This document shows, one piece after another, positions 1 through 64,000 of a stretch of 64,000 nt of DNA. Origin of the DNA: Atriophallophorus winterbourni (lineage: Eukaryota > Platyhelminthes > Trematoda > Plagiorchiida > Microphallidae); NCBI GenBank assembly GCA_013407085.1, contig JACCGJ010000638.1, positions 1-64,000 of the forward strand, read 5' to 3'. The translations under genes were made by a program, and so were the position numbers. Position 1 is the first letter of the stretch. Every line of letters starts with the position of its first letter. The notes below the pieces were generated by a model. It had not been told where the DNA came from and searched no databases. It saw nothing but the letters and a program-made list of their open reading frames with translations.

Positions 1-140
1 TTCAAACGTTCAGAGATATTAAGAGACAAAGGCCGTAGAATAGGCTTTAATCTTCTAAAACTGGAATACAGGAGCTGTAACAGAAAAGGAGAGACGTGAT
101 ATATATATACGAGAAAAAGGTGAGTTAATGAATCACTACA
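1..140 (-). repeat. 3' LTR of the gag-integrase-tail element (partial)
   Basis: This repeats 1288-1427 with very few changes; about four terminal bases are missing at the window edge. On the minus strand it is the downstream LTR and is preceded by the purine tract at about 141-150. Confidence 0.85.
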
Positions 141-176
141 TTCTTCCTCGCTGCAAAATGAACATGTTGCTGAACA

Positions 177-1259
177 CTATGCCTCTCGATTTCGAAGGGA
201 ATATGGATTAAGTCTCTGTTGGTTCTCTTTTAAAAGTTCGTATGTTGAAGGAGTGCCGACGTTAGATTCATCCTCGTGAGAAATCGTTGAATGGTCATCT
301 TCGTCGGTATTGTCATTGTGAGAGACAAAGTCAGTCTGCATTTCATTTGATTGTTCATCACCACGTGGGGCCAAATGTCGCAAAGAGACAGTTTGTTCTT
401 TGCCATTACGGAGGCGCACATGTGCATACCGTGGATTACTTTCCAAAACTTCTACTTCATCAACTGAAGGACTGTACTTTGAAGGACGAGCAAACTTTTT
501 TAAAAGAACGGTAGTTCCTGGTGAAAGCCAACTGGGAATGGACGTTCCTGTTGCGGCTCTTCGATTGCATGTGGCATCCTTTGCGGGACACTTGTGTCTA
601 GGATGTTTATTATAGCCACAGAAAAAGCATTTCGGTGTGGTAGCTGCTAAATTGTGAGTGACCGTTGGATCAAGTGAATGCGTTGGGTTTGGCTGTACCG
701 CACAACTCTCATTGGTGGGTACGTATGAATGAACGTAAGACATAGATTGAGATTCCGCGGACTCGAGGGTTCGAGCATGTGTATAAGCACGATCAAGGCT
801 CAAAGAATCATGTTCCAATAACCGCTGACGAATATTGTTTGATAATAGTCCACGGATAAATGAATCACGAATTGTTTCATCACGATACTCATCAGCTGTG
901 ACCGTTTTAAATGCACAATCTTTGGCAAGTCTCTTTAGTTTCTGTGAATATTGGTCAATCGATTCTCCGACATCCTGCTTGCATGTACAAAGTAGGTGTC
1001 TCGCGTAAACAACATTCTTGGGTTTCACATAAAGCGCATTAAGAACACTGATCGCTGTGTCGTAGTTTTCACATTCGGAGACATGCTCAAACACATCTGC
1101 TGCAATGAGATTAGCTAGTATTTGATATTTGTCTTCGTTCTTTGCTTTAAGAGATTCCAAATAGTTTGTAAAATTGAAATGCCAGTGTTTCCACCGTTTA
1201 CCTGCATCTGAAGAATTGGGGTCCGCGTCAAAGCGATCTGGGCGAAGTGCCTTGTCCAT
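177..1259 (-). CDS. Gag-like protein fused in frame to an integrase C-terminal tail
   Basis: This is a 360-residue ORF starting at ATG 1259, just inside the 5' LTR. Residues 1-200 look like a retrotransposon Gag capsid (tryptophan-containing N-terminus, then a helical region with SIDQYSQKLKRLAKDC). At about residues 212-225 there is a CCHC zinc knuckle, CFFCGYNKHPRHKC (C-x2-C-x4-H-x4-C), the RNA-binding motif of Gag nucleocapsids. From about residue 242 the sequence changes character: LSPGTTVLLKKF, VRLRNGKEQTVSLRHLAP and a terminal NPYSLRNRE are typical of the SH3-like C-terminal end of gypsy integrases. Protease, RT, RNase H and the integrase core are missing between them. The ORF has no stop codon across the join. 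It may supply Gag for packaging its own RNA while depending on pol from another element; that role is inferred. Confidence 0.75.
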   Translation of the reverse strand: MDKALRPDRFDADPNSSDAGKRWKHWHFNFTNYLESLKAKNEDKYQILANLIAADVFEHVSECENYDTAISVLNALYVKPKNVVYARHLLCTCKQDVGESIDQYSQKLKRLAKDCAFKTVTADEYRDETIRDSFIRGLLSNNIRQRLLEHDSLSLDRAYTHARTLESAESQSMSYVHSYVPTNESCAVQPNPTHSLDPTVTHNLAATTPKCFFCGYNKHPRHKCPAKDATCNRRAATGTSIPSWLSPGTTVLLKKFARPSKYSPSVDEVEVLESNPRYAHVRLRNGKEQTVSLRHLAPRGDEQSNEMQTDFVSHNDNTDEDDHSTISHEDESNVGTPSTYELLKENQQRLNPYSLRNREA

Positions 1260-1283
1260 AGAAGATTAAATTGTTGTATTATA

Positions 1284-1427
1284 TGATTTCAAACGTTCAG
1301 AGATATTAAGAGACAAAGGCCGTAGAATAGGCTTTAATCTTCTAAAACTGGAATACAGGAGCTGTAACAGAAAAGGAGAGACGTGAGATATATATACGAG
1401 AAAAAGGTGAGTTAATGAATCACTACA
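1284..1427 (-). repeat. 5' LTR of the gag-integrase-tail element
   Basis: This is a 144 bp repeat, TG at the start and CA at the end on both strands. The ORF start codon lies 25 bp inside it. No convincing tRNA-complementary primer site beginning TGG is visible in 1260-1283, which is unusual. Confidence 0.8.
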
Positions 1428-3362
1428 TCTGTTTAAACAGACGCACTCAAGAGTCTCGAACGCAGCAACTGCAGCTACCCAGTAAAAGCAATACAGGAAT
1501 GAAAACGATGACTCTGCAACTTCTTCAGCAGTATTACATGGTCAACGCGGTCGAAGGCTTTAGAGAAATCTAAGTAAATAACATCGACTCCTTTACCGTC
1601 ATCAGCAGATTTGGTCCAGTAATCCCGAGCCAAAATTAAGTTAGAGGTACATGAGTGTCCTCTACGAAATCCATGTTGTTCTGCAGCGATAATATTGAAA
1701 CCGTCCGCAAAAGCCATTATTTCGTCGGCAACTATTGCCTCCATCACCTTGGACAGCACTGGGAGGAGAGTGACTGGACGGTAATTGGCGGGATCACTGC
1801 GATTTCCACCCTTGAAGATTGGAGTGATGATACCTTCCTTCCAACCAGCAGGGACTTCAGAATTATCTATGAGTCGTTGAAAATACACCGCAAGCGGTTC
1901 GCTAAGTTGATCAGCAACTGCACGCAATGCTTTTGGCGTTATGCAATCGATACCCGGTGAGGAGTTGAGTCGAAGTCGCATGATTTTTTTCTCGGACTCT
2001 GTTAGCAGAAAACATGGTGTAAGAGTTTAGAGGCAATGGGGACAAAAACAAAGGAAAGATTAGGGAGGGGTTTTGGAAAATGGGCATGTAATGAGATCTC
2101 AAGACTGCTGCTGCTTCCTTTGATGTAGACGTGGAGCCTGCACTACTACTAAGGGAGGGGATACCAGTCTGCACCTTCTGCCTTTTGTGGACAAATCTGT
2201 AGAGCATTTTGTTATTTTCCAGGAATCGAGCCGTAATTTTACTTTGGTGATCTAATTTATCCTGGCGCACTAGATCAGTGCAATGATTGCGTAATTTTCT
2301 ATAATGCTCCCAATCCTTCGGCAGTTATGACAACTTAAACGCAGTCCAGGCGGCATTTCTGCGGCACATCCATTTACGGGTTCTACTCCGGATGAGTGTG
2401 CCGGCATTTTTGGGGGGAACCGGTCTTGAAACTGAAGAAAGCTCAATTAATTGGTGCCATTTGGTAACAAAATTGCGCCAAGTTGAATCCGAGTCACCTT
2501 CTAGCATGAAGTCAAAGTTATTGGAGGCAACAACATTGTAGAGAGTATCGTAATTTGTAACCGTCCGCAGCCTGATGTCGTCTTGATCCGGGTAGTTAGC
2601 GTAACACACGAAGTCAAAAATCAGGACAACATGATCACTTTTACCCAACGGAGGTTCACTCGAGACTTCCTCAATCATCAATACCTCGTTCGTCAGTAGG
2701 AGGTCTAGTAAAGATGGTGTGTCATTTCCGCTGTAACGTGTTGGTTCCGTCACGTGACTGTACAAAGGATGACTTTCTATCAGCTCATTTAACTCCCAAA
2801 CAAAAGTATCGTGTGCAGGTTCAACACGCAAACTGGGCGAATTGAAGTCTCCCATCAATAAGATATGACTGTGCTTCATTGATAAGGCGAACCGCAAAGA
2901 GAATAAAATACCGATATCAACAACAGATTGGGCATTTGGTGGACGGTAGATTACAGCCAGTAAAGCAGAGTCTCTGTTTTTGAGCTGCAGACGGCAATAA
3001 AGCGAATCTATGGTTTGTAGACGAATATGAGACATTTCTGTACAGTGGAGCAAAGAATTATGGTACAGGAGAACTCCACCACCCTTGGTGGGACGATCTT
3101 TTCTAATGACAGTCATACCATCAAGCAATATTTCGGCATCTGTAACGGATGGTGTTAACCAGGTCTCAGTTACAGCTATAACGTCGAAATGCCGAGCCGC
3201 ATGTCGAGCACGAAGTTCAGGAAGTTTACTGAGCAGACCCTGGGCGTTGGTGTAGCAACACTTCAGGCTTTCGCGATGGAGAGGAGGGTCTTCATAGTTG
3301 TTGTGGTTATTTATTGCGCCGATCCTGAAAGGACCGGAGGAGTTAAGTTTTTTGAGGCACAT
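1428..3362 (-). pseudogene. CR1-like LINE ORF2: endonuclease and N-terminal half of reverse transcriptase
   Basis: Read on the minus strand from ATG 3362. The first part (3362-2325) is an apurinic endonuclease-type (EEP) domain with VTETWLT, KGGGVLLYH, YRPPN, LMGDFN and GKSDHV blocks in the normal order. After a frame break come a linker (2270-1911) and RT blocks 1-3 (1981-1475), including NSSPGIDCITPKAL, NYRPVTLL, EQHGFRRGHS and the catalytic DFSKAFDRVDH. A further frameshift near 1500 is followed by recognisable RT (WVAAVAAFETLECVCLN) running up to 1428, where the LTR element interrupts it. The catalytic FADD block and thumb would lie beyond the left window edge. It is a dead copy: at least three frame breaks plus the insertion. 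The CR1 clade is inferred from motif style and the PHD-bearing ORF1. Confidence 0.85.
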
Positions 3363-4690
3363 ACTATATCACCGACAGGACCAATTTGAAGTTTGCCACT
3401 TCGCGTTTTATCAAGGGCAGAACGGAGGCGGATCTCGGAAGGCGCAAAACGTTTGTGTTGATACCAACTTTGTAACGCATCACTCACCATGGATTCGGAT
3501 TGGAGAGTCATTTTGAGTATACGGGGCCCTGGGCCCTTGTAGGTAGGCGAGGCAGGTAATCGTTTCAAACCAATAGTCAAAGTGTCAATTATTTTACTTT
3601 GTTTTTGTATGAAACGCCATTGTTCGCAGTCATGAATGGTGTTTTTATTGGCATCCGCGTCCTTTAGTTCCGGAACTCCAAGAATAAAGATGCTTTTCTT
3701 GTCGTTATCTTGTTTCCAATTGAAGCTCGCTTCCTTCTTAGCTTGCCGTTCAATCCATGACACGTCCGGAAATATACGAATGGGTGAGGTTCCGTTGCGC
3801 AAGGTGTATGCAGAAAGCAAAACGGATTCAACATCTACCAAGGATTTAAGCGTGACGCGCAGCAGTCTAGGCTCGCCAATATGTACTGATTTCGGATGTC
3901 TGGACAAACGCACAATATTCTCAGCCTCTCAAGAAATTTTCAATGACTCACATACGGTCCGCCATTGTTGCGCATCTTGCGCTTGTCGAGTTTTGAAACA
4001 GGGTGAAGTCGCTTCCGGCACATTGGTGCATATCACGGTTAACGCCTCTATGGAACGGGAGCTTGCCTCCGGGGCTATTTTCTTCGCTGCTGTGAAATTC
4101 ACATGAGTATAGTTTTCTGCTGAATCTGGAGACAATTTGTTGGTGGTGAATGAAGAACGAGTGCAGATCGGCAGAGAAGCAGCAGTAGTAGCGAATGTCG
4201 GAATCAGTGAGCTTACTTGTGCTACGTTGGATACGGTTGGGGTGATGGATTGGAACAGAGAAGACAACTTGTCTTCGAGAAGATGTAAGCGCTTCTGAGT
4301 TGCTTTCAAGGTTTGCTTATATTCAACTATTTGCTTGGTCATGTAACGCATGATTGGAGTTGCAAGGCAGGTCACACAAAACCACAACTTGTTTTCATCT
4401 GCTGAATGTTCTTTCAGCTCCTTAGTTGACAACCCTGAACACGGAGGATGGTACCACGTAGAGCAATTACTACATTCTATGCCATCTTTTACGGGACGAG
4501 AGCATTGGCTATTACCACAGGTAAACTTCTTTTCACTAGTTTTAACGATTTTAGTACCGGCGGATTGTGTCCCCTCGGAAGCCCGAGGGATGCCACTACG
4601 ATTCTCTTGGGACCTTTTGCAGTCACTGCTGTATTGCATACATTTGCAGATTTTCTGGTTATAACCATATTGAAAGCCGCTGATAATCAA
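3311..4690 (-). pseudogene. CR1-like LINE ORF1 with PHD finger
   Basis: The first segment (4690-3929) has a Cys-rich PHD-type zinc finger at about residues 58-110 (CGNSQCSRPVKDGIECSNC, then WYHPPCSGL and WFCVTC), followed by a heptad-like coiled-coil stretch (YKQTLKATQKRLHLLEDKL). The second segment (3913-3311), in another frame, carries a nucleic-acid-binding-like region (LLRVTLKSLVDVESVLLSA) and the motif FILGVPE. PHD fingers occur in ORF1 of some CR1-clade LINEs. The end of ORF1 overlaps the start of ORF2 by about 50 bp. The same second segment recurs in the decayed LINE at 19890-20249, which supports a shared family. The frame break near 3920 makes it non-functional. Confidence 0.75.
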
Positions 4691-5602
4691 ATAAATACGA
4701 AATCAAAAAAATCATCGAGAAGACTTGCACGCTGACCTAAATTAGTCGTCTTAGCGTGACGCGAAAATTGTGAATGTTTTCCATTCGCTCACTTATGAGG
4801 ATCGTCTTGAAAAGTTGCGTCTTTATCCATTGTAGCATAGACGTAAACGTTTTGATATCCTAGTTACCCGCCGAATTCTTCTGGTATGTTACCGGCCGGC
4901 CTTACATAATTCGTTTGGCGGTAGATAGATTAACTCGTGGTCATTGGTATATTGTGTTGAAAAAAGCGACAAGCTTTAAGAGTTAACCACAGGATATCGT
5001 AAACAAGGATTCAAGAGTTCGGGCGAAATGAAATAAACGTGGATGGTTCCAATTGAGAGCAGAACGTGCCAAAGAAAACGGAAAAAGTTAAATATCATTA
5101 AGTATTTCAAATGGTATGAAGTAAAGTAAATAATTAAATATCGAGACGCTCTTTAAAAATAGAATGAGCAGACACCACGCAAAAAGGCAGAGCGTTCCAG
5201 GCTTGAGCTATGTGGACAACGAAAAAAATTTTCGGCAGTCCAATCAACTTTGTGGATGGGCGATCTTTAAATGCTGTCCAGGAGTACGAGTAAAGGTAAC
5301 AAACACGAAAATCCCTTTACACGGATGGGTTTTTCGGTTAGTAGTTTGTACGTCAATATCAGATCCCCATAGATTCGACGGTATTTTATGAAAATAAATT
5401 TAATGCGGTGAGACGTTCTTGGTATCAGAGTGATGAAGCTCCTTGTGCTTCTATCAAGAAGAAGAAAAAGATAGTAACCTAATTCATTTGTATTCGACGA
5501 AATTGCACATTGCTCATGGGAAACGCTCGGTGCGCCTAAAACCGCGCCCCATAATAAAAATATTTGGCCTCGTTCCTTTAGAATTAAGCGCGTTTAAGTA
5601 TT
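4691..5602. other. No gene recognised
   Basis: This is the 5' side of the LINE, then unremarkable AT-rich DNA. The open frames here show no family motif, no splice-site structure and no shared repeat that I could recognise. Confidence 0.5.
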
Positions 5603-5845
5603 GTATGATATGGTATGAAAGCACAAGCCTGATCCAGGCAAAGTGCCGCACAGTCAGAGACTGCACGTGGGCGATATTACTGTCAGGTTTCCCAGGCCTA
5701 GACAGATATGATAAATAGAAAATAAAGATGGTAGTTAGATTCCAGTGTGTTCCAGCATGCAGCTGACTGCCTGTGTCTAATCAATTTAGCACGGTGTTAG
5801 CCGCACAGCACAGAAGTACTGAACGAGTCCGGCTCATTGTAGTAG
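5603..5845 (+). repeat. SINE-like family 1, near full length
   Basis: This copy begins GGTATGAAAGCACAAGCCTG and contains the diagnostic blocks GTGCCGCACAGTCAGAGAC, TGCACGTGGGC, CCCAGGCCTAGACAGATATG, CAGCATGCAGCT and AATTTAGCACGGTGTTAGCC in order. The same blocks recur at 7669, 9882, 10738, 16275 and 36640 (+) and 12880, 13546, 16831, 34381 and 60880 (-). It has no ORF. Its 3' end drifts from the consensus after about 5835. Confidence 0.8.
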
Positions 5846-7240
5846 TCCAATCATGCTTCACACAAACACATGTATATCGGAAACAAATGAGTTGTACTCA
5901 TCTATGGGATCAACGACCGACACTACAAAAAGTGATGACGAAATCCTGGTTATCTTACTAAGACTATTTACCATCTTTCGTAGCTAGTGCGTTTGGCGCC
6001 ATTTGACTCATTTTGTTGTCAATATTGAGTATCTTTGTCTCCATAGCTTGCAATAAGTCAGCTAAGCCGCCCATCGGTGGATTTTTCGACTGTAATGCGT
6101 CAGCTGCGCTCATCACCGGGATTTTCATAACCTTAATTAAGCTGTGTATTTGCATCAGACTGAAGAAAAGATATGAGGCCTTTTTGGCGGTAACATTCTC
6201 TAACCAGTGAATTGTTTAATAACATAGAAAGGTTAATCGGTTAAAAATCGATACATAAATTTTCAGAAATTCTCAGTTGAATACCGCTTAACATTGATTC
6301 ATGAAGGAAAAATCATGTCTGATAAACTTGTTATGCTTTCTAAACGTTTCAATGTATCGCCGTAGTAGTCATCTTCAATTTTATGCGACTCGAGCCAGTC
6401 AACGACAGGCTCCTCCTCTACAAACTCACAATCACAGGAGTTTCGGGGATCAACTAAACTGAATACGCGTGTTTCTCATTAACCGAATGTTTAACGCAAG
6501 TATGAGTGTGCGTTAATTGGTCTATGAGCTGTCTCAGCTCAAATGGCTAAGATGAAACTTTTTCGGCTTCACCTAACCCTCTTCTGTATAAAACTCGATG
6601 TGCAAAAGTTAGCGCCTTTTTACTATATTGTATTCTAGCTAGGCCTTACTACCAGAATGATTGTTAACGTGCAGATGCTCGTATGATTTTAGGGCATGTG
6701 AGTATTAAACATGGATAGCGAGACAACTTTGGTGTAATCTAACAATTCTCGAAGGTTTCAAGGGTTTAAGTTGTCTTAAATTCGACGGCTTCCTCCTTTT
6801 CTCTCGTCATATTTCCTTAAACAAAATGGTATATTAGGCATGAACCTTGTGTACACTTCTTCAATATCCTGATCGTAAACTCATGTAACCTAATATCAGA
6901 TTAAATGTTTTGTTGTTTCAGTTACTTGTCTACTTACTGCAACCTTTGACCGACCGTGATGCATAGGCCATCAACAAAATTTCTCCGTTCGTTTTAGCTT
7001 TGTATATACTTGCCAGTTTCTTCTACTCCGTGCCCATATTCTTCAGATTTATTCGATACTCAGGCGCAAAGATTTTTTCGGGCGTGCTTTCGTTTTTTTG
7101 CTCTCCAATAGATTCCACGTAAGATGATTGGTGATTGTTTTGGTGGGATTTGGAGATTACGATCAATCTGACGCCAGTATCGGTGGACTAGTAAGTTCTC
7201 CGTGGGTTCTTGCCCGGTGCGTTGCCATTAGTTTTTTGCT
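5846..7240. other. No confirmed gene; one unrecognised minus-strand ORF
   Basis: A 63-codon minus-strand ORF (6155-5964) contains a hydrophilic, possibly coiled-coil stretch (LADLLQAMETKILNIDNKM), and the sequence GATG|gtaaat at its end could be a splice donor. I do not recognise the protein. With no neighbouring exon it stays a weak candidate. The rest shows no repeat or gene signal. Confidence 0.3.
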
Positions 7241-7650
7241 TTGTATGATCACAATCTAACGGATCCACACTATTTTTATATGGTATCTTCCATGGATCAA
7301 ATCTTTACATTTCGTCAGTTACTAGAGCAACGCCATGCCTTTCGTAAGCAAGCTCTCGTGGTATTCCTAGACATCCGAGCTACATTCGATTCAATGGGTT
7401 GCGAAAGTCTGTCGAACTGTATGAAGTGCCCGCGAATTATGTTTGGATCTTGAAGACATTATATTACCTGATCTTGGGCACGGCTTGAGCGTGCCGACAG
7501 TTGTCATCCTCGTTCAATATCTCCAGTGAGGTGCGACATGGCTGCCCTATCACACGGTTCCTTTTTAGGTTCGTGATCGACGATGTCCTAAGGAAAGCTT
7601 TAGTTGGTCTGATGGGCGCATGTGTTGAACTTCTGTTGAGTGAGATGGAT
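7241..7650 (+). pseudogene. RTE-type LINE reverse transcriptase fragment
   Basis: The frame shows SSMDQIFTFRQLLEQRHAF, then VVFLDIRATFDSM (RT block with the first catalytic Asp). After a frameshift near 7450 it continues with SSFNISSEVRHGCPITRFL and FVIDDVLRKAL. These match, in order, the conserved DQIFTLRQ, FLDFKAAFDS, and SGVRQGCPLSPFLFN-FVIDD blocks of RTE-like LINE reverse transcriptases. The YADD catalytic block is not seen, and both ends are truncated. Confidence 0.75.
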
Positions 7651-7668
7651 ACCCGTCTATTATGTATG

Positions 7669-7898
7669 TATGTATGAAATCACAAGCCTGATAGCAGCAA
7701 ATTGCCGCACAATCATACACTGTGCCCGGGCTTAGATATAGTTGTGTTGCCCAGCCCTAGACAGATATAGGAAAGGAAAATAGCAATGGCAGGGATACTC
7801 TGGCATGTATTTGCATGCAGCTCACTTCTAGTGGTAAATCAATTTAGTACGGTGTTAGCTGTACAGCACAGAAGTGCTGCATGATTGCACACCCGTGC
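7669..7898 (+). repeat. SINE-like family 1, diverged full-length copy
   Basis: This copy begins GTATGTATGAAATCACAAGC and ends GATTGCACACCCGTGC, with the same internal blocks as the other copies (TTGCCGCACA, CCTAGACAGATAT, TTTAGTACGGTGTTAGC). It is more diverged than the copy at 10738. Confidence 0.8.
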
Positions 7899-8318
7899 AA
7901 AGTAGGCAGAGAATAATGAAGACGAGTCCACGTATGCTTGTTGGGAATGGTGACACCGATTTGCTTGGCATATTTCTAGTAAGTTCTGTAGCCTTGGAAG
8001 TGGTAGTAGTATGGACAACAATTCATAGTGCCATTTTAATCTAATCATTAAATTATAACAGTTTGATCTGCACCTTTCATTTTAAGAGCTAAAAGATTTT
8101 GTCGACGTTAGCACATCTTAATAATCCTTCGTCACGGGTTTCATGATAGACTTCACAGAGCAGTTGACGCGAACAAACCTTCAAATACACAAAGCACATC
8201 TCTTTGCATGCTTGGCCTTTTTCTGTTTGAATGAGGATTCTCCAGTTATGCTTGAGTGACTTGACTTTAAATCGATTTGGATTAAGTGTTCGTTTTTCAT
8301 TAATTTTTCAGAAGTAAG
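7899..8318 (+). promoter_or_regulatory. 5' flank / 5' UTR of the GPKOW gene
   Basis: No coding signal is seen here. A pyrimidine-rich tract followed by CAG at 8309-8311 looks like a 3' splice acceptor seven bases before the start codon, so the first exon may be untranslated and lie upstream, or transcripts may be trans-spliced there as happens in flatworms. I see no convincing TATA box. The regulatory role is inferred only from position. Confidence 0.35.
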
Positions 8319-11300
8319 ATGGGCACCCCCAAGCTCTCTTTCACCTTTGCCAAACAGAAACGCACAACCCTCCCAATTTCTACACCACTTGTTTCTTCGA
8401 ATGCTCCTGTGAAAACGGAATGCCGTGAATACATCACCTTGATTGAAGATCACGTCATCAAGTAGCTATTTTTGTCTATCATTTTGCTTTTAGAACAGAT
8501 AAGCCTCAGGAACCGCAATTAGTCATTCCGCTGATTGCTAGCAAAAATGGAATTCGGGAGCGCATCCGTTCTATCCGCAAAGATATCGTTTCCTATGATC
8601 CGTTAACAGAAAAAGCCATCAAGGAACTCAAGCGAGGTTTGCTTCACCTTCTATAAATCTGACATTCAGAAGCTGATTTATCTGATCACGAGAACGACAC
8701 TGGGCTGATCACCATTCCTCCTAAAAAAGTAGCCGTTTCGGATGCAGAGGTAATTTTCCCCTGTTTCTAAAATCTAGACTGACGATATCAATTATGATGA
8801 AGTCCCTGTTGAAAAGTTCGGACTCGCTGTTTTAGCTGGCATGGGGTTCGATCCTAATCTTTTAAAAACTTCTGCGAGGTACATCATTTATACTTACTGC
8901 TTATTTCAGCCAATCTGTCGGTCCTATTCGACCCAAGGGCCTAGGCCTTGGGGCAGATCCCAATGCTGCAAAAGCGGCTAAAGAGGATGCTACCGCAAAA
9001 TCAGAGGAAAAATTAGTTTGGCGTCCCGGTGCTCGTTGCCATGTTGTGTTAGGCAAGCATAAAGGCTCGTATGGAACCGTGAGTATTTATTGTTGTCACG
9101 TACTCGCTGGCACATCGCCATCTATCGAAATTAATTTTTTTATTCAATGTCAAACTTGTCCTCTCAGGTGAATGGTTTGGATGGCGATACCGGACGTGTG
9201 ATTGTGAAGCTAACCATTTCGAAAGAAATCGTTGCTATTCTGCAACCGATGTTGCGATTGGTATCGGAAAAAGAATATTCAAAGTATGCGAACTGCTTGA
9301 GTAAGTCATTGCTAAACAGTATGTTTGTTCAGTTTGTTCAAATTAAATGAAAGCTACATAATCTGTGATAACTTTTTTTCCATTTATACGTTTCAGTGTT
9401 TTGCGAATAGTGTCGATTTCAGATGTTTGCTTTTTCTACTAGTTTCACTTTATCGCGGTTTGTATTTGTCTGGATCTTGGTACCCTGACCTCATTTAGGC
9501 TCACCTGTAGGCTCACCTGCGCTGCACTTACCGGCTGAGATGTTCTCTCTTACTTTATTGCCCGGTATACTTTCAGATTAAATATTGTATCGGTTAAATA
9601 TGGTTGTTACACCGTCCATTGTAATCGAACGGCGAAAGCAGTTCATGTGTTAGTATAATGCTTGTAGTGGCAAGGTAAATGTACATCACAATGCACCGTT
9701 GCTTTTTAATTTGTCGTCATTGTCTCAGATACAACGATAAGCCTCCATTGTCTAATCCCGGTGTGTCCGTGATGATACAGTGGTAACGTATACTCCTTTC
9801 GAGTGGCTGGCCTGGGATTCGAACTTCACTTAGAAATTGTGCCTAGACATTTGGATGTAAAGTAGATATTGATATTAGTCTGTATGTATGAAACCCCAAG
9901 CCTGATCCAAGCAAAGTACCGCACAGTCAGAGACTGCACGTGGTTTAAGATGCTGGCAGGTTGCACAGGCCTAGACCGTTTCGGGGAAGGAAAATAGCAA
10001 TAGCAGTGAGACTAGCGTGTATTCGCATGTAGCTCGCTACCGGTAACAAATCAAGTTAACACGGCGATGGCTGCGTAGCACGGAAGTGATGCACGATTGC
10101 ACATCCACGCACATCATATTAATCTGCTTAACAACATCCGCCTTGCGCCCTCTTCGCTTAACCCCGAAATGAACCACGTGTAACGCAGCGGTCCGGGTAG
10201 AAAAAAGCGAACGTTGACACTGTTGCTGCCTTTTCCACTGACTTCATGCTTGATAGCAGGATTGAAAAATACTCGTTACAACCAATCACGAGTGGGGAAG
10301 TTAGGATACGTAACACCACTTAAATGTCATTCTATCAAATAATTCACTCACGGTTGAACAAATGGCAAATGTTAACCAATGTCGCAATGCGTCGGTTTGG
10401 TAATCGGAAGGCCGTAGCTTTAACTTTCTTAATCTGTCATGGGGTACGCACTCTTCATGAGGTGTAATAAAAGCGATGATTGAATCAAGTGATTCCATTC
10501 TAGGCTGAAGTGGACAAATTTGTGACTTTTTCGAAGGATCTGGTACTACCTGTATCATGTAAGCACGGTTCTGCAAATATCGACCGATAAATATATGAAC
10601 TGATACAAATTATTTGCCTGTCCCAATGTTCTTACATTCGTAGCCCCCACCTAAGCTACAATAAAAGTTTAAGGAAGCAACCTGGGGGAGCTTGCGTAGC
10701 AACTCCACTATAGCCACATTTATATATAAACTATCATGGTATGGTATGGTATGAAAGCACAAGCCTGATCCAGGCTATGTGCCGCACAGTCCGAGACTGC
10801 ACGTGGTCTGATACTGTCAGGTTGCCCAGGCATAGACAGATATGAGGAAGAAAAAAAACAGGAAATGGTAGTGAGACTCCAGCCTGTTTCAGCATGCAGC
10901 TTACTACCTCTGTCCAATCAATTTAGCACGGTGTTAGCCGCACAGCACAAATTACTGCACGATTGCACATCCGTGCCTGCTTACGATTCTAAATCGGTTC
11001 CAACCTTTCACTTATTATTGATTTCCCACCACCCACAGATCAGCGTGAAGTGGATGAGTATAAAGAAAACGAAGCGAAGCACCAGTCCAGTCTCAGAAAT
11101 CACGTCGGTGATCCCACGCAGCTTGTTCAGAAGCCCACTGAAAAGTGAGTTGAGTCGGACTTTCATTTCTGTATGTTCACCCTTCAAATCCATTTCTCAT
11201 ATATGTTCCTCATCGTAATAGCGTATTTGGAACTTTTTTAGCAATCCTCTATCGGTATGAAAAGCACAATTTCGTTAGAATAGCGTAGTGACTTAGAAAT

Positions 11301-14300
11301 TTGGATGTATCGTATAACACTGAGCTATAGTCTGCAGCAATCGCTAGAACAGATACTTTTCACGAAATTTCTGTTTTCACAAAAATTCGAACACCATTCC
11401 GTCATTTTATGTCTAAAATCATAAGCTTGATCCAGGCCACACATTCAGGGACTGAACGTAGACGAAGATACTGTCAGGTTGCCCACGCCTAAGCAGAAAA
11501 AATTAATTTTTTACAATTATTGAATGAGCGCGACACTTTGACGCTTAAATATGTATATATCGTGCAATCCAGATGTATATGACAGCGCTGTCAGTCGTTC
11601 GGACCGCTATAGAAAAAGTTTTAACAAGTTCAGAAGACTGATAATCGTTTTAGTCATTTAGCATTGATAAGACGGAAGAAACAAGTGATGGGGTTCGTTT
11701 TCAGCAAACAAACTTCTACATGAATGGAAAAGGTTTTATAGAAAATTCCGCCTATTTTAAGAGGATGCTGGTATGTGTTCGATTTTTGTATTATAGGCTG
11801 TCGTTCATTTAACGCCTAAATTCAACCCATCCTTAACCGTCAATGCAAACCACTTTATTTTCATCGCGTACTACTGAATTATTACGAGTAGTTAATTTCT
11901 CCGTTTTCATCTATTTATTTTGAAGATCTATCCGCTATAGCTAGTTAATTGTGCCTGGCATAAGCTGACCTTTTTCGGTAAATTTTCCGTAAATTATTCT
12001 AGCTTCTAAATAACATGGTATTCCAAATATGTTTTGACATTACCACAATCAAGTGCATCTGTTCAACTTTATTAACAAATTGTCGACACATCTACGCAGC
12101 GAATCTCTCTTATTTCCATTCCTTATGTTGTTACAGTGCACAAAATTCGTCTCCTTCGGATAGGACTTGGGTCAGACCAAATCTTGTCGTGAAATTCTTG
12201 GATAAGCGTTACAAGGATGGACGTTATTATAAAGAAAAGGTTAGCTGTCTTGCTCTCGCTCTATTGCCTCAGGTTATTGTTACATCCGTTACAGCAGACC
12301 GTTGTACTTGTCGCACATCATCTGGCGAAGTGATTCAAGGTAAGCGCTTTTTGTTCAATGCCTATCGTCTCAGATGTCAAGGCGAAATATCTGCAGACCG
12401 TTGTGCCGAGGGAGAACGGTTCCATGGTCATGATTCTTTCCGGAGCTCGAGCAGGAGAGGTGAGTTGACACAAATGTGCGTTTGTTCGTTGCCTGCGTCC
12501 TTCATCTGTAACACATTGCCACCGCGGTCTTACTGTCATTTCCGCTTACTCGCATTCCTGTCTGCTCTTTAGTTACCTAACAGTCTATCAGTATAACGTT
12601 GTAGAATATGATCTGAATTGAGTTCAAAAGGAAGTCATGTTTGTATAGAATAAGTAACGCTTTACTCATCTAGAATGAAAGTCCATGTGATGAAATGTAA
12701 ATACGAACAGTTTGACAATCAGACATCAGTTAAATGCAGTCTATTACTCTCTAACGGAGTTTACATTTATATTTCAGATAAAGTGTTGCGCGCTACTTCT
12801 GTGGTGTGCAGCTAACACCGTTTAGAATGATTCGCGACCGGAAACACGCTGAATTCTCAGTGCCATTTTCCCTTGCTTATATCTATCTAGACCTGGGCAA
12901 CCTGACAGTGTCTTAGCCCACGTGCAGTCGATGGCTGTGCCACAATTAGCCTAGATGAAGCTTATGATGTCATACATATACAGAATACGCCTGGGTTGAG
13001 TTAACATTAAGCTCTTTAGATCTCTACATAGATATCAGAAGGAAATACTGGCTATGAGGCTGTTGTGTGTTCTCGCATGCAGCTCAAAATGGTTGAAACT
13101 CAATTTCACATGTTCCGGTTCCGAAACATTTGCGCTCTCACGTTTATTACAATCACGCGATCATTTTCCAAAAGAAGTGAGTAGGCATTCTGTTGAAAAC
13201 TTTCCCATAGAGCGTTTTGTTTGGGTGCGTGGAATTTGCACATTCTACTTGAAAATCATCCTTTAGCGTGTAGAAGTGCGGTGTTGCCGTACAATCTGCC
13301 ACTCGTGTGGAGGTGTAACATCGAACGTCATTCTCGCGATTTCTACATTACACGGTAGTTATGGCCCGCCTAATTGTGTGTGGTTTCAACAGCGAAAGTC
13401 TGTACACCTCAATACGGTGCCGATTGAGAGCGCAATATCGTTTTGTAACTAACTTTGGTCTATCAATCTTAACTCGGAATTACGTCATTGTAAGGATTAC
13501 GAGACTGGGAATGCTTGCATAGATGAAAGCCATGGGCCTAGGCCTCAGATCTGTCGAGGCCTGGGCAACCTGACAGTATCTTAGCCCACGTGCAGTCTCT
13601 GACTGTGCGGCACTTTGTCTGGTTCAGGCTTGTGCTTTCATACCATACCATCATACCATGGGAACTAAGCTGGCTCTAGCTGTGACGATCCATCTCTCTG
13701 GATAACGGGCCATGTGATTCGATTTCACTGAGGATTCTAAAAAAATATGGTTGAGAATGAGGTTCTGTGACTGTCTAAATGTAGAAATCTTGGAGTGGTG
13801 TGTAATTCCGGGGAATTTGGGCAACACATTACTTTGGTCATCCATAAACGCCTTGAGTGCTTGACCAGGAATCACTATCTGAATCTGTTTGAACATTGTG
13901 GTTCGTTGTACAGTGGCATTCAAGTATAACTTTGTTTATCTTTTTGGAGTGTTTGGTTAACCTCGTGTGTTTTTAAGGGAACGGGTGGATTTCAGTGATG
14001 TGGGTCTACTAGTTCACATAAATTTATACATTATATGCTACGATTGGGGTGTAGGCACCTCACAATAGTTTGCTTGTGCTTACTGTTCCATAGATTGCAT
14101 CATTTTCAAGTCCCAACTTCTCCCTCTCTTTTTGATTTTTTTGTGGCACGCCGTTATGGTGGTTAAGCATTCGGTATTAATGCTACTAATGTAGTCTTGT
14201 CATTGATGACTATAATAAGTTGACATAGTTCTGGGTTCTCAACAATGTTTTATGGCTCTTTGGGCCCCGAAGTGTTATAAGCCATATGTGGACTCCTTAG

Positions 14301-15268
14301 AACGGTTGACTCAATTTCTGTGCTCGCTTATGTTTATAGTCCATGACAGCTGGATGCTCGTACGGGCTTTCCTATTTTCAGGGATTGATCTTTGCACCCG
14401 CGACGGTGATGCTAAGATGAACTCCATATTCCAATCATCTGAGATCCTATATTTCCATAGTTTGTCATTAATCTTGACCTTGCTAGATATTTTAGCATTT
14501 CTCCTAATTGTTGCTTATTTTTTTCTCAAGTTCAATTGTACTTGTAATTTTAGGCCACACCACAGTTCACTGTGCGTTTTTGTGCTATAATCCAGTCTGC
14601 AATCGTTATGGTGCTGTTCGCTGTATTTTCTATCCTGTGTGCATGTGTGTGTGTGTCAGTCTGGTCCGCCGTAACCCTCCTAGGTCTTGGCGGATGACCA
14701 CCTTCGGTAGAGTGTTATTGTCAACAACGCTATTTGTTTGTTTACGTGTCAGTTGTGTGATCGGTTGTTTGTTTGCTCACGTTGGTTGCACGTTCATCTA
14801 TGTGGCATTTTCATTCATGCTGCCAAAAATGTGTGGTCATCAAGCTTTCCTTTGATCCTGACATTAGCAAAACTGTGCCATCAGTTTAAAGGATAATATC
14901 CTATTTCTTCACACTGCCGGAATCCTCATAGGATTGCCCTGGTTACTTCCCTGTACACAGCTTATCGATTTAATTGCGTGTTTCGTAGCAAAGTTTCAGG
15001 GTGTGTCCGAATGACTCGGTTGATTTTCGCACGATACTGATTTCGTGGATTTGATTATTACGTATCGCCTTTATCTTTGTTGTCCTCCGACTGCTTGGAT
15101 GCATCTTGTTTATTCACCCAGTCTTCGATTACTCTTCCGTTGTTTTTCCAGATGGCGAAATTAATGGATCAGAATCCGAGACGAAACGAGGTTGATCTCC
15201 GCACCCGAGCTGGCACGATGATTCAGTTGACCTATGATCAAGTGTGTTGCATCGAGACCGCTCCCTAA
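8319..15268 (+). CDS. GPKOW: GPKOW orthologue, G-patch domain and KOW motif protein (11 exons)
   Basis: Exons: 8319-8461, 8494-8636, 8670-8749, 8778-8878, 8910-9078, 9168-9300, 11039-11144, 12137-12239, 12273-12339, 12374-12459, 15152-15268. The spliced length is 1248 nt, 415 residues, all junctions GT-AG and phase-consistent. Conserved blocks in order: PQLVIPLIAS near the N-terminus; a G-patch region (EKFGLAVLAGMGF ... RPKGLGLGADPN, about residues 135-175); a first KOW (WRPGARCHVVLGKHKGSYG); a linker; then WVRPNLVVKFLDKRYKDGRY and a second KOW (VPRENGSMVMILSGARAGE). The animal family is nuclear, associates with the spliceosome/DHX16 and binds RNA. The protein is shorter than the human one (about 476 aa). 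The G-patch lacks the usual central GxGLG-like step after MGF. Introns of 28-34 nt alternate with two large introns filled with SINE copies. Confidence 0.92.
9882..10110 (+). repeat. SINE-like family 1 copy in GPKOW intron 6
   Basis: This copy begins GTATGTATGAAACCCCAAGC and ends GCACATCCACGC, with the internal GCACAGTCAGAGACTGCACG block intact. It lies in the 1.7 kb intron between exons 6 and 7, in the same orientation as the gene. Confidence 0.8.
10738..10976 (+). repeat. SINE-like family 1, well-preserved full-length copy
   Basis: This is one of the best copies. It begins with a short GGTAT tandem (GGTATGGTATGGTATGAAAG) and ends GATTGCACATCCGTGC, about 239 bp. The copy at 36640 is closely similar over its whole length. 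It lies in GPKOW intron 6. Confidence 0.85.
11411..11500 (+). repeat. SINE-like family 1 fragment in GPKOW intron 7
   Basis: This has a diverged head: AAGCTTGATCCAGGCCACAC, then GATACTGTCAGGTTGCCCA. It is truncated after about 90 bp. Confidence 0.65.
12880..12976 (-). repeat. SINE-like family 1 fragment in GPKOW intron 10
   Basis: This is the reverse complement of the family head: CTAGACCTGGGCAACCTGAC, then TTAGCCCACGTGCAGTC on the + strand. About 97 bp, diverged, opposite in orientation to the gene. Confidence 0.7.
13546..13659 (-). repeat. SINE-like family 1 5' fragment in GPKOW intron 10
   Basis: On the minus strand it begins with the GGTATGATGGTATGGTATGA head and reads through GCCGCACAGTCAGAGACTGC to the CCCAGGCC block, then stops. 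Only the first 110 bp of the unit is present. Confidence 0.8.
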
Positions 15269-15442
15269 CTAACTACCGTCAGACGTGTACATAATTTGTT
15301 GCCTTGGGTATGTGGCGCGGGCTTATTCTCGTGCCACAAATGTGTACAAATATAAAACGATCTCGTCTCTATCACCGTCTTTTTGCTTTTCCTGCCCTTG
15401 ATTTGTGTAACTATCTGTTGGCATCCTCGCTGGTAGAGTTGT

Positions 15443-15842
15443 GCAAAATACTTGTGGGACTTAGCTTAGTCCCCACATTGAACCTAAATTTAAATTTGCA
15501 ATTGAGGATTTATCCTCAAAATCGCAAATAATTGGGTTTAGCACAAAGTCAGATCGGCGTTCGAATGTCAGGTCACGTTTACGCATACCTGATGAGCGGC
15601 AATAACCGCGACACCGGTTGTGTGCTTCAGGCCTGCTTTTCGAACGTCATATACTACTTATTAATAAAAATCTGACTTCAATCAAAAACTAACCATCGTG
15701 CTGTTATTGGAATGTTGAAAAATATTCCAAACAGTTACCGGTGCTGCATTGCACCGCTTGTGGGACTTAGCTTAGTCCCCACATTGAAGCTAAATTTCAA
15801 TTTGCAAATGAGGATTTATCCTCAAAATCGCAAAATACTTGT
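15443..15842 (+). mobile_element. Retrozyme-like unit: direct repeats flanking a hammerhead ribozyme
   Basis: Two 78 bp direct repeats (15451-15528 and 15757-15834, 3-4 mismatches, no indels, exactly 306 bp apart) flank about 230 bp that contain a hammerhead ribozyme motif (15558-15646). GCAAAATACTTGT occurs at 15443-15455 and again at 15830-15842, consistent with a 13 bp target-site duplication. Each repeat holds two hairpins: GTGGGACT pairing with AGTCCCCAC, and TGAGGAT pairing with ATCCTCA. No ORF or protein-coding domain is present, so it would be non-autonomous. The layout resembles plant retrozymes and metazoan hammerhead retroelements. It could also be read as 1.27 copies of a 306-nt circular template. 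It lies 175 bp downstream of the GPKOW stop codon. Confidence 0.7.
15558..15646 (+). ncRNA. Hammerhead ribozyme, type I, with an A14-to-C core change
   Basis: The core is CTGATGA (15589-15595), stem II GCGG/CCGC with loop CAATAA, then GACA (normally GAAA) and CCGGTT with the predicted cleavage site after 15619. Stem I is GCATAC (15583-15588) with GTGTGC (15620-15625), extended outward by CAGG/CCTG (15569, 15632) and CGTTCGAA/TTCGAACG (15558, 15639), all correctly nested. Stem III is the palindrome ACCGGT, as in other short-stem-III hammerheads. The A14-to-C change should greatly reduce or abolish cleavage. Confidence 0.75.
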
Positions 15843-16274
15843 AATAGTTACATGAAGATGCTCGTTTTCCGCAGTGATGGTGGGTATTCTCCGCTACTTT
15901 CTCCGTTGGGTCAGTCGCTATTTTACCTCAACCAGTCCTTCACATATCGCTTTCTATCTCTGTTTTCATTGCGTTTTTCGTCTCACAAAAAGTGATCAAT
16001 TCTTTTGCATGAAATTATTATTCATGCTGACGTATAAAAATACTAAACGGTGCTTATCTAGCAGGCCAATCCTAAGTTGTCTAAGAAATGCACCATCCAC
16101 GGTAGGTGCTTGACTGGCTGCGATAGAGAAGCGATATCAAGAACAATAAACGCACTCTTCCGTTGATTGTTATCGTTGCATACAGGAGCGAGCAACGTCT
16201 GTCGACCTATTATTCTGTTTGCGTGTACACGAACGTTGTTTGTCCTTTACAGAACTCAGCATTCGTTTGTGGAT
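15843..16274. other. No gene recognised
   Basis: Only short unsupported open frames are present. No splice-linked exon, repeat or RNA motif was recognised. Confidence 0.5.
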
Positions 16275-16388
16275 GGTATGAAAGCACAAGCCTGATCCAG
16301 GTAAAGTGCCGCACAGTCAGAGACTGCACGTGGGCGATATTACTGTCAGGTTGCCCAGGCCTAGACAGATATGAGAGATGGAGAATAA
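16275..16388 (+). repeat. SINE-like family 1 5' fragment
   Basis: This is the first ~110 bp of the unit, very close to the copy at 5603 (it shares TGGGCGATATTACTGTCAGG), then truncated after GACAGATATGAG. Confidence 0.8.
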
Positions 16389-16830
16389 AGAATATGCCTG
16401 CTCTGTCGCGTTTTTAGGCAAATTGAATCAGTCAGTGAAATTCAGTTTAAACGTGAGCACTGCTCCTGTTGATTCCCTTGCTCCCACGAAGATTTTGTGT
16501 CAGAAACAAAGCTTTCCATTCTTGACTAAACTTTCTTGATCGTTCTCAAACATTATTCAATGTTTTGTTGGCTCTGATTTACGTTTCACTACGCACACCT
16601 TACGGAAATTGCACTTTAGTTCAAATAATCGTAGAAACGTCATTTTAATGTTCCAATAACTTTAGAATATTGCGGTTTCGTGTTTGAAGTTAAACATTTT
16701 AACAGTGTTTGTACAAATCCTAGTCATCATCGTAGCCGGTTTCATGCTTTGTGAAATTGTTGGATCGGGCAGTACAACCGGGCTCTGTGTGCATGCTATG
16801 ATTATGTGCCTTTTCGCGTTTATTTCTTTC
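16389..16830. other. No gene; possible decayed hammerhead copy
   Basis: At 16722-16775 the minus strand reads TACTGCCC, then a degraded middle, then GCATGAAACCGG, which resembles the ribozyme consensus from stem I through GAAACCGG. The CTGATGA box is not preserved. Nothing else is recognisable. Confidence 0.25.
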
Positions 16831-16927
16831 TGATATTTGACTACGTCTGGGCAACATGACAGTATCTTTTCCCATGTGCAGTCTATGGCTCTGCATCACT
16901 GCATGGATCAGGCTTGTGCTTTCACAA
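16831..16927 (-). repeat. SINE-like family 1 fragment
   Basis: The + strand shows CGTCTGGGCAACATGACAGT, then CCCATGTGCAGTCTATGG, ATGGATCAGGCTTGTGCTTT. These are the head blocks in reverse complement, diverged. Confidence 0.7.
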
Positions 16928-17189
16928 ATATGTACTTACGACCCTTATTTAGTTTTTACTTATACAGCTGTTATTTTGAGCTTGTCTGAATCTGGCTGTA
17001 GGCTATTTACTGAAACGGTGCACTATTGTGGAGGTCCGCAGTGCATTAGGAAACCACAAATGAGTTATCCTGTATAATATACTGCGAGCAAAATTGTAGC
17101 ACGCAGGATTACATGAATTTGACGAATTAACGGGAACCTACAGACCATGTATGAATAGAGTAGATGAAATAGTGCCGCGAAATGTTTAC

Positions 17190-17270
17190 ACATGCGGATC
17201 CTGATCTTACTGCCCCTACCTGATGAGTGCAAACAGCACAAAACCGGTCGTTGGGTGTGTGACGAAAAAT
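17190..17270 (+). ncRNA. Hammerhead ribozyme, type I, with a G12-to-A core change
   Basis: The core is CTGATGA (17220-17226), stem II GTGC/GCAC with loop AAACA (17227-17239), then AAAA (normally GAAA) and CCGGTC, with predicted cleavage after 17249. Stem I pairs CCCTAC (17214-17219) with GTTGGG (17250-17255) with one T-T mismatch. The upstream arm CATGCGGATCCTGATCTTAC is shared with the minus-strand ribozymes near 34480 and, in part, 25925 and 32225. The G12-to-A change hits a catalytic base, so activity is doubtful. Confidence 0.7.
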
Positions 17271-17714
17271 CATGCGAATGAATATTTTGGTTATCTATAC
17301 ACTATTTGAAAATTGAACGACAATACATTTTCAGTATATCTTTTGTAAATCAAGCTTGGATCCTGCATCACACGTAACGTAAATTCAGAACGCGGCTGTG
17401 GAAACACGACAAAATTCTTGATTAAGGTGGGCAAGGAACTTCTACTTATATAATTGTCGAAAAACATTTAACTTAACATCAACTATAGACTAGTAACAAT
17501 AGTGTTAATAAATGGCAAAACGTGAGCTGAAAACGGAGTGCGCTGCGTATAAAAATTCGATTAGGAATGATATACTACGAAGTTTTAAAGTCATGCAACC
17601 TATTTCATTAGATAACGGTTGAAGTTAGAGTGTTCCGGCTAAAACCGTGAACTGAACAAAAATAGTTTTGACATGTGAGATTGGGTTACTACGAGAGTAA
17701 AATCACATGCACAA
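17271..17714. other. No gene recognised
   Basis: AT-rich sequence without a recognised motif. Confidence 0.5.
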
Positions 17715-18400
17715 GTGTTTAGAGGGTCTAATATATATGATATTTTGTACTTCAGGAAGCTGAATGCTTTCCATCTACGAGGCATCCGTCGTATCTTGAA
17801 CGTATCGTGGCTGGACAGAGTGACTAATGCTGAAGTGCTTTCAAAAGCTTGTCTACAGAGCATATTCACCCTGTTGCGACAGCGCCGCCTGTGGTGGCTT
17901 GGTCATGTCTACAGAATGGAAAATGGTCGTTTTCCAAAAGATCTACTCTATGGTGAGTTGCAATTAGGAAGTCGACCATTGGGCAGACCGCACTTGCGGT
18001 ACAAAGACGTTTGCGAAAGAGATATGAAAGCTCTTGGCATCGACCCGTCTAGTTGGGAAGAAGTTGCTCTTGACCGCTCACATTTGAGGCATTGTGTAAA
18101 GCGTCGTCTGCAAGCTGGCGAGGAACAGATACAGCTCTTGGCTGCTGAACGCAGATCACGCCGCCAGCGTGCAACTGATGCAATACAACCGAGATCTGAC
18201 TTTCGTTGCCAGCGCTGCGGGAGAGATTTTTGTTTCCCGAATCGGACTGTACAGTCATTCCAAAAGCTGCAGAACATGAACATTCAGGCGATTGTGATGT
18301 ACATCCATCTTCGACATTGACCGAAGGAGGCCAACAACAACTTCAGGATAACGTCGACGATGTAGAGGATTCATTTGCATGCCGAACACTTGGCTTGTAA
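17715..18400 (+). pseudogene. C-terminal end of an RTE-type LINE polyprotein with terminal zinc finger
   Basis: The frame reads GIRRILNVSWLDRVTNAEVL, RQRRLWWLGHVYRMENGRFP, KDLLYGELQLGSRPLGRPHL and RYKDVCERDMKALGID. This is the very conserved post-RT tail of endonuclease-RT LINE proteins often annotated 'craniofacial development protein 2-like'. It ends in a zinc-finger start (FRCQRCGRDFCFPNRT), after which the frame shifts. There is no RT core upstream, so it is 5'-truncated. It may belong to the same family as the RT fragment at 7241, but the two pieces do not overlap. Confidence 0.8.
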
Positions 18401-19256
18401 TAGATTCCATGTAGAAGTCGACATCCTTCCTGATATACGGTGACCAGGACTGTGCATCAAATTACATGACTGGTATTTATTTCTAAACTCATGAACCGAA
18501 AAAGATCCGAGATACTCGTTTCAGTAAGTTTCGATCAGATGGTAAATTTGTGTGTAGATACATTGGAAAGCATTCACAGCACTCTCTCATCGACTCTATT
18601 CAGGCATGTTCCATAGGCTCCCGTTAGTTCCTCGAATTCACATTTCTGTGTACTGCCTGTTGATTTGCCTGTGTTCGCGGTAGCTTTTCCTGCATAACTC
18701 ATTCGTGGTTTACTTGGTGATCTTATACTTCATCGTATTGTTTTTGTGCGGTCGCATCATGTTGAGTTTCTGATTACCAGGATATACTGTTCTTACACGT
18801 ACGTGGATATATTATACCTTTTTGGAGTCCCCTCGAAGTCATCTTTCTGGATATCCCACTCCCGTTGCGGTATTCGATTATTTCTCGTGATTTTTCCAAT
18901 TTAGCTCTACGCGTGCAACGCTGTTGCTACTCTTCAAGTCCTCAAAGGAATTAACGTCATCGGAAAGATCTTATTCTTCGTTATCGACTGGTTATATATT
19001 CAACATTGTGCGATCAACTACCGAAGCGTATCCCCTGATTCAATTCTGATTTTGCTCGTATTCGTGAACACAGCTTCTTTGTCGCGCTCACAATATTCAT
19101 CATCGATCGCTCGACAGAACCACTGCCTGTGAACCCACCACTGAACAGTGCTCCTCACAACCCTGACCGGGTGACCCTGAAAAGAAAACAAAGCGCCTCG
19201 GACTGAATGTGTACGGTTTGCCAAAAGGCGGTAACTCTTAAGCCGAAGCGTTACGC
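18401..19256. other. No gene recognised
   Basis: This separates two LINE remnants. No conserved motif or shared repeat was found. Confidence 0.5.
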
Positions 19257-21640
19257 TTGTTTGTTGAAAATGCATGCAAAATTCGACAAATCGCTGACCT
19301 CGGATTTGCTATCGATATTGATGGAGATATTTGTCCCGGTGTTTGTTGCGTCTGCCAGGCATGCAAGGCCAGACCGGCAGTGACACCCTCGGAGGAAAAC
19401 ACTGATGACAATGAAATTAAGACGCGTCTAAATGGACTGCAATCCAGTATACGAAACTGAATTAACTGATAAAAAACGTCATCAAGGCACTTTTGTTGTC
19501 CCACTTAGGGGTTACAGCCAAACAGACGATAGAAAATTCATCATACTCGAAAAGGCCATCATTTCCAAAGATAACCGCGCAGATGGTGAGTAAAACGGGT
19601 AAGAGTTCGCCGGGATCAGTAACTCTTCAACTTAACGGAAACCAGAAAGGACTCAGCAAAACCAGTTGTTAAAAGACCAACTCAAATTATAAACTAATTA
19701 TAAACCTTAGTGTTATATGTACCAACGTGGTCGGGTCACGGGAAACGCAGTTCGAAGATAAGCAAAAACATGACTTACATGACTTTGTAGTCAGATGGGA
19801 CTGTCCGCAATTACTCCCTCATCAATAGTTCGGCTGATTATTATTATTATTACACAAGTCTTTACAGACGATGTACCAACAAGTATACCATGAAGAGGGT
19901 ACATGATGAGAGAAAAAAGGTAAAAAGGCGGATTTTTGTCTGTTTACACAAAGATGATCCTCGCCTCTTACGAATAACCCTGCAATCTGTGGAGGACGTG
20001 GAAAACGTACTCTTAAATGCTTACCTTCTTAGCGGTATTCCAGAGTCTACATGTCGTATCCAGGCAGATCTACCACGGTGGGAGCGAAAGTCGTCGAAGA
20101 AATTTCGAGAAGAAATTAATCCAAGAAGTATTTTACTTCTAGGCAATCCGGAAGATGCTGCTGACGTACCTTCTCAAGAAAAATTTGAGCACGATCACAA
20201 ACAGTGGAAATACCTAGCCGAAACAATCGGTATTAAAAAGCCATACTAGCGGATGCTTTTATGATACCGCGATCTGCGAACTATAAAGGGCAAGGTCCTA
20301 TCCCTTTAAAGCAAACCTTATTGACAACCAAAATGACCGATAATATCAAACGTGAATGGAAGGGTAATTGAAGAAACCTACCACCAAAACGTCAAGTTGA
20401 GCTTGCCTAGGATAATAGCCGGAAGCAAGCAAACTGATAGTACCGACCCACCAACGCCTAGTGATGCGGTTCAAACTGTATATTATGCGATAGCTCCAAA
20501 GACGTGAGCATTCCGACTCTAACCGAGTCGGCCCATTGATAACCTTTCATGATTTGAACACTACAAACTCTATAAGATGTTTATATACAAATGCGGAAAG
20601 CCTTTAGAACAAATTAGCGGAGTTAACCGAGATATGCTCGCACTACTCACCTGTCATTATTGCCATTACAGAGACATGGTATTATTCCCAATTGATTGAA
20701 ACGAGATATCCATTTCAAAAATGAATTTGATAAGGAACCTTCAAGAGAGAAGTGGTGGCGGTGTTGCTCTCTATTATCATAATCGCCTCCATTGCCGTTC
20801 AATAGACAACACAGAATTCATCCTCGATGATACAATTTGGTGTTCTTTAACGCTCATGTCTGGTGAACTTTGCATGATTGGTGTGTTCTACCGGTCTCCT
20901 TCATCTACGGAATCGTACTACGAATGGTTAATCCAAGTGCTTCAGCACTTGACTCGCACTCAGCAAGCAACAATACTTATTATGGGTGATTTTAACCTGT
21001 CTATCCTTTATCTCAGGGACGTTCACTCCCCACAAACGCTAGAATACCGATTTAGAGAGGTATTAGTTTTAGTCCCTCTACACATCCACTTGACATGAAT
21101 GTTCCTTAGGCATATCGATTGAGAACTGAAAACTTGACATGGTGCTCTTTGGAAAAAGATCTTGGAGTATGAATTATTTGAAACCTGAAGAGCATGGTGC
21201 ACTGCTAGAATATATATCGACAGGCAGACAGATTGTTAGGTATCTTTCGAAGAATATTAGGAAGATTCTCACTGGTAACATTACCAAGGATAATTAATGT
21301 CTACCTTCGCCCTAAGATGAAGTATGCGGTAGAGGTCTGGGCTCCTTGGCTGCGAAAAGATATTGCTCTCTTTGATAACTCTATCACAGAGCAACAATGA
21401 TAGTGATGGGTCTTCGCAATGTTCCGCACACCGAAAGATTGTGATGTGTGGGTCTATGTGACTTTACCCAAAGCAGGATACGACGCGATATTATTCTGAC
21501 CTATAGAATTGTGTGTGATGGGAAAGTGACTCGCGGACATACTTTATACCTTTACGTACCAAGTTCCCCTATTGATTGTCGGCGCCGCCTTTCTTTGGAA
21601 TTCCCTACCCCAACATGTGGTGGATGTTTAAAGCGAAATT
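19257..21640 (+). pseudogene. Decayed CR1-like LINE: ORF1, endonuclease and RT thumb remnants
   Basis: Three collinear remnants occur. 19890-20249 matches the second half of ORF1 at 3311-3913 (DDPRLLRITLQSVEDVENVL; SILLLGNPE). 20721-21098 matches the endonuclease (RSGGGVALYYHNRLH, MIGVFYRSPSS, TILIMGDFNLS). About 21230-21400 and onward reads like the CR1 RT thumb/connection (LRPKMKYAVEVWAPWLRKDI), then RRDIILTYRIV. A Cys-rich stretch at 19257-19460 (CCVCQACKARP) may be the remnant of the PHD region. There are multiple stops and frameshifts; most of the RT palm is missing. Confidence 0.7.
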
Positions 21641-21942
21641 GCACTTACACATGCTGTGAATCGATCGCTCCATGACCGTTTTCATAAGCACGCGTTGATT
21701 TTTTATCAATCACCGAGACATCCGATGCATTCCCCGTCTATATGCCAAAATTTCGGGCTAGGTCGCCCAGGAAGAATGCTCTGCACAACACTTTCATGTG
21801 ATTGGCTATCGTCACCGACCCGTCTAATTGCTGTCTAGTCATCAACCAATGGCAACGTTGCATCGATCGACGTACCCACATTCAAAACTTTCGCCACGTG
21901 CACTGGCTGAACATTCGTTTTCGACCGCGTCGTGCCCGTGGA
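21641..21942. other. No gene recognised
   Basis: Possible tail of the decayed LINE; no motif is identifiable. Confidence 0.4.
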
Positions 21943-21987
21943 ATGTGTAGTCGAACGTTGTTCAAGCGGCCCTTAGACATTTCGCAG
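21943..21987 (+). CDS. Candidate first coding exon of the SLC16-like transporter
   Basis: ATG at 21943 opens 15 codons ending in ATTTCGCAG followed by a strong donor, gtaagg. The exon ends in phase 0, which is exactly what the next exon (23843, beginning R-D-A-G-W) needs. A short charged N-terminus before the conserved DGGW-like start of transmembrane helix 1 is normal for this family. No homology can be seen in so short a peptide, so the link rests on phase and position alone. Confidence 0.35.
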
Positions 21988-23842
21988 GTAAGGAAGGAAA
22001 TTTTAATGCCGCTAGTACGATTTTTTTCTAACATTCTAAACCACCGTTTTTGTTTCGCTTTAGTATAATTTGAGATCCTGTGTTCATTTTGCATGAGATC
22101 TGATTAATTTACGATACTGCAGTACATCTCATTGATTTTTTCGGAATTTATAGCAAGGCAAAATTTTGAATAGCGCTTGGATTGTTATAGTACCCGGGCA
22201 CGGACAAAGATACGATGAACACCGTTCGGACGACTAAGCACTGTAGTTGTAGGCAATCGACATGATATACTTGAGTTGTTTGAAACTACTTTGTAGTAAC
22301 TAAACGCCTGAAATCGATTTTACTGGTAAGCTAAGGTTAATCAATAAAGGGATTTGGAAAACGGTTGTTTGTGTCGCATCAGTCACCAGTGGATATGACT
22401 GAACTCGCTAGCCGAACTTATTTCACCCATATTGTGCCCGGTATCGCGATACTTCATCGTCTGCGCATGCTCAACTACTTCCCTAATAACGATCTTTTCT
22501 ACCACCCTTAACACCTCATAATTGTATGCTTTCATCGCTCAGTCCCAGGGTAAACTGGCAGGTTTCGGTGATTACTTTTTATCAATCTATAAATGTCCTA
22601 CGTTCCCACTTACCCGCGTACGTGCACAAGTTCACACACGCAAATTGATTCCTGCATCTGTACATGTACTGGAATCTATGCAAATTTCGCGCTCTCACCT
22701 TCGTTCATTTGGTAGCGGGTGGGCAGATAGACCGTAAATGATTGCGTCAGGTCAGCGAGTGCCAGCTAACGAACATCTGGCCACTTATCACAATATTTCC
22801 ATTTCATCGGTCTAACAATAAGCTCCCCTCCGTGTTTCACAGCCACTTGAACGTTACACCGGATTCATCCCTGAGGTCAGCCATTCCAACGCTAATCGCC
22901 TGCACTCACGAATCCCACAACACAAGGGAAAGCCGATTGGCCAAACGCGTTTATTACTTACAACACAAGCAACAAAACATACGTCTATCTTATATAGGAT
23001 GAACAAGTAACCACATCACTGTCCCGAAGCATCTCTGTCCCAGTTGTCACTCAGTAATATCTGTTCGGTAATGCCAGCTAATCCTCTGAGGGTATGTACA
23101 AGCAGTATTTTTTCAAATAATGTAAGAGAGCAGAGTGCTTATGTGTTTTTCATCGCATGCACGCATCAATCGTAGACATTATATCAAGAAGATATTGTCT
23201 TCATTCGTCAGCCATTAAAATAATTTCACCACAGACTTTAAAAAGTGACAAACAGGTCGCGACATCGAGTTACATTTTGTAAGCTGCACCAGGCAGATAG
23301 ATGGTTCGCAGCTTTCCTATCTCTGTACATTATTTGTGCAATTTCATCAACTTTTCGGGTGCCCGATGCTACTCGTATTAACTTTTGTTTCTATGGAAGT
23401 TCCTTTCCCGATCGTAGCTTGTCGCAACGGTTGCAACACTCGGTGCTGCATACCCTGGCCTATTAAGCTGTAGACACTTTCATCTATTTCATACAACGAT
23501 TACATATCAACGTTTGAACTCAAAGTAGACAGATACGAATGTGAAGCACTTATTTCCAGCATTTTACTCCGTCTAATTTAACAACCCATTTACTTCGTCG
23601 GGTTGTGACTTATAATTACACGAAACGTTATAACATCCTTCAAAGTAAATTGTCCAAAGTTTTTTTATAATCATGGCAAAATGATTCCGCGCTTGCGGAT
23701 TGCAGACTGCCGTAGAAATTAACAGGCAAAATTAATATTGAAAAACTGTCCCGGTGGTTTGTAACAGTTTGTATTAATGAACGACGTGTGTGGAATGATT
23801 CTCTCTTTACAAAATTCATATTTGCTCTTCTTCGATTTGTAG
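21988..23842. other. Putative first intron of the SLC16 gene; contains a dispersed repeat
   Basis: If 21943-21987 is the first exon this is a 1.86 kb intron. It contains the repeat at 22775-23055 and nothing else recognised. Confidence 0.35.
22775..23055. repeat. Dispersed repeat shared with 28040-28290
   Basis: This shares with 28040-28290 the ordered blocks CCGTGTTTCACA, AATCCCACAACACAAG (versus AATCTTACAACGCAAG), CAAACGCGTT/CAAGGCGTTA, CGTTTATTG-like, and CACATCACTGT/CACAACACTCT followed by CCCAGTTGTC/GCCGGTTGTC. Both copies are clearly diverged. No coding capacity or terminal structure was recognised, so the class is unknown. Confidence 0.5.
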
Positions 23843-26800
23843 CGCGACGCTGGATGGGCTTGGGTGATTATGCTGTCGTCGTTTACCTGTCAGCTGTTAA
23901 TCGATGGAACGTTGAGTGGTTTTGGAGTGTTTTTCGTGGCCATGCAATCGGACGAAGCGTTTGCCAGCGCAAATTATAGTCGGACGCAATTCGCTATTGC
24001 TGGCTCCATGCAAACAGGATTCTTCCTTTGTACTGGTAGGTACTTTGATAAAACGCCGCATTTAATCAACTGTAAAAATCAATCAATATGCATTTTTTGA
24101 TCTGTTTCTTTTGCACGCCCTGAAAGCCCTTTGACACGATATTAAGTGTAATGAATGAATACTTCCTTACACGAAGGGATCGCTTTTTATATACTTCAAT
24201 ATTTTCCGTCAAAATTCTCGCGGAAGAAGAGTATGAAGTGCACTAGTTAAGTGTCCCAATCAAATGTTCTCGGATGACATGCGGGAACACCGCCTTCCGA
24301 TAAAAAGCATACGCAAGAAACGTCGAAAAGACAGAAATCGCAGCCCCATGGAAATTTCGGTTGCTAAGATTTGCGTGATAAAGGATAAGAATTACACCCT
24401 GTCTGTAAACAATACTGAGTTGAGACATTAGCTATTTAACTTGTGTAAGGTCTAACGCAGCTAGGGCTCGAACGGAACTCATCAGCAAGAAATCGTCTGA
24501 CGAATCAGATCGAAGTGAGAATCGTCACAGGCAGTCTGTGGACATTCTCAATAATTACGATATTCGTTTATGAGAAACAGGTGTGTTTTACATTTTGCCA
24601 TTTGCGGAATAAACGCTTGGTCAGTTGACGCGCTCGTGTGTTGCGGGCTTTGTGGGTGAATGTAATTGAGAAAGGAGTGGATAACCTCAGAGGTGAATCG
24701 TTAAGCGATCGAAATCTTAACAAGGAACGGTTAAAGCTGAATCAAGTGTTGTTGAGGTGGGGTCGAAAACGTACTAGACGTCAGGACCGGAACCATCTGA
24801 AGTGACAGCCCCCTGTATAATGTATGATACGTCCACACCGCACAGCCTGCTGCTTCGTACGTCGAAATCTGGCCGTAATAGTTGTTGGTACATGGTCTCT
24901 GTCGTTGTGTTAGTCTTTATTTCAACTTCATAGACAAAATTAAGGGTTAGAATGTTAAATAATAATCGAAATTTTCTATCAAACTCTGAAGGCAGAACCC
25001 TTTGTTTGTTTGGACTAGATTCAGCGAACGAACTCGGGTCTGCAAGACGGTAGCTTGTAACCTATCATCATGATGCATTCTAATGGACAGTACATTCATT
25101 TTCGGCTTTCAGTATATGTTTACATATGATTTTCTCGCGTATAAACCAACTGGTATTGCATTTTATAAAATTTTGTCATTTTGAGATTTTGAGACGGTAT
25201 TTTTGCAGTTAATTCCATTCATTGACATCTTCAACTTGACAAGTATTTGCGTAATAATGTAGTACGTGTCCGGAATAAACGTTACTTATTGATTGAATTT
25301 GAAATGACGTATGAGGTGTCAGCGAAATTGTTCACGTCACATTGTCTAGTAGCTGCTTATCAGTTGTCAATTTGACACAATCGTAAACACATTTGTTCGA
25401 TTTCAGGGGCCTTTGCGAGTCCATTCGTACAACGCTACGGATTTCAAAGTATGGGCGCGTTGGGCAGTTTTTTGGCCAGTTTTGGGATGGGATTGGCAAG
25501 CATTCAGAAAAACATTCACTTGTTCAACGTTTTGTACGGTTTTATCGCTGGTGAGAAACATTCTAATCGAGATACAATGTGTTTTAATTCACTCCGACAT
25601 TTCGTCATTTAAACAAGAGGACATTTATATCAAATCGAAGGTTTCACAAAGTTGTCCGCGTTCTTTGTCTCAAATCCCACAAGAGTTTCTGCGAAATTTA
25701 TAATTTCTCGTGAGATAAGCTAGATGGCGCTTTGATCAAATTGTGATTGCATTTTGAAAAGCATTTCCCGCGCCCTAAATGAAATTAAAAGCTCATTGTT
25801 TTAGCTAATGTTATTTCATTCGGAACGATATGATAGACCGAAGTATTGTGGTGCTCACATCCCCATCCCTTACACACCACTACCGGTTTCTGGCTGTTTG
25901 CCGTCGTCAGGTGGAGACAGTAAGATCAGGTTCAGTGAGCCTTGATATGATAGACCATTTAGCTTTTCTTTATATTCTAGGATATTTGCTTAAAAATTTA
26001 AAACAACGGTCAAACGAGACATTGTTCGATATTCGCCCTCATACTTAACCATCAGAATATAATATAAGAATAATAATAATAATATATGTCCTGAACAAAC
26101 TTCCTTTACCTTTCCAGGTGCTGGATTTGGCATCATGATGCTCTGCGCAATCGTATCGGTCAATTATTACTTTGAACGTTATCGTGGAATAGCTTCCGGC
26201 GTTGCAACGTCAGGTGCCGGTGTGGGCTACCTCGTCGTACCGCTGCTGCTGAACAACTTGGTGAACACATTTGGCTGGCGTCCGGCACTTTTAGGCTATG
26301 CACTTTGTATGTTCCCCGTCTCATTGTTGGCCATGCTCACTATTCGGCCCTTTGTCTTGGTGACAATTGATTCTTTGAGTGACGCGGAACTTGAAAGGTA
26401 TTTGTCCATCGAAGCGAACCTGGCTCCTTCGGGCACTGATGTCAATCAAATCAGACCAATAGGGTCCGGGAACGAGTATCCCATACTATCGGGAACTATT
26501 TCACACCGTTCGGGTAACCTCAGTGAGGATGCGCACTGCAACTCTACTCCCGGCGTGGTAAGTATAGTTGACCAGTCTATTTCAATTACTGTCTGAAATG
26601 TTCATGGAGATCAACGTTTTATCGCAATTTTAGTTCAAAAATCAATTTAATCGTTCTAAATTGTCAGGAACCAGATTTTCAGAGTCTTCTCTTCTATATT
26701 TGGCACAGTTTGTGTCAAAGTTGAATATTCACATTGTTACAGCGCAGGGTGCAACTTGTTTGAAAGTCACGTACTTTCTAAAATCAATGGAAATGTAGAT

Positions 26801-29800
26801 TTGATTAAATGAGGCTAAACGTCTTGTTCATTTCTGTATTTTCTCACCTTTGTCAGCTAGTTGCATCGGTTATTCTATGTGAAGCGTGACTGAGCTCAAT
26901 TCCGTTGTATCACAGCCATCTCGGGTGTAGTTCAAGCTGTTTGGTTCCGTCTTTCATCAAATTATCTCTCTTAAATGTATAAAAAATAACGCACGAAGGC
27001 TGTTGTCAAACGGAGATCAGAAATAAATACAAAATACTTTCATGGAGTTAAAGGATGAAGAATGATCCTCTAAATAAAATACCGATCGCCCATTACTGTC
27101 TGAATAGCACGCAGCGAGGTCAACTCAACCGTTGTCAACGAAACATCGTCATGAAAACAGAATCTGACGAGCTTGCAGCATGCTCAATATCTCTAATAAA
27201 TTGCAGTCCGAGTCCTTCGATCGCTTGAAATTGAAGTTGTACACAAACCCACGCTAACCTTACGCTACTAATTAAACAATATAAATAGCATAGTCGCGTA
27301 TAGAGATTGTGAGAATTATGCCGGACTAACTGATCGACAGCTGAGCACAAGACTGCATGCACGCCAGTCAACGGTATGCAGACATGACCAGAAATCAGTG
27401 ATCTCAATACATTTCACTCTGCGTGGGCTTCAGATCGATTCTGAGATGGTAGCCACAGGAAACAACCAATTTTTTCGATAATCCCTTGAAGCGTAGCACT
27501 CAATAATGACTTCAAGTGAGAAATTTCTAAAATTGGATGCGACCTATGAACTAACTAGAAAAGCGCTTACGAAGAAGCCGGGTTATGAACTCGACCAACC
27601 TCCGGGGTGATGCTGAGCTGACAATCCTTATAAAACAATAAATCTAATTTTAATTCACTTCGAAAGTAGATTCACTGATGATATCATCTAACCTGATGAG
27701 AAAAAACCCAACACCAATTATACAACCTCAGCATACACTAGCTAAACAACTTTATCTCAAAATCTTATCCCTCACAATCTATTTACTAAAACTCGATGCC
27801 AAGCATAAGGTCAACGAGACATCAGTCAAGTTATGGATATCGATTTGAGGTTCATCCGTTATTAACGGTTTTACCATGCATTTTGCACCGTATTCTCACC
27901 GCAGGCGAAATTTAAGGGCACGACCCCATGGGGCATTTTGTTTGATTGCAGAGGTGAGGAGAGATTATGTCAGGTCAGTCGAGGTCAAATCGCGTTTCTG
28001 GTTCTCACCTATATTACGTTGATTACACAGGCTTCAAGGACACTCGATGCATTTTGGCCACTTTGCCCTTCCGTGTTTCACATCAATTTGCCGACCACGT
28101 CTTAATTCACCAACGAGGTTAACCTTTCTACCACGTTTACCCAAGAATCTTACAACGCAAGAGAACGACAATTGGTCAAGGCGTTAGTACGTACATGACG
28201 AGAAATAAAATACAAGCCTGTCGTTTATTGACAAATCAACTAACCACAACACTCTCCTCAACATGTCTGTGCCGGTTGTCTTTCTTCTTCTTCTCTTCAT
28301 TTGATTTGGTGCTAACCGGTTCACTTGAAGCTCATTTGACCGACCTTGACAAATTGCTCGATAGCAGCTGGCGTTGTCCCTCTGCTCGTGTTCCCGAGAT
28401 GTTGTCGCTCTAACCGTTTTCATGCAATCCTTCTGTTGCCTGAAGTATTGCCGGTTTCGGGATTGTTGTCGTTGGTGTTTTCGGAGCTTCCTGCTGTTGT
28501 GCTGTGCCGGAGGGGGGTTTCTGAATATCCTCCGAGAGCTCACGATAGGTACACGTTACACCTCTACACAATGACGAACACCAAGCAACTCCTTCATGAC
28601 TTGCGTGTTTTGTTAAATCGTTATCATCACGTTATTCTTACAGCCTGAATCGGTTGATAGGTTTCAATTTTCCCGTATCGAATGATCTAGGGATATGTGT
28701 AGTGTCATTATGCTTAAAACCTGTTCACAGGATGGATGCCTAAATGTGATAGAGGTGATTGATTTGAACAAGTTCCGCGGTCGGTTCCGTTTCAGAATCT
28801 CTCTTTATGTTTTCATTCAACCTGACAATTCACTTTTCCTATCTTTTAGGTGGTGGTTAATACTCAATCTTTCAATACATCAGCCACCTCACCAATTCCA
28901 TCCGCGGATGAGTCATATTATCCAGCGGCGGATGCTTGTGGGAAATCCAGACGCTCGTCCATTTTGTCAAATCGACGTGATCCCTCGACCGGTAAAGTTG
29001 TGGGAACAACTGGTCAACTTTCGAGCAGCTTCTTGAATATGATCAAATTATACTTAACCAGAGAACGACATTCTAAACCGCAGGCTGGTATGCTATTTCT
29101 CAAGTTTAACGTTTAGCGGTACAGCATAACAAGCATATCTGCCAATGTTTTCCGAATTTCAGCCGCTGAAAACGGGACCGTTGTTGAGGAGTTCGGCTCC
29201 ACTGTAGGGTCCAGGCTGTGGAAATCAACACAAGTTTTCAAACGTCGACCGAGTACTGTCAATGTGAACGTGCCGAACGGTATCGCTCCTGATAAACTTT
29301 TCAGCTCAACAGTGCATTTCACACACCATCCAAATACAAAACGAATTCGGAAGGTGATCGTTTTAGACCCATTTGAACAACTGGATATATTCTTTTCCTC
29401 AAATATTAACAAATTGTGTGACCGTGATAGCGCAAAGTTACGTCGAATTTCGGCGAGTAGAATGAGCACTATTCACTCATCAGCGAAATTAGATGGCGCA
29501 GCAGATCATTCTTACTTGGGGAGTTGTTCAACATTTACAAGAAGCAAACAAGGTGCTATCAATCAAATACCTCATGCTCATTTAAGCCATGTCAGCTTTG
29601 CCGGGGAACATGTTGAAGAAAAGGATCTCGTTGCCGATTCCGAAGTAAAACCTGATCTTACTCCCTACCCTCAATCCATTCACGATCATTTTGTTGACGA
29701 AGATATGTACAGCGCAAGTGCTGACTATTACTCACAGCCCGGTATCTTCCAACGTCTACGCCAACAACTCGTCGTCCTTTTTGACCTCGGACTTTTCCGA

Positions 29801-32800
29801 AACGCGGCATTTTTGTTCATTTTAATCATTGGCGTGACAAATCAGCTGGCTTATTTCATTCCATTTGTCTATTTGGTGGATTTTGTAGTGAGCAAAGGCA
29901 TCGCACAAGACAAAGCCGTTTTACTCATCGTAATTTTGGGTAAGTTCCTCATCCAATGCTCATTGCGGTTATGCTTTTCCCTGGTTGAAATTGTTCGGCA
30001 CGAATCAGTGTTCGCTTTGTTGCAGTCAAGTTGCTAAATCACCTTCACTTGACTCAAAACTCTTCAAATGGTTATTCGAAAATTACGCTACCGGTTTCAG
30101 TAAACGCTAAACACGTATTATCGGCCTCGTTTACAAAATTTTAATTCTCAATATACATCACAAGCACATGGCTTCATGTCCCACACCGATTTGCGTCAAT
30201 TCAATTTTAATGGTCTAAAAAGCATATGACTTTACAAAAAAAACCACAGAATAATATAGCCGAGACGATCCTCATAGTTTGGTGATAATCTACGATCATC
30301 AAGTTAACAGCATTACCTGTTCTTAAAGCAAATCCTTTTCAACTTGTCGCGAGAGCGAGTGGTCGAGGCGCAGTTCTTTCCACGACATTGGCTCACCGTC
30401 GAGATTATTCATATCTTGTTCTCTGCGCATCATATCTTTTTTGAACCGTCTATGTCATAGTTGCAGCTTACTGATTTCCATTATCCACCGCGTAGGAATT
30501 TTTGAATACAACTGTTTCGCGGTCTATGGACATGACCTCGTCAGCGTAGCCCATGCTGTCGAAGTAGCGTGAACATGCTTCGTTGACCAGCTTTAGTGCG
30601 CGATGCATGCGCTAGGCTGGTAGCCCGGCGAAAATTGATTGATGTTAGCTGATTGATTGGCGACATTGTTTACTGACCTCCAAATTGAACATAGACCGTA
30701 TGACACCCGACCACAATGAATTTAACACGTTTTTGGCATATGGAGTCTGGTTGTCCTGTTCAATACCTTGATAGAAACTGTTGACCGTTTAAATTCACAC
30801 ATATGTACTATGTGTTTACGATTATTTGTCGTGTAAGATGAAAACTAATGTAAAAAACACTAGGTATCCCCTCAGTAGACAAATGGACGCCAGCTGTATA
30901 TGTTCACAGGTTTCGTTGAATCGTTGACTTTATCTATCGTTGTCTATTTGTCTCGGAAACCTTTACGATTTTTCGCTGCACACAGATCACCATGACGATG
31001 CTTATTCAACTGGTTTAAAAGTATAAAAACCATTCACAATTTTTTGCGACTTACTCGTGGTACAATTCATGACTTTTCACACTTAAATAATGATTACCGT
31101 ATTAGTATCACTAACTTGGCCATTATCAGGGTTCATTTTTTAAAAATGATCAATGAACCACCGTAAGAGGGTTGTTTGAAGATACCTGCGAGGAATTATT
31201 GAAATTTTGGGCAAGTATTATGGTTCATACCCTACCCAAAATCTACTCAGAACCCCAGGTTCTTAGGCCCGAATATACATAAGGTTGGCGTCCCCTTGAG
31301 GCCCATAGTCTATGACATTGGCTTAGTACCTCACCCATCTGTTTCACCCGATGGTTGGTAACATGAATTATTTCATCAGGAACGAGTTAAATGACCTTGA
31401 GCGCAGCAGCACACGGCCAAGGACCTAATAGGGTTTTCTATCGCACCTTCTTTTCTTAGTCTGTTTAGTTCGTTTCTAACCTACATTCCGTTACTCAGCC
31501 AACTGAGAATTAATCAAATAATTGTGCATCTAGTGTAAGTTCTAATAAAACTAACACCGTTTGTCTAACACAGATTGTGTCAGGAATCAACTGTAATTAA
31601 GTACTGTCATAACCAATTCATTCAAATTTCATTCACGATTAAATTTTCCTTAAATAATTATCCTCTTCGCGGTGCTTACTAAGCCGAATCCTGCTGGCCA
31701 TCTGTTTGTTTGTTGCATTGTTGCGGCCTATCTTTCTTACGTAGCATCGATTCTGAGAAATATACTCCGTTTTTTCTAACCTATCCAAAGCGATTGCATC
31801 GTCGAGCATGCCTTTACAAAATACCATCTGAGTGTTTCTATTCGGCAGGTTCGCTACACACCATTGGTCGAGTGTTGGCTGGATGCGCCGCCAACGTCAG
31901 TTGGATTGACACGGTGTACATCAGCGGGTTCGGCTCACTTGGAATCGCTGTGATCAATTTGCTCTTGATTCTTGTCTTCCCAGTCAATTTCGTGTGGTAT
32001 TCGGTTTATGCCGCCTTGTTCGGATTTTGCTGTGGTGAGTTTCGCTTTTTGGCAATGAGCAGTGGGCACCTTGGACGTAATTTGATTCCTTATTCTCTGT
32101 GTGATTCTGCTACTAGCATGGAAATCGTAATTTGATTTATCTTATGTATTGTGTTGCTCACATCCCCATCCCTTACACACCACTACCGGTTTCTGGCTGT
32201 TTGCCGTCATCAGGCGGAGACAGTAAGATCAGATTCAGTGAGCCTTGAAACAGCGATAATGGTAAACAAGATTATACTTGATGCCCACGTTTTCATAGTG
32301 TTTCTTACAAAGAACCACAATGTTCAAATACGAGGACACAAACTGGTTGTAATATTTCCTCAGTAACTCACACCAACATTTCTCAGTGGTAAATCCCCGT
32401 GTTAAGAAGACTGGTTCTGAAATTCCAATGTGCCCTACCTATTGTTATCGGAAACAATAAATTTTTTTTCGAAGGTGAAAGTTTGTCACTATATTTTTTC
32501 TGCTGCAATGCCAAACTATTTCGGGGATCGGAGAACCATGAACTTATTCAAATGTGAAACGAGGTTTTCATGGAGTAGTAGACTTCAAGTTGGTGTTGTA
32601 GTCACTCGACTGTGTTTTCGGAATGGTACCTATTTTATCATCGAATCAGATGAAGTGTTGACTACAATGCGCCATCTAATTGTCTTATTGATCGGGCCAT
32701 CATTCATCCGAATTAGTTTGGCGGATGCTTATCAATATGCTTACATATCGGTCGCTACCATTCTGTAACACTATTTTTATATAGTGGGCTGAGTATTGTT

Positions 32801-35530
32801 TTCAATATTTTCATTCCTACCTCATTTTGATACATGATTAGTGCTTACAGCCAGTTATTCAATGCGTTATGAATATCTGATCAGGAAATATTATTCTGTC
32901 ATTTTTACATTCAGGGCATCAACTGATACGTAGTCAAGGTTATGCGAAATTCTGCACTATGCCGTAGTCCTTGAATCGGGAGCCTCTGTTAGTAGACTGA
33001 GGGTTAGCGTATGATCTTCTTACCAGGCTCGGTTGAGTGAAAAATGGTATTGATTGGAACACGACACTGGGATTTCGAGTAATAAACAAACCATATTCAG
33101 ATATCCATTATTTGTGCTGTCTTCGTGTATATGAAAACAAATTCGTAACAAATCGTTTGAAGCTGATTTTCGCTTGTTATCGAAGTTTTTCTCACGATGC
33201 CGGTCTTACCTCTTTAATACAATCATATGTAACTGTTTGTCTTCTGGCTGTCAAAATGACGTGAAACATTCATAATGGTGGGCCTGCTTCCAGTGTGATC
33301 AATTGCTATCCTCCTCTACTTATCTCAACTCGAATACTTTTGACCGGTTTTCAACTAAGTCGTACCGCGAAGATTATATGATTTTCAGCAAATGAAGAGT
33401 TTTGAATCTGGATCAACTATTTCTTTCACTACAAGATTAGACAGCCACATTTGGGGAAAAAATTGTCAGAGGCTTTAGTTGATCATGTTTTACCCAAAAC
33501 GGAACAGAACCAAATGTGTTTCTTTTAGGCCACTTACGGCTCGTCAAGATATTTCATTTCTATCGATCTCGTCGTGAATCGCATTTAGATCGCGCACGCT
33601 GGTAGAACTGTGAGCTTGGTGTAAGTTCGTGATCTTTTTCGGTTTTTCGAGGCTGAAGTCACATGGGACACCATCGCCAGAGCAAAAGATGAAAAACCCG
33701 ATTTTTCTAGTCTCAAACCATGGGTAATATGAGTTTTACCGCTCCTGGCTCACGAAGCTGAATATAAGTATCGGCCGTATGGGTTCCGGTGGTCTGATAT
33801 AGGACTAATCTACCAGGTTTTGTTCATTACTCACAATTGTACCAATGTTAGCTATCATTCATTCACAAAGACTGATGCAACTAGTCTTGGGTGTGTCGTT
33901 CGTGCAACGAATGTTAGCCATGTGATCAGATACACTTTTCAAGTCTCACCAATAGTCATTTCTCCGCCTATACAGAACGGATAATGAATTATGTTCGATT
34001 GAAAATTTAGCTGGCAAACACTTTGACACACTTCATTCTCGAATCCTCTTCTTTTCTGTGGAGGTCTTGCACTTGCGTGTCAGCTTGTCTTCGTACGTCA
34101 CTGTGGCGTTCTCAGCATTTTTACCGTTTTTATTCATTTCCAAATACAATTTATTTCTCACTGATTAGCTTTGCCAGTCCCGATGATATCCATACTACTC
34201 GTCCGATTTCTCGGCTTGGAACGGCTCACCGGAAGCTACAGCAATCTGAATCTTATCAAGGGCGTGGCATCTGTTGTCGGGCCACTGGTTGCCGGTTAGT
34301 TCACGTGGTGCACAAACTTTCTCACAACAACATACTAGGCATTGTTCATTTGCATTTATTTCCATCATGCACACCCCACGATCGGTCTGTCTGTGCGGCA
34401 CTTTGCCTGGATCAGGCTTGTGTTTTCATACCATACGATCGGTTTCGTGCTGTTTGCACTCATCGGGTATGGATAGTAGGATCAGGATTCGCATGCGCTT
34501 GAAACAGTTTTTCTTGTTTTCTGTGGTGATATCTTCGCTCGGTTTTGTTTTCTCATAGAGACAAATGAGCAGGCATCGGCTTTAAGTGTTGTACACATTT
34601 CATTGGACTGCTTTATCACCAGGTTATTTAGAATTACTTCTCATGGTATGGCAGTATCTGAAAAACATATTGCTGAACAAGTTAGATTTTTTAATGTTTA
34701 ATGCTGGTTTCTCTTGTCTTTCGATTCAGTCGTTAGTGTGATATTTAAATTTGCCGTGTTTTCGTAAATTGAATTTGAATTGAATTTGAATTGAATTGAA
34801 TTGAACCTTGCAACACTCGCGAAAACTCATTCACTATTATTTCAGTTTCATTTTTGAAACAAACCTTAACTGTAGCGTTCTAGCTTTCATAATTCGTTAC
34901 TGTTGTTGCTGCCATTCACAACACCCTCCGTTCGTAATGAGAATTGGTTGTCTTGATGAGGCTTTTTCAAACAAAATAAGATCGCTCCGCTTCAAATTGA
35001 CAACTAAGATTTTTCGAAGCTCCTGTGTCGAAACCGTTACGGAAACTGAGTGATCCCAAGCCTCGTTTGCCCATTGATTTTTCCATATTCCATGTTTAAG
35101 CGTTTGGCTGTCTGGCAGACTTCAGTGAGCATAAGAGCAACTCACTTTTCAACCAATGAATCTAGAGTTACTAGAGGAAGCGGTCGAGTAAATTTAATGA
35201 AAGCAATCATATTGTCCCGCAGTTAACGGCCCTCTTTCCTTCACATGTCAACTGGTACGAAACAGTTCATAAAGTGCCGTGCCATTTCTGATGCTCTTGT
35301 TTCTGTTTTTCTCCCATTTCATTATTTACTTCTTCGCAGTGAACATCGTAGAGAAAACCGGACAAACGGACCACTACTTTTATGTAGCTGGATTGTGTTT
35401 CTTTCTATCTGCATTGTTCCACCTTGGCCTGTGTCGATTCCCTTGTTCAAAAGTCCAGGCCGATCAAACCGATATGAGGACATTATGTTGCCTTGCTGTT
35501 CGCACTGGCGATAAAAGCGGTCAACATTGA
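23843..35530 (+). CDS. SLC16-like monocarboxylate transporter (MFS), eight exons, 5' exon uncertain
   Basis: Exons: 23843-24035, 25407-25550, 26118-26557, 28850-29087, 29163-29939, 31849-32034, 34178-34294, 35340-35530; all GT-AG, with phases consistent over 2286 nt (761 residues). The N-terminal RDAGWAWVIMLSSF is the conserved DGGWGW-type start of helix 1. NYSRTQFAIAGS and GAFASPFVQRYGFQSMG follow helices 1-2. FERYRGIASGVATSGAGVG is the monocarboxylate-transporter signature around helix 5. LERLTGSYSNLNLIKGVAS and GPLVA...TGQTDHYFYVAG are the helix 10-12 blocks. The family moves lactate, pyruvate or similar monocarboxylates across the plasma membrane; the substrate here is unknown. The cytosolic loop between helices 6 and 7 is about 350 residues, far longer than in vertebrate MCTs. 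The predicted C-terminus ends 63 codons into the last exon. Confidence 0.88.
25840..25943 (-). ncRNA. Hammerhead ribozyme (intact core) as a 104 bp insertion with 13 bp target duplication
   Basis: On the minus strand: stem I CCAC, CTGACGA (25910-25904), stem II CGGC-AAACA-GCCA, GAAA (25890-25887), CCGGTA, with predicted cleavage between 25881 and 25880, then GTGG. Outward, CTTAC pairs with GTAAG (25869-25873 with 25920-25924) and GCTCAC with GTGAGC (25853-25858 with 25935-25940), all nested. Stem II has one C-A mismatch next to the core. GATATGATAGACC flanks the unit on both sides (25827-25839 and 25944-25956), showing it moved as a unit of about 104 bp. It lies in an SLC16 intron, antisense to the gene. 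Confidence 0.8.
28040..28290. repeat. Dispersed repeat shared with 22775-23055
   Basis: See the partner copy; this one lies in the 2.3 kb SLC16 intron between exons 26118-26557 and 28850-29087. The shared blocks extend to GTGCCGGTTGTC at about 28270-28281. Confidence 0.5.
30181..30245 (-). repeat. LINE-like 3' terminal fragment
   Basis: CAATTCAATTTTA, GTCTAAAAAGCATATG and CCACAGAATAATAT on the + strand match 59553-59620. Read on the minus strand it is an A/T-rich end with AATAAA-like and (TTGAA)n-type sequence, as at the 3' ends of CR1/RTE-type elements. It lies in an SLC16 intron. Confidence 0.5.
32146..32255 (-). ncRNA. Hammerhead ribozyme with intact CTGATGA/GAAA core
   Basis: On the minus strand: CCGC, CTGATGA (32213-32207), stem II CGGC-AAACA-GCCA, GAAA (32193-32190), CCGGTA, with predicted cleavage between 32184 and 32183, then GTGG. 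The outer pairs CTTAC/GTAAG and GCTCAC/GTGAGC are kept. Compared with the copy at 25840 the second stem I pair is G-T instead of A-T, so pairing is maintained. It continues on the minus-strand 5' side into CTGTTTCAAGG, shared with the 34.5 kb copy. It lies in an SLC16 intron, antisense to the gene. No clear target duplication was found. Confidence 0.78.
34378..34507 (-). ncRNA. Hammerhead ribozyme joined to the head of SINE-like family 1
   Basis: On the minus strand: CCATAC (34472-34467), CCGATGA (CTGATGA with U4-to-C), stem II GTGC-AAACA-GCAC, GAAA (34446-34443), CCGATC, with predicted cleavage between 34437 and 34436, then GTATGG (34436-34431), giving a perfect 6 bp stem I. Immediately downstream the sequence continues as GTATGGTATGAAAACACAAG and CCTGATCCAGGCAAAGTGCC, which is the head of SINE-like family 1, and ends after about 60 bp. 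The upstream arm is CTGTTTCAAGCGCATGCG. The U4-to-C change and G-to-A in stem III probably impair it. It lies in the last SLC16 intron, antisense to the gene. Confidence 0.8.
34766..34808. repeat. TTGAA/TTTGAA microsatellite
   Basis: Repeated AATTGAATTTGAATTG units over about 43 bp in the last SLC16 intron. Similar pentamers end the LINE-like tail at 59545-59565, so it may mark a LINE 3' end. Confidence 0.6.
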
Positions 35531-36639
35531 ACTCTTGCTGCGGTCGAATTACTCAGGTTCTTCGTTTATCTCCACTTCGTCGATGACGCCGCTCACCTGT
35601 TTTCTATTTAGATTTGAAATTGAATCGATTTTTTAACTCATTTACTACCACTAATAACAATAATAATGAACATTAGCTACAATTACAAGTTTTCTGTTGC
35701 GCATCCTATGCCTCTGCATTCCGCCAAAGGTTTTAATTCATAGCTTTAATGTTCCAAAAAGCAAATGCTTTACAATAACCATAGGTTAGGTTTTCTCCTG
35801 AGGTTGAGCCCTCAAAACAAGTTCTGCTGAGCTACCCTGATTTCGGAGTTCACCATTCTATGAACACGAAATAATTCGCAAAACATACAACCCATGCACT
35901 CGTATACCTTAAAATTTCTAACGTCTCATACGTTTGTTTCGCGAATCAGTTCATTCGGTAACGCGTAGGGAGAGACCAGCGTGAGATCTCCCTTGCGGCT
36001 TTCGCTGTTATGAATCACGAGTGCCAAAAGGACGCTGTGCTGCTGGTGTCGCTCTACTCGTTCACAAAATGTCATTCAACGTATACACCGAAACCTATTG
36101 TGTTGTACGCAGTCATTTACAGATTTCATCGCTTTCTTACAGTCCCGCCTCATCTATTGAACGTTTCATTGTGTTGTGATAGTAGGTTATAGTATTCTTT
36201 ACCAGCTCACAGTATTGCGCTGTCCTTGCTGTTTAGGTTGCTCAAACGAAATGCAGTAAAAAGCTTCGAGAGCTGTTCGTCGTGGCTTCAGTGGCGCGTT
36301 TCCGATTAATGTGCCTTATATAAATGTTTTTAAATTAGTTGTGAAATCCACTAGAGTTTACTTGGATGAAATATAGTGTGTGTACGTGTTCGGTAGTCAA
36401 ATTGCTGCGACATTGCTCATAGTTAGAAGGATATTTTGGGTAAATCTTCCATGTGTCCCTCAGTGCGTGGAGGCAGATTCTGAACAAGAGTATGGTGGAC
36501 CGAAACGATAGTGAATATTGTGATTGTACTTAGATATCTAGTCTGCTTGGGTAGCTCGATAAAGTAGCGATCCAACGAAATAGCAAACGACACAATTTCT
36601 CACGAGTGGTGAAATGGACATACAATCGGTTATGGTAGG
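35531..36639. other. 3' flank of the SLC16 gene; no further gene recognised
   Basis: No coding motif. A short stretch near 35745-35780 (AAAAAGCAAATGCTTTACAA) weakly resembles the LINE tail at 30181. No certain polyadenylation signal could be assigned. Confidence 0.4.
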
Positions 36640-36868
36640 GTATGGTATAAAAGAACAAGCCTGATCCAGGCAACGTGCCGCACAGTCAGAGACGGCACAT
36701 GGGCTAAGATACTGTCAGGTTGCCTAGGCATAGACAGATATGAGGAAGAATAAAGAACAGGAAATAGTAGTGAGACTCCAGCCTGTTTCAGCATGCAGCC
36801 CACTACCTCTGGCCAATCAATTTAGCACAGTGTTTGCACAAAGTACTGCACGATTGTGCATCCGTGTA
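36640..36868 (+). repeat. SINE-like family 1, well-preserved copy
   Basis: This copy begins GTATGGTATAAAAGAACAAG and runs through every family block to GATTGTGCATCCGTG. It is closely similar to 10738-10976, including AGACTCCAGCCTGTTTCAGC, apart from a short deletion near 36835. Confidence 0.85.
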
Positions 36869-37670
36869 TGCATTCGGTTAGAGCGTTTTGTACTGACAAT
36901 CATTCTCAGACTAAGGAAGAGAGTTAGAACAAAGAACATGAGTAGCATCTCACACAATCTCCGCTTCACTTTACCGCTAAGCAGGCTATAGTAAGCCTAT
37001 GAATGCCCGGTCACGTAAGGATAGTTGGTCGAATCGCCTAGTATGGTGTATTCATATTTATGCGACCAAAGTTGGTTAACCCTGTAGCTCAGGTGCATAA
37101 AAGTGTGTGACTGACGTGATTAGGGTTAAAACTTGTTCCAAACATAAATTAAATATCAATAATTAAGGTGTTGAATGCGGTTATATCTACCATATCCGCT
37201 TTATTGTTTGCAAGCCTAACTGGCTTATCGATTTCGACCGTCTTATGTGTATTACCGCCACTGAGTTGTCAAAATCGACGCGATGGCTTCTGTCTACAAA
37301 CTTCTCAATCCATCATTGTGACTACAGTATCGGTTCTGAAATTTCGCTTATTTGAAAATGGTGAATCGCATATTGAAAACCAATAATGTTTGTATTGGAA
37401 ACTATGTAATAAAAAAGCCCAGTTACAATACTCACAAGATTCAAAATCGCCTTAGGTCGTCATAAAAGTTCTTTTAATTTCTGGCTACCCAAAATTTTGG
37501 TAATTCTATTCAATGTACGAAAGATATTTCGTTCTGTTAGATCTTGTTTAATCGATGCGTGGTCAACCAATGTTTGATCTATAAGTAGTGGAACGCGTTA
37601 AATGAACACTAGACCGTCTATAACTCGTTATATAATGCTTTACCTAGTGATTTTGAACAGCGAGATAGTT
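36869..37670. other. No gene recognised
   Basis: Flank of the decayed gypsy element; no motif found. Confidence 0.5.
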
Positions 37671-40600
37671 TGTAGCGGTTGATCCAGCGTAGATTTCACC
37701 AGTAACAGCGTACGTCTTCTGATTATTGTAATTATTAAACCGGAACACACTTATCAATGTAACACGGCATACGGATCCAAAGCAATCACACACGATTGGC
37801 TTGTCCCAAAGCAGAACACGTGAGCGCTGTGAATATTATATTCATGTGTAGTACTTACATTTATGCAATTATAAGCAAACAATGATAACTATGTACGATT
37901 ATATATAAAATGTACAATATAAAACACAATAATCTCCTCTCTAGAGCGTTTAGAGAGAAGGAAACGCTCGAAACGAAGTTAATGCGCTGTAGTCAGCCAC
38001 CCGACCTCTCCGATCTGGTCGATTTTTTTTAATTGGGATGGTGAGTCAAAAAGAAAGATAGATTCACACGGGTCTGGGTTGATTGGATTGACTTAGCAAA
38101 CTGGGAACAATAGGAATGGGCGGGGTTAAAGGAAAACTCTCAACATCGAGGATACTACGTCGGGTGTGAACATTTGAGTTTGGTGTTTCGTCGCGCACTG
38201 GTCCAATAAACGCTGTCTTCAAGTGTTCAATAGTAACCGTATCTTGAGCACCATTTAGCTCGATGACAAAGTATTTGGCACAGCGCTAATGATTTTGAAG
38301 TGTCCAGTGTATGGGGCCTGCAGGGGTTTGCACGTGTGATCAGTTCGATCAAAAACAAAAGCACGCGAATGTAAATCACTTGGCTAGTAAACGTTACGAG
38401 TGTATGGGAGAGTGAAGTGGCACGCAATTGACGCATGAAGGATCGTACGCGATTAACATAGTTCAGAACAATAATATCTGCTGCTATATCATGGGATGCG
38501 ATCAAATCACCATGAAATCGGATTTGAGCAACGTGAACTAAATCTGCCGCGAAACAACCGAGATCTTTTGTGACAGTAGCACGTATACCAAGAAGGATTA
38601 ATGGCAGGCTCTCTGCCCTATTTTACGTATTACCATGTGACATAAGTGCGACTTTCAGCTGTCGATCGAACCATCCGTTAGCGCTAGGATGATAAGCTGT
38701 TGTTTTTATGCGATTATCACTTGAAGAATAGTCAACTCACGGAAAAGGGTGGGTTGAATTAAGGATCCGCGATCCGTAGTAATAGTTGAGGGGACAACGT
38801 AAGTGCTGATCCAGTTATGCAGAAAAGTTTTCGCTACGGTTTCCGTTGTAATATCAGTATCACTGGCTAAAGGTCAGCGGCTGAAACGGTCGACACAAGT
38901 TAAAATGTATTTGAAACCATTAGAATTAGCTAGAGGACCGACAATGTCGCGATGAACGTGCTGAAAACTTTGACTCGGTGGAGGAGAAAATCCTGGAGCA
39001 CTGGAAGCATGATAATGCAGTTTGCTGAGTTGACACTGGATACAGGCTTTTTTCAATTTTGAATATCCGCCAAACAAAGCCATCAGTGATCAACTTACGA
39101 ATAGCACGAATGCCATGGTGGGAAAGGGAGGCTGTTCAAAAAATGAACTTTCTAAGTAATTTTGGTACCAAATGACGGGGATGGTCGGTGGAAAAATTAC
39201 ACAATAAAGTCAAAATCGAATTTGGTAAGGAAACATGTTGAATTCTAAGGGATGAGGTAGATTGATATTGCAGTAAGTCACTGTCCTGTTTCGGAGCCTC
39301 TGCCAAATGCTCCAGATCCAGTGATTGAGGTGAGTAGCATGCGAGAAAATGCATTAGCAAATGTGTTCGATGAAGCACACAGGCAACGTATATCACTCGT
39401 AAATTGCGAAATATAGTCAAGTTGACTTATCTAAGAAGGTGAATATTTATCAGCTTTAGCAGACAAGGTAAATGACAGAGGCTCATGTTCTGTCCAAACA
39501 GTAAAACCTGCGGCCTTCGAGCAAATGAAGAAAATGGCGGACAGCAAAGTATATAGTTAACAATTCACGACCAAATGTACTGCGACGTGTCTAGGCGGGC
39601 TGGAGACGACGGTAAAAATGCAAGCGGTTTAACAACAATACTTTACTTTAGGACAGCACTGACTGCAGCTTGGGATGCATCATTGGCAAGCGAAAGTGAA
39701 GCATAAGGATTCCTGGACAAATAATATAATGTAAATGCTTCATTCAATGTGGTCTTCAATCGTTAAAACGATTAAACACCATCATCATTCATTTTAAATT
39801 GATGCTCATTCCCGAGTAAAATATCAGTCATTCGTTGAGATATGTTAGCACAACGGGGAATGAATTTGCTGTAATCATTGACTAAACCAATGAATGAATG
39901 TAACTGTCGAGGAGAAGTGGGGCGTGAATAGTCGGTAATTGATGAGAACTTATCGGACAAGGGGCGAATTGCGTTTCAAGCGACTTGATTTCCTAAAATT
40001 TTGAGGGAAGCTACACCAAAAAGGCATTTATCCAGATTTACCACGACGTCAAACTGTGAAATTCGGTTAAATATTGCACTCAGATGTTCTGTATGTTCCG
40101 CTTGAGACGAACTAGCAATTACGACATCAATATATACATGAACAAAAGATAATCCTGGGAAATCTTTGTCCATGAATCTCTAGAAGGTTTTAGCGTAAAG
40201 CAAAGGGTATTTTTAGAAATTCGAAAAGTACAAAAGATGTGGTGGTGGCTGTTTTCGGAATATCATCGGCGACAGGTATCTGGTGATAAGCATGCATCAG
40301 ATCCATTTTAGAAAACTGTCTTTCCATGCAAGGAAAGAGCAAAATCAGGTATACGGGGAATAGGGTAGGGATCGGGAATAGTAAGTTTGTTAAGAGCACG
40401 GTAATCTCCCCATGGATGCCAAGCGTCAGATTTATTCTTTTCCACAATGTGAAAGGGGTTTTCCCAGGGCGATTCGGATGGTAGTATGATTCCAAGTTCA
40501 AGCATGTGTTCTAACTCACGCTTTGCTACCTCGAACTTGTTCGGATGCAAACAACGGAGTTTGTTAAACACCGGAGGACCACAGGTAGGAAAGTTGTGTT

Positions 40601-42200
40601 TGACGTCATGTTTAACAGTAGTGGATTGCGAAGACGGTTTAATAACTTCAGAAAATTCTGTCAGTAAGTCCCTGAACGCTGATGGGCTGTCATGGGTGAG
40701 TACTCGAATGGTTCGGATGTGGAAATCACAGAAGTTACCGAATAAATTAATCTTTGATAAATTGCCAATTAGCTTACGTCCAGATATATTGATTGAAATA
40801 TCGAAATTAGAAAGGCAATCTGCACCCAGAATTGGTACTTTGACATCAGCGAGCGTAAAAACACATTAAGAGTAACGTCTGAGAGCTAATTCGACAGAAA
40901 GTGATCTTTGAAGGAAAGTAGCGATTTTCATGATGTTTGCGACTGTAACTTCAACGACGACGGGTTTTCGCGTTCCATATAGAATGGTGGGATGACACTA
41001 ATTTCTGCACCAGTGTAGATGAGGAGTCGCTTTTCCGTGACCCTATTCGTTACATAGAAAAGATGTCTGTGAGTGCTGCCCGACAGAGCTGTCGAGTGTA
41101 ATGCCTGGTCTCGTAGTTTATCTGGCTTGTTTGCACGACATTTGGATCGTATGTGTGGTCGATGATTACGAGAATTAGTATGAGATTGTGCGACGTTCTG
41201 TACTTGCATGAATCATTTATGGAACATCGGTTTTAACTCTTCGAAATCTCGTTGCATCGGTGTGCTAGAATCATCGACAGTCGTGTGATTTATGCGAGAT
41301 AGTGTAGCATTGTGACAGATGTCTTTTAGTTCGTCTGCAATGCGATCTAAGTGTTGGAGACTGGTGTTCTTGTCAATTATGGCCAAAGCTTTGCGCATTC
41401 GTGTAGTTAGCCTCTGCTGATATATTTCACGAATGATTTCGTCATCCAACGGCTTGTCTCCTTGTTACTTAAGGATGTGCCGTAAGTGTTGCGATGGTGT
41501 GTGGTCACCCATTTTCACACCAAACAAAAGCTTCCGTTAATTTTGCTCGTCAGTAGACGGAGTACGTGCAATGATGGCATGATTAACTGCATCGTACGGA
41601 TTATCAGCAGGAGTGTTTTATAATAAATCAGCAACCTACTTTGCGATCGACGGTGGAAACATACCAACTACACGGTTATACTGGGCTCGTTGAATTTTCA
41701 CGCGGTAAAATTCGAATATAGCTTCGATTTGTGCGAACAAGAGGCTAGGTTTGTTCATACCAAAAGAGGGAATGCTAAAGTGTGACATTGCGTCTGTAGA
41801 AATATCCTCAGATGGAGTATCAAAAATGCTGACTTGATATCCTTTGCGTAAATGGAAAATATATATTACAGCAAAATCAAAATAAATGGGAGTATATGGT
41901 ACGAACAAAATTTAGAAATGAAAAATGTTAGGGGTACAAAAATTTGTAGTGCTTGATCCTGTCGAGATTTAACCACTAACAGCGTAAGCCTTCTGAAAAT
42001 TGTACCCAATATACCGGAACACACTTCTCAACGTAACACCTCATACAGATCCAAAAAAATCACACACGTTAGACTTATCCGAAACCAGAACACGTGAGCG
42101 GCGTGAATAATATATTCAAATTGTGTACATATTTACATGTATGTATTATAACAAATCATTGACGAAGTTTATACGAGTAATAAAATAAAATATACAATAA
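37671..42200 (-). mobile_element. Gypsy element C, decayed Ty3/gypsy retrotransposon
   Basis: The LTRs are about 258 bp: 37671-37928 and 41945-about 42200, sharing GTAGCGGTTGATCC/GTAGTGCTTGATCC, CCGGAACACACTT and CACGTGAGCG blocks with many differences. A purine tract (CTCTAGAGAGGAGATTAT on the minus strand) abuts the 3' LTR. The internal order on the minus strand is gag, protease, RT, RNase H, integrase. The low LTR similarity and broken frames make it the oldest of the three gypsy copies here. Confidence 0.75.
38227..41908 (-). pseudogene. Gag-pol remnants of gypsy element C
   Basis: Fragments in order on the minus strand: gag-like (41908-41636, SFGMNKPSLLFAQIEAIFEF, the same PLWFxQIEAIF motif as in gypsy A; 41449-41213); protease (41209-40928, [11 protein letters not shown]); RT (40571-40190, NPFHIVEKNKSDAWHPWGDY, LMHAYHQIPVADD); RT thumb/RNase H (40173-39772, HVYIDVVIASSSQAEH, FIGLVNDYSKFIPRCA); integrase (39083-38874, ACIQCQLSKLHYHA, VHRDIVGPL, CVDRFSR) and its C-terminus (38505-38227). 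The RT catalytic YIDD reads YIDV here. There are frameshifts or stops between every block. Confidence 0.75.
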
Positions 42201-43249
42201 TGGAAATAACATTAGCACGTTGACTTCGTATGGTGCGATTAATGTCGTTCTCTTTTCCAGTATTCGATACCAGTTAATCATATAAAGCGCATGCTGTCTT
42301 CTTTAACCAGTATGTGCTCAACACTAGTTCGCAATGTCCCGTCCTATCTTTTCGAGTCTGCCAGGACATGTTTTAACACATCTTCACGAAAAGAATTCAG
42401 CTTATCTAACCTTATGTTTTTACAACAGTTGTTCTTTCGTTCTGTTGATTCAGCATTATTTATGATGTTTATTTATCATTTGGCACAATTTGCCTACGTA
42501 CAGTTCATACTCTCTTAACTGCAAACTAGCTGGCACAATTTTTCAAATCAATACATTAAGGGTGCTATTCACAGTCTATTCCAATTTACATTATATCTAT
42601 TTTTATTGAAAACTCTTAATCACTTTATTAAGCCAAGTCGCGATCGTGTTTCTTCGCTATGTTGCTGGTGCAATTTTGTCTTGTCGCTATTCCGTCTGCT
42701 TGCTGTCTATTTGTATTTATCAGGGTAGTTAATGTTGTGTACTCAAAAGATGACAAACTTGGGGGCTTGTGGTTAACGCTGAAAGATTCGTTTTACGAAT
42801 AAAGCCATTTTTTACTTATTCTGATATGACCTGAGTTCAACTTCAGATAAAGCGTTAAATATGACGTTTCGATTGGAGCTTTCGTGAAAAAATCCTAATT
42901 CTCGCGCAAAGATTTTCATAAAGTCCTTTTATCCCTTTCTTTTCGCAGCATTTCGAACATTTTTTCCGTGCGATTTATTTTATCTGTCTTCTTTTAGGTT
43001 AATTTTATACTTTTAGATAAACGTTTTCAGTTAATGAGTGGGAAAGATTATATTTGATATTTAAACTAAAATATCGGGAACCGATATCCACATTTTGTTT
43101 ATATTACTAAATAATAATCACACGAAAGACTAATATCTATGAACTAATCTGATGATCACAACGACATTGTTATATTAATGGGCATTTTATGGCTTATATC
43201 AAAAAACAGAAAGAAACCTTGTGCCAATAGTTAGTAGTTTAACTTAGAA
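42201..43249. other. AT-rich spacer, no gene recognised
   Basis: No family motif or splice structure. The short ORF at 42291-42518 has no recognisable features. Confidence 0.5.
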
Positions 43250-43753
43250 CCGCTTATTATTGGAAACATCGACTACCAATAATAGTTGGAAATTTTATCC
43301 GGAAGTTGTATGCCATTTATAGTTAATATGATAAAATACCCAGTCACAATTTTTATGCAGTGAAGACTGTCATTGCGTTGCTATCAACCCAACAATCGGG
43401 AAAATTGAAAAAGCCGAAATAGAACCTTTGAGCAAAAGTTAAGTGTGCAGTGTGTTTACCACTGATATGGTTTTTAGGAAAGCAACAAAATCAATATATG
43501 AAGGTACAGATTAGCCGAGGAAAAAGTGGATAGCTGGCTTAGAAAAAAGCGAACAAATACGATAGAAAAAGAAGGCTTCGTGATAAAAAAAGGCAGATAA
43601 ACACTGCCTGTGTTTCACTACGCATTGTATTTTTTTGGACGTGGCATTTAATCGGTCATGCTTAAAAATAATTTTTCTACGCATTTTTATTTTCTCAGTC
43701 AACGTGAACCCCTTTTATTTTCGAAACGTTTTAACATGTCTTTATGTAAACAG
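43250..43753. repeat. Repeat X, left part (split by gypsy A)
   Basis: Nearly the same sequence as 58596-59095 (blocks TCGACTACCAATAATAGTTG, GAAGACTGTCATTGCGTTG, TTTCGAAACGTTT). Its end near 43620-43753 also matches 53190-53300. The repeat resumes on the other side of gypsy A at 50758. No coding capacity was recognised; the class is unknown. Confidence 0.65.
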
Positions 43754-44160
43754 TGTAGTGTACCGAGAATATAAGTCTAGCACTACACACGAAATGTCAA
43801 AAATGTAAAGAACTCACTGAAAGACCAAAGGAGCAAATGTCCAAATAAAGATCCGTAACGTCCAACGATAGCGAGGTAATCCACACAGGAAAATCCAAGA
43901 AATGGAATCCAAGGTGCAGAAAGCGCTAAAATGTTGGAGAATTTGTTAATCACAGTTCCAGCACAGAGTGGCGCACACAGACTTCACAACCACGGGAGAA
44001 GACAAAATCCTAGTTCGAAATTGTATTGACCGCCAAAAAGTGTATTGTACAAGCATTGACACAGACAAAGTATGCATGGCTAAAAAAAACGAATAACTAT
44101 ACAAGGCCAAAAATTGTATGTACAAAATACGAAGTAACGAAGTGGAAGCAGTTCACTACA
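43754..44160 (-). repeat. 3' LTR of gypsy A
   Basis: 407 bp; pairs with 50351-50757 and is closely similar to the lone LTR at 59096-59500. Confidence 0.88.
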
Positions 44161-44258
44161 ATACTCCCCCATCAGAGCGTTAGTTAGGCTTGAATGAAGT
44201 GTAACATACGCTCTAACTTTTCACGTAGTCAGCAAGGCGTTTGGGCCAATGCACATGT

Positions 44259-46170
44259 CTACCGGTTCGGGTTTGAACGGGGGCAGGAGGGACCGGGGAA
44301 TGGGGTTGAACATGGGAGGAGGTTGGCATATAAGGGGGGTTGTGCGTGAGACGTAGTGATGCTTGGTGGAGATTGCGGCTTGAGCTCGACAAAAGCGGGT
44401 TTTATGCGGTCAATAGAAACGGTGTCACGTCGACCATTCATATCCAAATCGAAGAACTTGGGTTTACGCTCGACAACTCTGTGAGGTCCATGATAGGATG
44501 GCTGAGGAGGTTTACAAACAGAGTATCTGTATCGTATCAAGATTGGGTGATTTCTGTTGGTGGATAATGCGCTGACGAGGAGGCGTAAAGTCCAACTTGG
44601 ACATGAACGATCGAAAGCGAGAAATGTAATTTGACGACGGGGGCGGTGACTGGCTAGGCAAAACGAGTTCACCGGGAAGACACAAGGCGGTACCAAAAAC
44701 TAACTCTGCGGCTGAGCACTGCATGTCTTCTTTGATAGCGGAACGTATTCCAAGAAGAACAAGTGGCAAATTCTCAGTCCATTTATTAGGATCAGGCTGG
44801 CAAGCTAAAGAGGCTTTAAGCTGCCGATGGAAGCGTTCAACCAATCCGTTCGAGTTAGGGTGGTAGGCGGTGGTTCGTATGTGCTGACAGCCAAGGAGTC
44901 GCGTCAAATCTCGGAACAAAGTCGATTGAAACTGAGCGCCACGGTCGGTTGTGATGACAGATGGTGTGCCAAAATTGGCAATCCAATGTTCGACGAAGGC
45001 GCGTGCTACAGTCTCTGAACATGTGTCTTTGATCGGAACAGCAATCGGCCATCGAGTAAAGCGATCAATCGTCGTTAGGATGAATGAGTATCCGTTCGAT
45101 GATGGCATAGGACCGACGAGATCGAGATGCACATGAGAGAATCGAGAGTTTGGATGCCTAAATGGAACGTATGGTGTGAAGGCATGTCGAGATATTTTGT
45201 TCTTTTGACAAGGAATGCAATGCTGGACCCAATTTCGTATATCCTTATTCATGGACAGCCAAACAAAACGATCTGCGATTAGCCTCACGGTGGCACGCTT
45301 TCCAGGATGTGACATCGAATGAAAATGATCGAAAATGACACGTCGCAGAGAAAGAGGGACAAGAGGTCTAGGTTTCCCTGTCGAGATATCGCACGTCAAC
45401 GAGGCATCGGCGTTTGGTAACTGAATTTGCTGCAAATCCATGGATCGACACTTCGCGAGTTCGGTTTTATCGATCTTGGCTTGATGGTCAGCCAAAAAGA
45501 GAGAGATCGAATGCTGTGCCTGCAGACAAAACAGAAATGTCAGGCCTTGATAAAGCATCGACAACCAAGTTGGCATCTCCTTTTACGTAAAGAATATCGG
45601 TAGAGAACTGAGAGATGTAATCTAAGTGTCGAATCTCGCGTGGCGAATGACGATCAAGTTTAGACTGCAGAGCAAAAGTCAATGGTTTGTGATCCGTAAA
45701 AATAATGAAGTCACGACCTTCTAATAGATGGCGCAAATGCCGTATGGCCAAATATATCACAAGCAATTCAAGGCCAAATGTACTGTAGCGGATTTGTGCC
45801 GGATTAAGCTTTTGCGAGAAAAATGCCAGTGGATGGACTGTGTTCTTTTGGTGTTGTTGTAAAACAGCTCCCACAGCCGAATTGGAGGCATCGGTCGTCA
45901 ATGACAAAGGAAAGGTTGGTTCTGGATCAATAAATGAGAGTTCTGTGGCACTGCAAAGAGCTTTTTTGGATGTGGCAAAAGCTTCAAGTGCCTCTGGCGA
46001 AAGCTGTAGTGATTTCGATTTGGAGTCGAGCAAATCGGTCAGCGGTGCAATGATCTTTGCGCAGTTTGGAATAAAGCGACGGTAAAAGTTGATCATGCCG
46101 ATAAAGCGGCGCAACTGGGTTACCGTGGTTGGGACAGGAAAGTCGGAAATCGCCTGGCATTTCTCAGGAA
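44259..46170 (-). pseudogene. RNase H and integrase region of gypsy A polyprotein
   Basis: 46114-45488 holds the RT thumb (MRRFIGMINFYRRFIPNCAK) and RNase H (PLSLTTDASNSAVGAVLQQ; FTDHKPLTFALQSK). 45576-44512 holds integrase: the HHCC zinc-binding region (HSMSHPGKRATVRLIADRFV ... CIPCQK), then the DDE core with Asp in HLDLVGPM, Asp in TTDRGAQF and Glu in NSNGLVERFHRQLKA. The C-terminal tail continues in another frame at 44696-44259 (PSYHGPHRVVERKPKFFDLD). The catalytic residues are all present, but there are at least three frame breaks (near 46180, 45530, 44550), so this copy should not make a complete protein. Confidence 0.85.
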
Positions 46171-46186
46171 GAGGTGTGGTACCAGA

Positions 46187-47257
46187 TCAAGTTAGGCAAT
46201 GACCGAAGAAGTCCAGTGAATCTGTGCCGAAAATGCATTCACTTGGGTTGATCTTTATCCCGTAGTTAACGAAACGCTCTAAAACGAGACGGATGTGATC
46301 GACATGCTTCTCTGGAGAGTTGCTGGCAATCAAGACGTCGTCGATGTATGCGTAGGCAAACGGCAAGCCTCGCAAGACTTCGTCGATGAAACGTTGGAAG
46401 GTTTGTGCAGCGTTTCTCAGGCCAAAGGGCATCCGAGTGAATTCGTATAAACCGAAAGGAATTGTGACCGCCGTTTTGGGTATGTCTTCCTCGGCTACCG
46501 GGATGTGATAATAAGCACGGACGAGATCAAGCTTAGTAAGGATCGTTGTGGCACAAAGATTCAAAGAAAAATCGTAAATGTGTGGCACCGGATATCTGTC
46601 TGGGACCGTTCGATTGTTAAGAGCACGATAGTCGCCACATGGCCTCCAGTCATCTGAGGTCTTCTTGGGGACCATATGAAGTGGTGACGACCAGGAGCTG
46701 GAAGAGGGACAGATGATCCCGAGCTCTAGCATGTGATCAAATACGGCTCTTGCGATCTTGAGTTTGGACGGGTGAAGTCGCCTAGGTCTAAAGGAGACTG
46801 GTGGTCCGCTAGTGACAATGTTATGTTTCACGGAGTGGGTCACTTTGTCTGTCGGTCGTGAGGGCTTTATGACGGATGGAAATTCATGCAGTATAGCACT
46901 AAAAGTCGAAGTTTCTGGAGTGTCAGCCTTGATGCCGGAGGAAATGGCTTTAGTAGTGATACCTGACACCTGTAAAGAGGTTGTCGTATCTACTAATCTC
47001 CGCTGCTTTAATTTGACAGTTAGACCGAAGTGAGACAGAAAGTCGATGACGATTATTGGGCAATTAACCTCTGCGATGAGAAACACCCAGGGAAAACTGC
47101 GTCTTAGTTCTAAGTTAAGGATTAGCAGGCGTTGGCCGTAAGTGTTAATACGAGTGCCATTTGCCGCCTGAAGAGTGTAGGACGACGGTTTGGAGGTGCT
47201 GGATGTTGAAGGTATGACGCTAATTTCAGCGCCAGTATCGACTAGAAAACGCAGACC
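46187..47257 (-). pseudogene. Protease end and reverse transcriptase of gypsy A
   Basis: Downstream of the BEL1 insertion the minus strand resumes in the protease flap region, then [20 protein letters not shown], and enters RT with [55 protein letters not shown] and the catalytic [10 protein letters not shown]. Of the RT catalytic triad, the Asp in KLDL and the YIDD pair are intact. The motif [18 protein letters not shown] is characteristic of the CsRn1-type gypsy group found in flukes and insects. The frame ends at a stop near 46187, before the thumb. Confidence 0.85.
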
Positions 47258-47262
47258 ACTCG

Positions 47263-47687
47263 TGTAACCGACAATTTGGTATTGGGAATAACGAGTTTAA
47301 CTTCAAAGATTGCAGTCACGATATAAACACTAATGTGTCTATCCAACGGTTGAGTTACGCGTCCAAACCCACCAATATATTGACAAGACAATACGTGAGA
47401 TGAGTACGGTACTATTGAAGCAAAATAATTATACAATCAAAATAGCAAACCTCAATTATTCCGCTTCGTACTGAATCCAAAAACAAGAATATTCAACGGC
47501 AACAATCACCACGAACGATTGCCACTTCAAATAGCGCGCAAACGGCCAAATAAAGATACACAAAATTAAGCTCACGAACGAATAAATTCAAGTAGTTCGG
47601 TAAAACAAAAATGGTAAAAATATACCAAAATACCAGCAGATTCAAACAGTTAGTTGTCAATAAAATAAATTCAATGTACATCTTACA
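47263..47687 (-). repeat. 3' LTR of BEL1
   Basis: 425 bp, pairs with 48979-49403 with a few percent difference concentrated in the first 70 bp. Confidence 0.88.
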
Positions 47688-47955
47688 CCGCCCCCTGAAA
47701 TCCGCGCCGGATTTCTCAAAGGCTGACAACTTACATGCTCTGGTATCCTACCCTATATCTTTACCCATCGCTGATTATATCATAATGGCAACCAGACGTT
47801 ATTATCTAAGAACAAAGTGAGATAATGTCACGATGCACAAGACGTTCTCCATGCCTCACACATGTGACAAAATTCACCGGCCTTTCCAGCCAGATTGGTT
47901 AGAAGCCAGACGTTTTCCATGCCTTACTACAACCAATCTAGCTGGCCTGGTCCCT

Positions 47956-48894
47956 TTACGTGACAAAACCAGTTCCGATAACAGCATCCACGTTCGATGA
48001 TGTATTTTCTTCCGGTAGAGTAAAATCAGTCCAAAAGCATGTTTGATCTAATTCGAAATGAATCTCTTCCTTGAGTACGGTAGTAAGTGATACTACCAGC
48101 TTAGCGGCTACTAATTCCAGACACGAAATAGTAGCAGGCTTGATTAGAGCAACTCGCGACTTCGAGCAGAGTAGGCAACAATATGACTTAGGACTAAATC
48201 GAATGTAAATTGCGGCTTCATACCTAAGTTCCAACGCATCACAGAATGCATGTAACTGAGGCCGAACTACGTGAGCAACTTTGCGCTTCATAGATCGAGG
48301 AATTCTTATGGATTGCGGTTCCATCACGCTTGCATATTTATGGAGTAAGCCAGGATTTCGCAGAAAACTAGAACGCAGACTCTGTAAACGCGACTTTGCT
48401 TGTTTACGGTTGCGGCAGATTCTATGGAAATCTATTTTCCAAGGTAGACACACTTCAAAATTGCCATCTTTCTGTTTAGTCCGACGATACGCTTGTAACA
48501 CATCCGCTCCAATAAGCAAGCCAACTGTGGTATCGGGACCATCATTTGAAACAAGATCCTTCAAATGATTAGGTGAAGTGAGGCAGTCCTTTTTCGTCAA
48601 ATGCTCAACCATTTCAGGAAGTTGCATAGACTCATTCATTATAGACAATTCAAATCTTACTCGTGCAATTCGAGTAGCATTCGCAGCTATCAACAGTTCT
48701 AACTCAGCCTCTTGACGCATCTGTACTTCCACTAATTGTGCCAACAAAAACTGAGCCCTAAGATTATGAGAGCTAGAACTAACTACCGAACCAGAGCATG
48801 ACATGTTATCAACCAATGAAGAAACACCGACTTGCCCGTCAAACAGGTCCTTTTCATTGTTTCTTGGATGGATCTTTGACCACTTGTTCTCCAT
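47956..48894 (-). CDS. BEL/Pao gag-pro-RT remnant joined into one ORF
   Basis: The open frame runs 49152-47956, but the first 60-odd codons lie in the LTR. ATG 48894 (MENKWSKIHPRN) is the first start after the LTR and leaves 312 codons. It has a gag-like helical start (LRAQFLLAQLVEVQMRQEAE), then part of the protease domain (GPDTTVGLLIGADVLQAYRR). A Pao RT start follows (NRKQAKSRLQSLRSSFLRNP), then the region after RT (IRIPRSM, RPQLHAFCDA, CSKSRVALIKPATISCLELV, ELDQTCFWTD), typical of the Pao/peptidase A17 connection. Two internal deletions, both keeping frame, removed most of gag, protease and the RT palm. No enzymatic activity is expected. It may be a chance open frame or a retained product. 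Confidence 0.65.
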   Translation of the reverse strand: MENKWSKIHPRNNEKDLFDGQVGVSSLVDNMSCSGSVVSSSSHNLRAQFLLAQLVEVQMRQEAELELLIAANATRIARVRFELSIMNESMQLPEMVEHLTKKDCLTSPNHLKDLVSNDGPDTTVGLLIGADVLQAYRRTKQKDGNFEVCLPWKIDFHRICRNRKQAKSRLQSLRSSFLRNPGLLHKYASVMEPQSIRIPRSMKRKVAHVVRPQLHAFCDALELRYEAAIYIRFSPKSYCCLLCSKSRVALIKPATISCLELVAAKLVVSLTTVLKEEIHFELDQTCFWTDFTLPEENTSSNVDAVIGTGFVT

Positions 48895-48978
48895 TTTTTC
48901 CCAATGTTCGAAACGAAGCAAATTGAGTACTGCCAATTTGAGTACTGTCCCAATGATCCAAATGAAGCAATTGAGTAC

Positions 48979-49403
48979 TGTAACCGACAATTCGGTCCGG
49001 GGAATATCAAGTTCAACGTCAAAGATTTCAGCCACGATATAAACACTAATGTGTCTATCCAACGGTTGAGTTACGCGTCCAAACCCACCAATATATTGAC
49101 AAGACAATACGTGAGATGAGTACAGTACTATTGAAGCAAAATAATTATACAATCAAAATAGCAAACTTCAATTATTCCGCTTCGTACTGATTCCAAAAAC
49201 AAAAATATTCAACGGCAACAATGACCACGAACGATTGCAACTTCAAATAGCGCGCAAACGGCCAAATAAAGATGCACAAAATTAAGCTCAAGAACGAATA
49301 AATTCAAGTCATTTGGTAGAACAAAAATGGTGAAAATATACAAAAAGACCAGCCGATCTAAACAGTTAGTTGTCATCAAAATAAATTCAATGTACATCCT
49401 ACA
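48979..49403 (-). repeat. 5' LTR of BEL1
   Basis: 425 bp. Just inside it the minus strand reads GTACTCAATTG; the same GTACTCAA follows the 5' LTR of BEL2 at 55751-55758, so it may be the family's primer-site region. Confidence 0.85.
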
Positions 49404-49408
49404 ACTCG

Positions 49409-50252
49409 ATTTGTCTGTAACATAGAATAGGTGACTCGGGTTTGGTGGGCCGGGAACAGTAGTCGCCGTAACTGACAGTCCCTTGATTTTGACGGTTTTT
49501 AACCACGGGGGGATGCATTCTGAGGCTTTATCCCCATATCCCTTGTGGTACCAACATATGCGCTCAGGGGTTTTCGATGGTCGAGATTTAGATTTTGAGC
49601 GAGGTGAGTTGGGAGATTTTGACAAAAGAGAGTTCGCCACAAGAGTTAGTTCAGCGACTTTTTCTTTTAATTCCGAACATGGACAGGGCGAATTGATGGG
49701 TGCGGAATCAACCGTAATTTTGTCGGCTTCTTTCGCTTCGAGCATTTTGTCAGCCGCTTGTGCTAGTTCGTCTAATGATACGTAAGTAATCAAACCAGCA
49801 AGCACTTGGCAAATGTCAGCTGGGAGGTTTTTAAACCACAACTGTGTTAAAATGCTCTCCTCAATCCTTTTGTCTCCAAGTAGCTCTTTTATCTGGCGAA
49901 GAAGCTGAGATGGCTTTTTATCACCAAGAGCTATTTTGGAAAAGAGGACGTCGAGCTTCTCTTGCTCAAAAAAACCAATTCGGTCTATTAGTGCGGATTT
50001 GAGCATTTCGTATGGCTTGACCTCAGGCATAGCATAAATAAGATCACTTACTTGTTCAGCTACGTCGAGAGGGAGCAGGGTCACCAAATAAGAATACATA
50101 ATAGATTCATCGGTGATGCCATATATACGAAAAATAGCTTCAATTTGGCTGAACCAAAGAGGGAGATTAGAAACGTCTAAAGCCGGTAATGTGCATGGAA
50201 TATGTTGTGATTGTAGGATTGTAGAAACTTCACTTATGGAAAAATCGCTCAT
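49409..50252 (-). pseudogene. Gag and start of protease of gypsy A (interrupted by BEL1)
   Basis: ATG 50252 begins MSDFSISEVSTILQSQ. It holds a capsid-like domain (LPLWFSQIEAIFRIYGITDE, YLVTLLPLDVAEQVSDLIYA, LLRQIKELLGDKRIEESILT), a basic region, and one CCHC-like finger (CWYHKGYGDKASEC). It then runs into the region before the protease (HLFYVTD), where BEL1 interrupts. The gypsy B copy shows what followed: a retroviral-type aspartic protease with [12 protein letters not shown]. Gag and pol appear to have been a single reading frame. Confidence 0.85.
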
Positions 50253-50350
50253 GGTGGGTGTTAAGTGAGTATTGCAAAATTTAAGCCAAAAATTTACAAA
50301 TACGAATTTATCGTAAATCAAAAATTGCTGTTCGAAGGGCTCACCAATTA

Positions 50351-50757
50351 TGTAGTGGACCGAAAATATAAGTATAGCACTACACACAAAATGGCAAAAA
50401 TGGAAAGAACTCACTAAAAGACCAAAGGAGCAAATGTCCAAATAAAGATCCGTTACGTCCAACGATAGCGAGCTAATCCACACAGGAAAATCCAAGAAAT
50501 GGAATCCAAGGTGCAAAAAGCGTTAAAATGTTGGAGAATCTGTTAATCGCAGTTCCAACACAGAGTGGCGCACACAGACTTCGCAACCACGGGAGAAGAC
50601 AAAATCCTAGTTCGAAATTGTATTGACCGCCAAAAAGTGTATTGTACAAGCATTGATACAGACAAAGTATACATTGCCCAAAAAAACGAATAACTATACA
50701 AGGCCAAAAATTGTATGTACAAGATGCAAAGTTACAAAGTGTAAGCAGTTCACTACA
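50351..50757 (-). repeat. 5' LTR of gypsy A
   Basis: 407 bp; partner of 43754-44160; followed on the minus strand by the TGGTGAGCCC primer-site candidate. Confidence 0.88.
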
Positions 50758-50910
50758 ACAGAGGACGTTTGATGCCCCGCACGCTTTAAATGCTGTGCAA
50801 TTTTTCATATTTTGAAAATGCGGTATTTGATGCGCCGGTAAAAAATGCGAAAGAAAACTTGTATATGAGGATTTCGAAAACCAAGCAGCCTGACATCTGC
50901 TCAACTTCCA
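50758..50910. repeat. Repeat X, right part (split by gypsy A)
   Basis: GGACGTTTGATGCC, CACGCTTTAA, TGCGCCGGT and ATGCGAAAGAAAACT match 53300-53410, where the left and right parts are contiguous. This is the other half of the repeat interrupted by gypsy A. Confidence 0.65.
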
Positions 50911-51119
50911 TCATAACGCTTGATGCCGCTGTAGACGAAACCGAAGCGGAATTTTACGTTCGGTAAAATAATAAAGTTGAACAGCATTTACTTAATGCTT
51001 TCAGAAAGTGATCTGTTATTAATTGATGTCAGTATACAAAGATTCGATTAATTTCGATCCACGTAGATCATAATAAAAGTGAGTCCTGTTCAGTAAAACC
51101 AGATATGTTATTCCCGAAC

Positions 51120-51355
51120 AACAAGGGCGTCCATTAACAGAAAATATGGCGCAGGTGCAATCACGTAAAATTCGAGCCAACAATTGGCGGGAAAGATTAA
51201 AACAAACATGAGAAGGGTATAAAAAATGTTGACCATTTGTGGTAAAATATTTGAAAACATCAAAAATGAATGTGTACAATTTGTTGGGAGCACAAAATAG
51301 GAAGTCCAGACGGGCCAAATAATTACGAAACTTAAATGTGAATATCACATTTACA
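51120..51355 (-). repeat. 3' LTR of BEL2 (partial)
   Basis: Matches 55970-56201 (blocks AGAAAATATGGC, AATGAATGTGTACAATTTGT, GTCCAGACGGGCC). The outer ~200 bp of the LTR is not recognisable. Confidence 0.75.
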
Positions 51356-52262
51356 CTGCCACCCGGAAGCCACGCGGCTTCAAACATACAACATACACCT
51401 ATTTTCACATCTGGCTATACCCTACACTGTACACGAGACAATTCAAACCGATAAAAAGTCCTATTTACAAATTGGTGTTAACTACTCATAAGTAATTGAA
51501 AATCATTAATATTGGCGACCACGACGGCGCTTATTGACGACCCGGTAATCAGAATATCAGTAATCGACGCCTAGGCATAACCACAAAAGTCTTGTACCTC
51601 ATGTAATTATCATGCGTATGCTTTGGAAACAAAAGGCCAAAGCCATCTATAAACAATTTCACATGTCAACAACACATTTTTAAGGGCCGGAGCCATCTAT
51701 ATTTTCAAATGTTTCGAACATTTGATGCATGAGCAAAGCATGGGTGGCACTTTCGCTAAGTTCGATCTTTTGCAGGTGTACAGGTGTCATATTGACAGCA
51801 CTGAGCCACGTTTCCATTTATCCGGTTGAAGTTATAGCAATATTCATTTGCATTTTTGGTGTTCATCGGTCTCAAGGGGTGCGTCACGCATGGGGCGCAT
51901 GCTCCTTGGTCCGTTATCGCAGGATGATAGCATGCTTGAACATGTGATTCGTGATCGAATACAATAAATGCACCACGCATGATGGCGCTTGCAATCATGG
52001 TTGACAACCTGACACACTGTCTCGGTTATAAAAGTACGCATTGTAGGTAACGCTCGACAAAGTTACAGCCCTACCGCACTGCTCATGAGCATCCTTTTTA
52101 TATCATCAGAATGTATTTATTGCGCATGCGCACTGGCACTATTTACCACAGGTGCGTCTTTAAGGGCCAGAGCCGTCTATATTTACTATTTACCAAAAAT
52201 TTCTTACAGGGGTAAATTGTATATTATGCGCCATCTTCAATAAGCAACATTCCGATAACTGT
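51356..52262. other. Non-coding insertion inside BEL2
   Basis: TTTAAGGGCCGGAGCCATCT at about 51680 recurs as TTTAAGGGCCAGAGCCGTCT at about 52151, with a weaker third copy near 51637. This suggests an inserted sequence or a local tandem duplication. No protein motif is present. Confidence 0.4.
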
Positions 52263-53030
52263 TTACCTATCCTCTGCTTCTTCTAGAAGACAGAGGGATC
52301 TAACGTCCCTACTGATTAAGCCGTCAGCAGTTTTAATTGTCGCCTGTCTAACGAGGCTCTCAGGTCCCGGAAAGGTAGCAATTACCAACCCCATAGGACA
52401 TTTACCTCGGGGACAATTTATCTTCGTTAGAAGGACTAGATCTCCCATCATGAGGTTTCGCTGTAACTTAGGCCACTTACGAGTTATTTTCAGCATTGGA
52501 AGATAATCACGCTTCCAACGTTCCCTTACACGGAAGGGACCGAAATTATCAACACCGGTGTGACTAAAGGCGTGTAAAGCCCTGTCGGTTCTAAATGTCA
52601 GGAGAGGCGCCATGGCCTGATTGCAAGGAAGAGCATGCAGGCGTCCGCACTACATACGCAACACTCGTCTCACTACCGCAATTCCCTTTATGATCCAGTA
52701 CTCCCGACGAATACTAGACAACACGTGTAAAGCTCTAGAATGTCCACATATTAAGTGGTGATGCTGTATTATCAAGTCGGTGACTACGTCTTTATTTGGT
52801 AAAATGGGAAGCCATTTCTCCATGTTTTAGATACTCTTCCCCCTAGGTAGATAATTCCGTCTATTACAACCGGTTTGAGAGCGAGTAACTGCTTTGGGTA
52901 TTTATTGTGTTCGGCTACCTCTGGGAAGTGTTTCAAATTCAACATACGTATAATGTCTGCCCTGGCACGCTTAAGCTCCTCGGGCCTAATACTACCGATG
53001 TCCAAAGCGAGGTCTGTTCTGCTGCGCATC
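52263..53030 (-). pseudogene. BEL2 integrase-region remnants
   Basis: 53029-52784 reads EELKRARADIIRMLNLKHFP and DGIIYLGGRVSK, the conserved segment before the Pao integrase core. 52613-52263 has AFSHTGVDNFGPFRV, the first core block with its Asp, then the post-integrase domain (MMGDLVLLTKINCPRGKCPM, TADGLISRDVRSLCLLE; DUF5641-type). The rest of the integrase core, including the second Asp and the Glu, is deleted. Confidence 0.78.
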
Positions 53031-53164
53031 TTAACAAGTAGGTATATTTTGAATTAGTTCGTTCAACTGGCTTTTTTGGATTGATAACCGGATGGTGGGG
53101 TATAAACCATCATTTAATACCGGGATCGCCACGTCCTAAATGACCATTTTCGAGATGAGCCTGC

Positions 53165-53430
53165 ATTATTATTTTTTTGGAGCGGAGCCTTTGAATCGGC
53201 CGTGCTCAAAATTAATGTTTTCATGCGTTTTTATTTTTTCAGTCAACACGGAAGCTTTTGTTTTTGAAACGTTTTAACATGTCGTGAACATGTAAACAAT
53301 GGACGTTTGATGCCGCTGCACGCTTTAAACGCTGCGCAATATTTTTATTTTTTGAAGGATGGGGAATTTGCTGCGCCGGTCAGAATAATGCGAAAGAAAA
53401 CTCATACATGCCTGCAGAAGGAACCGAAAC
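53165..53430. repeat. Repeat X, uninterrupted copy inside BEL2
   Basis: The sequence GTAAACAATGGACGTTTGAT (53291-53310) joins the blocks that are separated by gypsy A elsewhere (GTAAACAG at 43753 and ACAGAGGACGTTTG at 50758). It acts as an empty-site reference for that insertion. Confidence 0.65.
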
Positions 53431-53697
53431 TGTTTTGATTTTGAATATGACTGGCAATCTCAAATTTTCCCATCAAATTTTGACGTCCCCCTTATTCGTA
53501 TTGAAATTCTGTGTTTAAACTATTTTGATTAACTGAAAATTCGTTTTAACGAATAAAGTTCTCTTCTTTTTCTTCTAACGGTCTTAGAGCGTTTGATCTC
53601 TCATCAGCTTACGGCATAATGTGTTTAGCCTTATTCGTGCCAGTGGATAATTGTTTGGCATATCGTGTAACGTAGATCTCCATGGCACCTTTATTTT

Positions 53698-55268
53698 CTA
53701 ATGGTCATTAATCAGCGGAAGTGAGGACTCCACTTTGTTATGGGCCCTGATATCATTAGGTGAAGGTTGGGGCGCCTCAGAGTCTCCAGGGTCTGAAAAT
53801 TCTGAGTCGTATAACCGGGTTAGCTTTGTCTCGATGCTCGACTGTTCTCGCAATATTACGTTGACGAGACGCAATGACATGTCTTGTTGACCCGTTGGTC
53901 CTCCTTAAACCGAACCCAAATGTGTCTTAGTAGCAAACGGTTCTCGATCATTACCAACTCATCCGGGACGTCACCACCTATGAGAATGCCTACATGAGTC
54001 GATGTGAGAGAATGCATTGAAACATCCTTAAGGTGAGGCCACATAGTGATATCGACTCTAGGAATGTCAGCACGACTAGTGGGCAAACTGTCTACAACAA
54101 TTGAGTTCTCAATCACGCACTTAAAATTATTGTCCAATGAGGACAACCTTAAGTTGGTCCGACCACATCATACTGTCTTGGAACCATGCAAGGTGAAATT
54201 GCGCAAGCAAACCTTCTCCGGTGTTAGTCCCAATGGCTCCATCAGATCCTCATCGACTAAGGTGCAGTCCGAACCATTTTCAAGGAATGCGTAAATGGAC
54301 ACCGTTCCACGCAGACTCACAAGCTCAATTGGGACGAAACCAAGATGTACGCCATTAAAAGCTAAGCTATAGGAATTACATGTCTAAACTATTTCGCCTG
54401 TTAGCTTTTCGTTATTGTTGATCGACGTATGTAGCAGATAGTGATGAGTCTTACCACAACCGTCAAGGCGGCACACTTGCTGAGATCGGCAGTCTGCAAT
54501 TCTATTATTGCATTTGAAGCACCGAAAGCACCTTCTATTATGCTTAAGTGTTTGCCACCTTCGGAAAAGTGAACATTGCTCCAGAGGGTGGTTTAGCTCA
54601 CAAAGAATACAGCTATTTGTTAGTGGAGCCTGGTGGACAGCAGCAAATCTACGGACGGAATGTGGAGGATCTGAATATTTCCTGATTTGAAAGACCAGGG
54701 CGCCATATTCTGTACTACCTACATCAAATCGCCTCTCTATCAGAGTCATCAAGTCTTCAAAGGATGGCTCTTTGTTCAGGGCCATGAGAGACTCCGCTAT
54801 TTCAGTCCATTTTCTATGTAGTGGCTTGGGTAATCGCTTAACAATTTTTAGCAAATTAGTTGAGCAATTCAATTCCGCGACATGGCTAAGCTGTGAAAGA
54901 CTGATGCTGCAACTTCGCATATGCTGCATCAATAATTCTTATGCGATTATATCGCCCGACTGTATAACCAGTCCTGGATATAAATCCTTTGTGACGCTAT
55001 TAATTATCTGGTGTGGCTTGCCATATTGTGAACGAAGAATTTCTACGGCGGTAGAGAGACAAGTTTAACTGGGGAGCAAGACACAGTGTCGGATTGCCTC
55101 CTTAGGGGCGCCCCGACAATAATAGATGAGGTAACAGAGCCTTTGATATGAATTCGTTACCTGAAACTCTATATGACTTGAGAATGACCTGATGAAGGTG
55201 ACAAAGTCTGCTGGTGAACCATTAAAGGGCTCAATTTCAATTTTTGGCAAACTGAGTCTCACGGCCAA
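53698..55268 (-). pseudogene. BEL2 gag and protease remnants
   Basis: 55268-55065 has LPKIEIEPFNGSPADFVTFI, the conserved Pao gag start (DUF1759-type). 54932-54384 continues gag (LLKIVKRLPKPLHRKWTEIA, FEDLMTLIERRFDVGSTEYG) and ends in two Cys/His zinc knuckles (CILCELNHPLEQC; CFRCFKCNNRIADC). Protease remnants (54146-53856) include SLTSTHVGILIGGDVPDELV. Frame breaks separate all parts. Confidence 0.78.
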
Positions 55269-55758
55269 ACTTTTAAATAGAGATTCGGAGAAAGGCTGCG
55301 GTGGTTGACTATCCTTGTCTGTACGCTTTATGGAATTTGTCGCACCTTGATCAGCATAATGATCCTGTTCGCACCTACTCTTCGCTTTCTTCCCAGCTAG
55401 CCATTATTTTCTCATTCTCAACTCTTCTTCCCATAGGTCATTATGGTCCTTCAGAGCATCCTCTCTAATTTCCTGAGCCTGCCTGGAAAGCTAAATTGAT
55501 GAACGTGGGGAATGCATAGTAAGAAAATGAAAACAGGGAACATGAGGATCAAAATCACTAGAAAGTCCGTGTGGTTGACTAACGTAAGTAGGCGATGCGG
55601 GTGGGATCGGAAGGGTCAAAGAAATGTTTCCCTCAAAGTTGGCTGTGGAAGAATTTTCGATTCGTTTGAAGTTTTCCGCTTCGTTCAAATTCTTCGACAT
55701 ACTTCTCGTTGTTGCCATATTTTTATCGTCCAACGACTACCCAGAAATTGTTGAGTAC

Positions 55759-56201
55759 TGTAAATGACGATATCCAAATAGCTCGAAATTGCAATCTATA
55801 ATCGTTTCCAACCCGGTTAGAGTTACGCGCAAGAATCACCCAAACGTTGCAAAACCAATTTATTCGTAATAAATAATTTTCTCTAAATAGCGGTACTAAA
55901 CAAATATACACAAATGCAAAAAATTACCTCAACACAGAAAATCCGAGATTAGTTTCAATAACAATTACGAGCGTCCATAAGCAGAAAATATGGCACAGGT
56001 GCGATCAAGTGAAATGCTAGCCAAAAATTGGTGGGAAAGAATAAAACAAAAATAAAAAGGGTATAAAAAGGATGAAGACAATTTCTGGTAACATATTTGA
56101 AAACATCAAAAATGAATGTGTACAATTTGTTGTGAGCACAAAATAGGGAGTCCAGACAGGCCAAATAATTACGAAACCTAAATGTGAATATCACATTTAC
56201 A
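55759..56201 (-). repeat. 5' LTR of BEL2
   Basis: 443 bp, begins TGTAAATG on both strands and ends CA. GTACTCAA lies immediately inside on the minus strand, as in BEL1. Confidence 0.78.
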
Positions 56202-57278
56202 TTCTCCACTGTTTTAAGGCGAGCAGATACGACGAGTATTGTATAAACCAAATGAATGCAAAAAGAACGAAATCTGTCGTGAGCTGTGAACGAGATGGCA
56301 ATAAATGTGAACGCAGAAATTTTTCTCAAGCCCGTGGGAATAACCAATCATCTTGTGTGTGGACAAATGTGCTTGAACAGGTTGCTGCTGTTTGTCTTAT
56401 TCCATTGTGGCTTACAATTTAAAACATTATTCGTTAATTAGTGCTATGGATGTGATAAAATTATGGGAATACTGATTTTTATTCGGGACCATGTGTTGAG
56501 CTTATCTATATTTGTTTTATCGGCACATAAATTTGGCCATGTTGCTATTGTCAACCTTATCCAACTCTGGATTACAAGTCGAAACATTCTTAATCCAGCC
56601 AGTTTGGGTTTTGTTAAAATAAAGTTGCTATGATCAATGCTATTATTTTTTACTCCGTGCATTTGACACTAGCTTTGAGATGTTTCATCCAGTAATATCA
56701 ATTTGCAATAGCTCTGTAATGACTTTTAGTTAAGCAATACATATGCTCGAAAGATTCAAAACCCTTATTTAATACATTTTCAATCGTTTGTGCATTTTAT
56801 TTTATATTTATAATCAGTTTCGTGTGAATCCTTGTATCTAAATATTCAGTGAATCTTTTATGTTGTTCAGCATTAATTTCTTAAATTTTCCAGATTCAGT
56901 TAGTGCTGGAGAGAGTTAAAACTTTACTCGAGAAACTGCAATAAGAAATTAAAAATCGCTATTCATCAATTAATGTTGGTGTGAATAATTTCAAGTCTTC
57001 GTCGAGATAACAATTATGTTCATCAGAGCCGATAGACAACTTTAAGTTTTTGAGTCATCTCATTATCACTGTGCAAATGCAAAGATTTAATTTGCATTGT
57101 GAAAATTATTGAACCGCATATGGTTTTATTTCTCTGTATATAACATATAACTGACAAAGTTGGGTTGAACTTAATTATTTTTGTACTAATAGAATTCAAG
57201 TCATTTAATTTTATACCCAAGTTTCTATTTGCTTTGATTTACGAAATCATTTTCTATGGTAATAATTCACAGTTGTTA
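56202..57278. other. AT-rich spacer, no gene recognised
   Basis: Long A/T-rich stretch between two LTR elements. No motifs; the open frames are short and low in complexity. Confidence 0.5.
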
Positions 57279-58595
57279 TTCATGCAGTATAGAACTAAAT
57301 GTCGAATTTTCTGGAGTGACGGCTTCAATGCCGGAGGAAATGGCTTTAGTAGTGATACCTGACACCTGTAAAGAGGTTGTTGTATCTACTAATCTCCGCT
57401 GTTTTACTTCGACAGTTAGACCGAAGTGAGACAGAAAGTCGATGCCGATTATTGGGCAATTAACCTCTGCGATGAGAAACACCCAGGGAAAACTGCGTTT
57501 TAGTCCCAAGTTAAGGGTTAGCAGGCGTTGGCCGTAAGTGTTAATACGAGTGCCATTTGCCGAGTGAAGAGTGTAGGACGACGGTTTGGAGGTGCTGGAT
57601 GTTGGAGGTATGACGCTAATTTCAGCGCCAGTATCGACTAGAAAATGCCGACAACTCGATATGTCTGTAACATAGAATAGGCGATTCGGGTTTGGTGGGC
57701 CGCGAACAGTAGTCGCCGTAGCTGACAGACCCTTGATTTTGACGGTTTTTAACCACGGGGGGATGCATTCTGAGGCTTTATCCCCATATCCCTTGTGGTA
57801 CCAACATATGCGCTCAGGGGTTTTCGATGGTCGAGATTTAGATTTTGAGCGAGGTGGGTTGGGAGATTTTGACAAGAGAGAGTTCGCCACAAGAGTTAGT
57901 TCAGCGACTTTTTCTTTTAATTCCGAACATTAACAGGGCGAATTGATAGGTGCGGAATCAACCGTAATTTTGTCGGCTTCTTTTGCTTCGAGCATTTTGT
58001 CAGCCGCTTGTGCTAGTTCGTCTAATGATACGTGAGTAATCAAACCAGCAAGCACTTGGCAAATGTCAGCTGGGAGGTTTTTAAACCACAACTGTGTTAA
58101 AATGCTCTCCTCAATCCTTTTGTCTCCAAGTAGCTCTTTTATCTGGCGAAGAAGCTGAGATGGCTTTTTATCACCAAGAGCTATTTTGGAAAAGAGGACG
58201 TCGAGCTTCTCTTGCTCAAAAAAACCAATTCGGTCTATTAGTGCGGATTTGAGCATTTCGTATGGCTTGACCTCAGGCATAGCATAAATAAGATCACTTA
58301 CTTGTTCAGCTACGTCGAGAGGGAGCAGGGTCACCAAATAAGAATACATAATAGATTCATCGGTGATGCCATATATACGAAAAATAGCTTCAATTTGGCC
58401 GAACCAAAGAGGAAGATTAGAAACGTCTAAAGCTGGTAATGTGCATGGATAAAGTTGTGATTGTGGGATTGTAGAAACTTCACTTATGGAAAAATCGCTC
58501 ATGGTGGGTGTTAAGTGAGTATTGCAAAATATAAGCCAAAAATTTACAAATACGAATTTAGCGTAAATGAGTAGGAGTACACGGGCTCACCCAAT
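57279..58595 (-). pseudogene. Gypsy B: gag-protease fragment
   Basis: This is a close copy of the gypsy A gag-protease region from ATG 58502 (MSDFSISEV). One in-frame stop replaces a Pro codon in the Cys-Pro-Cys stretch near 57930. It retains the CWYHKGYGDKASEC finger and, unlike gypsy A, an uninterrupted aspartic protease ([20 protein letters not shown]). It ends abruptly at 57279 just before RT and has no 5' LTR: the sequence upstream of gag switches at 58596 into repeat X. Confidence 0.85.
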
Positions 58596-59095
58596 TGGAA
58601 AGATCGACTACCAATAATAGTTGGAAATTTTATCCGGAAGTTGTATGCCATTTATAGTTAATATGATAAAATACCCAGTCACAATTTTTATGCAGTGAAG
58701 ACTGTCATTGCGTTGCCATCAACCTAACAATCGGGAAAATTGAAAAAGCCGAAATGGAACCTTTGAGCATAAGTCAAGTGTGCAGTATATGTTTACCACT
58801 GATATGGTTTTTATTTATAGGACAGTAACAAAAACAATATATGAAGGTACAGATTGGCCCAGAAAAAAGTGGGAAGCTGGCTCAGAAATAAGCGAACAAA
58901 TACGATAGAGAAAGAAGGCTTCGTGATAAAAGAGGCAGATAAACACTGCATGTGTTTCACTACGCATTGTATTTTTTGGAAAGTGGCATTTAATCGGCCA
59001 TGCTGAAGAATAATTTTTCTACGCATTTTTATTTTCTCAGTCAACATGGAACCCTTTTATTTTCGAAACGTTTAACATGTCTCTATGTAAACAGT
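58596..59095. repeat. Repeat X copy next to a lone gypsy LTR
   Basis: Closely similar to 43250-43753 throughout, including the run-up ATGTAAACAG into the LTR. Together with the following LTR it duplicates the left boundary of gypsy A. Confidence 0.7.
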
Positions 59096-59500
59096 TGTAG
59101 TGGACCAAAATATATAGTCTAGCACTACACACAAAATGGCAAAAATGGAAAGAACTCACTGAAAGACCAAGAGAGCAAATGTCCAAATAAAGATCCGTAA
59201 CGTCCAACGATAGCGAGGTAATCCACACAGGAAAATCCAAGAGATGGAATTCAAGGTGCAGAAAGCGCTAAAATGTTGGAGAATCCGTTAATCACAGTTC
59301 CAGCACAAAGTGGCGCACACAGACTTCGCAACCACGGGAGAAGACAAAATCCGAGTTCGAAATTGTATTGACCGCCAAAAAGTATAGTGTACAAGCATTG
59401 ATACAGATGAAATGTACATGGCCAAAAAACGAATAACTATACAAGGCCAAAAATTGTATGTACACAATACGAAGTTACGAAGCGGAAGCAGTTCACTACA
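59096..59500 (-). repeat. Lone gypsy A-type LTR
   Basis: 405 bp, begins TGTAGTGGACC and ends CACTACA. No internal gypsy sequence follows on the right (it changes to CCGTAGGGTAG), and no ACAG duplication is present there. Confidence 0.82.
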
Positions 59501-59539
59501 CCGTAGGGTAGTCAATACAGGTGTTTGGGTACACTCTTT

Positions 59540-59640
59540 TCTATTCTATTCAATTCAATTCAATTTTATTTGTCTAAACAGCATATAGCTCTACAAAAAA
59601 CCACAGAATAATATGGCAACAACGAATAATATAACAAGCT
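59540..59640 (-). repeat. LINE-like 3' terminal fragment with ATTCAA microsatellite
   Basis: Read on the minus strand: GTTTAGACAAATAAAATTGA and repeats of TTGAA. It matches 30181-30245. It faces away from the RT fragment that follows. Confidence 0.5.
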
Positions 59641-59879
59641 AAAATGGGATTGGGTTGCTTACTGAGCAGTTCAAGAATCAATTAAAAATCTAAAGGGCAG
59701 AAATAGTTTTCGATTTGTGGGATAACAAATGTAGATGCATGTTGTTAAGATGTATAGTTTTCTTCGATGCACGGGTTAAGGGTTTAAGAGGCATCAAGGC
59801 TTGTCTGTTTCATACCACTGAAACAAATCTGGACGACCGATTGGTGACTCAGCATCAATTCCACCTGTGCAAACTGAAT
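59641..59879. other. Short spacer, no motif
   Basis: Open in the same frame as the RT downstream (from 59715) but without RT similarity; probably the read-through of a truncation junction. Confidence 0.4.
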
Positions 59880-60860
59880 TTGAAATTGAACTATGTTAGA
59901 ATTGCAGGGGAGTGCTCGCAGGAATCACTGATTCTCAGTGTAGTGCCTCAAGGCTCGGTGCTTGGTCCATTACTTTTTCTTATTTTTGTAAACGACCTGG
60001 CAGCGTGCTTGAATTCACGCTGCTTCCTGTTTGCTGATGATGTTAAGATCCTAGGAACCGACAGTAGAGATACGTTTATCTCTGATTTAGAAAAAGTAAT
60101 CGAGTGGACAAAGACCTGGGACTTGCCACTAAACCTGGGGAAGAGCTGTCTTCTGACGACTGATTTAGCGACAACCCAACTAGAAGTTGGTGAAGGGACT
60201 ATCAGAATAGCGGCTGCTCAGAAAGTGAAGGATCTTGGCATTACTATAACAGGCGATTTCAAATGGGCTACTCAATGTGCCGAAGCTGCAAACAAGGCTC
60301 GCAGAGAATTGTTCAGACTTCGCTCAGCGTTATCTTGCCGAAAACCTTCAATCTTCATCCCCTCATACAAAGTAGTCGTGCGGCCTCACTTGGAGTACTG
60401 CGTTCAATCCTGGGCACCATACTTAAAAAAAGATATAGCATGTCTCGAGAGGGTCCAGCGCCTTGCGACTAGGATGGTTGAGGGTCAGGCAGGTAAAACT
60501 TATGAGGCTAGACTCAAGGACCTCGGTTTGTTCTCACTAAAGAGACGGTGGCTGCGAGGTGACCTAATAGAAGCCTTCAAGATTCTAAAGGGTCTCACGG
60601 GTGATAATATTACTGAGATCCTTAAACTTGCACCTAAAGCAGCTACAAGGGGTAATTCCATGAAACTTCTTAAGAGTAGGCCCAGGTTGCTGGCACGTGA
60701 GCACTTTTTCAGCAGCCGTGTGGTCAACTTCTGGAACAAGCTCCCAGATTGTATAGTAAGCCTCCCAAATGTGTTGAGCTCCAAAAGGGAATTAGACGTT
60801 AAATGGTCTATCATATTTCCGCATATTGTCTAATAAAAAAACTTTAAAAAAACAAAAAAA
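59880..60860 (+). pseudogene. 5'-truncated CR1-like LINE: C-terminal half of reverse transcriptase
   Basis: The frame is open from 59715 to 60833. RT similarity starts at about 59888 with VRIAGE...VVPQGSVLGPLLFLIFVNDL, then the catalytic FADDVKI (FADD block) and LPLNLGKSCLL. It continues through the thumb/connection: DLGITITGDFKWATQCAEAA, VVRPHLEYCVQSWAPYLKKD, IACLERVQRLATRMV, RRWLRGDLIEAFKILKGL and a terminal VNFWNKLPDCIVSLPN. It ends with TAATAAA and an A-rich tail to about 60860. The endonuclease, RT blocks 1-3 and ORF1 are missing. It is free of stops, so it is a young copy. It has the half of RT that the copy at 1428 lacks. Confidence 0.88.
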
Positions 60861-60879
60861 CGTATTTTTACATTTTTAT

Positions 60880-60976
60880 CATATCTGTCTAGGCCTGGAC
60901 AACCTGACAGTAAATTAGCCCACATGCAGTCTATGACTGTTTTTCACTTTACCTCAACTAGGCTAGTGATTTCATA
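60880..60976 (-). repeat. SINE-like family 1 fragment
   Basis: The + strand shows TATCTGTCTAGGCCTGGACA, ACCTGACAGTAAATTAGCCC, ATGCAGTCTATGACTG: family head blocks in reverse complement, diverged toward the end. Confidence 0.7.
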
Positions 60977-61197
60977 CACCACACATTGTTCACGCATATT
61001 ATTGCATTATTTCCTGAATAGCTGACCTCTCACCGTGCTGGTGAAGAGAAACCCTACCTTACTTTCCAGATATTCGGAAACAAGAACGTATGAAAAGTAC
61101 GAACTGTATACTCGATATCGAAGTGCCGGGTGCTCAACCGCATACCGTCGAAGGAAATCTGGGCACGTGATCGGCTTTTAGCCACCTTCAGCCATGT

Positions 61198-61233
61198 GCA
61201 ACTTGAACTTGAACTTGAGCTTGAACTTGAACA
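61198..61233. repeat. ACTTGA hexamer microsatellite
   Basis: Five to six imperfect ACTTGA units; no further structure. Confidence 0.7.
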
Positions 61234-61365
61234 TTCGGTTGGCCTCGAGTAACCCGCGATTTTCAATATTTTCATTGACTCCGTGCGTCTAACGGCCGTC
61301 AATATGTTCTCTTCCAGGCCATCGGTATATTTTGATGATACATTATTATTTATGATCTATTTCAG

Positions 61366-63325
61366 GCTTCATCACACTCTAGTCACCATTCTAAATTTTC
61401 TGTCCCAGACGCTTGCGACAGAATTAAAGATGAATTATCTACACTACAGCAGCAATATCACAAGTAACGCATTTTTTAGTTTATTTCAAAGTTTAAAAAT
61501 TGAGTTTGAAAAAGCTGTGCAAGAAAAATCTGAACTACAGCGGCATTACATCCTTTATTATGAGATCACTTTTGGATTGAATGTGGAAATGCATAAACAT
61601 GTAAATAAACTTTCTTACTTTATACCTAGATGGAAATTTCAAAACGTCTAAGTGCTATACTTGTGCAAGTGATTCCATTTCTGTCTCAAGAAGTTAGTTC
61701 AAATCATTCACTTATATCTTTCAGCATCAAGTGCAAGTCGCAGCCGCTATCGAGCGAGCGAAGCAAGTATCGCTCTCGGAGCTTAATAACGCCGTTTCCG
61801 TAATTTGTTTCCTGATTATTTAATTTCAGAACCCTATTGAGGATTTGAAAAATCAAAAATTAGTCAATGGAACGCTTAGTAGTTCCGTGGATCAAATGGA
61901 ATTTTATCGCGTAAGCCTTTATCTTCATCGTTTTTAATTCGCAGTTTTAAATTGCTCATAATTTTGCTTAAAACATGTGATGTCTCAAACAATATCTCCC
62001 AAACAATATTCAAACAGTTTGTAGCCGCTATTTAATAAACTATTCCTGCTTAACATTTTTCTAAGTGTTTTTGAAGGACAATCTTGCTGACGGTCAATTA
62101 CCTATTGGTTTTATCCATGCCTTGTTCTTTCGGATAATTTTTCGTGATATAACCAATATAACTCGAAATGGTTATCCAGAAACAGTTATCCTTCCTTTGT
62201 TTCTGAATAGTGAAGGTGAATAATAATATCTACTGCCATGTAACGCGCTGCCTGCGTTTTTTACCGTTAATGCCCTATTGCTTGGTCCCCTGGGTTCCAG
62301 ATTCAGCTCCTCCAACCTAAGTTCTGCGTGCTCGCATCTTCCTCCCCTACACGATAGCAAAAGCTTCTCTCTATGCTTCAATGCTGCAATAATCATTGTA
62401 ACCCCGAGTTGACACTATCGGTACTAAATGTGATATTTTCGTGTTGATGCATCTAATCTTCAGAATATGGGTAACGGCTTACTCCAAAGCCCGCGTGCCA
62501 GCAACCATGGTTACAAAACGATTTTTTTCTATTTGACAGGCAATGCAACAGCAACACCAACTTTTGTTAGGTGGCAATCCTATGAATCTCCAAGGATCGT
62601 TTGCTCATAGTTTCAATTCGCCTACTGGAGCTGCATCTCTTGATGTTAACAATTCTCGTGGCCCACATAATTGTCCCTCCTCAATCGGTGTTAGCGTATC
62701 TCCTGCTGCTGCGTTTTCCGGTTTCAGTAATAGCAACGCGAATAACTTGGCTCTTTCGTCAAACCCATTTCTTCCTCAAGTCATGGTTCAGTCTACCGCG
62801 AGCAATACTTTGAGCAACAGCGTATCAAATTTTTCAAATTCACTGACGAGCGTTGCGTCTCCAGCATTTTTATCAGGTCTCGCACAATCTCACCCTGCGG
62901 TCGCAGCTGCTATGGCTATTGCTGCTGGCTATCCACCACCTACAGGTCAATCAATGAATCCTTTATCTGCTGCTCTGTTGAACAGTAATACCGGAAGCCA
63001 TTCATCCCAACTGCCTGCGCACATGAATAATTTGAATAATGTTCCTTTTTCTGGTTCTACTGCAAGTCTGCATGGTCCCATGACTTCGATGCCCCCTACC
63101 ACTGCACTTCCGTCAGCTCTGATGACAAGCACGTATCATGCTAATTCCGGTTCATTCGGGCCAACTAATTTTTCACCCACGTCATCCTTTTCATCCGCTG
63201 CCAATTCGCGTTTATCACATTTTCCTGTCGATGGAGTTCCTCAAGGGATCCCCTCTTTTCCACCCATGATGTCCCCAGCAGCGCTATCTGCAATCATGAG
63301 CGACAAAAATTTGGATGAAAAGCAA
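61366..63325 (+). CDS. Groucho/TLE transcriptional co-repressor, N-terminal part
   Basis: Exons: 61366-61463, 61492-61600, 61630-61692, 61725-61793, 61830-61910, 62540-63325; GT-AG, phases consistent. Introns 1-4 are 28, 29, 32 and 36 nt. Exons 1-4 encode the Q domain, the coiled-coil tetramerisation region: [96 protein letters not shown]. These align block by block with vertebrate TLE proteins. Exon 6 (262 codons) is rich in Ser, Asn, Pro and Gly and begins with a Gln run, like the poorly conserved middle region of the family. The family represses transcription when recruited by Hairy, TCF, Runx and similar factors in the nucleus. The start codon exon (upstream, phase 0 junction) and the WD40 propeller (downstream) are not in the window. 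Confidence 0.92.
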
Positions 63326-64000
63326 GTAAGTGGTGTTATATTAACACGGCCACCAATTGCGATGTACTTCTTCTTCCTCTTTCATTTTTTTTACTCGTAT
63401 GCATAGCCTTGCAGCAGTATAAAGGGTGTAGTAAAAATCATAGGTGTAAATCAATGGAACGCAGTTTTTGCTCGCCTATCTGGATATTTAAATCAATAAT
63501 TCGGTATTACTGGATCCAAAGTTTTCGCTGCATTTTAGGACGTTGGTAGCATTCCACATGAAATTTCACCTCTTGCGTCAATAAGGACGGCCTCAAAAAG
63601 CCAATGCGTAGAGTCTACAAAGAGACAACTTGGACTACTGATAATTGTATTATTAATAATACTTTATGAAAAGAGCATATCCAATGCCTGAATATTCAAT
63701 AGATTCTGCCTCTGTAATGTTATCGTTGTTAACCGGCGTTATTGCATGCAAAACAATCCTATCCATATCGAGTTTCCGATATCATTGTTGGTGTCAAATT
63801 GCACGAGCCACCCTGATTTATTCACGTTTTTCAAAGGCCGGGTCATCAAATTTAAACACTCATTTAATTTGTGACGCCATATCTCGATTGCCACTGAATC
63901 GGGTGGCCGAACCCTCACTTGGCATAGTCGGATGGAGACTATATCTCGTCCTCGGAGTCTGTTTTTAGTGCTGGCATCCTCGCGATCAGATATAAAAGGG
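63326..64000 (+). other. Probable intron of the Groucho/TLE gene
   Basis: It follows the donor at 63326 (gtaagt). No exon of the CcN, SP or WD40 regions is recognisable before the window ends. Confidence 0.5.

Follow-up and report, generated by a model that had tools for sequence, protein, structure and literature searches.

The five hammerhead motifs (c1-c5) of the window (the whole stretch of 64,000 nucleotides analysed here) very probably belong to worn, isolated copies of three non-coding tandem families, animal non-LTR retrozymes copied through RNA. Each unit of 306, 243 or 233 bp carries one predicted type I hammerhead, and the three families appear to spread through RNA, a system known in kind whose insertion ends are telling. 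Their anatomy (low-GC tandem units, target duplications and predicted double-hammerhead folding) fits metazoan non-LTR retrozymes; what seems new is that in the 233 and 243 families most 3' ends lie 38-47 nt beyond the predicted cut, a position reminiscent of Penelope-like enzymes that initiate internally.

Hammerhead motifs of the window and the copies that carry them

The motifs (cores of c1, 15589-15619, and c2, 17220-17249, on the forward strand; c3, 25881-25910, c4, 32184-32213, and c5, 34437-34466, on the reverse strand) are present where the original prediction had placed them, and above chance when a tailored descriptor is set against shuffled sequence. This permissive descriptor, which tolerated a single core mismatch, required 3/4 or more pairs in stem II and 5/6 or more in stem I, and was drawn up post hoc with the motifs already known, matched c1-c5 and nothing else in the window, versus a mean of 0.51 and a maximum of 2 matches in 100 dinucleotide shuffles; CTGANGA is mildly over-represented in the window (44 vs 31.5). 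Two further CTGATGA sequences, at 27675 and 27693, shortly beyond a GIY-YIG endonuclease fossil (27275..27547), were rejected as hammerheads by eye, with no stem II or GAAA downstream. The window gave 0 Rfam matches at gathering scores: c1 matched HH9 (RF02275) below threshold (36.2 bits, E 1.8e-5, gathering score 52), as did c2 (22 bits); c5 reached a sub-threshold 24.7 bits with Hammerhead_1, partly because a false stem I derived from an insert helps; c3 and c4 gave no Rfam match up to E=10. The empty result at gathering scores favours a mere chance resemblance to hammerheads, an explanation of negligible probability that is refuted by the shuffle control, by at least 27 genome matches over the RF00163 cut-off and by 7,451 genome matches (reversed control, 0) to a 34-position degenerate core pattern of the 233 and 243 families.

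The copy that carries c1 (15456..15829, forward strand) stands isolated and comprises 1.25 units of the 306-bp tandem family; its alignment (15451-15834) is 94.8-97.1% identical to full-length array stretches. It is flanked by a 13-bp target duplication (GCAAAATACTTGT, at 15443-15455 and 15830-15842) that overlaps the aligned ends by a few bases, and its hammerhead motif (15583..15625, forward strand, matched by HH9) has the core GAC, versus GAA in most array copies of the family. The 243-bp family is represented on the reverse strand by c3, a 104-bp isolated copy (25840..25943, 96% to a 243-bp unit; hammerhead at 25875-25916, same strand) within a 13-bp target duplication (GGTCTATCATATC, at 25827-25839 and 25944-25956), and by c4, also isolated (32146..32348, 87% identity with a 243-bp unit in 207 alignment columns; hammerhead at 32178-32219, reverse strand), whose flanks were inspected for a target duplication and held none that was convincing. 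A sixth member, a piece of the same family lacking the ribozyme (13794..13943, forward strand, 76%, unit positions 30-197), begins at, or a few bases from, the expected ribozyme cut, with a possible 8-bp target duplication (TTGGAGTG) overlapping its first bases.

Both c2 and c5 belong to the 233-bp family, which is related to the 243-bp one. The former is an isolated copy (17191..17287, forward strand, 89% to a 233-bp array unit) with no convincing target duplication in its flanks, and its hammerhead (17214-17255, forward strand) has AAA for GAA and a T.T in stem I. The latter is a worn copy (34345..34508, reverse strand) split by an insertion, with sequence to either side that still matches the unit, and its hammerhead remnant (34437-34472, reverse strand) has the core changes CCGATGA and ACCGAT. 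The insert (34387..34434, reverse strand) is a 48-bp piece of a 12-copy interspersed repeat unrelated to the family (94% identical across 49 bp with the one at 16274), has its own 9-bp target duplication (ACCGATCGT, at 34378-34386 and 34435-34443), and supplies the ATGG of the false stem I.

Families, ribozyme core and predicted folding

A single dispersed family with covarying stems had been proposed; we find instead three tandem-repeat families, two of them sisters (arrays of 306-bp, 242-243-bp and about 233-bp units occur in the genome), plus a fourth hammerhead family, SINE-like, elsewhere in the genome. Of the traits proposed as common to all five motifs, CTGAnGA and the stem III ACCGGT are lost in c5 (CCGATGA and ACCGAT), and the 4-bp-class stem II gives way in c3 and c4 to three pairs plus an unpaired C.A; GAAA or a one-base change of it was an overstatement, with GAC in c1 and AAA in c2 in place of GAA. 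Nor is the supposed covariation of stems among the five supported: CCATAC/GTATGG in c5 is an artefact of the insertion, and c3 and c4 are near-duplicates (96% identical over 103 bp) and thus not independent evidence, so the reading as five independent covarying motifs was discarded. A covarying ribozyme stem can be faked by an inserted repeat, which is a trap for predictions of this kind. Stems I and II do include some compensatory differences between families.

The core (CUGANGA, GAA and H17) is intact in c3, c4 and most array copies. No window copy is fully canonical: c1, c2 and c5 have core changes, and c3 and c4 have the C.A at the foot of stem II, a common trait of the 243 family (C.A at 10.1-11.1 in 74/82 equal-length copies, overlapping loci counted). 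The closing pair G10.1-C11.1 of stem II is present in the 306 type and in 67/70 copies of the 233 type. In a scan of eight loci, those of the 306, 233 and SINE types gave Rfam hammerhead matches at E<=0.01, and the three of the 243 family gave none: one 233 unit scored 34.4 against a cut-off of 34 and the others 30.8-32.9, the 306-family copies of the L036 array scored 32.1-37.7 bits with HH9 against 52, nearly all over the full model, and the SINE-type locus L002 scored 40.8 against 34. The choice of the copies at 25840 and 32146 as those to assay is not supported, because the 243 family mostly has C.A at 10.1-11.1 and no Rfam match at E<=0.01 in the three loci scanned. The covariance-model search of the genome, also suggested, was positive: with 74 of 96,317 candidates scored, RF00163 gave at least 32 matches at E<=1e-3, and it gave no match in 14 control genomes. 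The eight loci taken from this search (L001-L008) all centred on the SINE-like family, and among the other matches that exceed the cut-off at least one (C1298) belongs to the 233 family. A genome search with the c2 family scored 40 matches of 3,465 candidates.

It is supported that mobile repeats of this flatworm genome contain type I hammerhead motifs. Judged by protein similarity, the assignment of the host and gypsy frames to a flatworm is well supported and to a fluke plausible: the host frame had one match (Echinostoma caproni, 38%), and of the gypsy frame's 1,792 matches, the organism-named ones among the 120 best were mostly flatworms, both cestodes and flukes. One representative unit each of the 306, 243 and 233 families has a GC content of 0.415, 0.457 and 0.464, and the longest stop-free stretches in tandem-joined units are 53, 65 and 118 aa, the 118-codon stretch being that of one representative 233 unit. 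Cofolding predicts a double hammerhead for all four hammerhead types, with a monomer optimum lacking helix III. The circular fold of one 306 unit is unusually stable (z = -7.3; 0/100 shuffles as stable), and those of the 243 unit (z -1.15, 11/100 shuffles as low) and the 233 unit (z -1.97, 3/100) are unremarkable.

Insertion ends and target duplications

A target duplication of at least 9 bp flanks 15/57 isolated copies, versus 3/400 mismatched flank pairs, in a set of copies that is not a random sample because the loci were mostly retrieved with hammerhead-containing queries and limited in number; the other 42/57, including c2 and c4, have no duplication of this length. Copies longer than the unit are among those duplicated: c1 (1.25 units, 13 bp), L050 (1.55, 12), L085 (1.18, 12) and L087 (4.51, 15). 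Among isolated copies with 80% identity or more, 11/19 of the 233 family and 14/19 of the 243 family have their 3' ends within one 10-nt window, 38-47 nt past the expected cut and not at the cut itself, against a maximum of 6 in 500 draws from a uniform null; the clustering in the 306 family (4/7) equals its null maximum and does not exceed it. The 5' ends cluster in the 233 family (9/19, null maximum 7), perhaps at a stop beside the predicted stem AACAGTGG/CCACTGTT, and are not above the null in the 243 (6/19, null maximum 7) and 306 (2/7) families.

Starts within 3 nt of the cut were found in 4/121 deduplicated matches of the fetched loci (L046, L072, L085 and window 13794), a number too small to weigh. 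The L072 start sits at an inversion junction. A genome pattern with the 5' end exactly at the cut gave one match, a slippage variant, a test without power because the usual 5' end, used as a comparison pattern, likewise matched only once. The repeated parts of copies were compared to see whether they derive from one circle. Divergence within versus between copies (19 copies, leaving out L013 and L044, which are compound or of low identity) was 4.0 v 5.7% (306), 7.0 v 11.3% (243) and 7.0 v 6.2% (233), and the shared-variant fractions, which are confounded by subfamilies, were 0.271, 0.242 and 0.154 versus 0.266, 0.067 and 0.049 in array neighbours (21 copies). Growth subsequent to insertion could equally have produced the multi-unit copies.

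Mobilisation and competing explanations

Metazoan non-LTR retrozymes, as far as the portion of PMC7229834 available here describes them, have a type I hammerhead in tandem units of 150-450 bp, low GC (<50%) and target duplications of more than 4 bp, as do the 306, 243 and 233 units (with 13 bp in c1 and c3), and the weak palindromic helix III has a counterpart in an axolotl motif, where it is one pair plus a palindromic tetraloop; platyhelminths are named there among the carriers (Cervera and de la Pena 2020, PMC7229834). Those retrozymes are expressed as unit-length linear and circular RNA and lack an LTR, a primer binding site and a polypurine tract, none of which was noticed in the present units. 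Here, in contrast, three families share one genome, two of them sisters with a common insertion 3' end and one in which the base of stem II carries a fixed C.A. Type I hammerheads with an extremely short stem III and copies with core changes also occur in flatworm repeats of Schistosoma, the SINE-like Sm-alpha and the W-elements (excerpts of PMC8490949); set against the description of Sm-alpha rather than its sequence, L001-L008 look closer to it than the window units do. The c1 and L036 copies resemble the Rfam HH9 model (36.2 and 32.1-37.7 bits), yet below its gathering score.

In the retrozyme reading, the arrays would be transcribed into multimers, in which neighbouring hammerheads would pair through the ACCGGU palindrome into a double hammerhead that cuts the RNA, single hammerheads being too weak because helix III is only ACCGGU. 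A borrowed reverse transcriptase would then copy the circular or multimeric RNA at a new target, an event that may account for the duplications of about 8-15 bp seen in the DNA. For the 233 and 243 families, copying would mostly begin inside the RNA, at a constant site 38-47 nt 3' of the predicted cut, and stop at variable upstream points, as the observed ends suggest, which would yield anything from ribozyme-only copies of about 100-117 bp to multi-unit copies.

A very unlikely alternative is a plain satellite that multiplied through unequal crossing-over, gene conversion and segmental duplication and carried the hammerheads along without a role: long homogeneous arrays, isolated copies that share flanks and so moved by duplication (L052/L053 and L078/L079) and frequent core changes (AAA in 11/70 equal-length 233 copies, overlapping loci counted) agree with it, whereas differing flanks and target duplications (15/57 v 3/400) point to insertion and not to recombination, and pairing and core are kept in four hammerhead types. 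Somewhat better, if still improbable, is the view of the families as SINEs, RNA polymerase III transcripts mobilised by a LINE, their 3' end being a terminator (TTTT in the 233 family). AATATTT(T) stands at many 233-family 3' ends and the window has LINE-like open frames (named by eye), but TTTT is absent from the 243 family, whose ends lie around AATACATTGG. A sequence resembling a tRNA-like B box, GGTTCGAATCC, was read by eye upstream of the hammerhead in the RF00163 loci; inspection by eye showed no promoter boxes in the three window families.

It is possible, though on balance unlikely, that the 233 and 243 units are the ORF-less, ribozyme-bearing terminal segment of a Penelope-like element, moved by its enzyme with internal initiation. 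Hammerhead-bearing Penelope-like elements, in the available part of PMC11167929, have type I motifs, tandem or partial tandem copies and insertion ends downstream of the ribozyme and not at the cut, likewise here; the purified Anolis element starts reverse transcription internally, 111-118 nt into the frame, with the hammerhead cut at 26 (85-92 nt past the cut by our subtraction) and another start lying 30-40 nt from it, and these starts coincide with the ends of genomic copies (PMC11167929), a parallel to the 233/243 3' ends. The genome has at least 17 matches to PF01541 (GIY-YIG; 150 of 1,370 candidates scored), with fragments also at L099, in the window and at L080, where the fragment precedes a 233 copy of 1.3 units by about 0.95 kb and shares its orientation, and inverted pairs of copies occur. 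Against this, fixed 3' ends come from LINE-type enzymes too, that the GIY-YIG fragments are Penelope-like is something we infer, and the units share no similarity with the L099 fragment, in which the terminal repeat is not seen because a gypsy insertion cuts the fragment off. In the units (233-306 bp) no RT or GIY-YIG frame was found, as a Penelope-like element would have between hammerhead-bearing pseudo-LTRs; a second trait of such elements, insertion 3' ends at a fixed internal site downstream of the ribozyme, was found in the 233 and 243 families. The window fossil is a decayed GIY-YIG endonuclease end (27275..27547, forward strand; tblastn 34%, 95 aa, E 9e-11, to the PF01541-matching L099 fragment of the same genome) with no hammerhead seen beside it; taken as Penelope-like, it may represent the type of mobilising partner. 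A 6-kb Penelope-like element with c3 and c4 as its two ends was rejected, since MFS-transporter-like open frames lie between them (29117-30037 matches a fluke MFS protein) and the GIY-YIG fossil there is on the opposite strand.

As movers of animal retrozymes the 2020 paper, in the portion available, considers LINEs or PLEs and regards the latter as a strong candidate (PMC7229834). It is possible, if less likely than not, that a Penelope-like enzyme copies the 233 and 243 retrozymes from a fixed internal start about 40 nt past the ribozyme, and that the cut is not the insertion end. Since the genome has copies in the thousands and their 3' end by the ribozyme is sharp, the mobiliser can be tested against Penelope-like and LINE terminal segments. 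If this possibility is true, the mobiliser that animal retrozymes have lacked would have a name, and one rule, a fixed internal start with a variable stop along a circular or multimeric template, would explain both the ribozyme-only copies of about 105 bp and those longer than the unit.

Hammerhead motifs of the window and the families they belong to

The five predicted hammerhead-like motifs are present where they had been placed, the core coordinates having been checked in the sequence; they lie in the repeat copies c1 (15456..15829, plus strand), c2 (17191..17287, plus), c3 (25840..25943, minus), c4 (32146..32348, minus) and c5 (34345..34508, minus). A relaxed hammerhead descriptor, composed after the motifs had been seen and thus tailored to them, detected exactly c1-c5 and nothing further in the 64-kb window (mean 0.51, maximum 2 in 100 dinucleotide-preserving shuffles). 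Rfam gave no match in the window at curated cut-offs; below these, c1 matched HH9 (36.2 bits, E 1.8e-5), c5 Hammerhead_1 (24.7 bits) and c2 HH9 (22 bits), and c3 and c4 were without a match up to E=10. Core changes were GAC for GAA in c1 and AAA for GAA in c2; the CTGAnGA and ACCGGT proposed for c5 in fact read CCGATGA...ACCGAT. The proposed 4-bp-class stem II falls short in c3 and c4, where C.A at 10.1-11.1, the foot of the stem, is unpaired.

Searches of the genome (assembly of 537,331,230 bases, 15,840 contigs) replaced the single dispersed family of the original prediction by three tandem-repeat families, named after their unit length in bp (306, with c1; 243, with c3 and c4; 233, with c2 and c5), and a fourth hammerhead family located elsewhere, the SINE type. 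The c1 query had at least 40 matches (40 of 1,789 candidates scored; 96-98% identity excluding c1 itself), many within arrays spaced 306 bp, most of whose copies have GAA at the site of the GAC of c1. At least 41 matches were found with c4 (40 of 2,293 candidates scored), several loci being arrays with a unit of 242-243 bp, and at least 40 with c2 (40 of 3,465 candidates scored; 92-98% identity excluding c2 itself), including arrays with a unit of about 233 bp. With doubled units aligned, the 233 and 243 families prove to be sisters, at 68% across 351 columns; the 306 unit matched neither at E<=1e-3. A 34-position degenerate pattern for the 233/243 cores had 3,679 + 3,772 genome matches (places given for the first 100), and its reversed control 0. 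The genome-wide covariance model favoured the prediction: RF00163 had at least 32 matches at E<=1e-3, at least 27 of them over the cut-off (74 of 96,317 candidates scored), and none in 14 control genomes. These matches revealed the SINE type, whose loci L001-L008 are over Rfam's cut-off and resemble Sm-alpha in outline; a tRNA-like B box was recognised by eye upstream of the ribozyme in several of these eight.

The window has a sixth member, a 243-family piece without ribozyme (13794-13943, plus strand), which starts at the expected ribozyme cut or a few bases from it; an 8-bp possible target duplication overlaps this start and leaves the precise end ambiguous. Motifs c3 and c4 lie antisense, perhaps in introns, among MFS-transporter-like open frames (26063-26596, 29117-30037 and 31683-32135); the one searched, 29117-30037, had a single match, an Echinostoma caproni MFS protein (38%). 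For a gypsy frame with 1,792 matches, the organisms named among the best 120 were mostly flatworms, tapeworms included. These matches mark the host as a flatworm, plausibly a trematode.

Stem pairing and helix III

The perfect stem I pairing of c5 (CCATAC/GTATGG) is accidental, because its 3' strand derives partly from a foreign 48-bp insert (34387-34434): only GT comes from the element, and ATGG from the insert. The latter is flanked on both sides by ACCGATCGT (34378-34386 and 34435-34443), and the 233-family element continues beyond its far side. It is a piece of a SINE-like interspersed repeat, of which the window contains 12 copies (5610, 7672, 9886, 10746, 11416, 12865(-), 13544(-), 16274, 16829(-), 34386(-), 36642 and 60879(-)), which start around ATGGTATGAAAGCACAAGCC and in some cases have an (ATGGT)n-like end.

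Covariation of the stems, claimed among c1-c5, did not hold there (c5 carries the insert artefact, and c3 and c4 are near-duplicates, with 96% identity along 103 bp); pairs do change together between the family types, compared leaving out L005, a SINE-type locus whose row was out of register. Pair 10.2-11.2 is C-G in the 306, G-C in the 243, T-A in the 233 and C-G or T-G in the SINE type; 10.3-11.3 is T-A in the SINE type and G-C in the other three; 10.4-11.4 is G-C in the 306 and C-G in the rest; and at the inner pair of stem I the SINE type has G-C, the others C-G. Independent events are few, since only four types are compared and two of these are sisters.

The C.A of the 243 family was present in 74 of 82 equal-length copies (overlapping loci counted). 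Rfam hammerhead models had no match at E<=0.01 in the 243 loci L041, L055 and L060; in the loci scanned, scores were 30.8-34.4 bits for 233 units, 32.1-37.7 for 306 units and about 40 for SINE types. Judging from sequence, the activity of the 243 hammerhead may be weak or assisted by protein; a mismatch fixed in so abundant a family (e.g. L055, L060) would be either tolerated or offset with the help of protein, or the family would have amplified without efficient cleavage.

Helix III is A-CCGG-U in the three window families and ACUCGAGU in the SINE type, whose loci L001-L008 have the palindrome ACTCGAGT. With an energy model without tertiary contacts, helix III was not formed in the minimum-energy fold of the monomer RNA in any of the four types, and two RNA copies were predicted to form a double hammerhead via the common palindrome in all four, with an extra pair (A14 with U17) in the 306 type. 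A single helix III pair with a palindromic tetraloop is likewise reported for an axolotl type I motif (PMC7229834); amphibian hammerhead motifs are reported to need dimers (PMC7761336).

Insertion and the ends of the copies

The longest flank repeat was at least 9 bp in 15 of 57 isolated copies (those <60 bp from another copy or near locus ends excluded, short arrays up to 4.5 units kept), compared with 3 of 400 mismatched flank pairs. Both c1 (1.25 units) and c3 (104 bp) have a 13-bp duplication; none was found in this comparison for c2 and c4. Unless they lengthened only after insertion, the copies of more than one unit with clear duplications (c1, L050, L085 and L087, the last of 4.51 units) suggest a template that was circular or multimeric.

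For the analysis of ends, shared-flank duplicates were removed (59 to 54 isolated copies), followed by copies below 80% identity, leaving 19 (233), 19 (243) and 7 (306). The 3' ends fell in a single 10-nt window in 11/19 of the 233 and 14/19 of the 243 copies (500 uniform draws, at most 6), 38-47 nt beyond the expected cut after H17; in the 306 family 4/7 shared one window, equal to the null maximum of 4. In sequence, the 233/243 ends are of the AATAYWTTGG type. The retrieval queries stop at unit positions of about 70 (c2) and 77 (c4), so copies with earlier ends were penalised and the lower edge of the cluster may have been sharpened; later-ending copies were not penalised, and the cluster is therefore not simply a product of retrieval. 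The 5' ends of the 233 family clustered at 195-203, adjoining a predicted stem (9/19, null maximum 7); those of the 243 family were inside the null (6/19). Inverted neighbouring 233/243 elements were seen at L043, L048, L051/L067, L054, L072 and L084, some with one partner truncated, resembling 5' inversions.

A 3' end beyond the ribozyme is also found, in outline, in the Penelope-like element of Anolis, at a longer distance than here. Its purified protein is reported to start reverse transcription internally, at an AC-rich stem-loop 111-118 nt into the frame (hammerhead cut at 26 nt), and these start sites are the ends of genomic copies; insertion, into AT-rich targets, persists in ribozyme mutants (PMC11167929). 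A link of the 233/243 elements to Penelope-like elements is our hypothesis. At least 17 PF01541 matches (150 of 1,370 candidates scored) represent GIY-YIG fragments in the genome, which we infer to be Penelope-like; one fragment, L099, matches PF01541 when tested with Pfam, and its element is interrupted by a gypsy element. A decayed GIY-YIG endonuclease end at 27275-27547, which sits among the MFS-like open frames, is probably the end of such an element. At L080 (minus strand), a 233 copy of 1.3 units that starts at the hammerhead core is preceded, about 0.95 kb upstream, by a GIY-YIG fragment with the same orientation.

Descriptions of the 306, 243 and 233 families were not found among the titles and abstract beginnings listed from the open-licence literature. 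Retrozymes with type I hammerheads are reported across many phyla, platyhelminths named (PMC7229834), as are hammerhead-carrying repeats in Schistosoma (PMC8490949); retrozymes as such being already known, it is the 3' end of the copies that is the feature worth pursuing.
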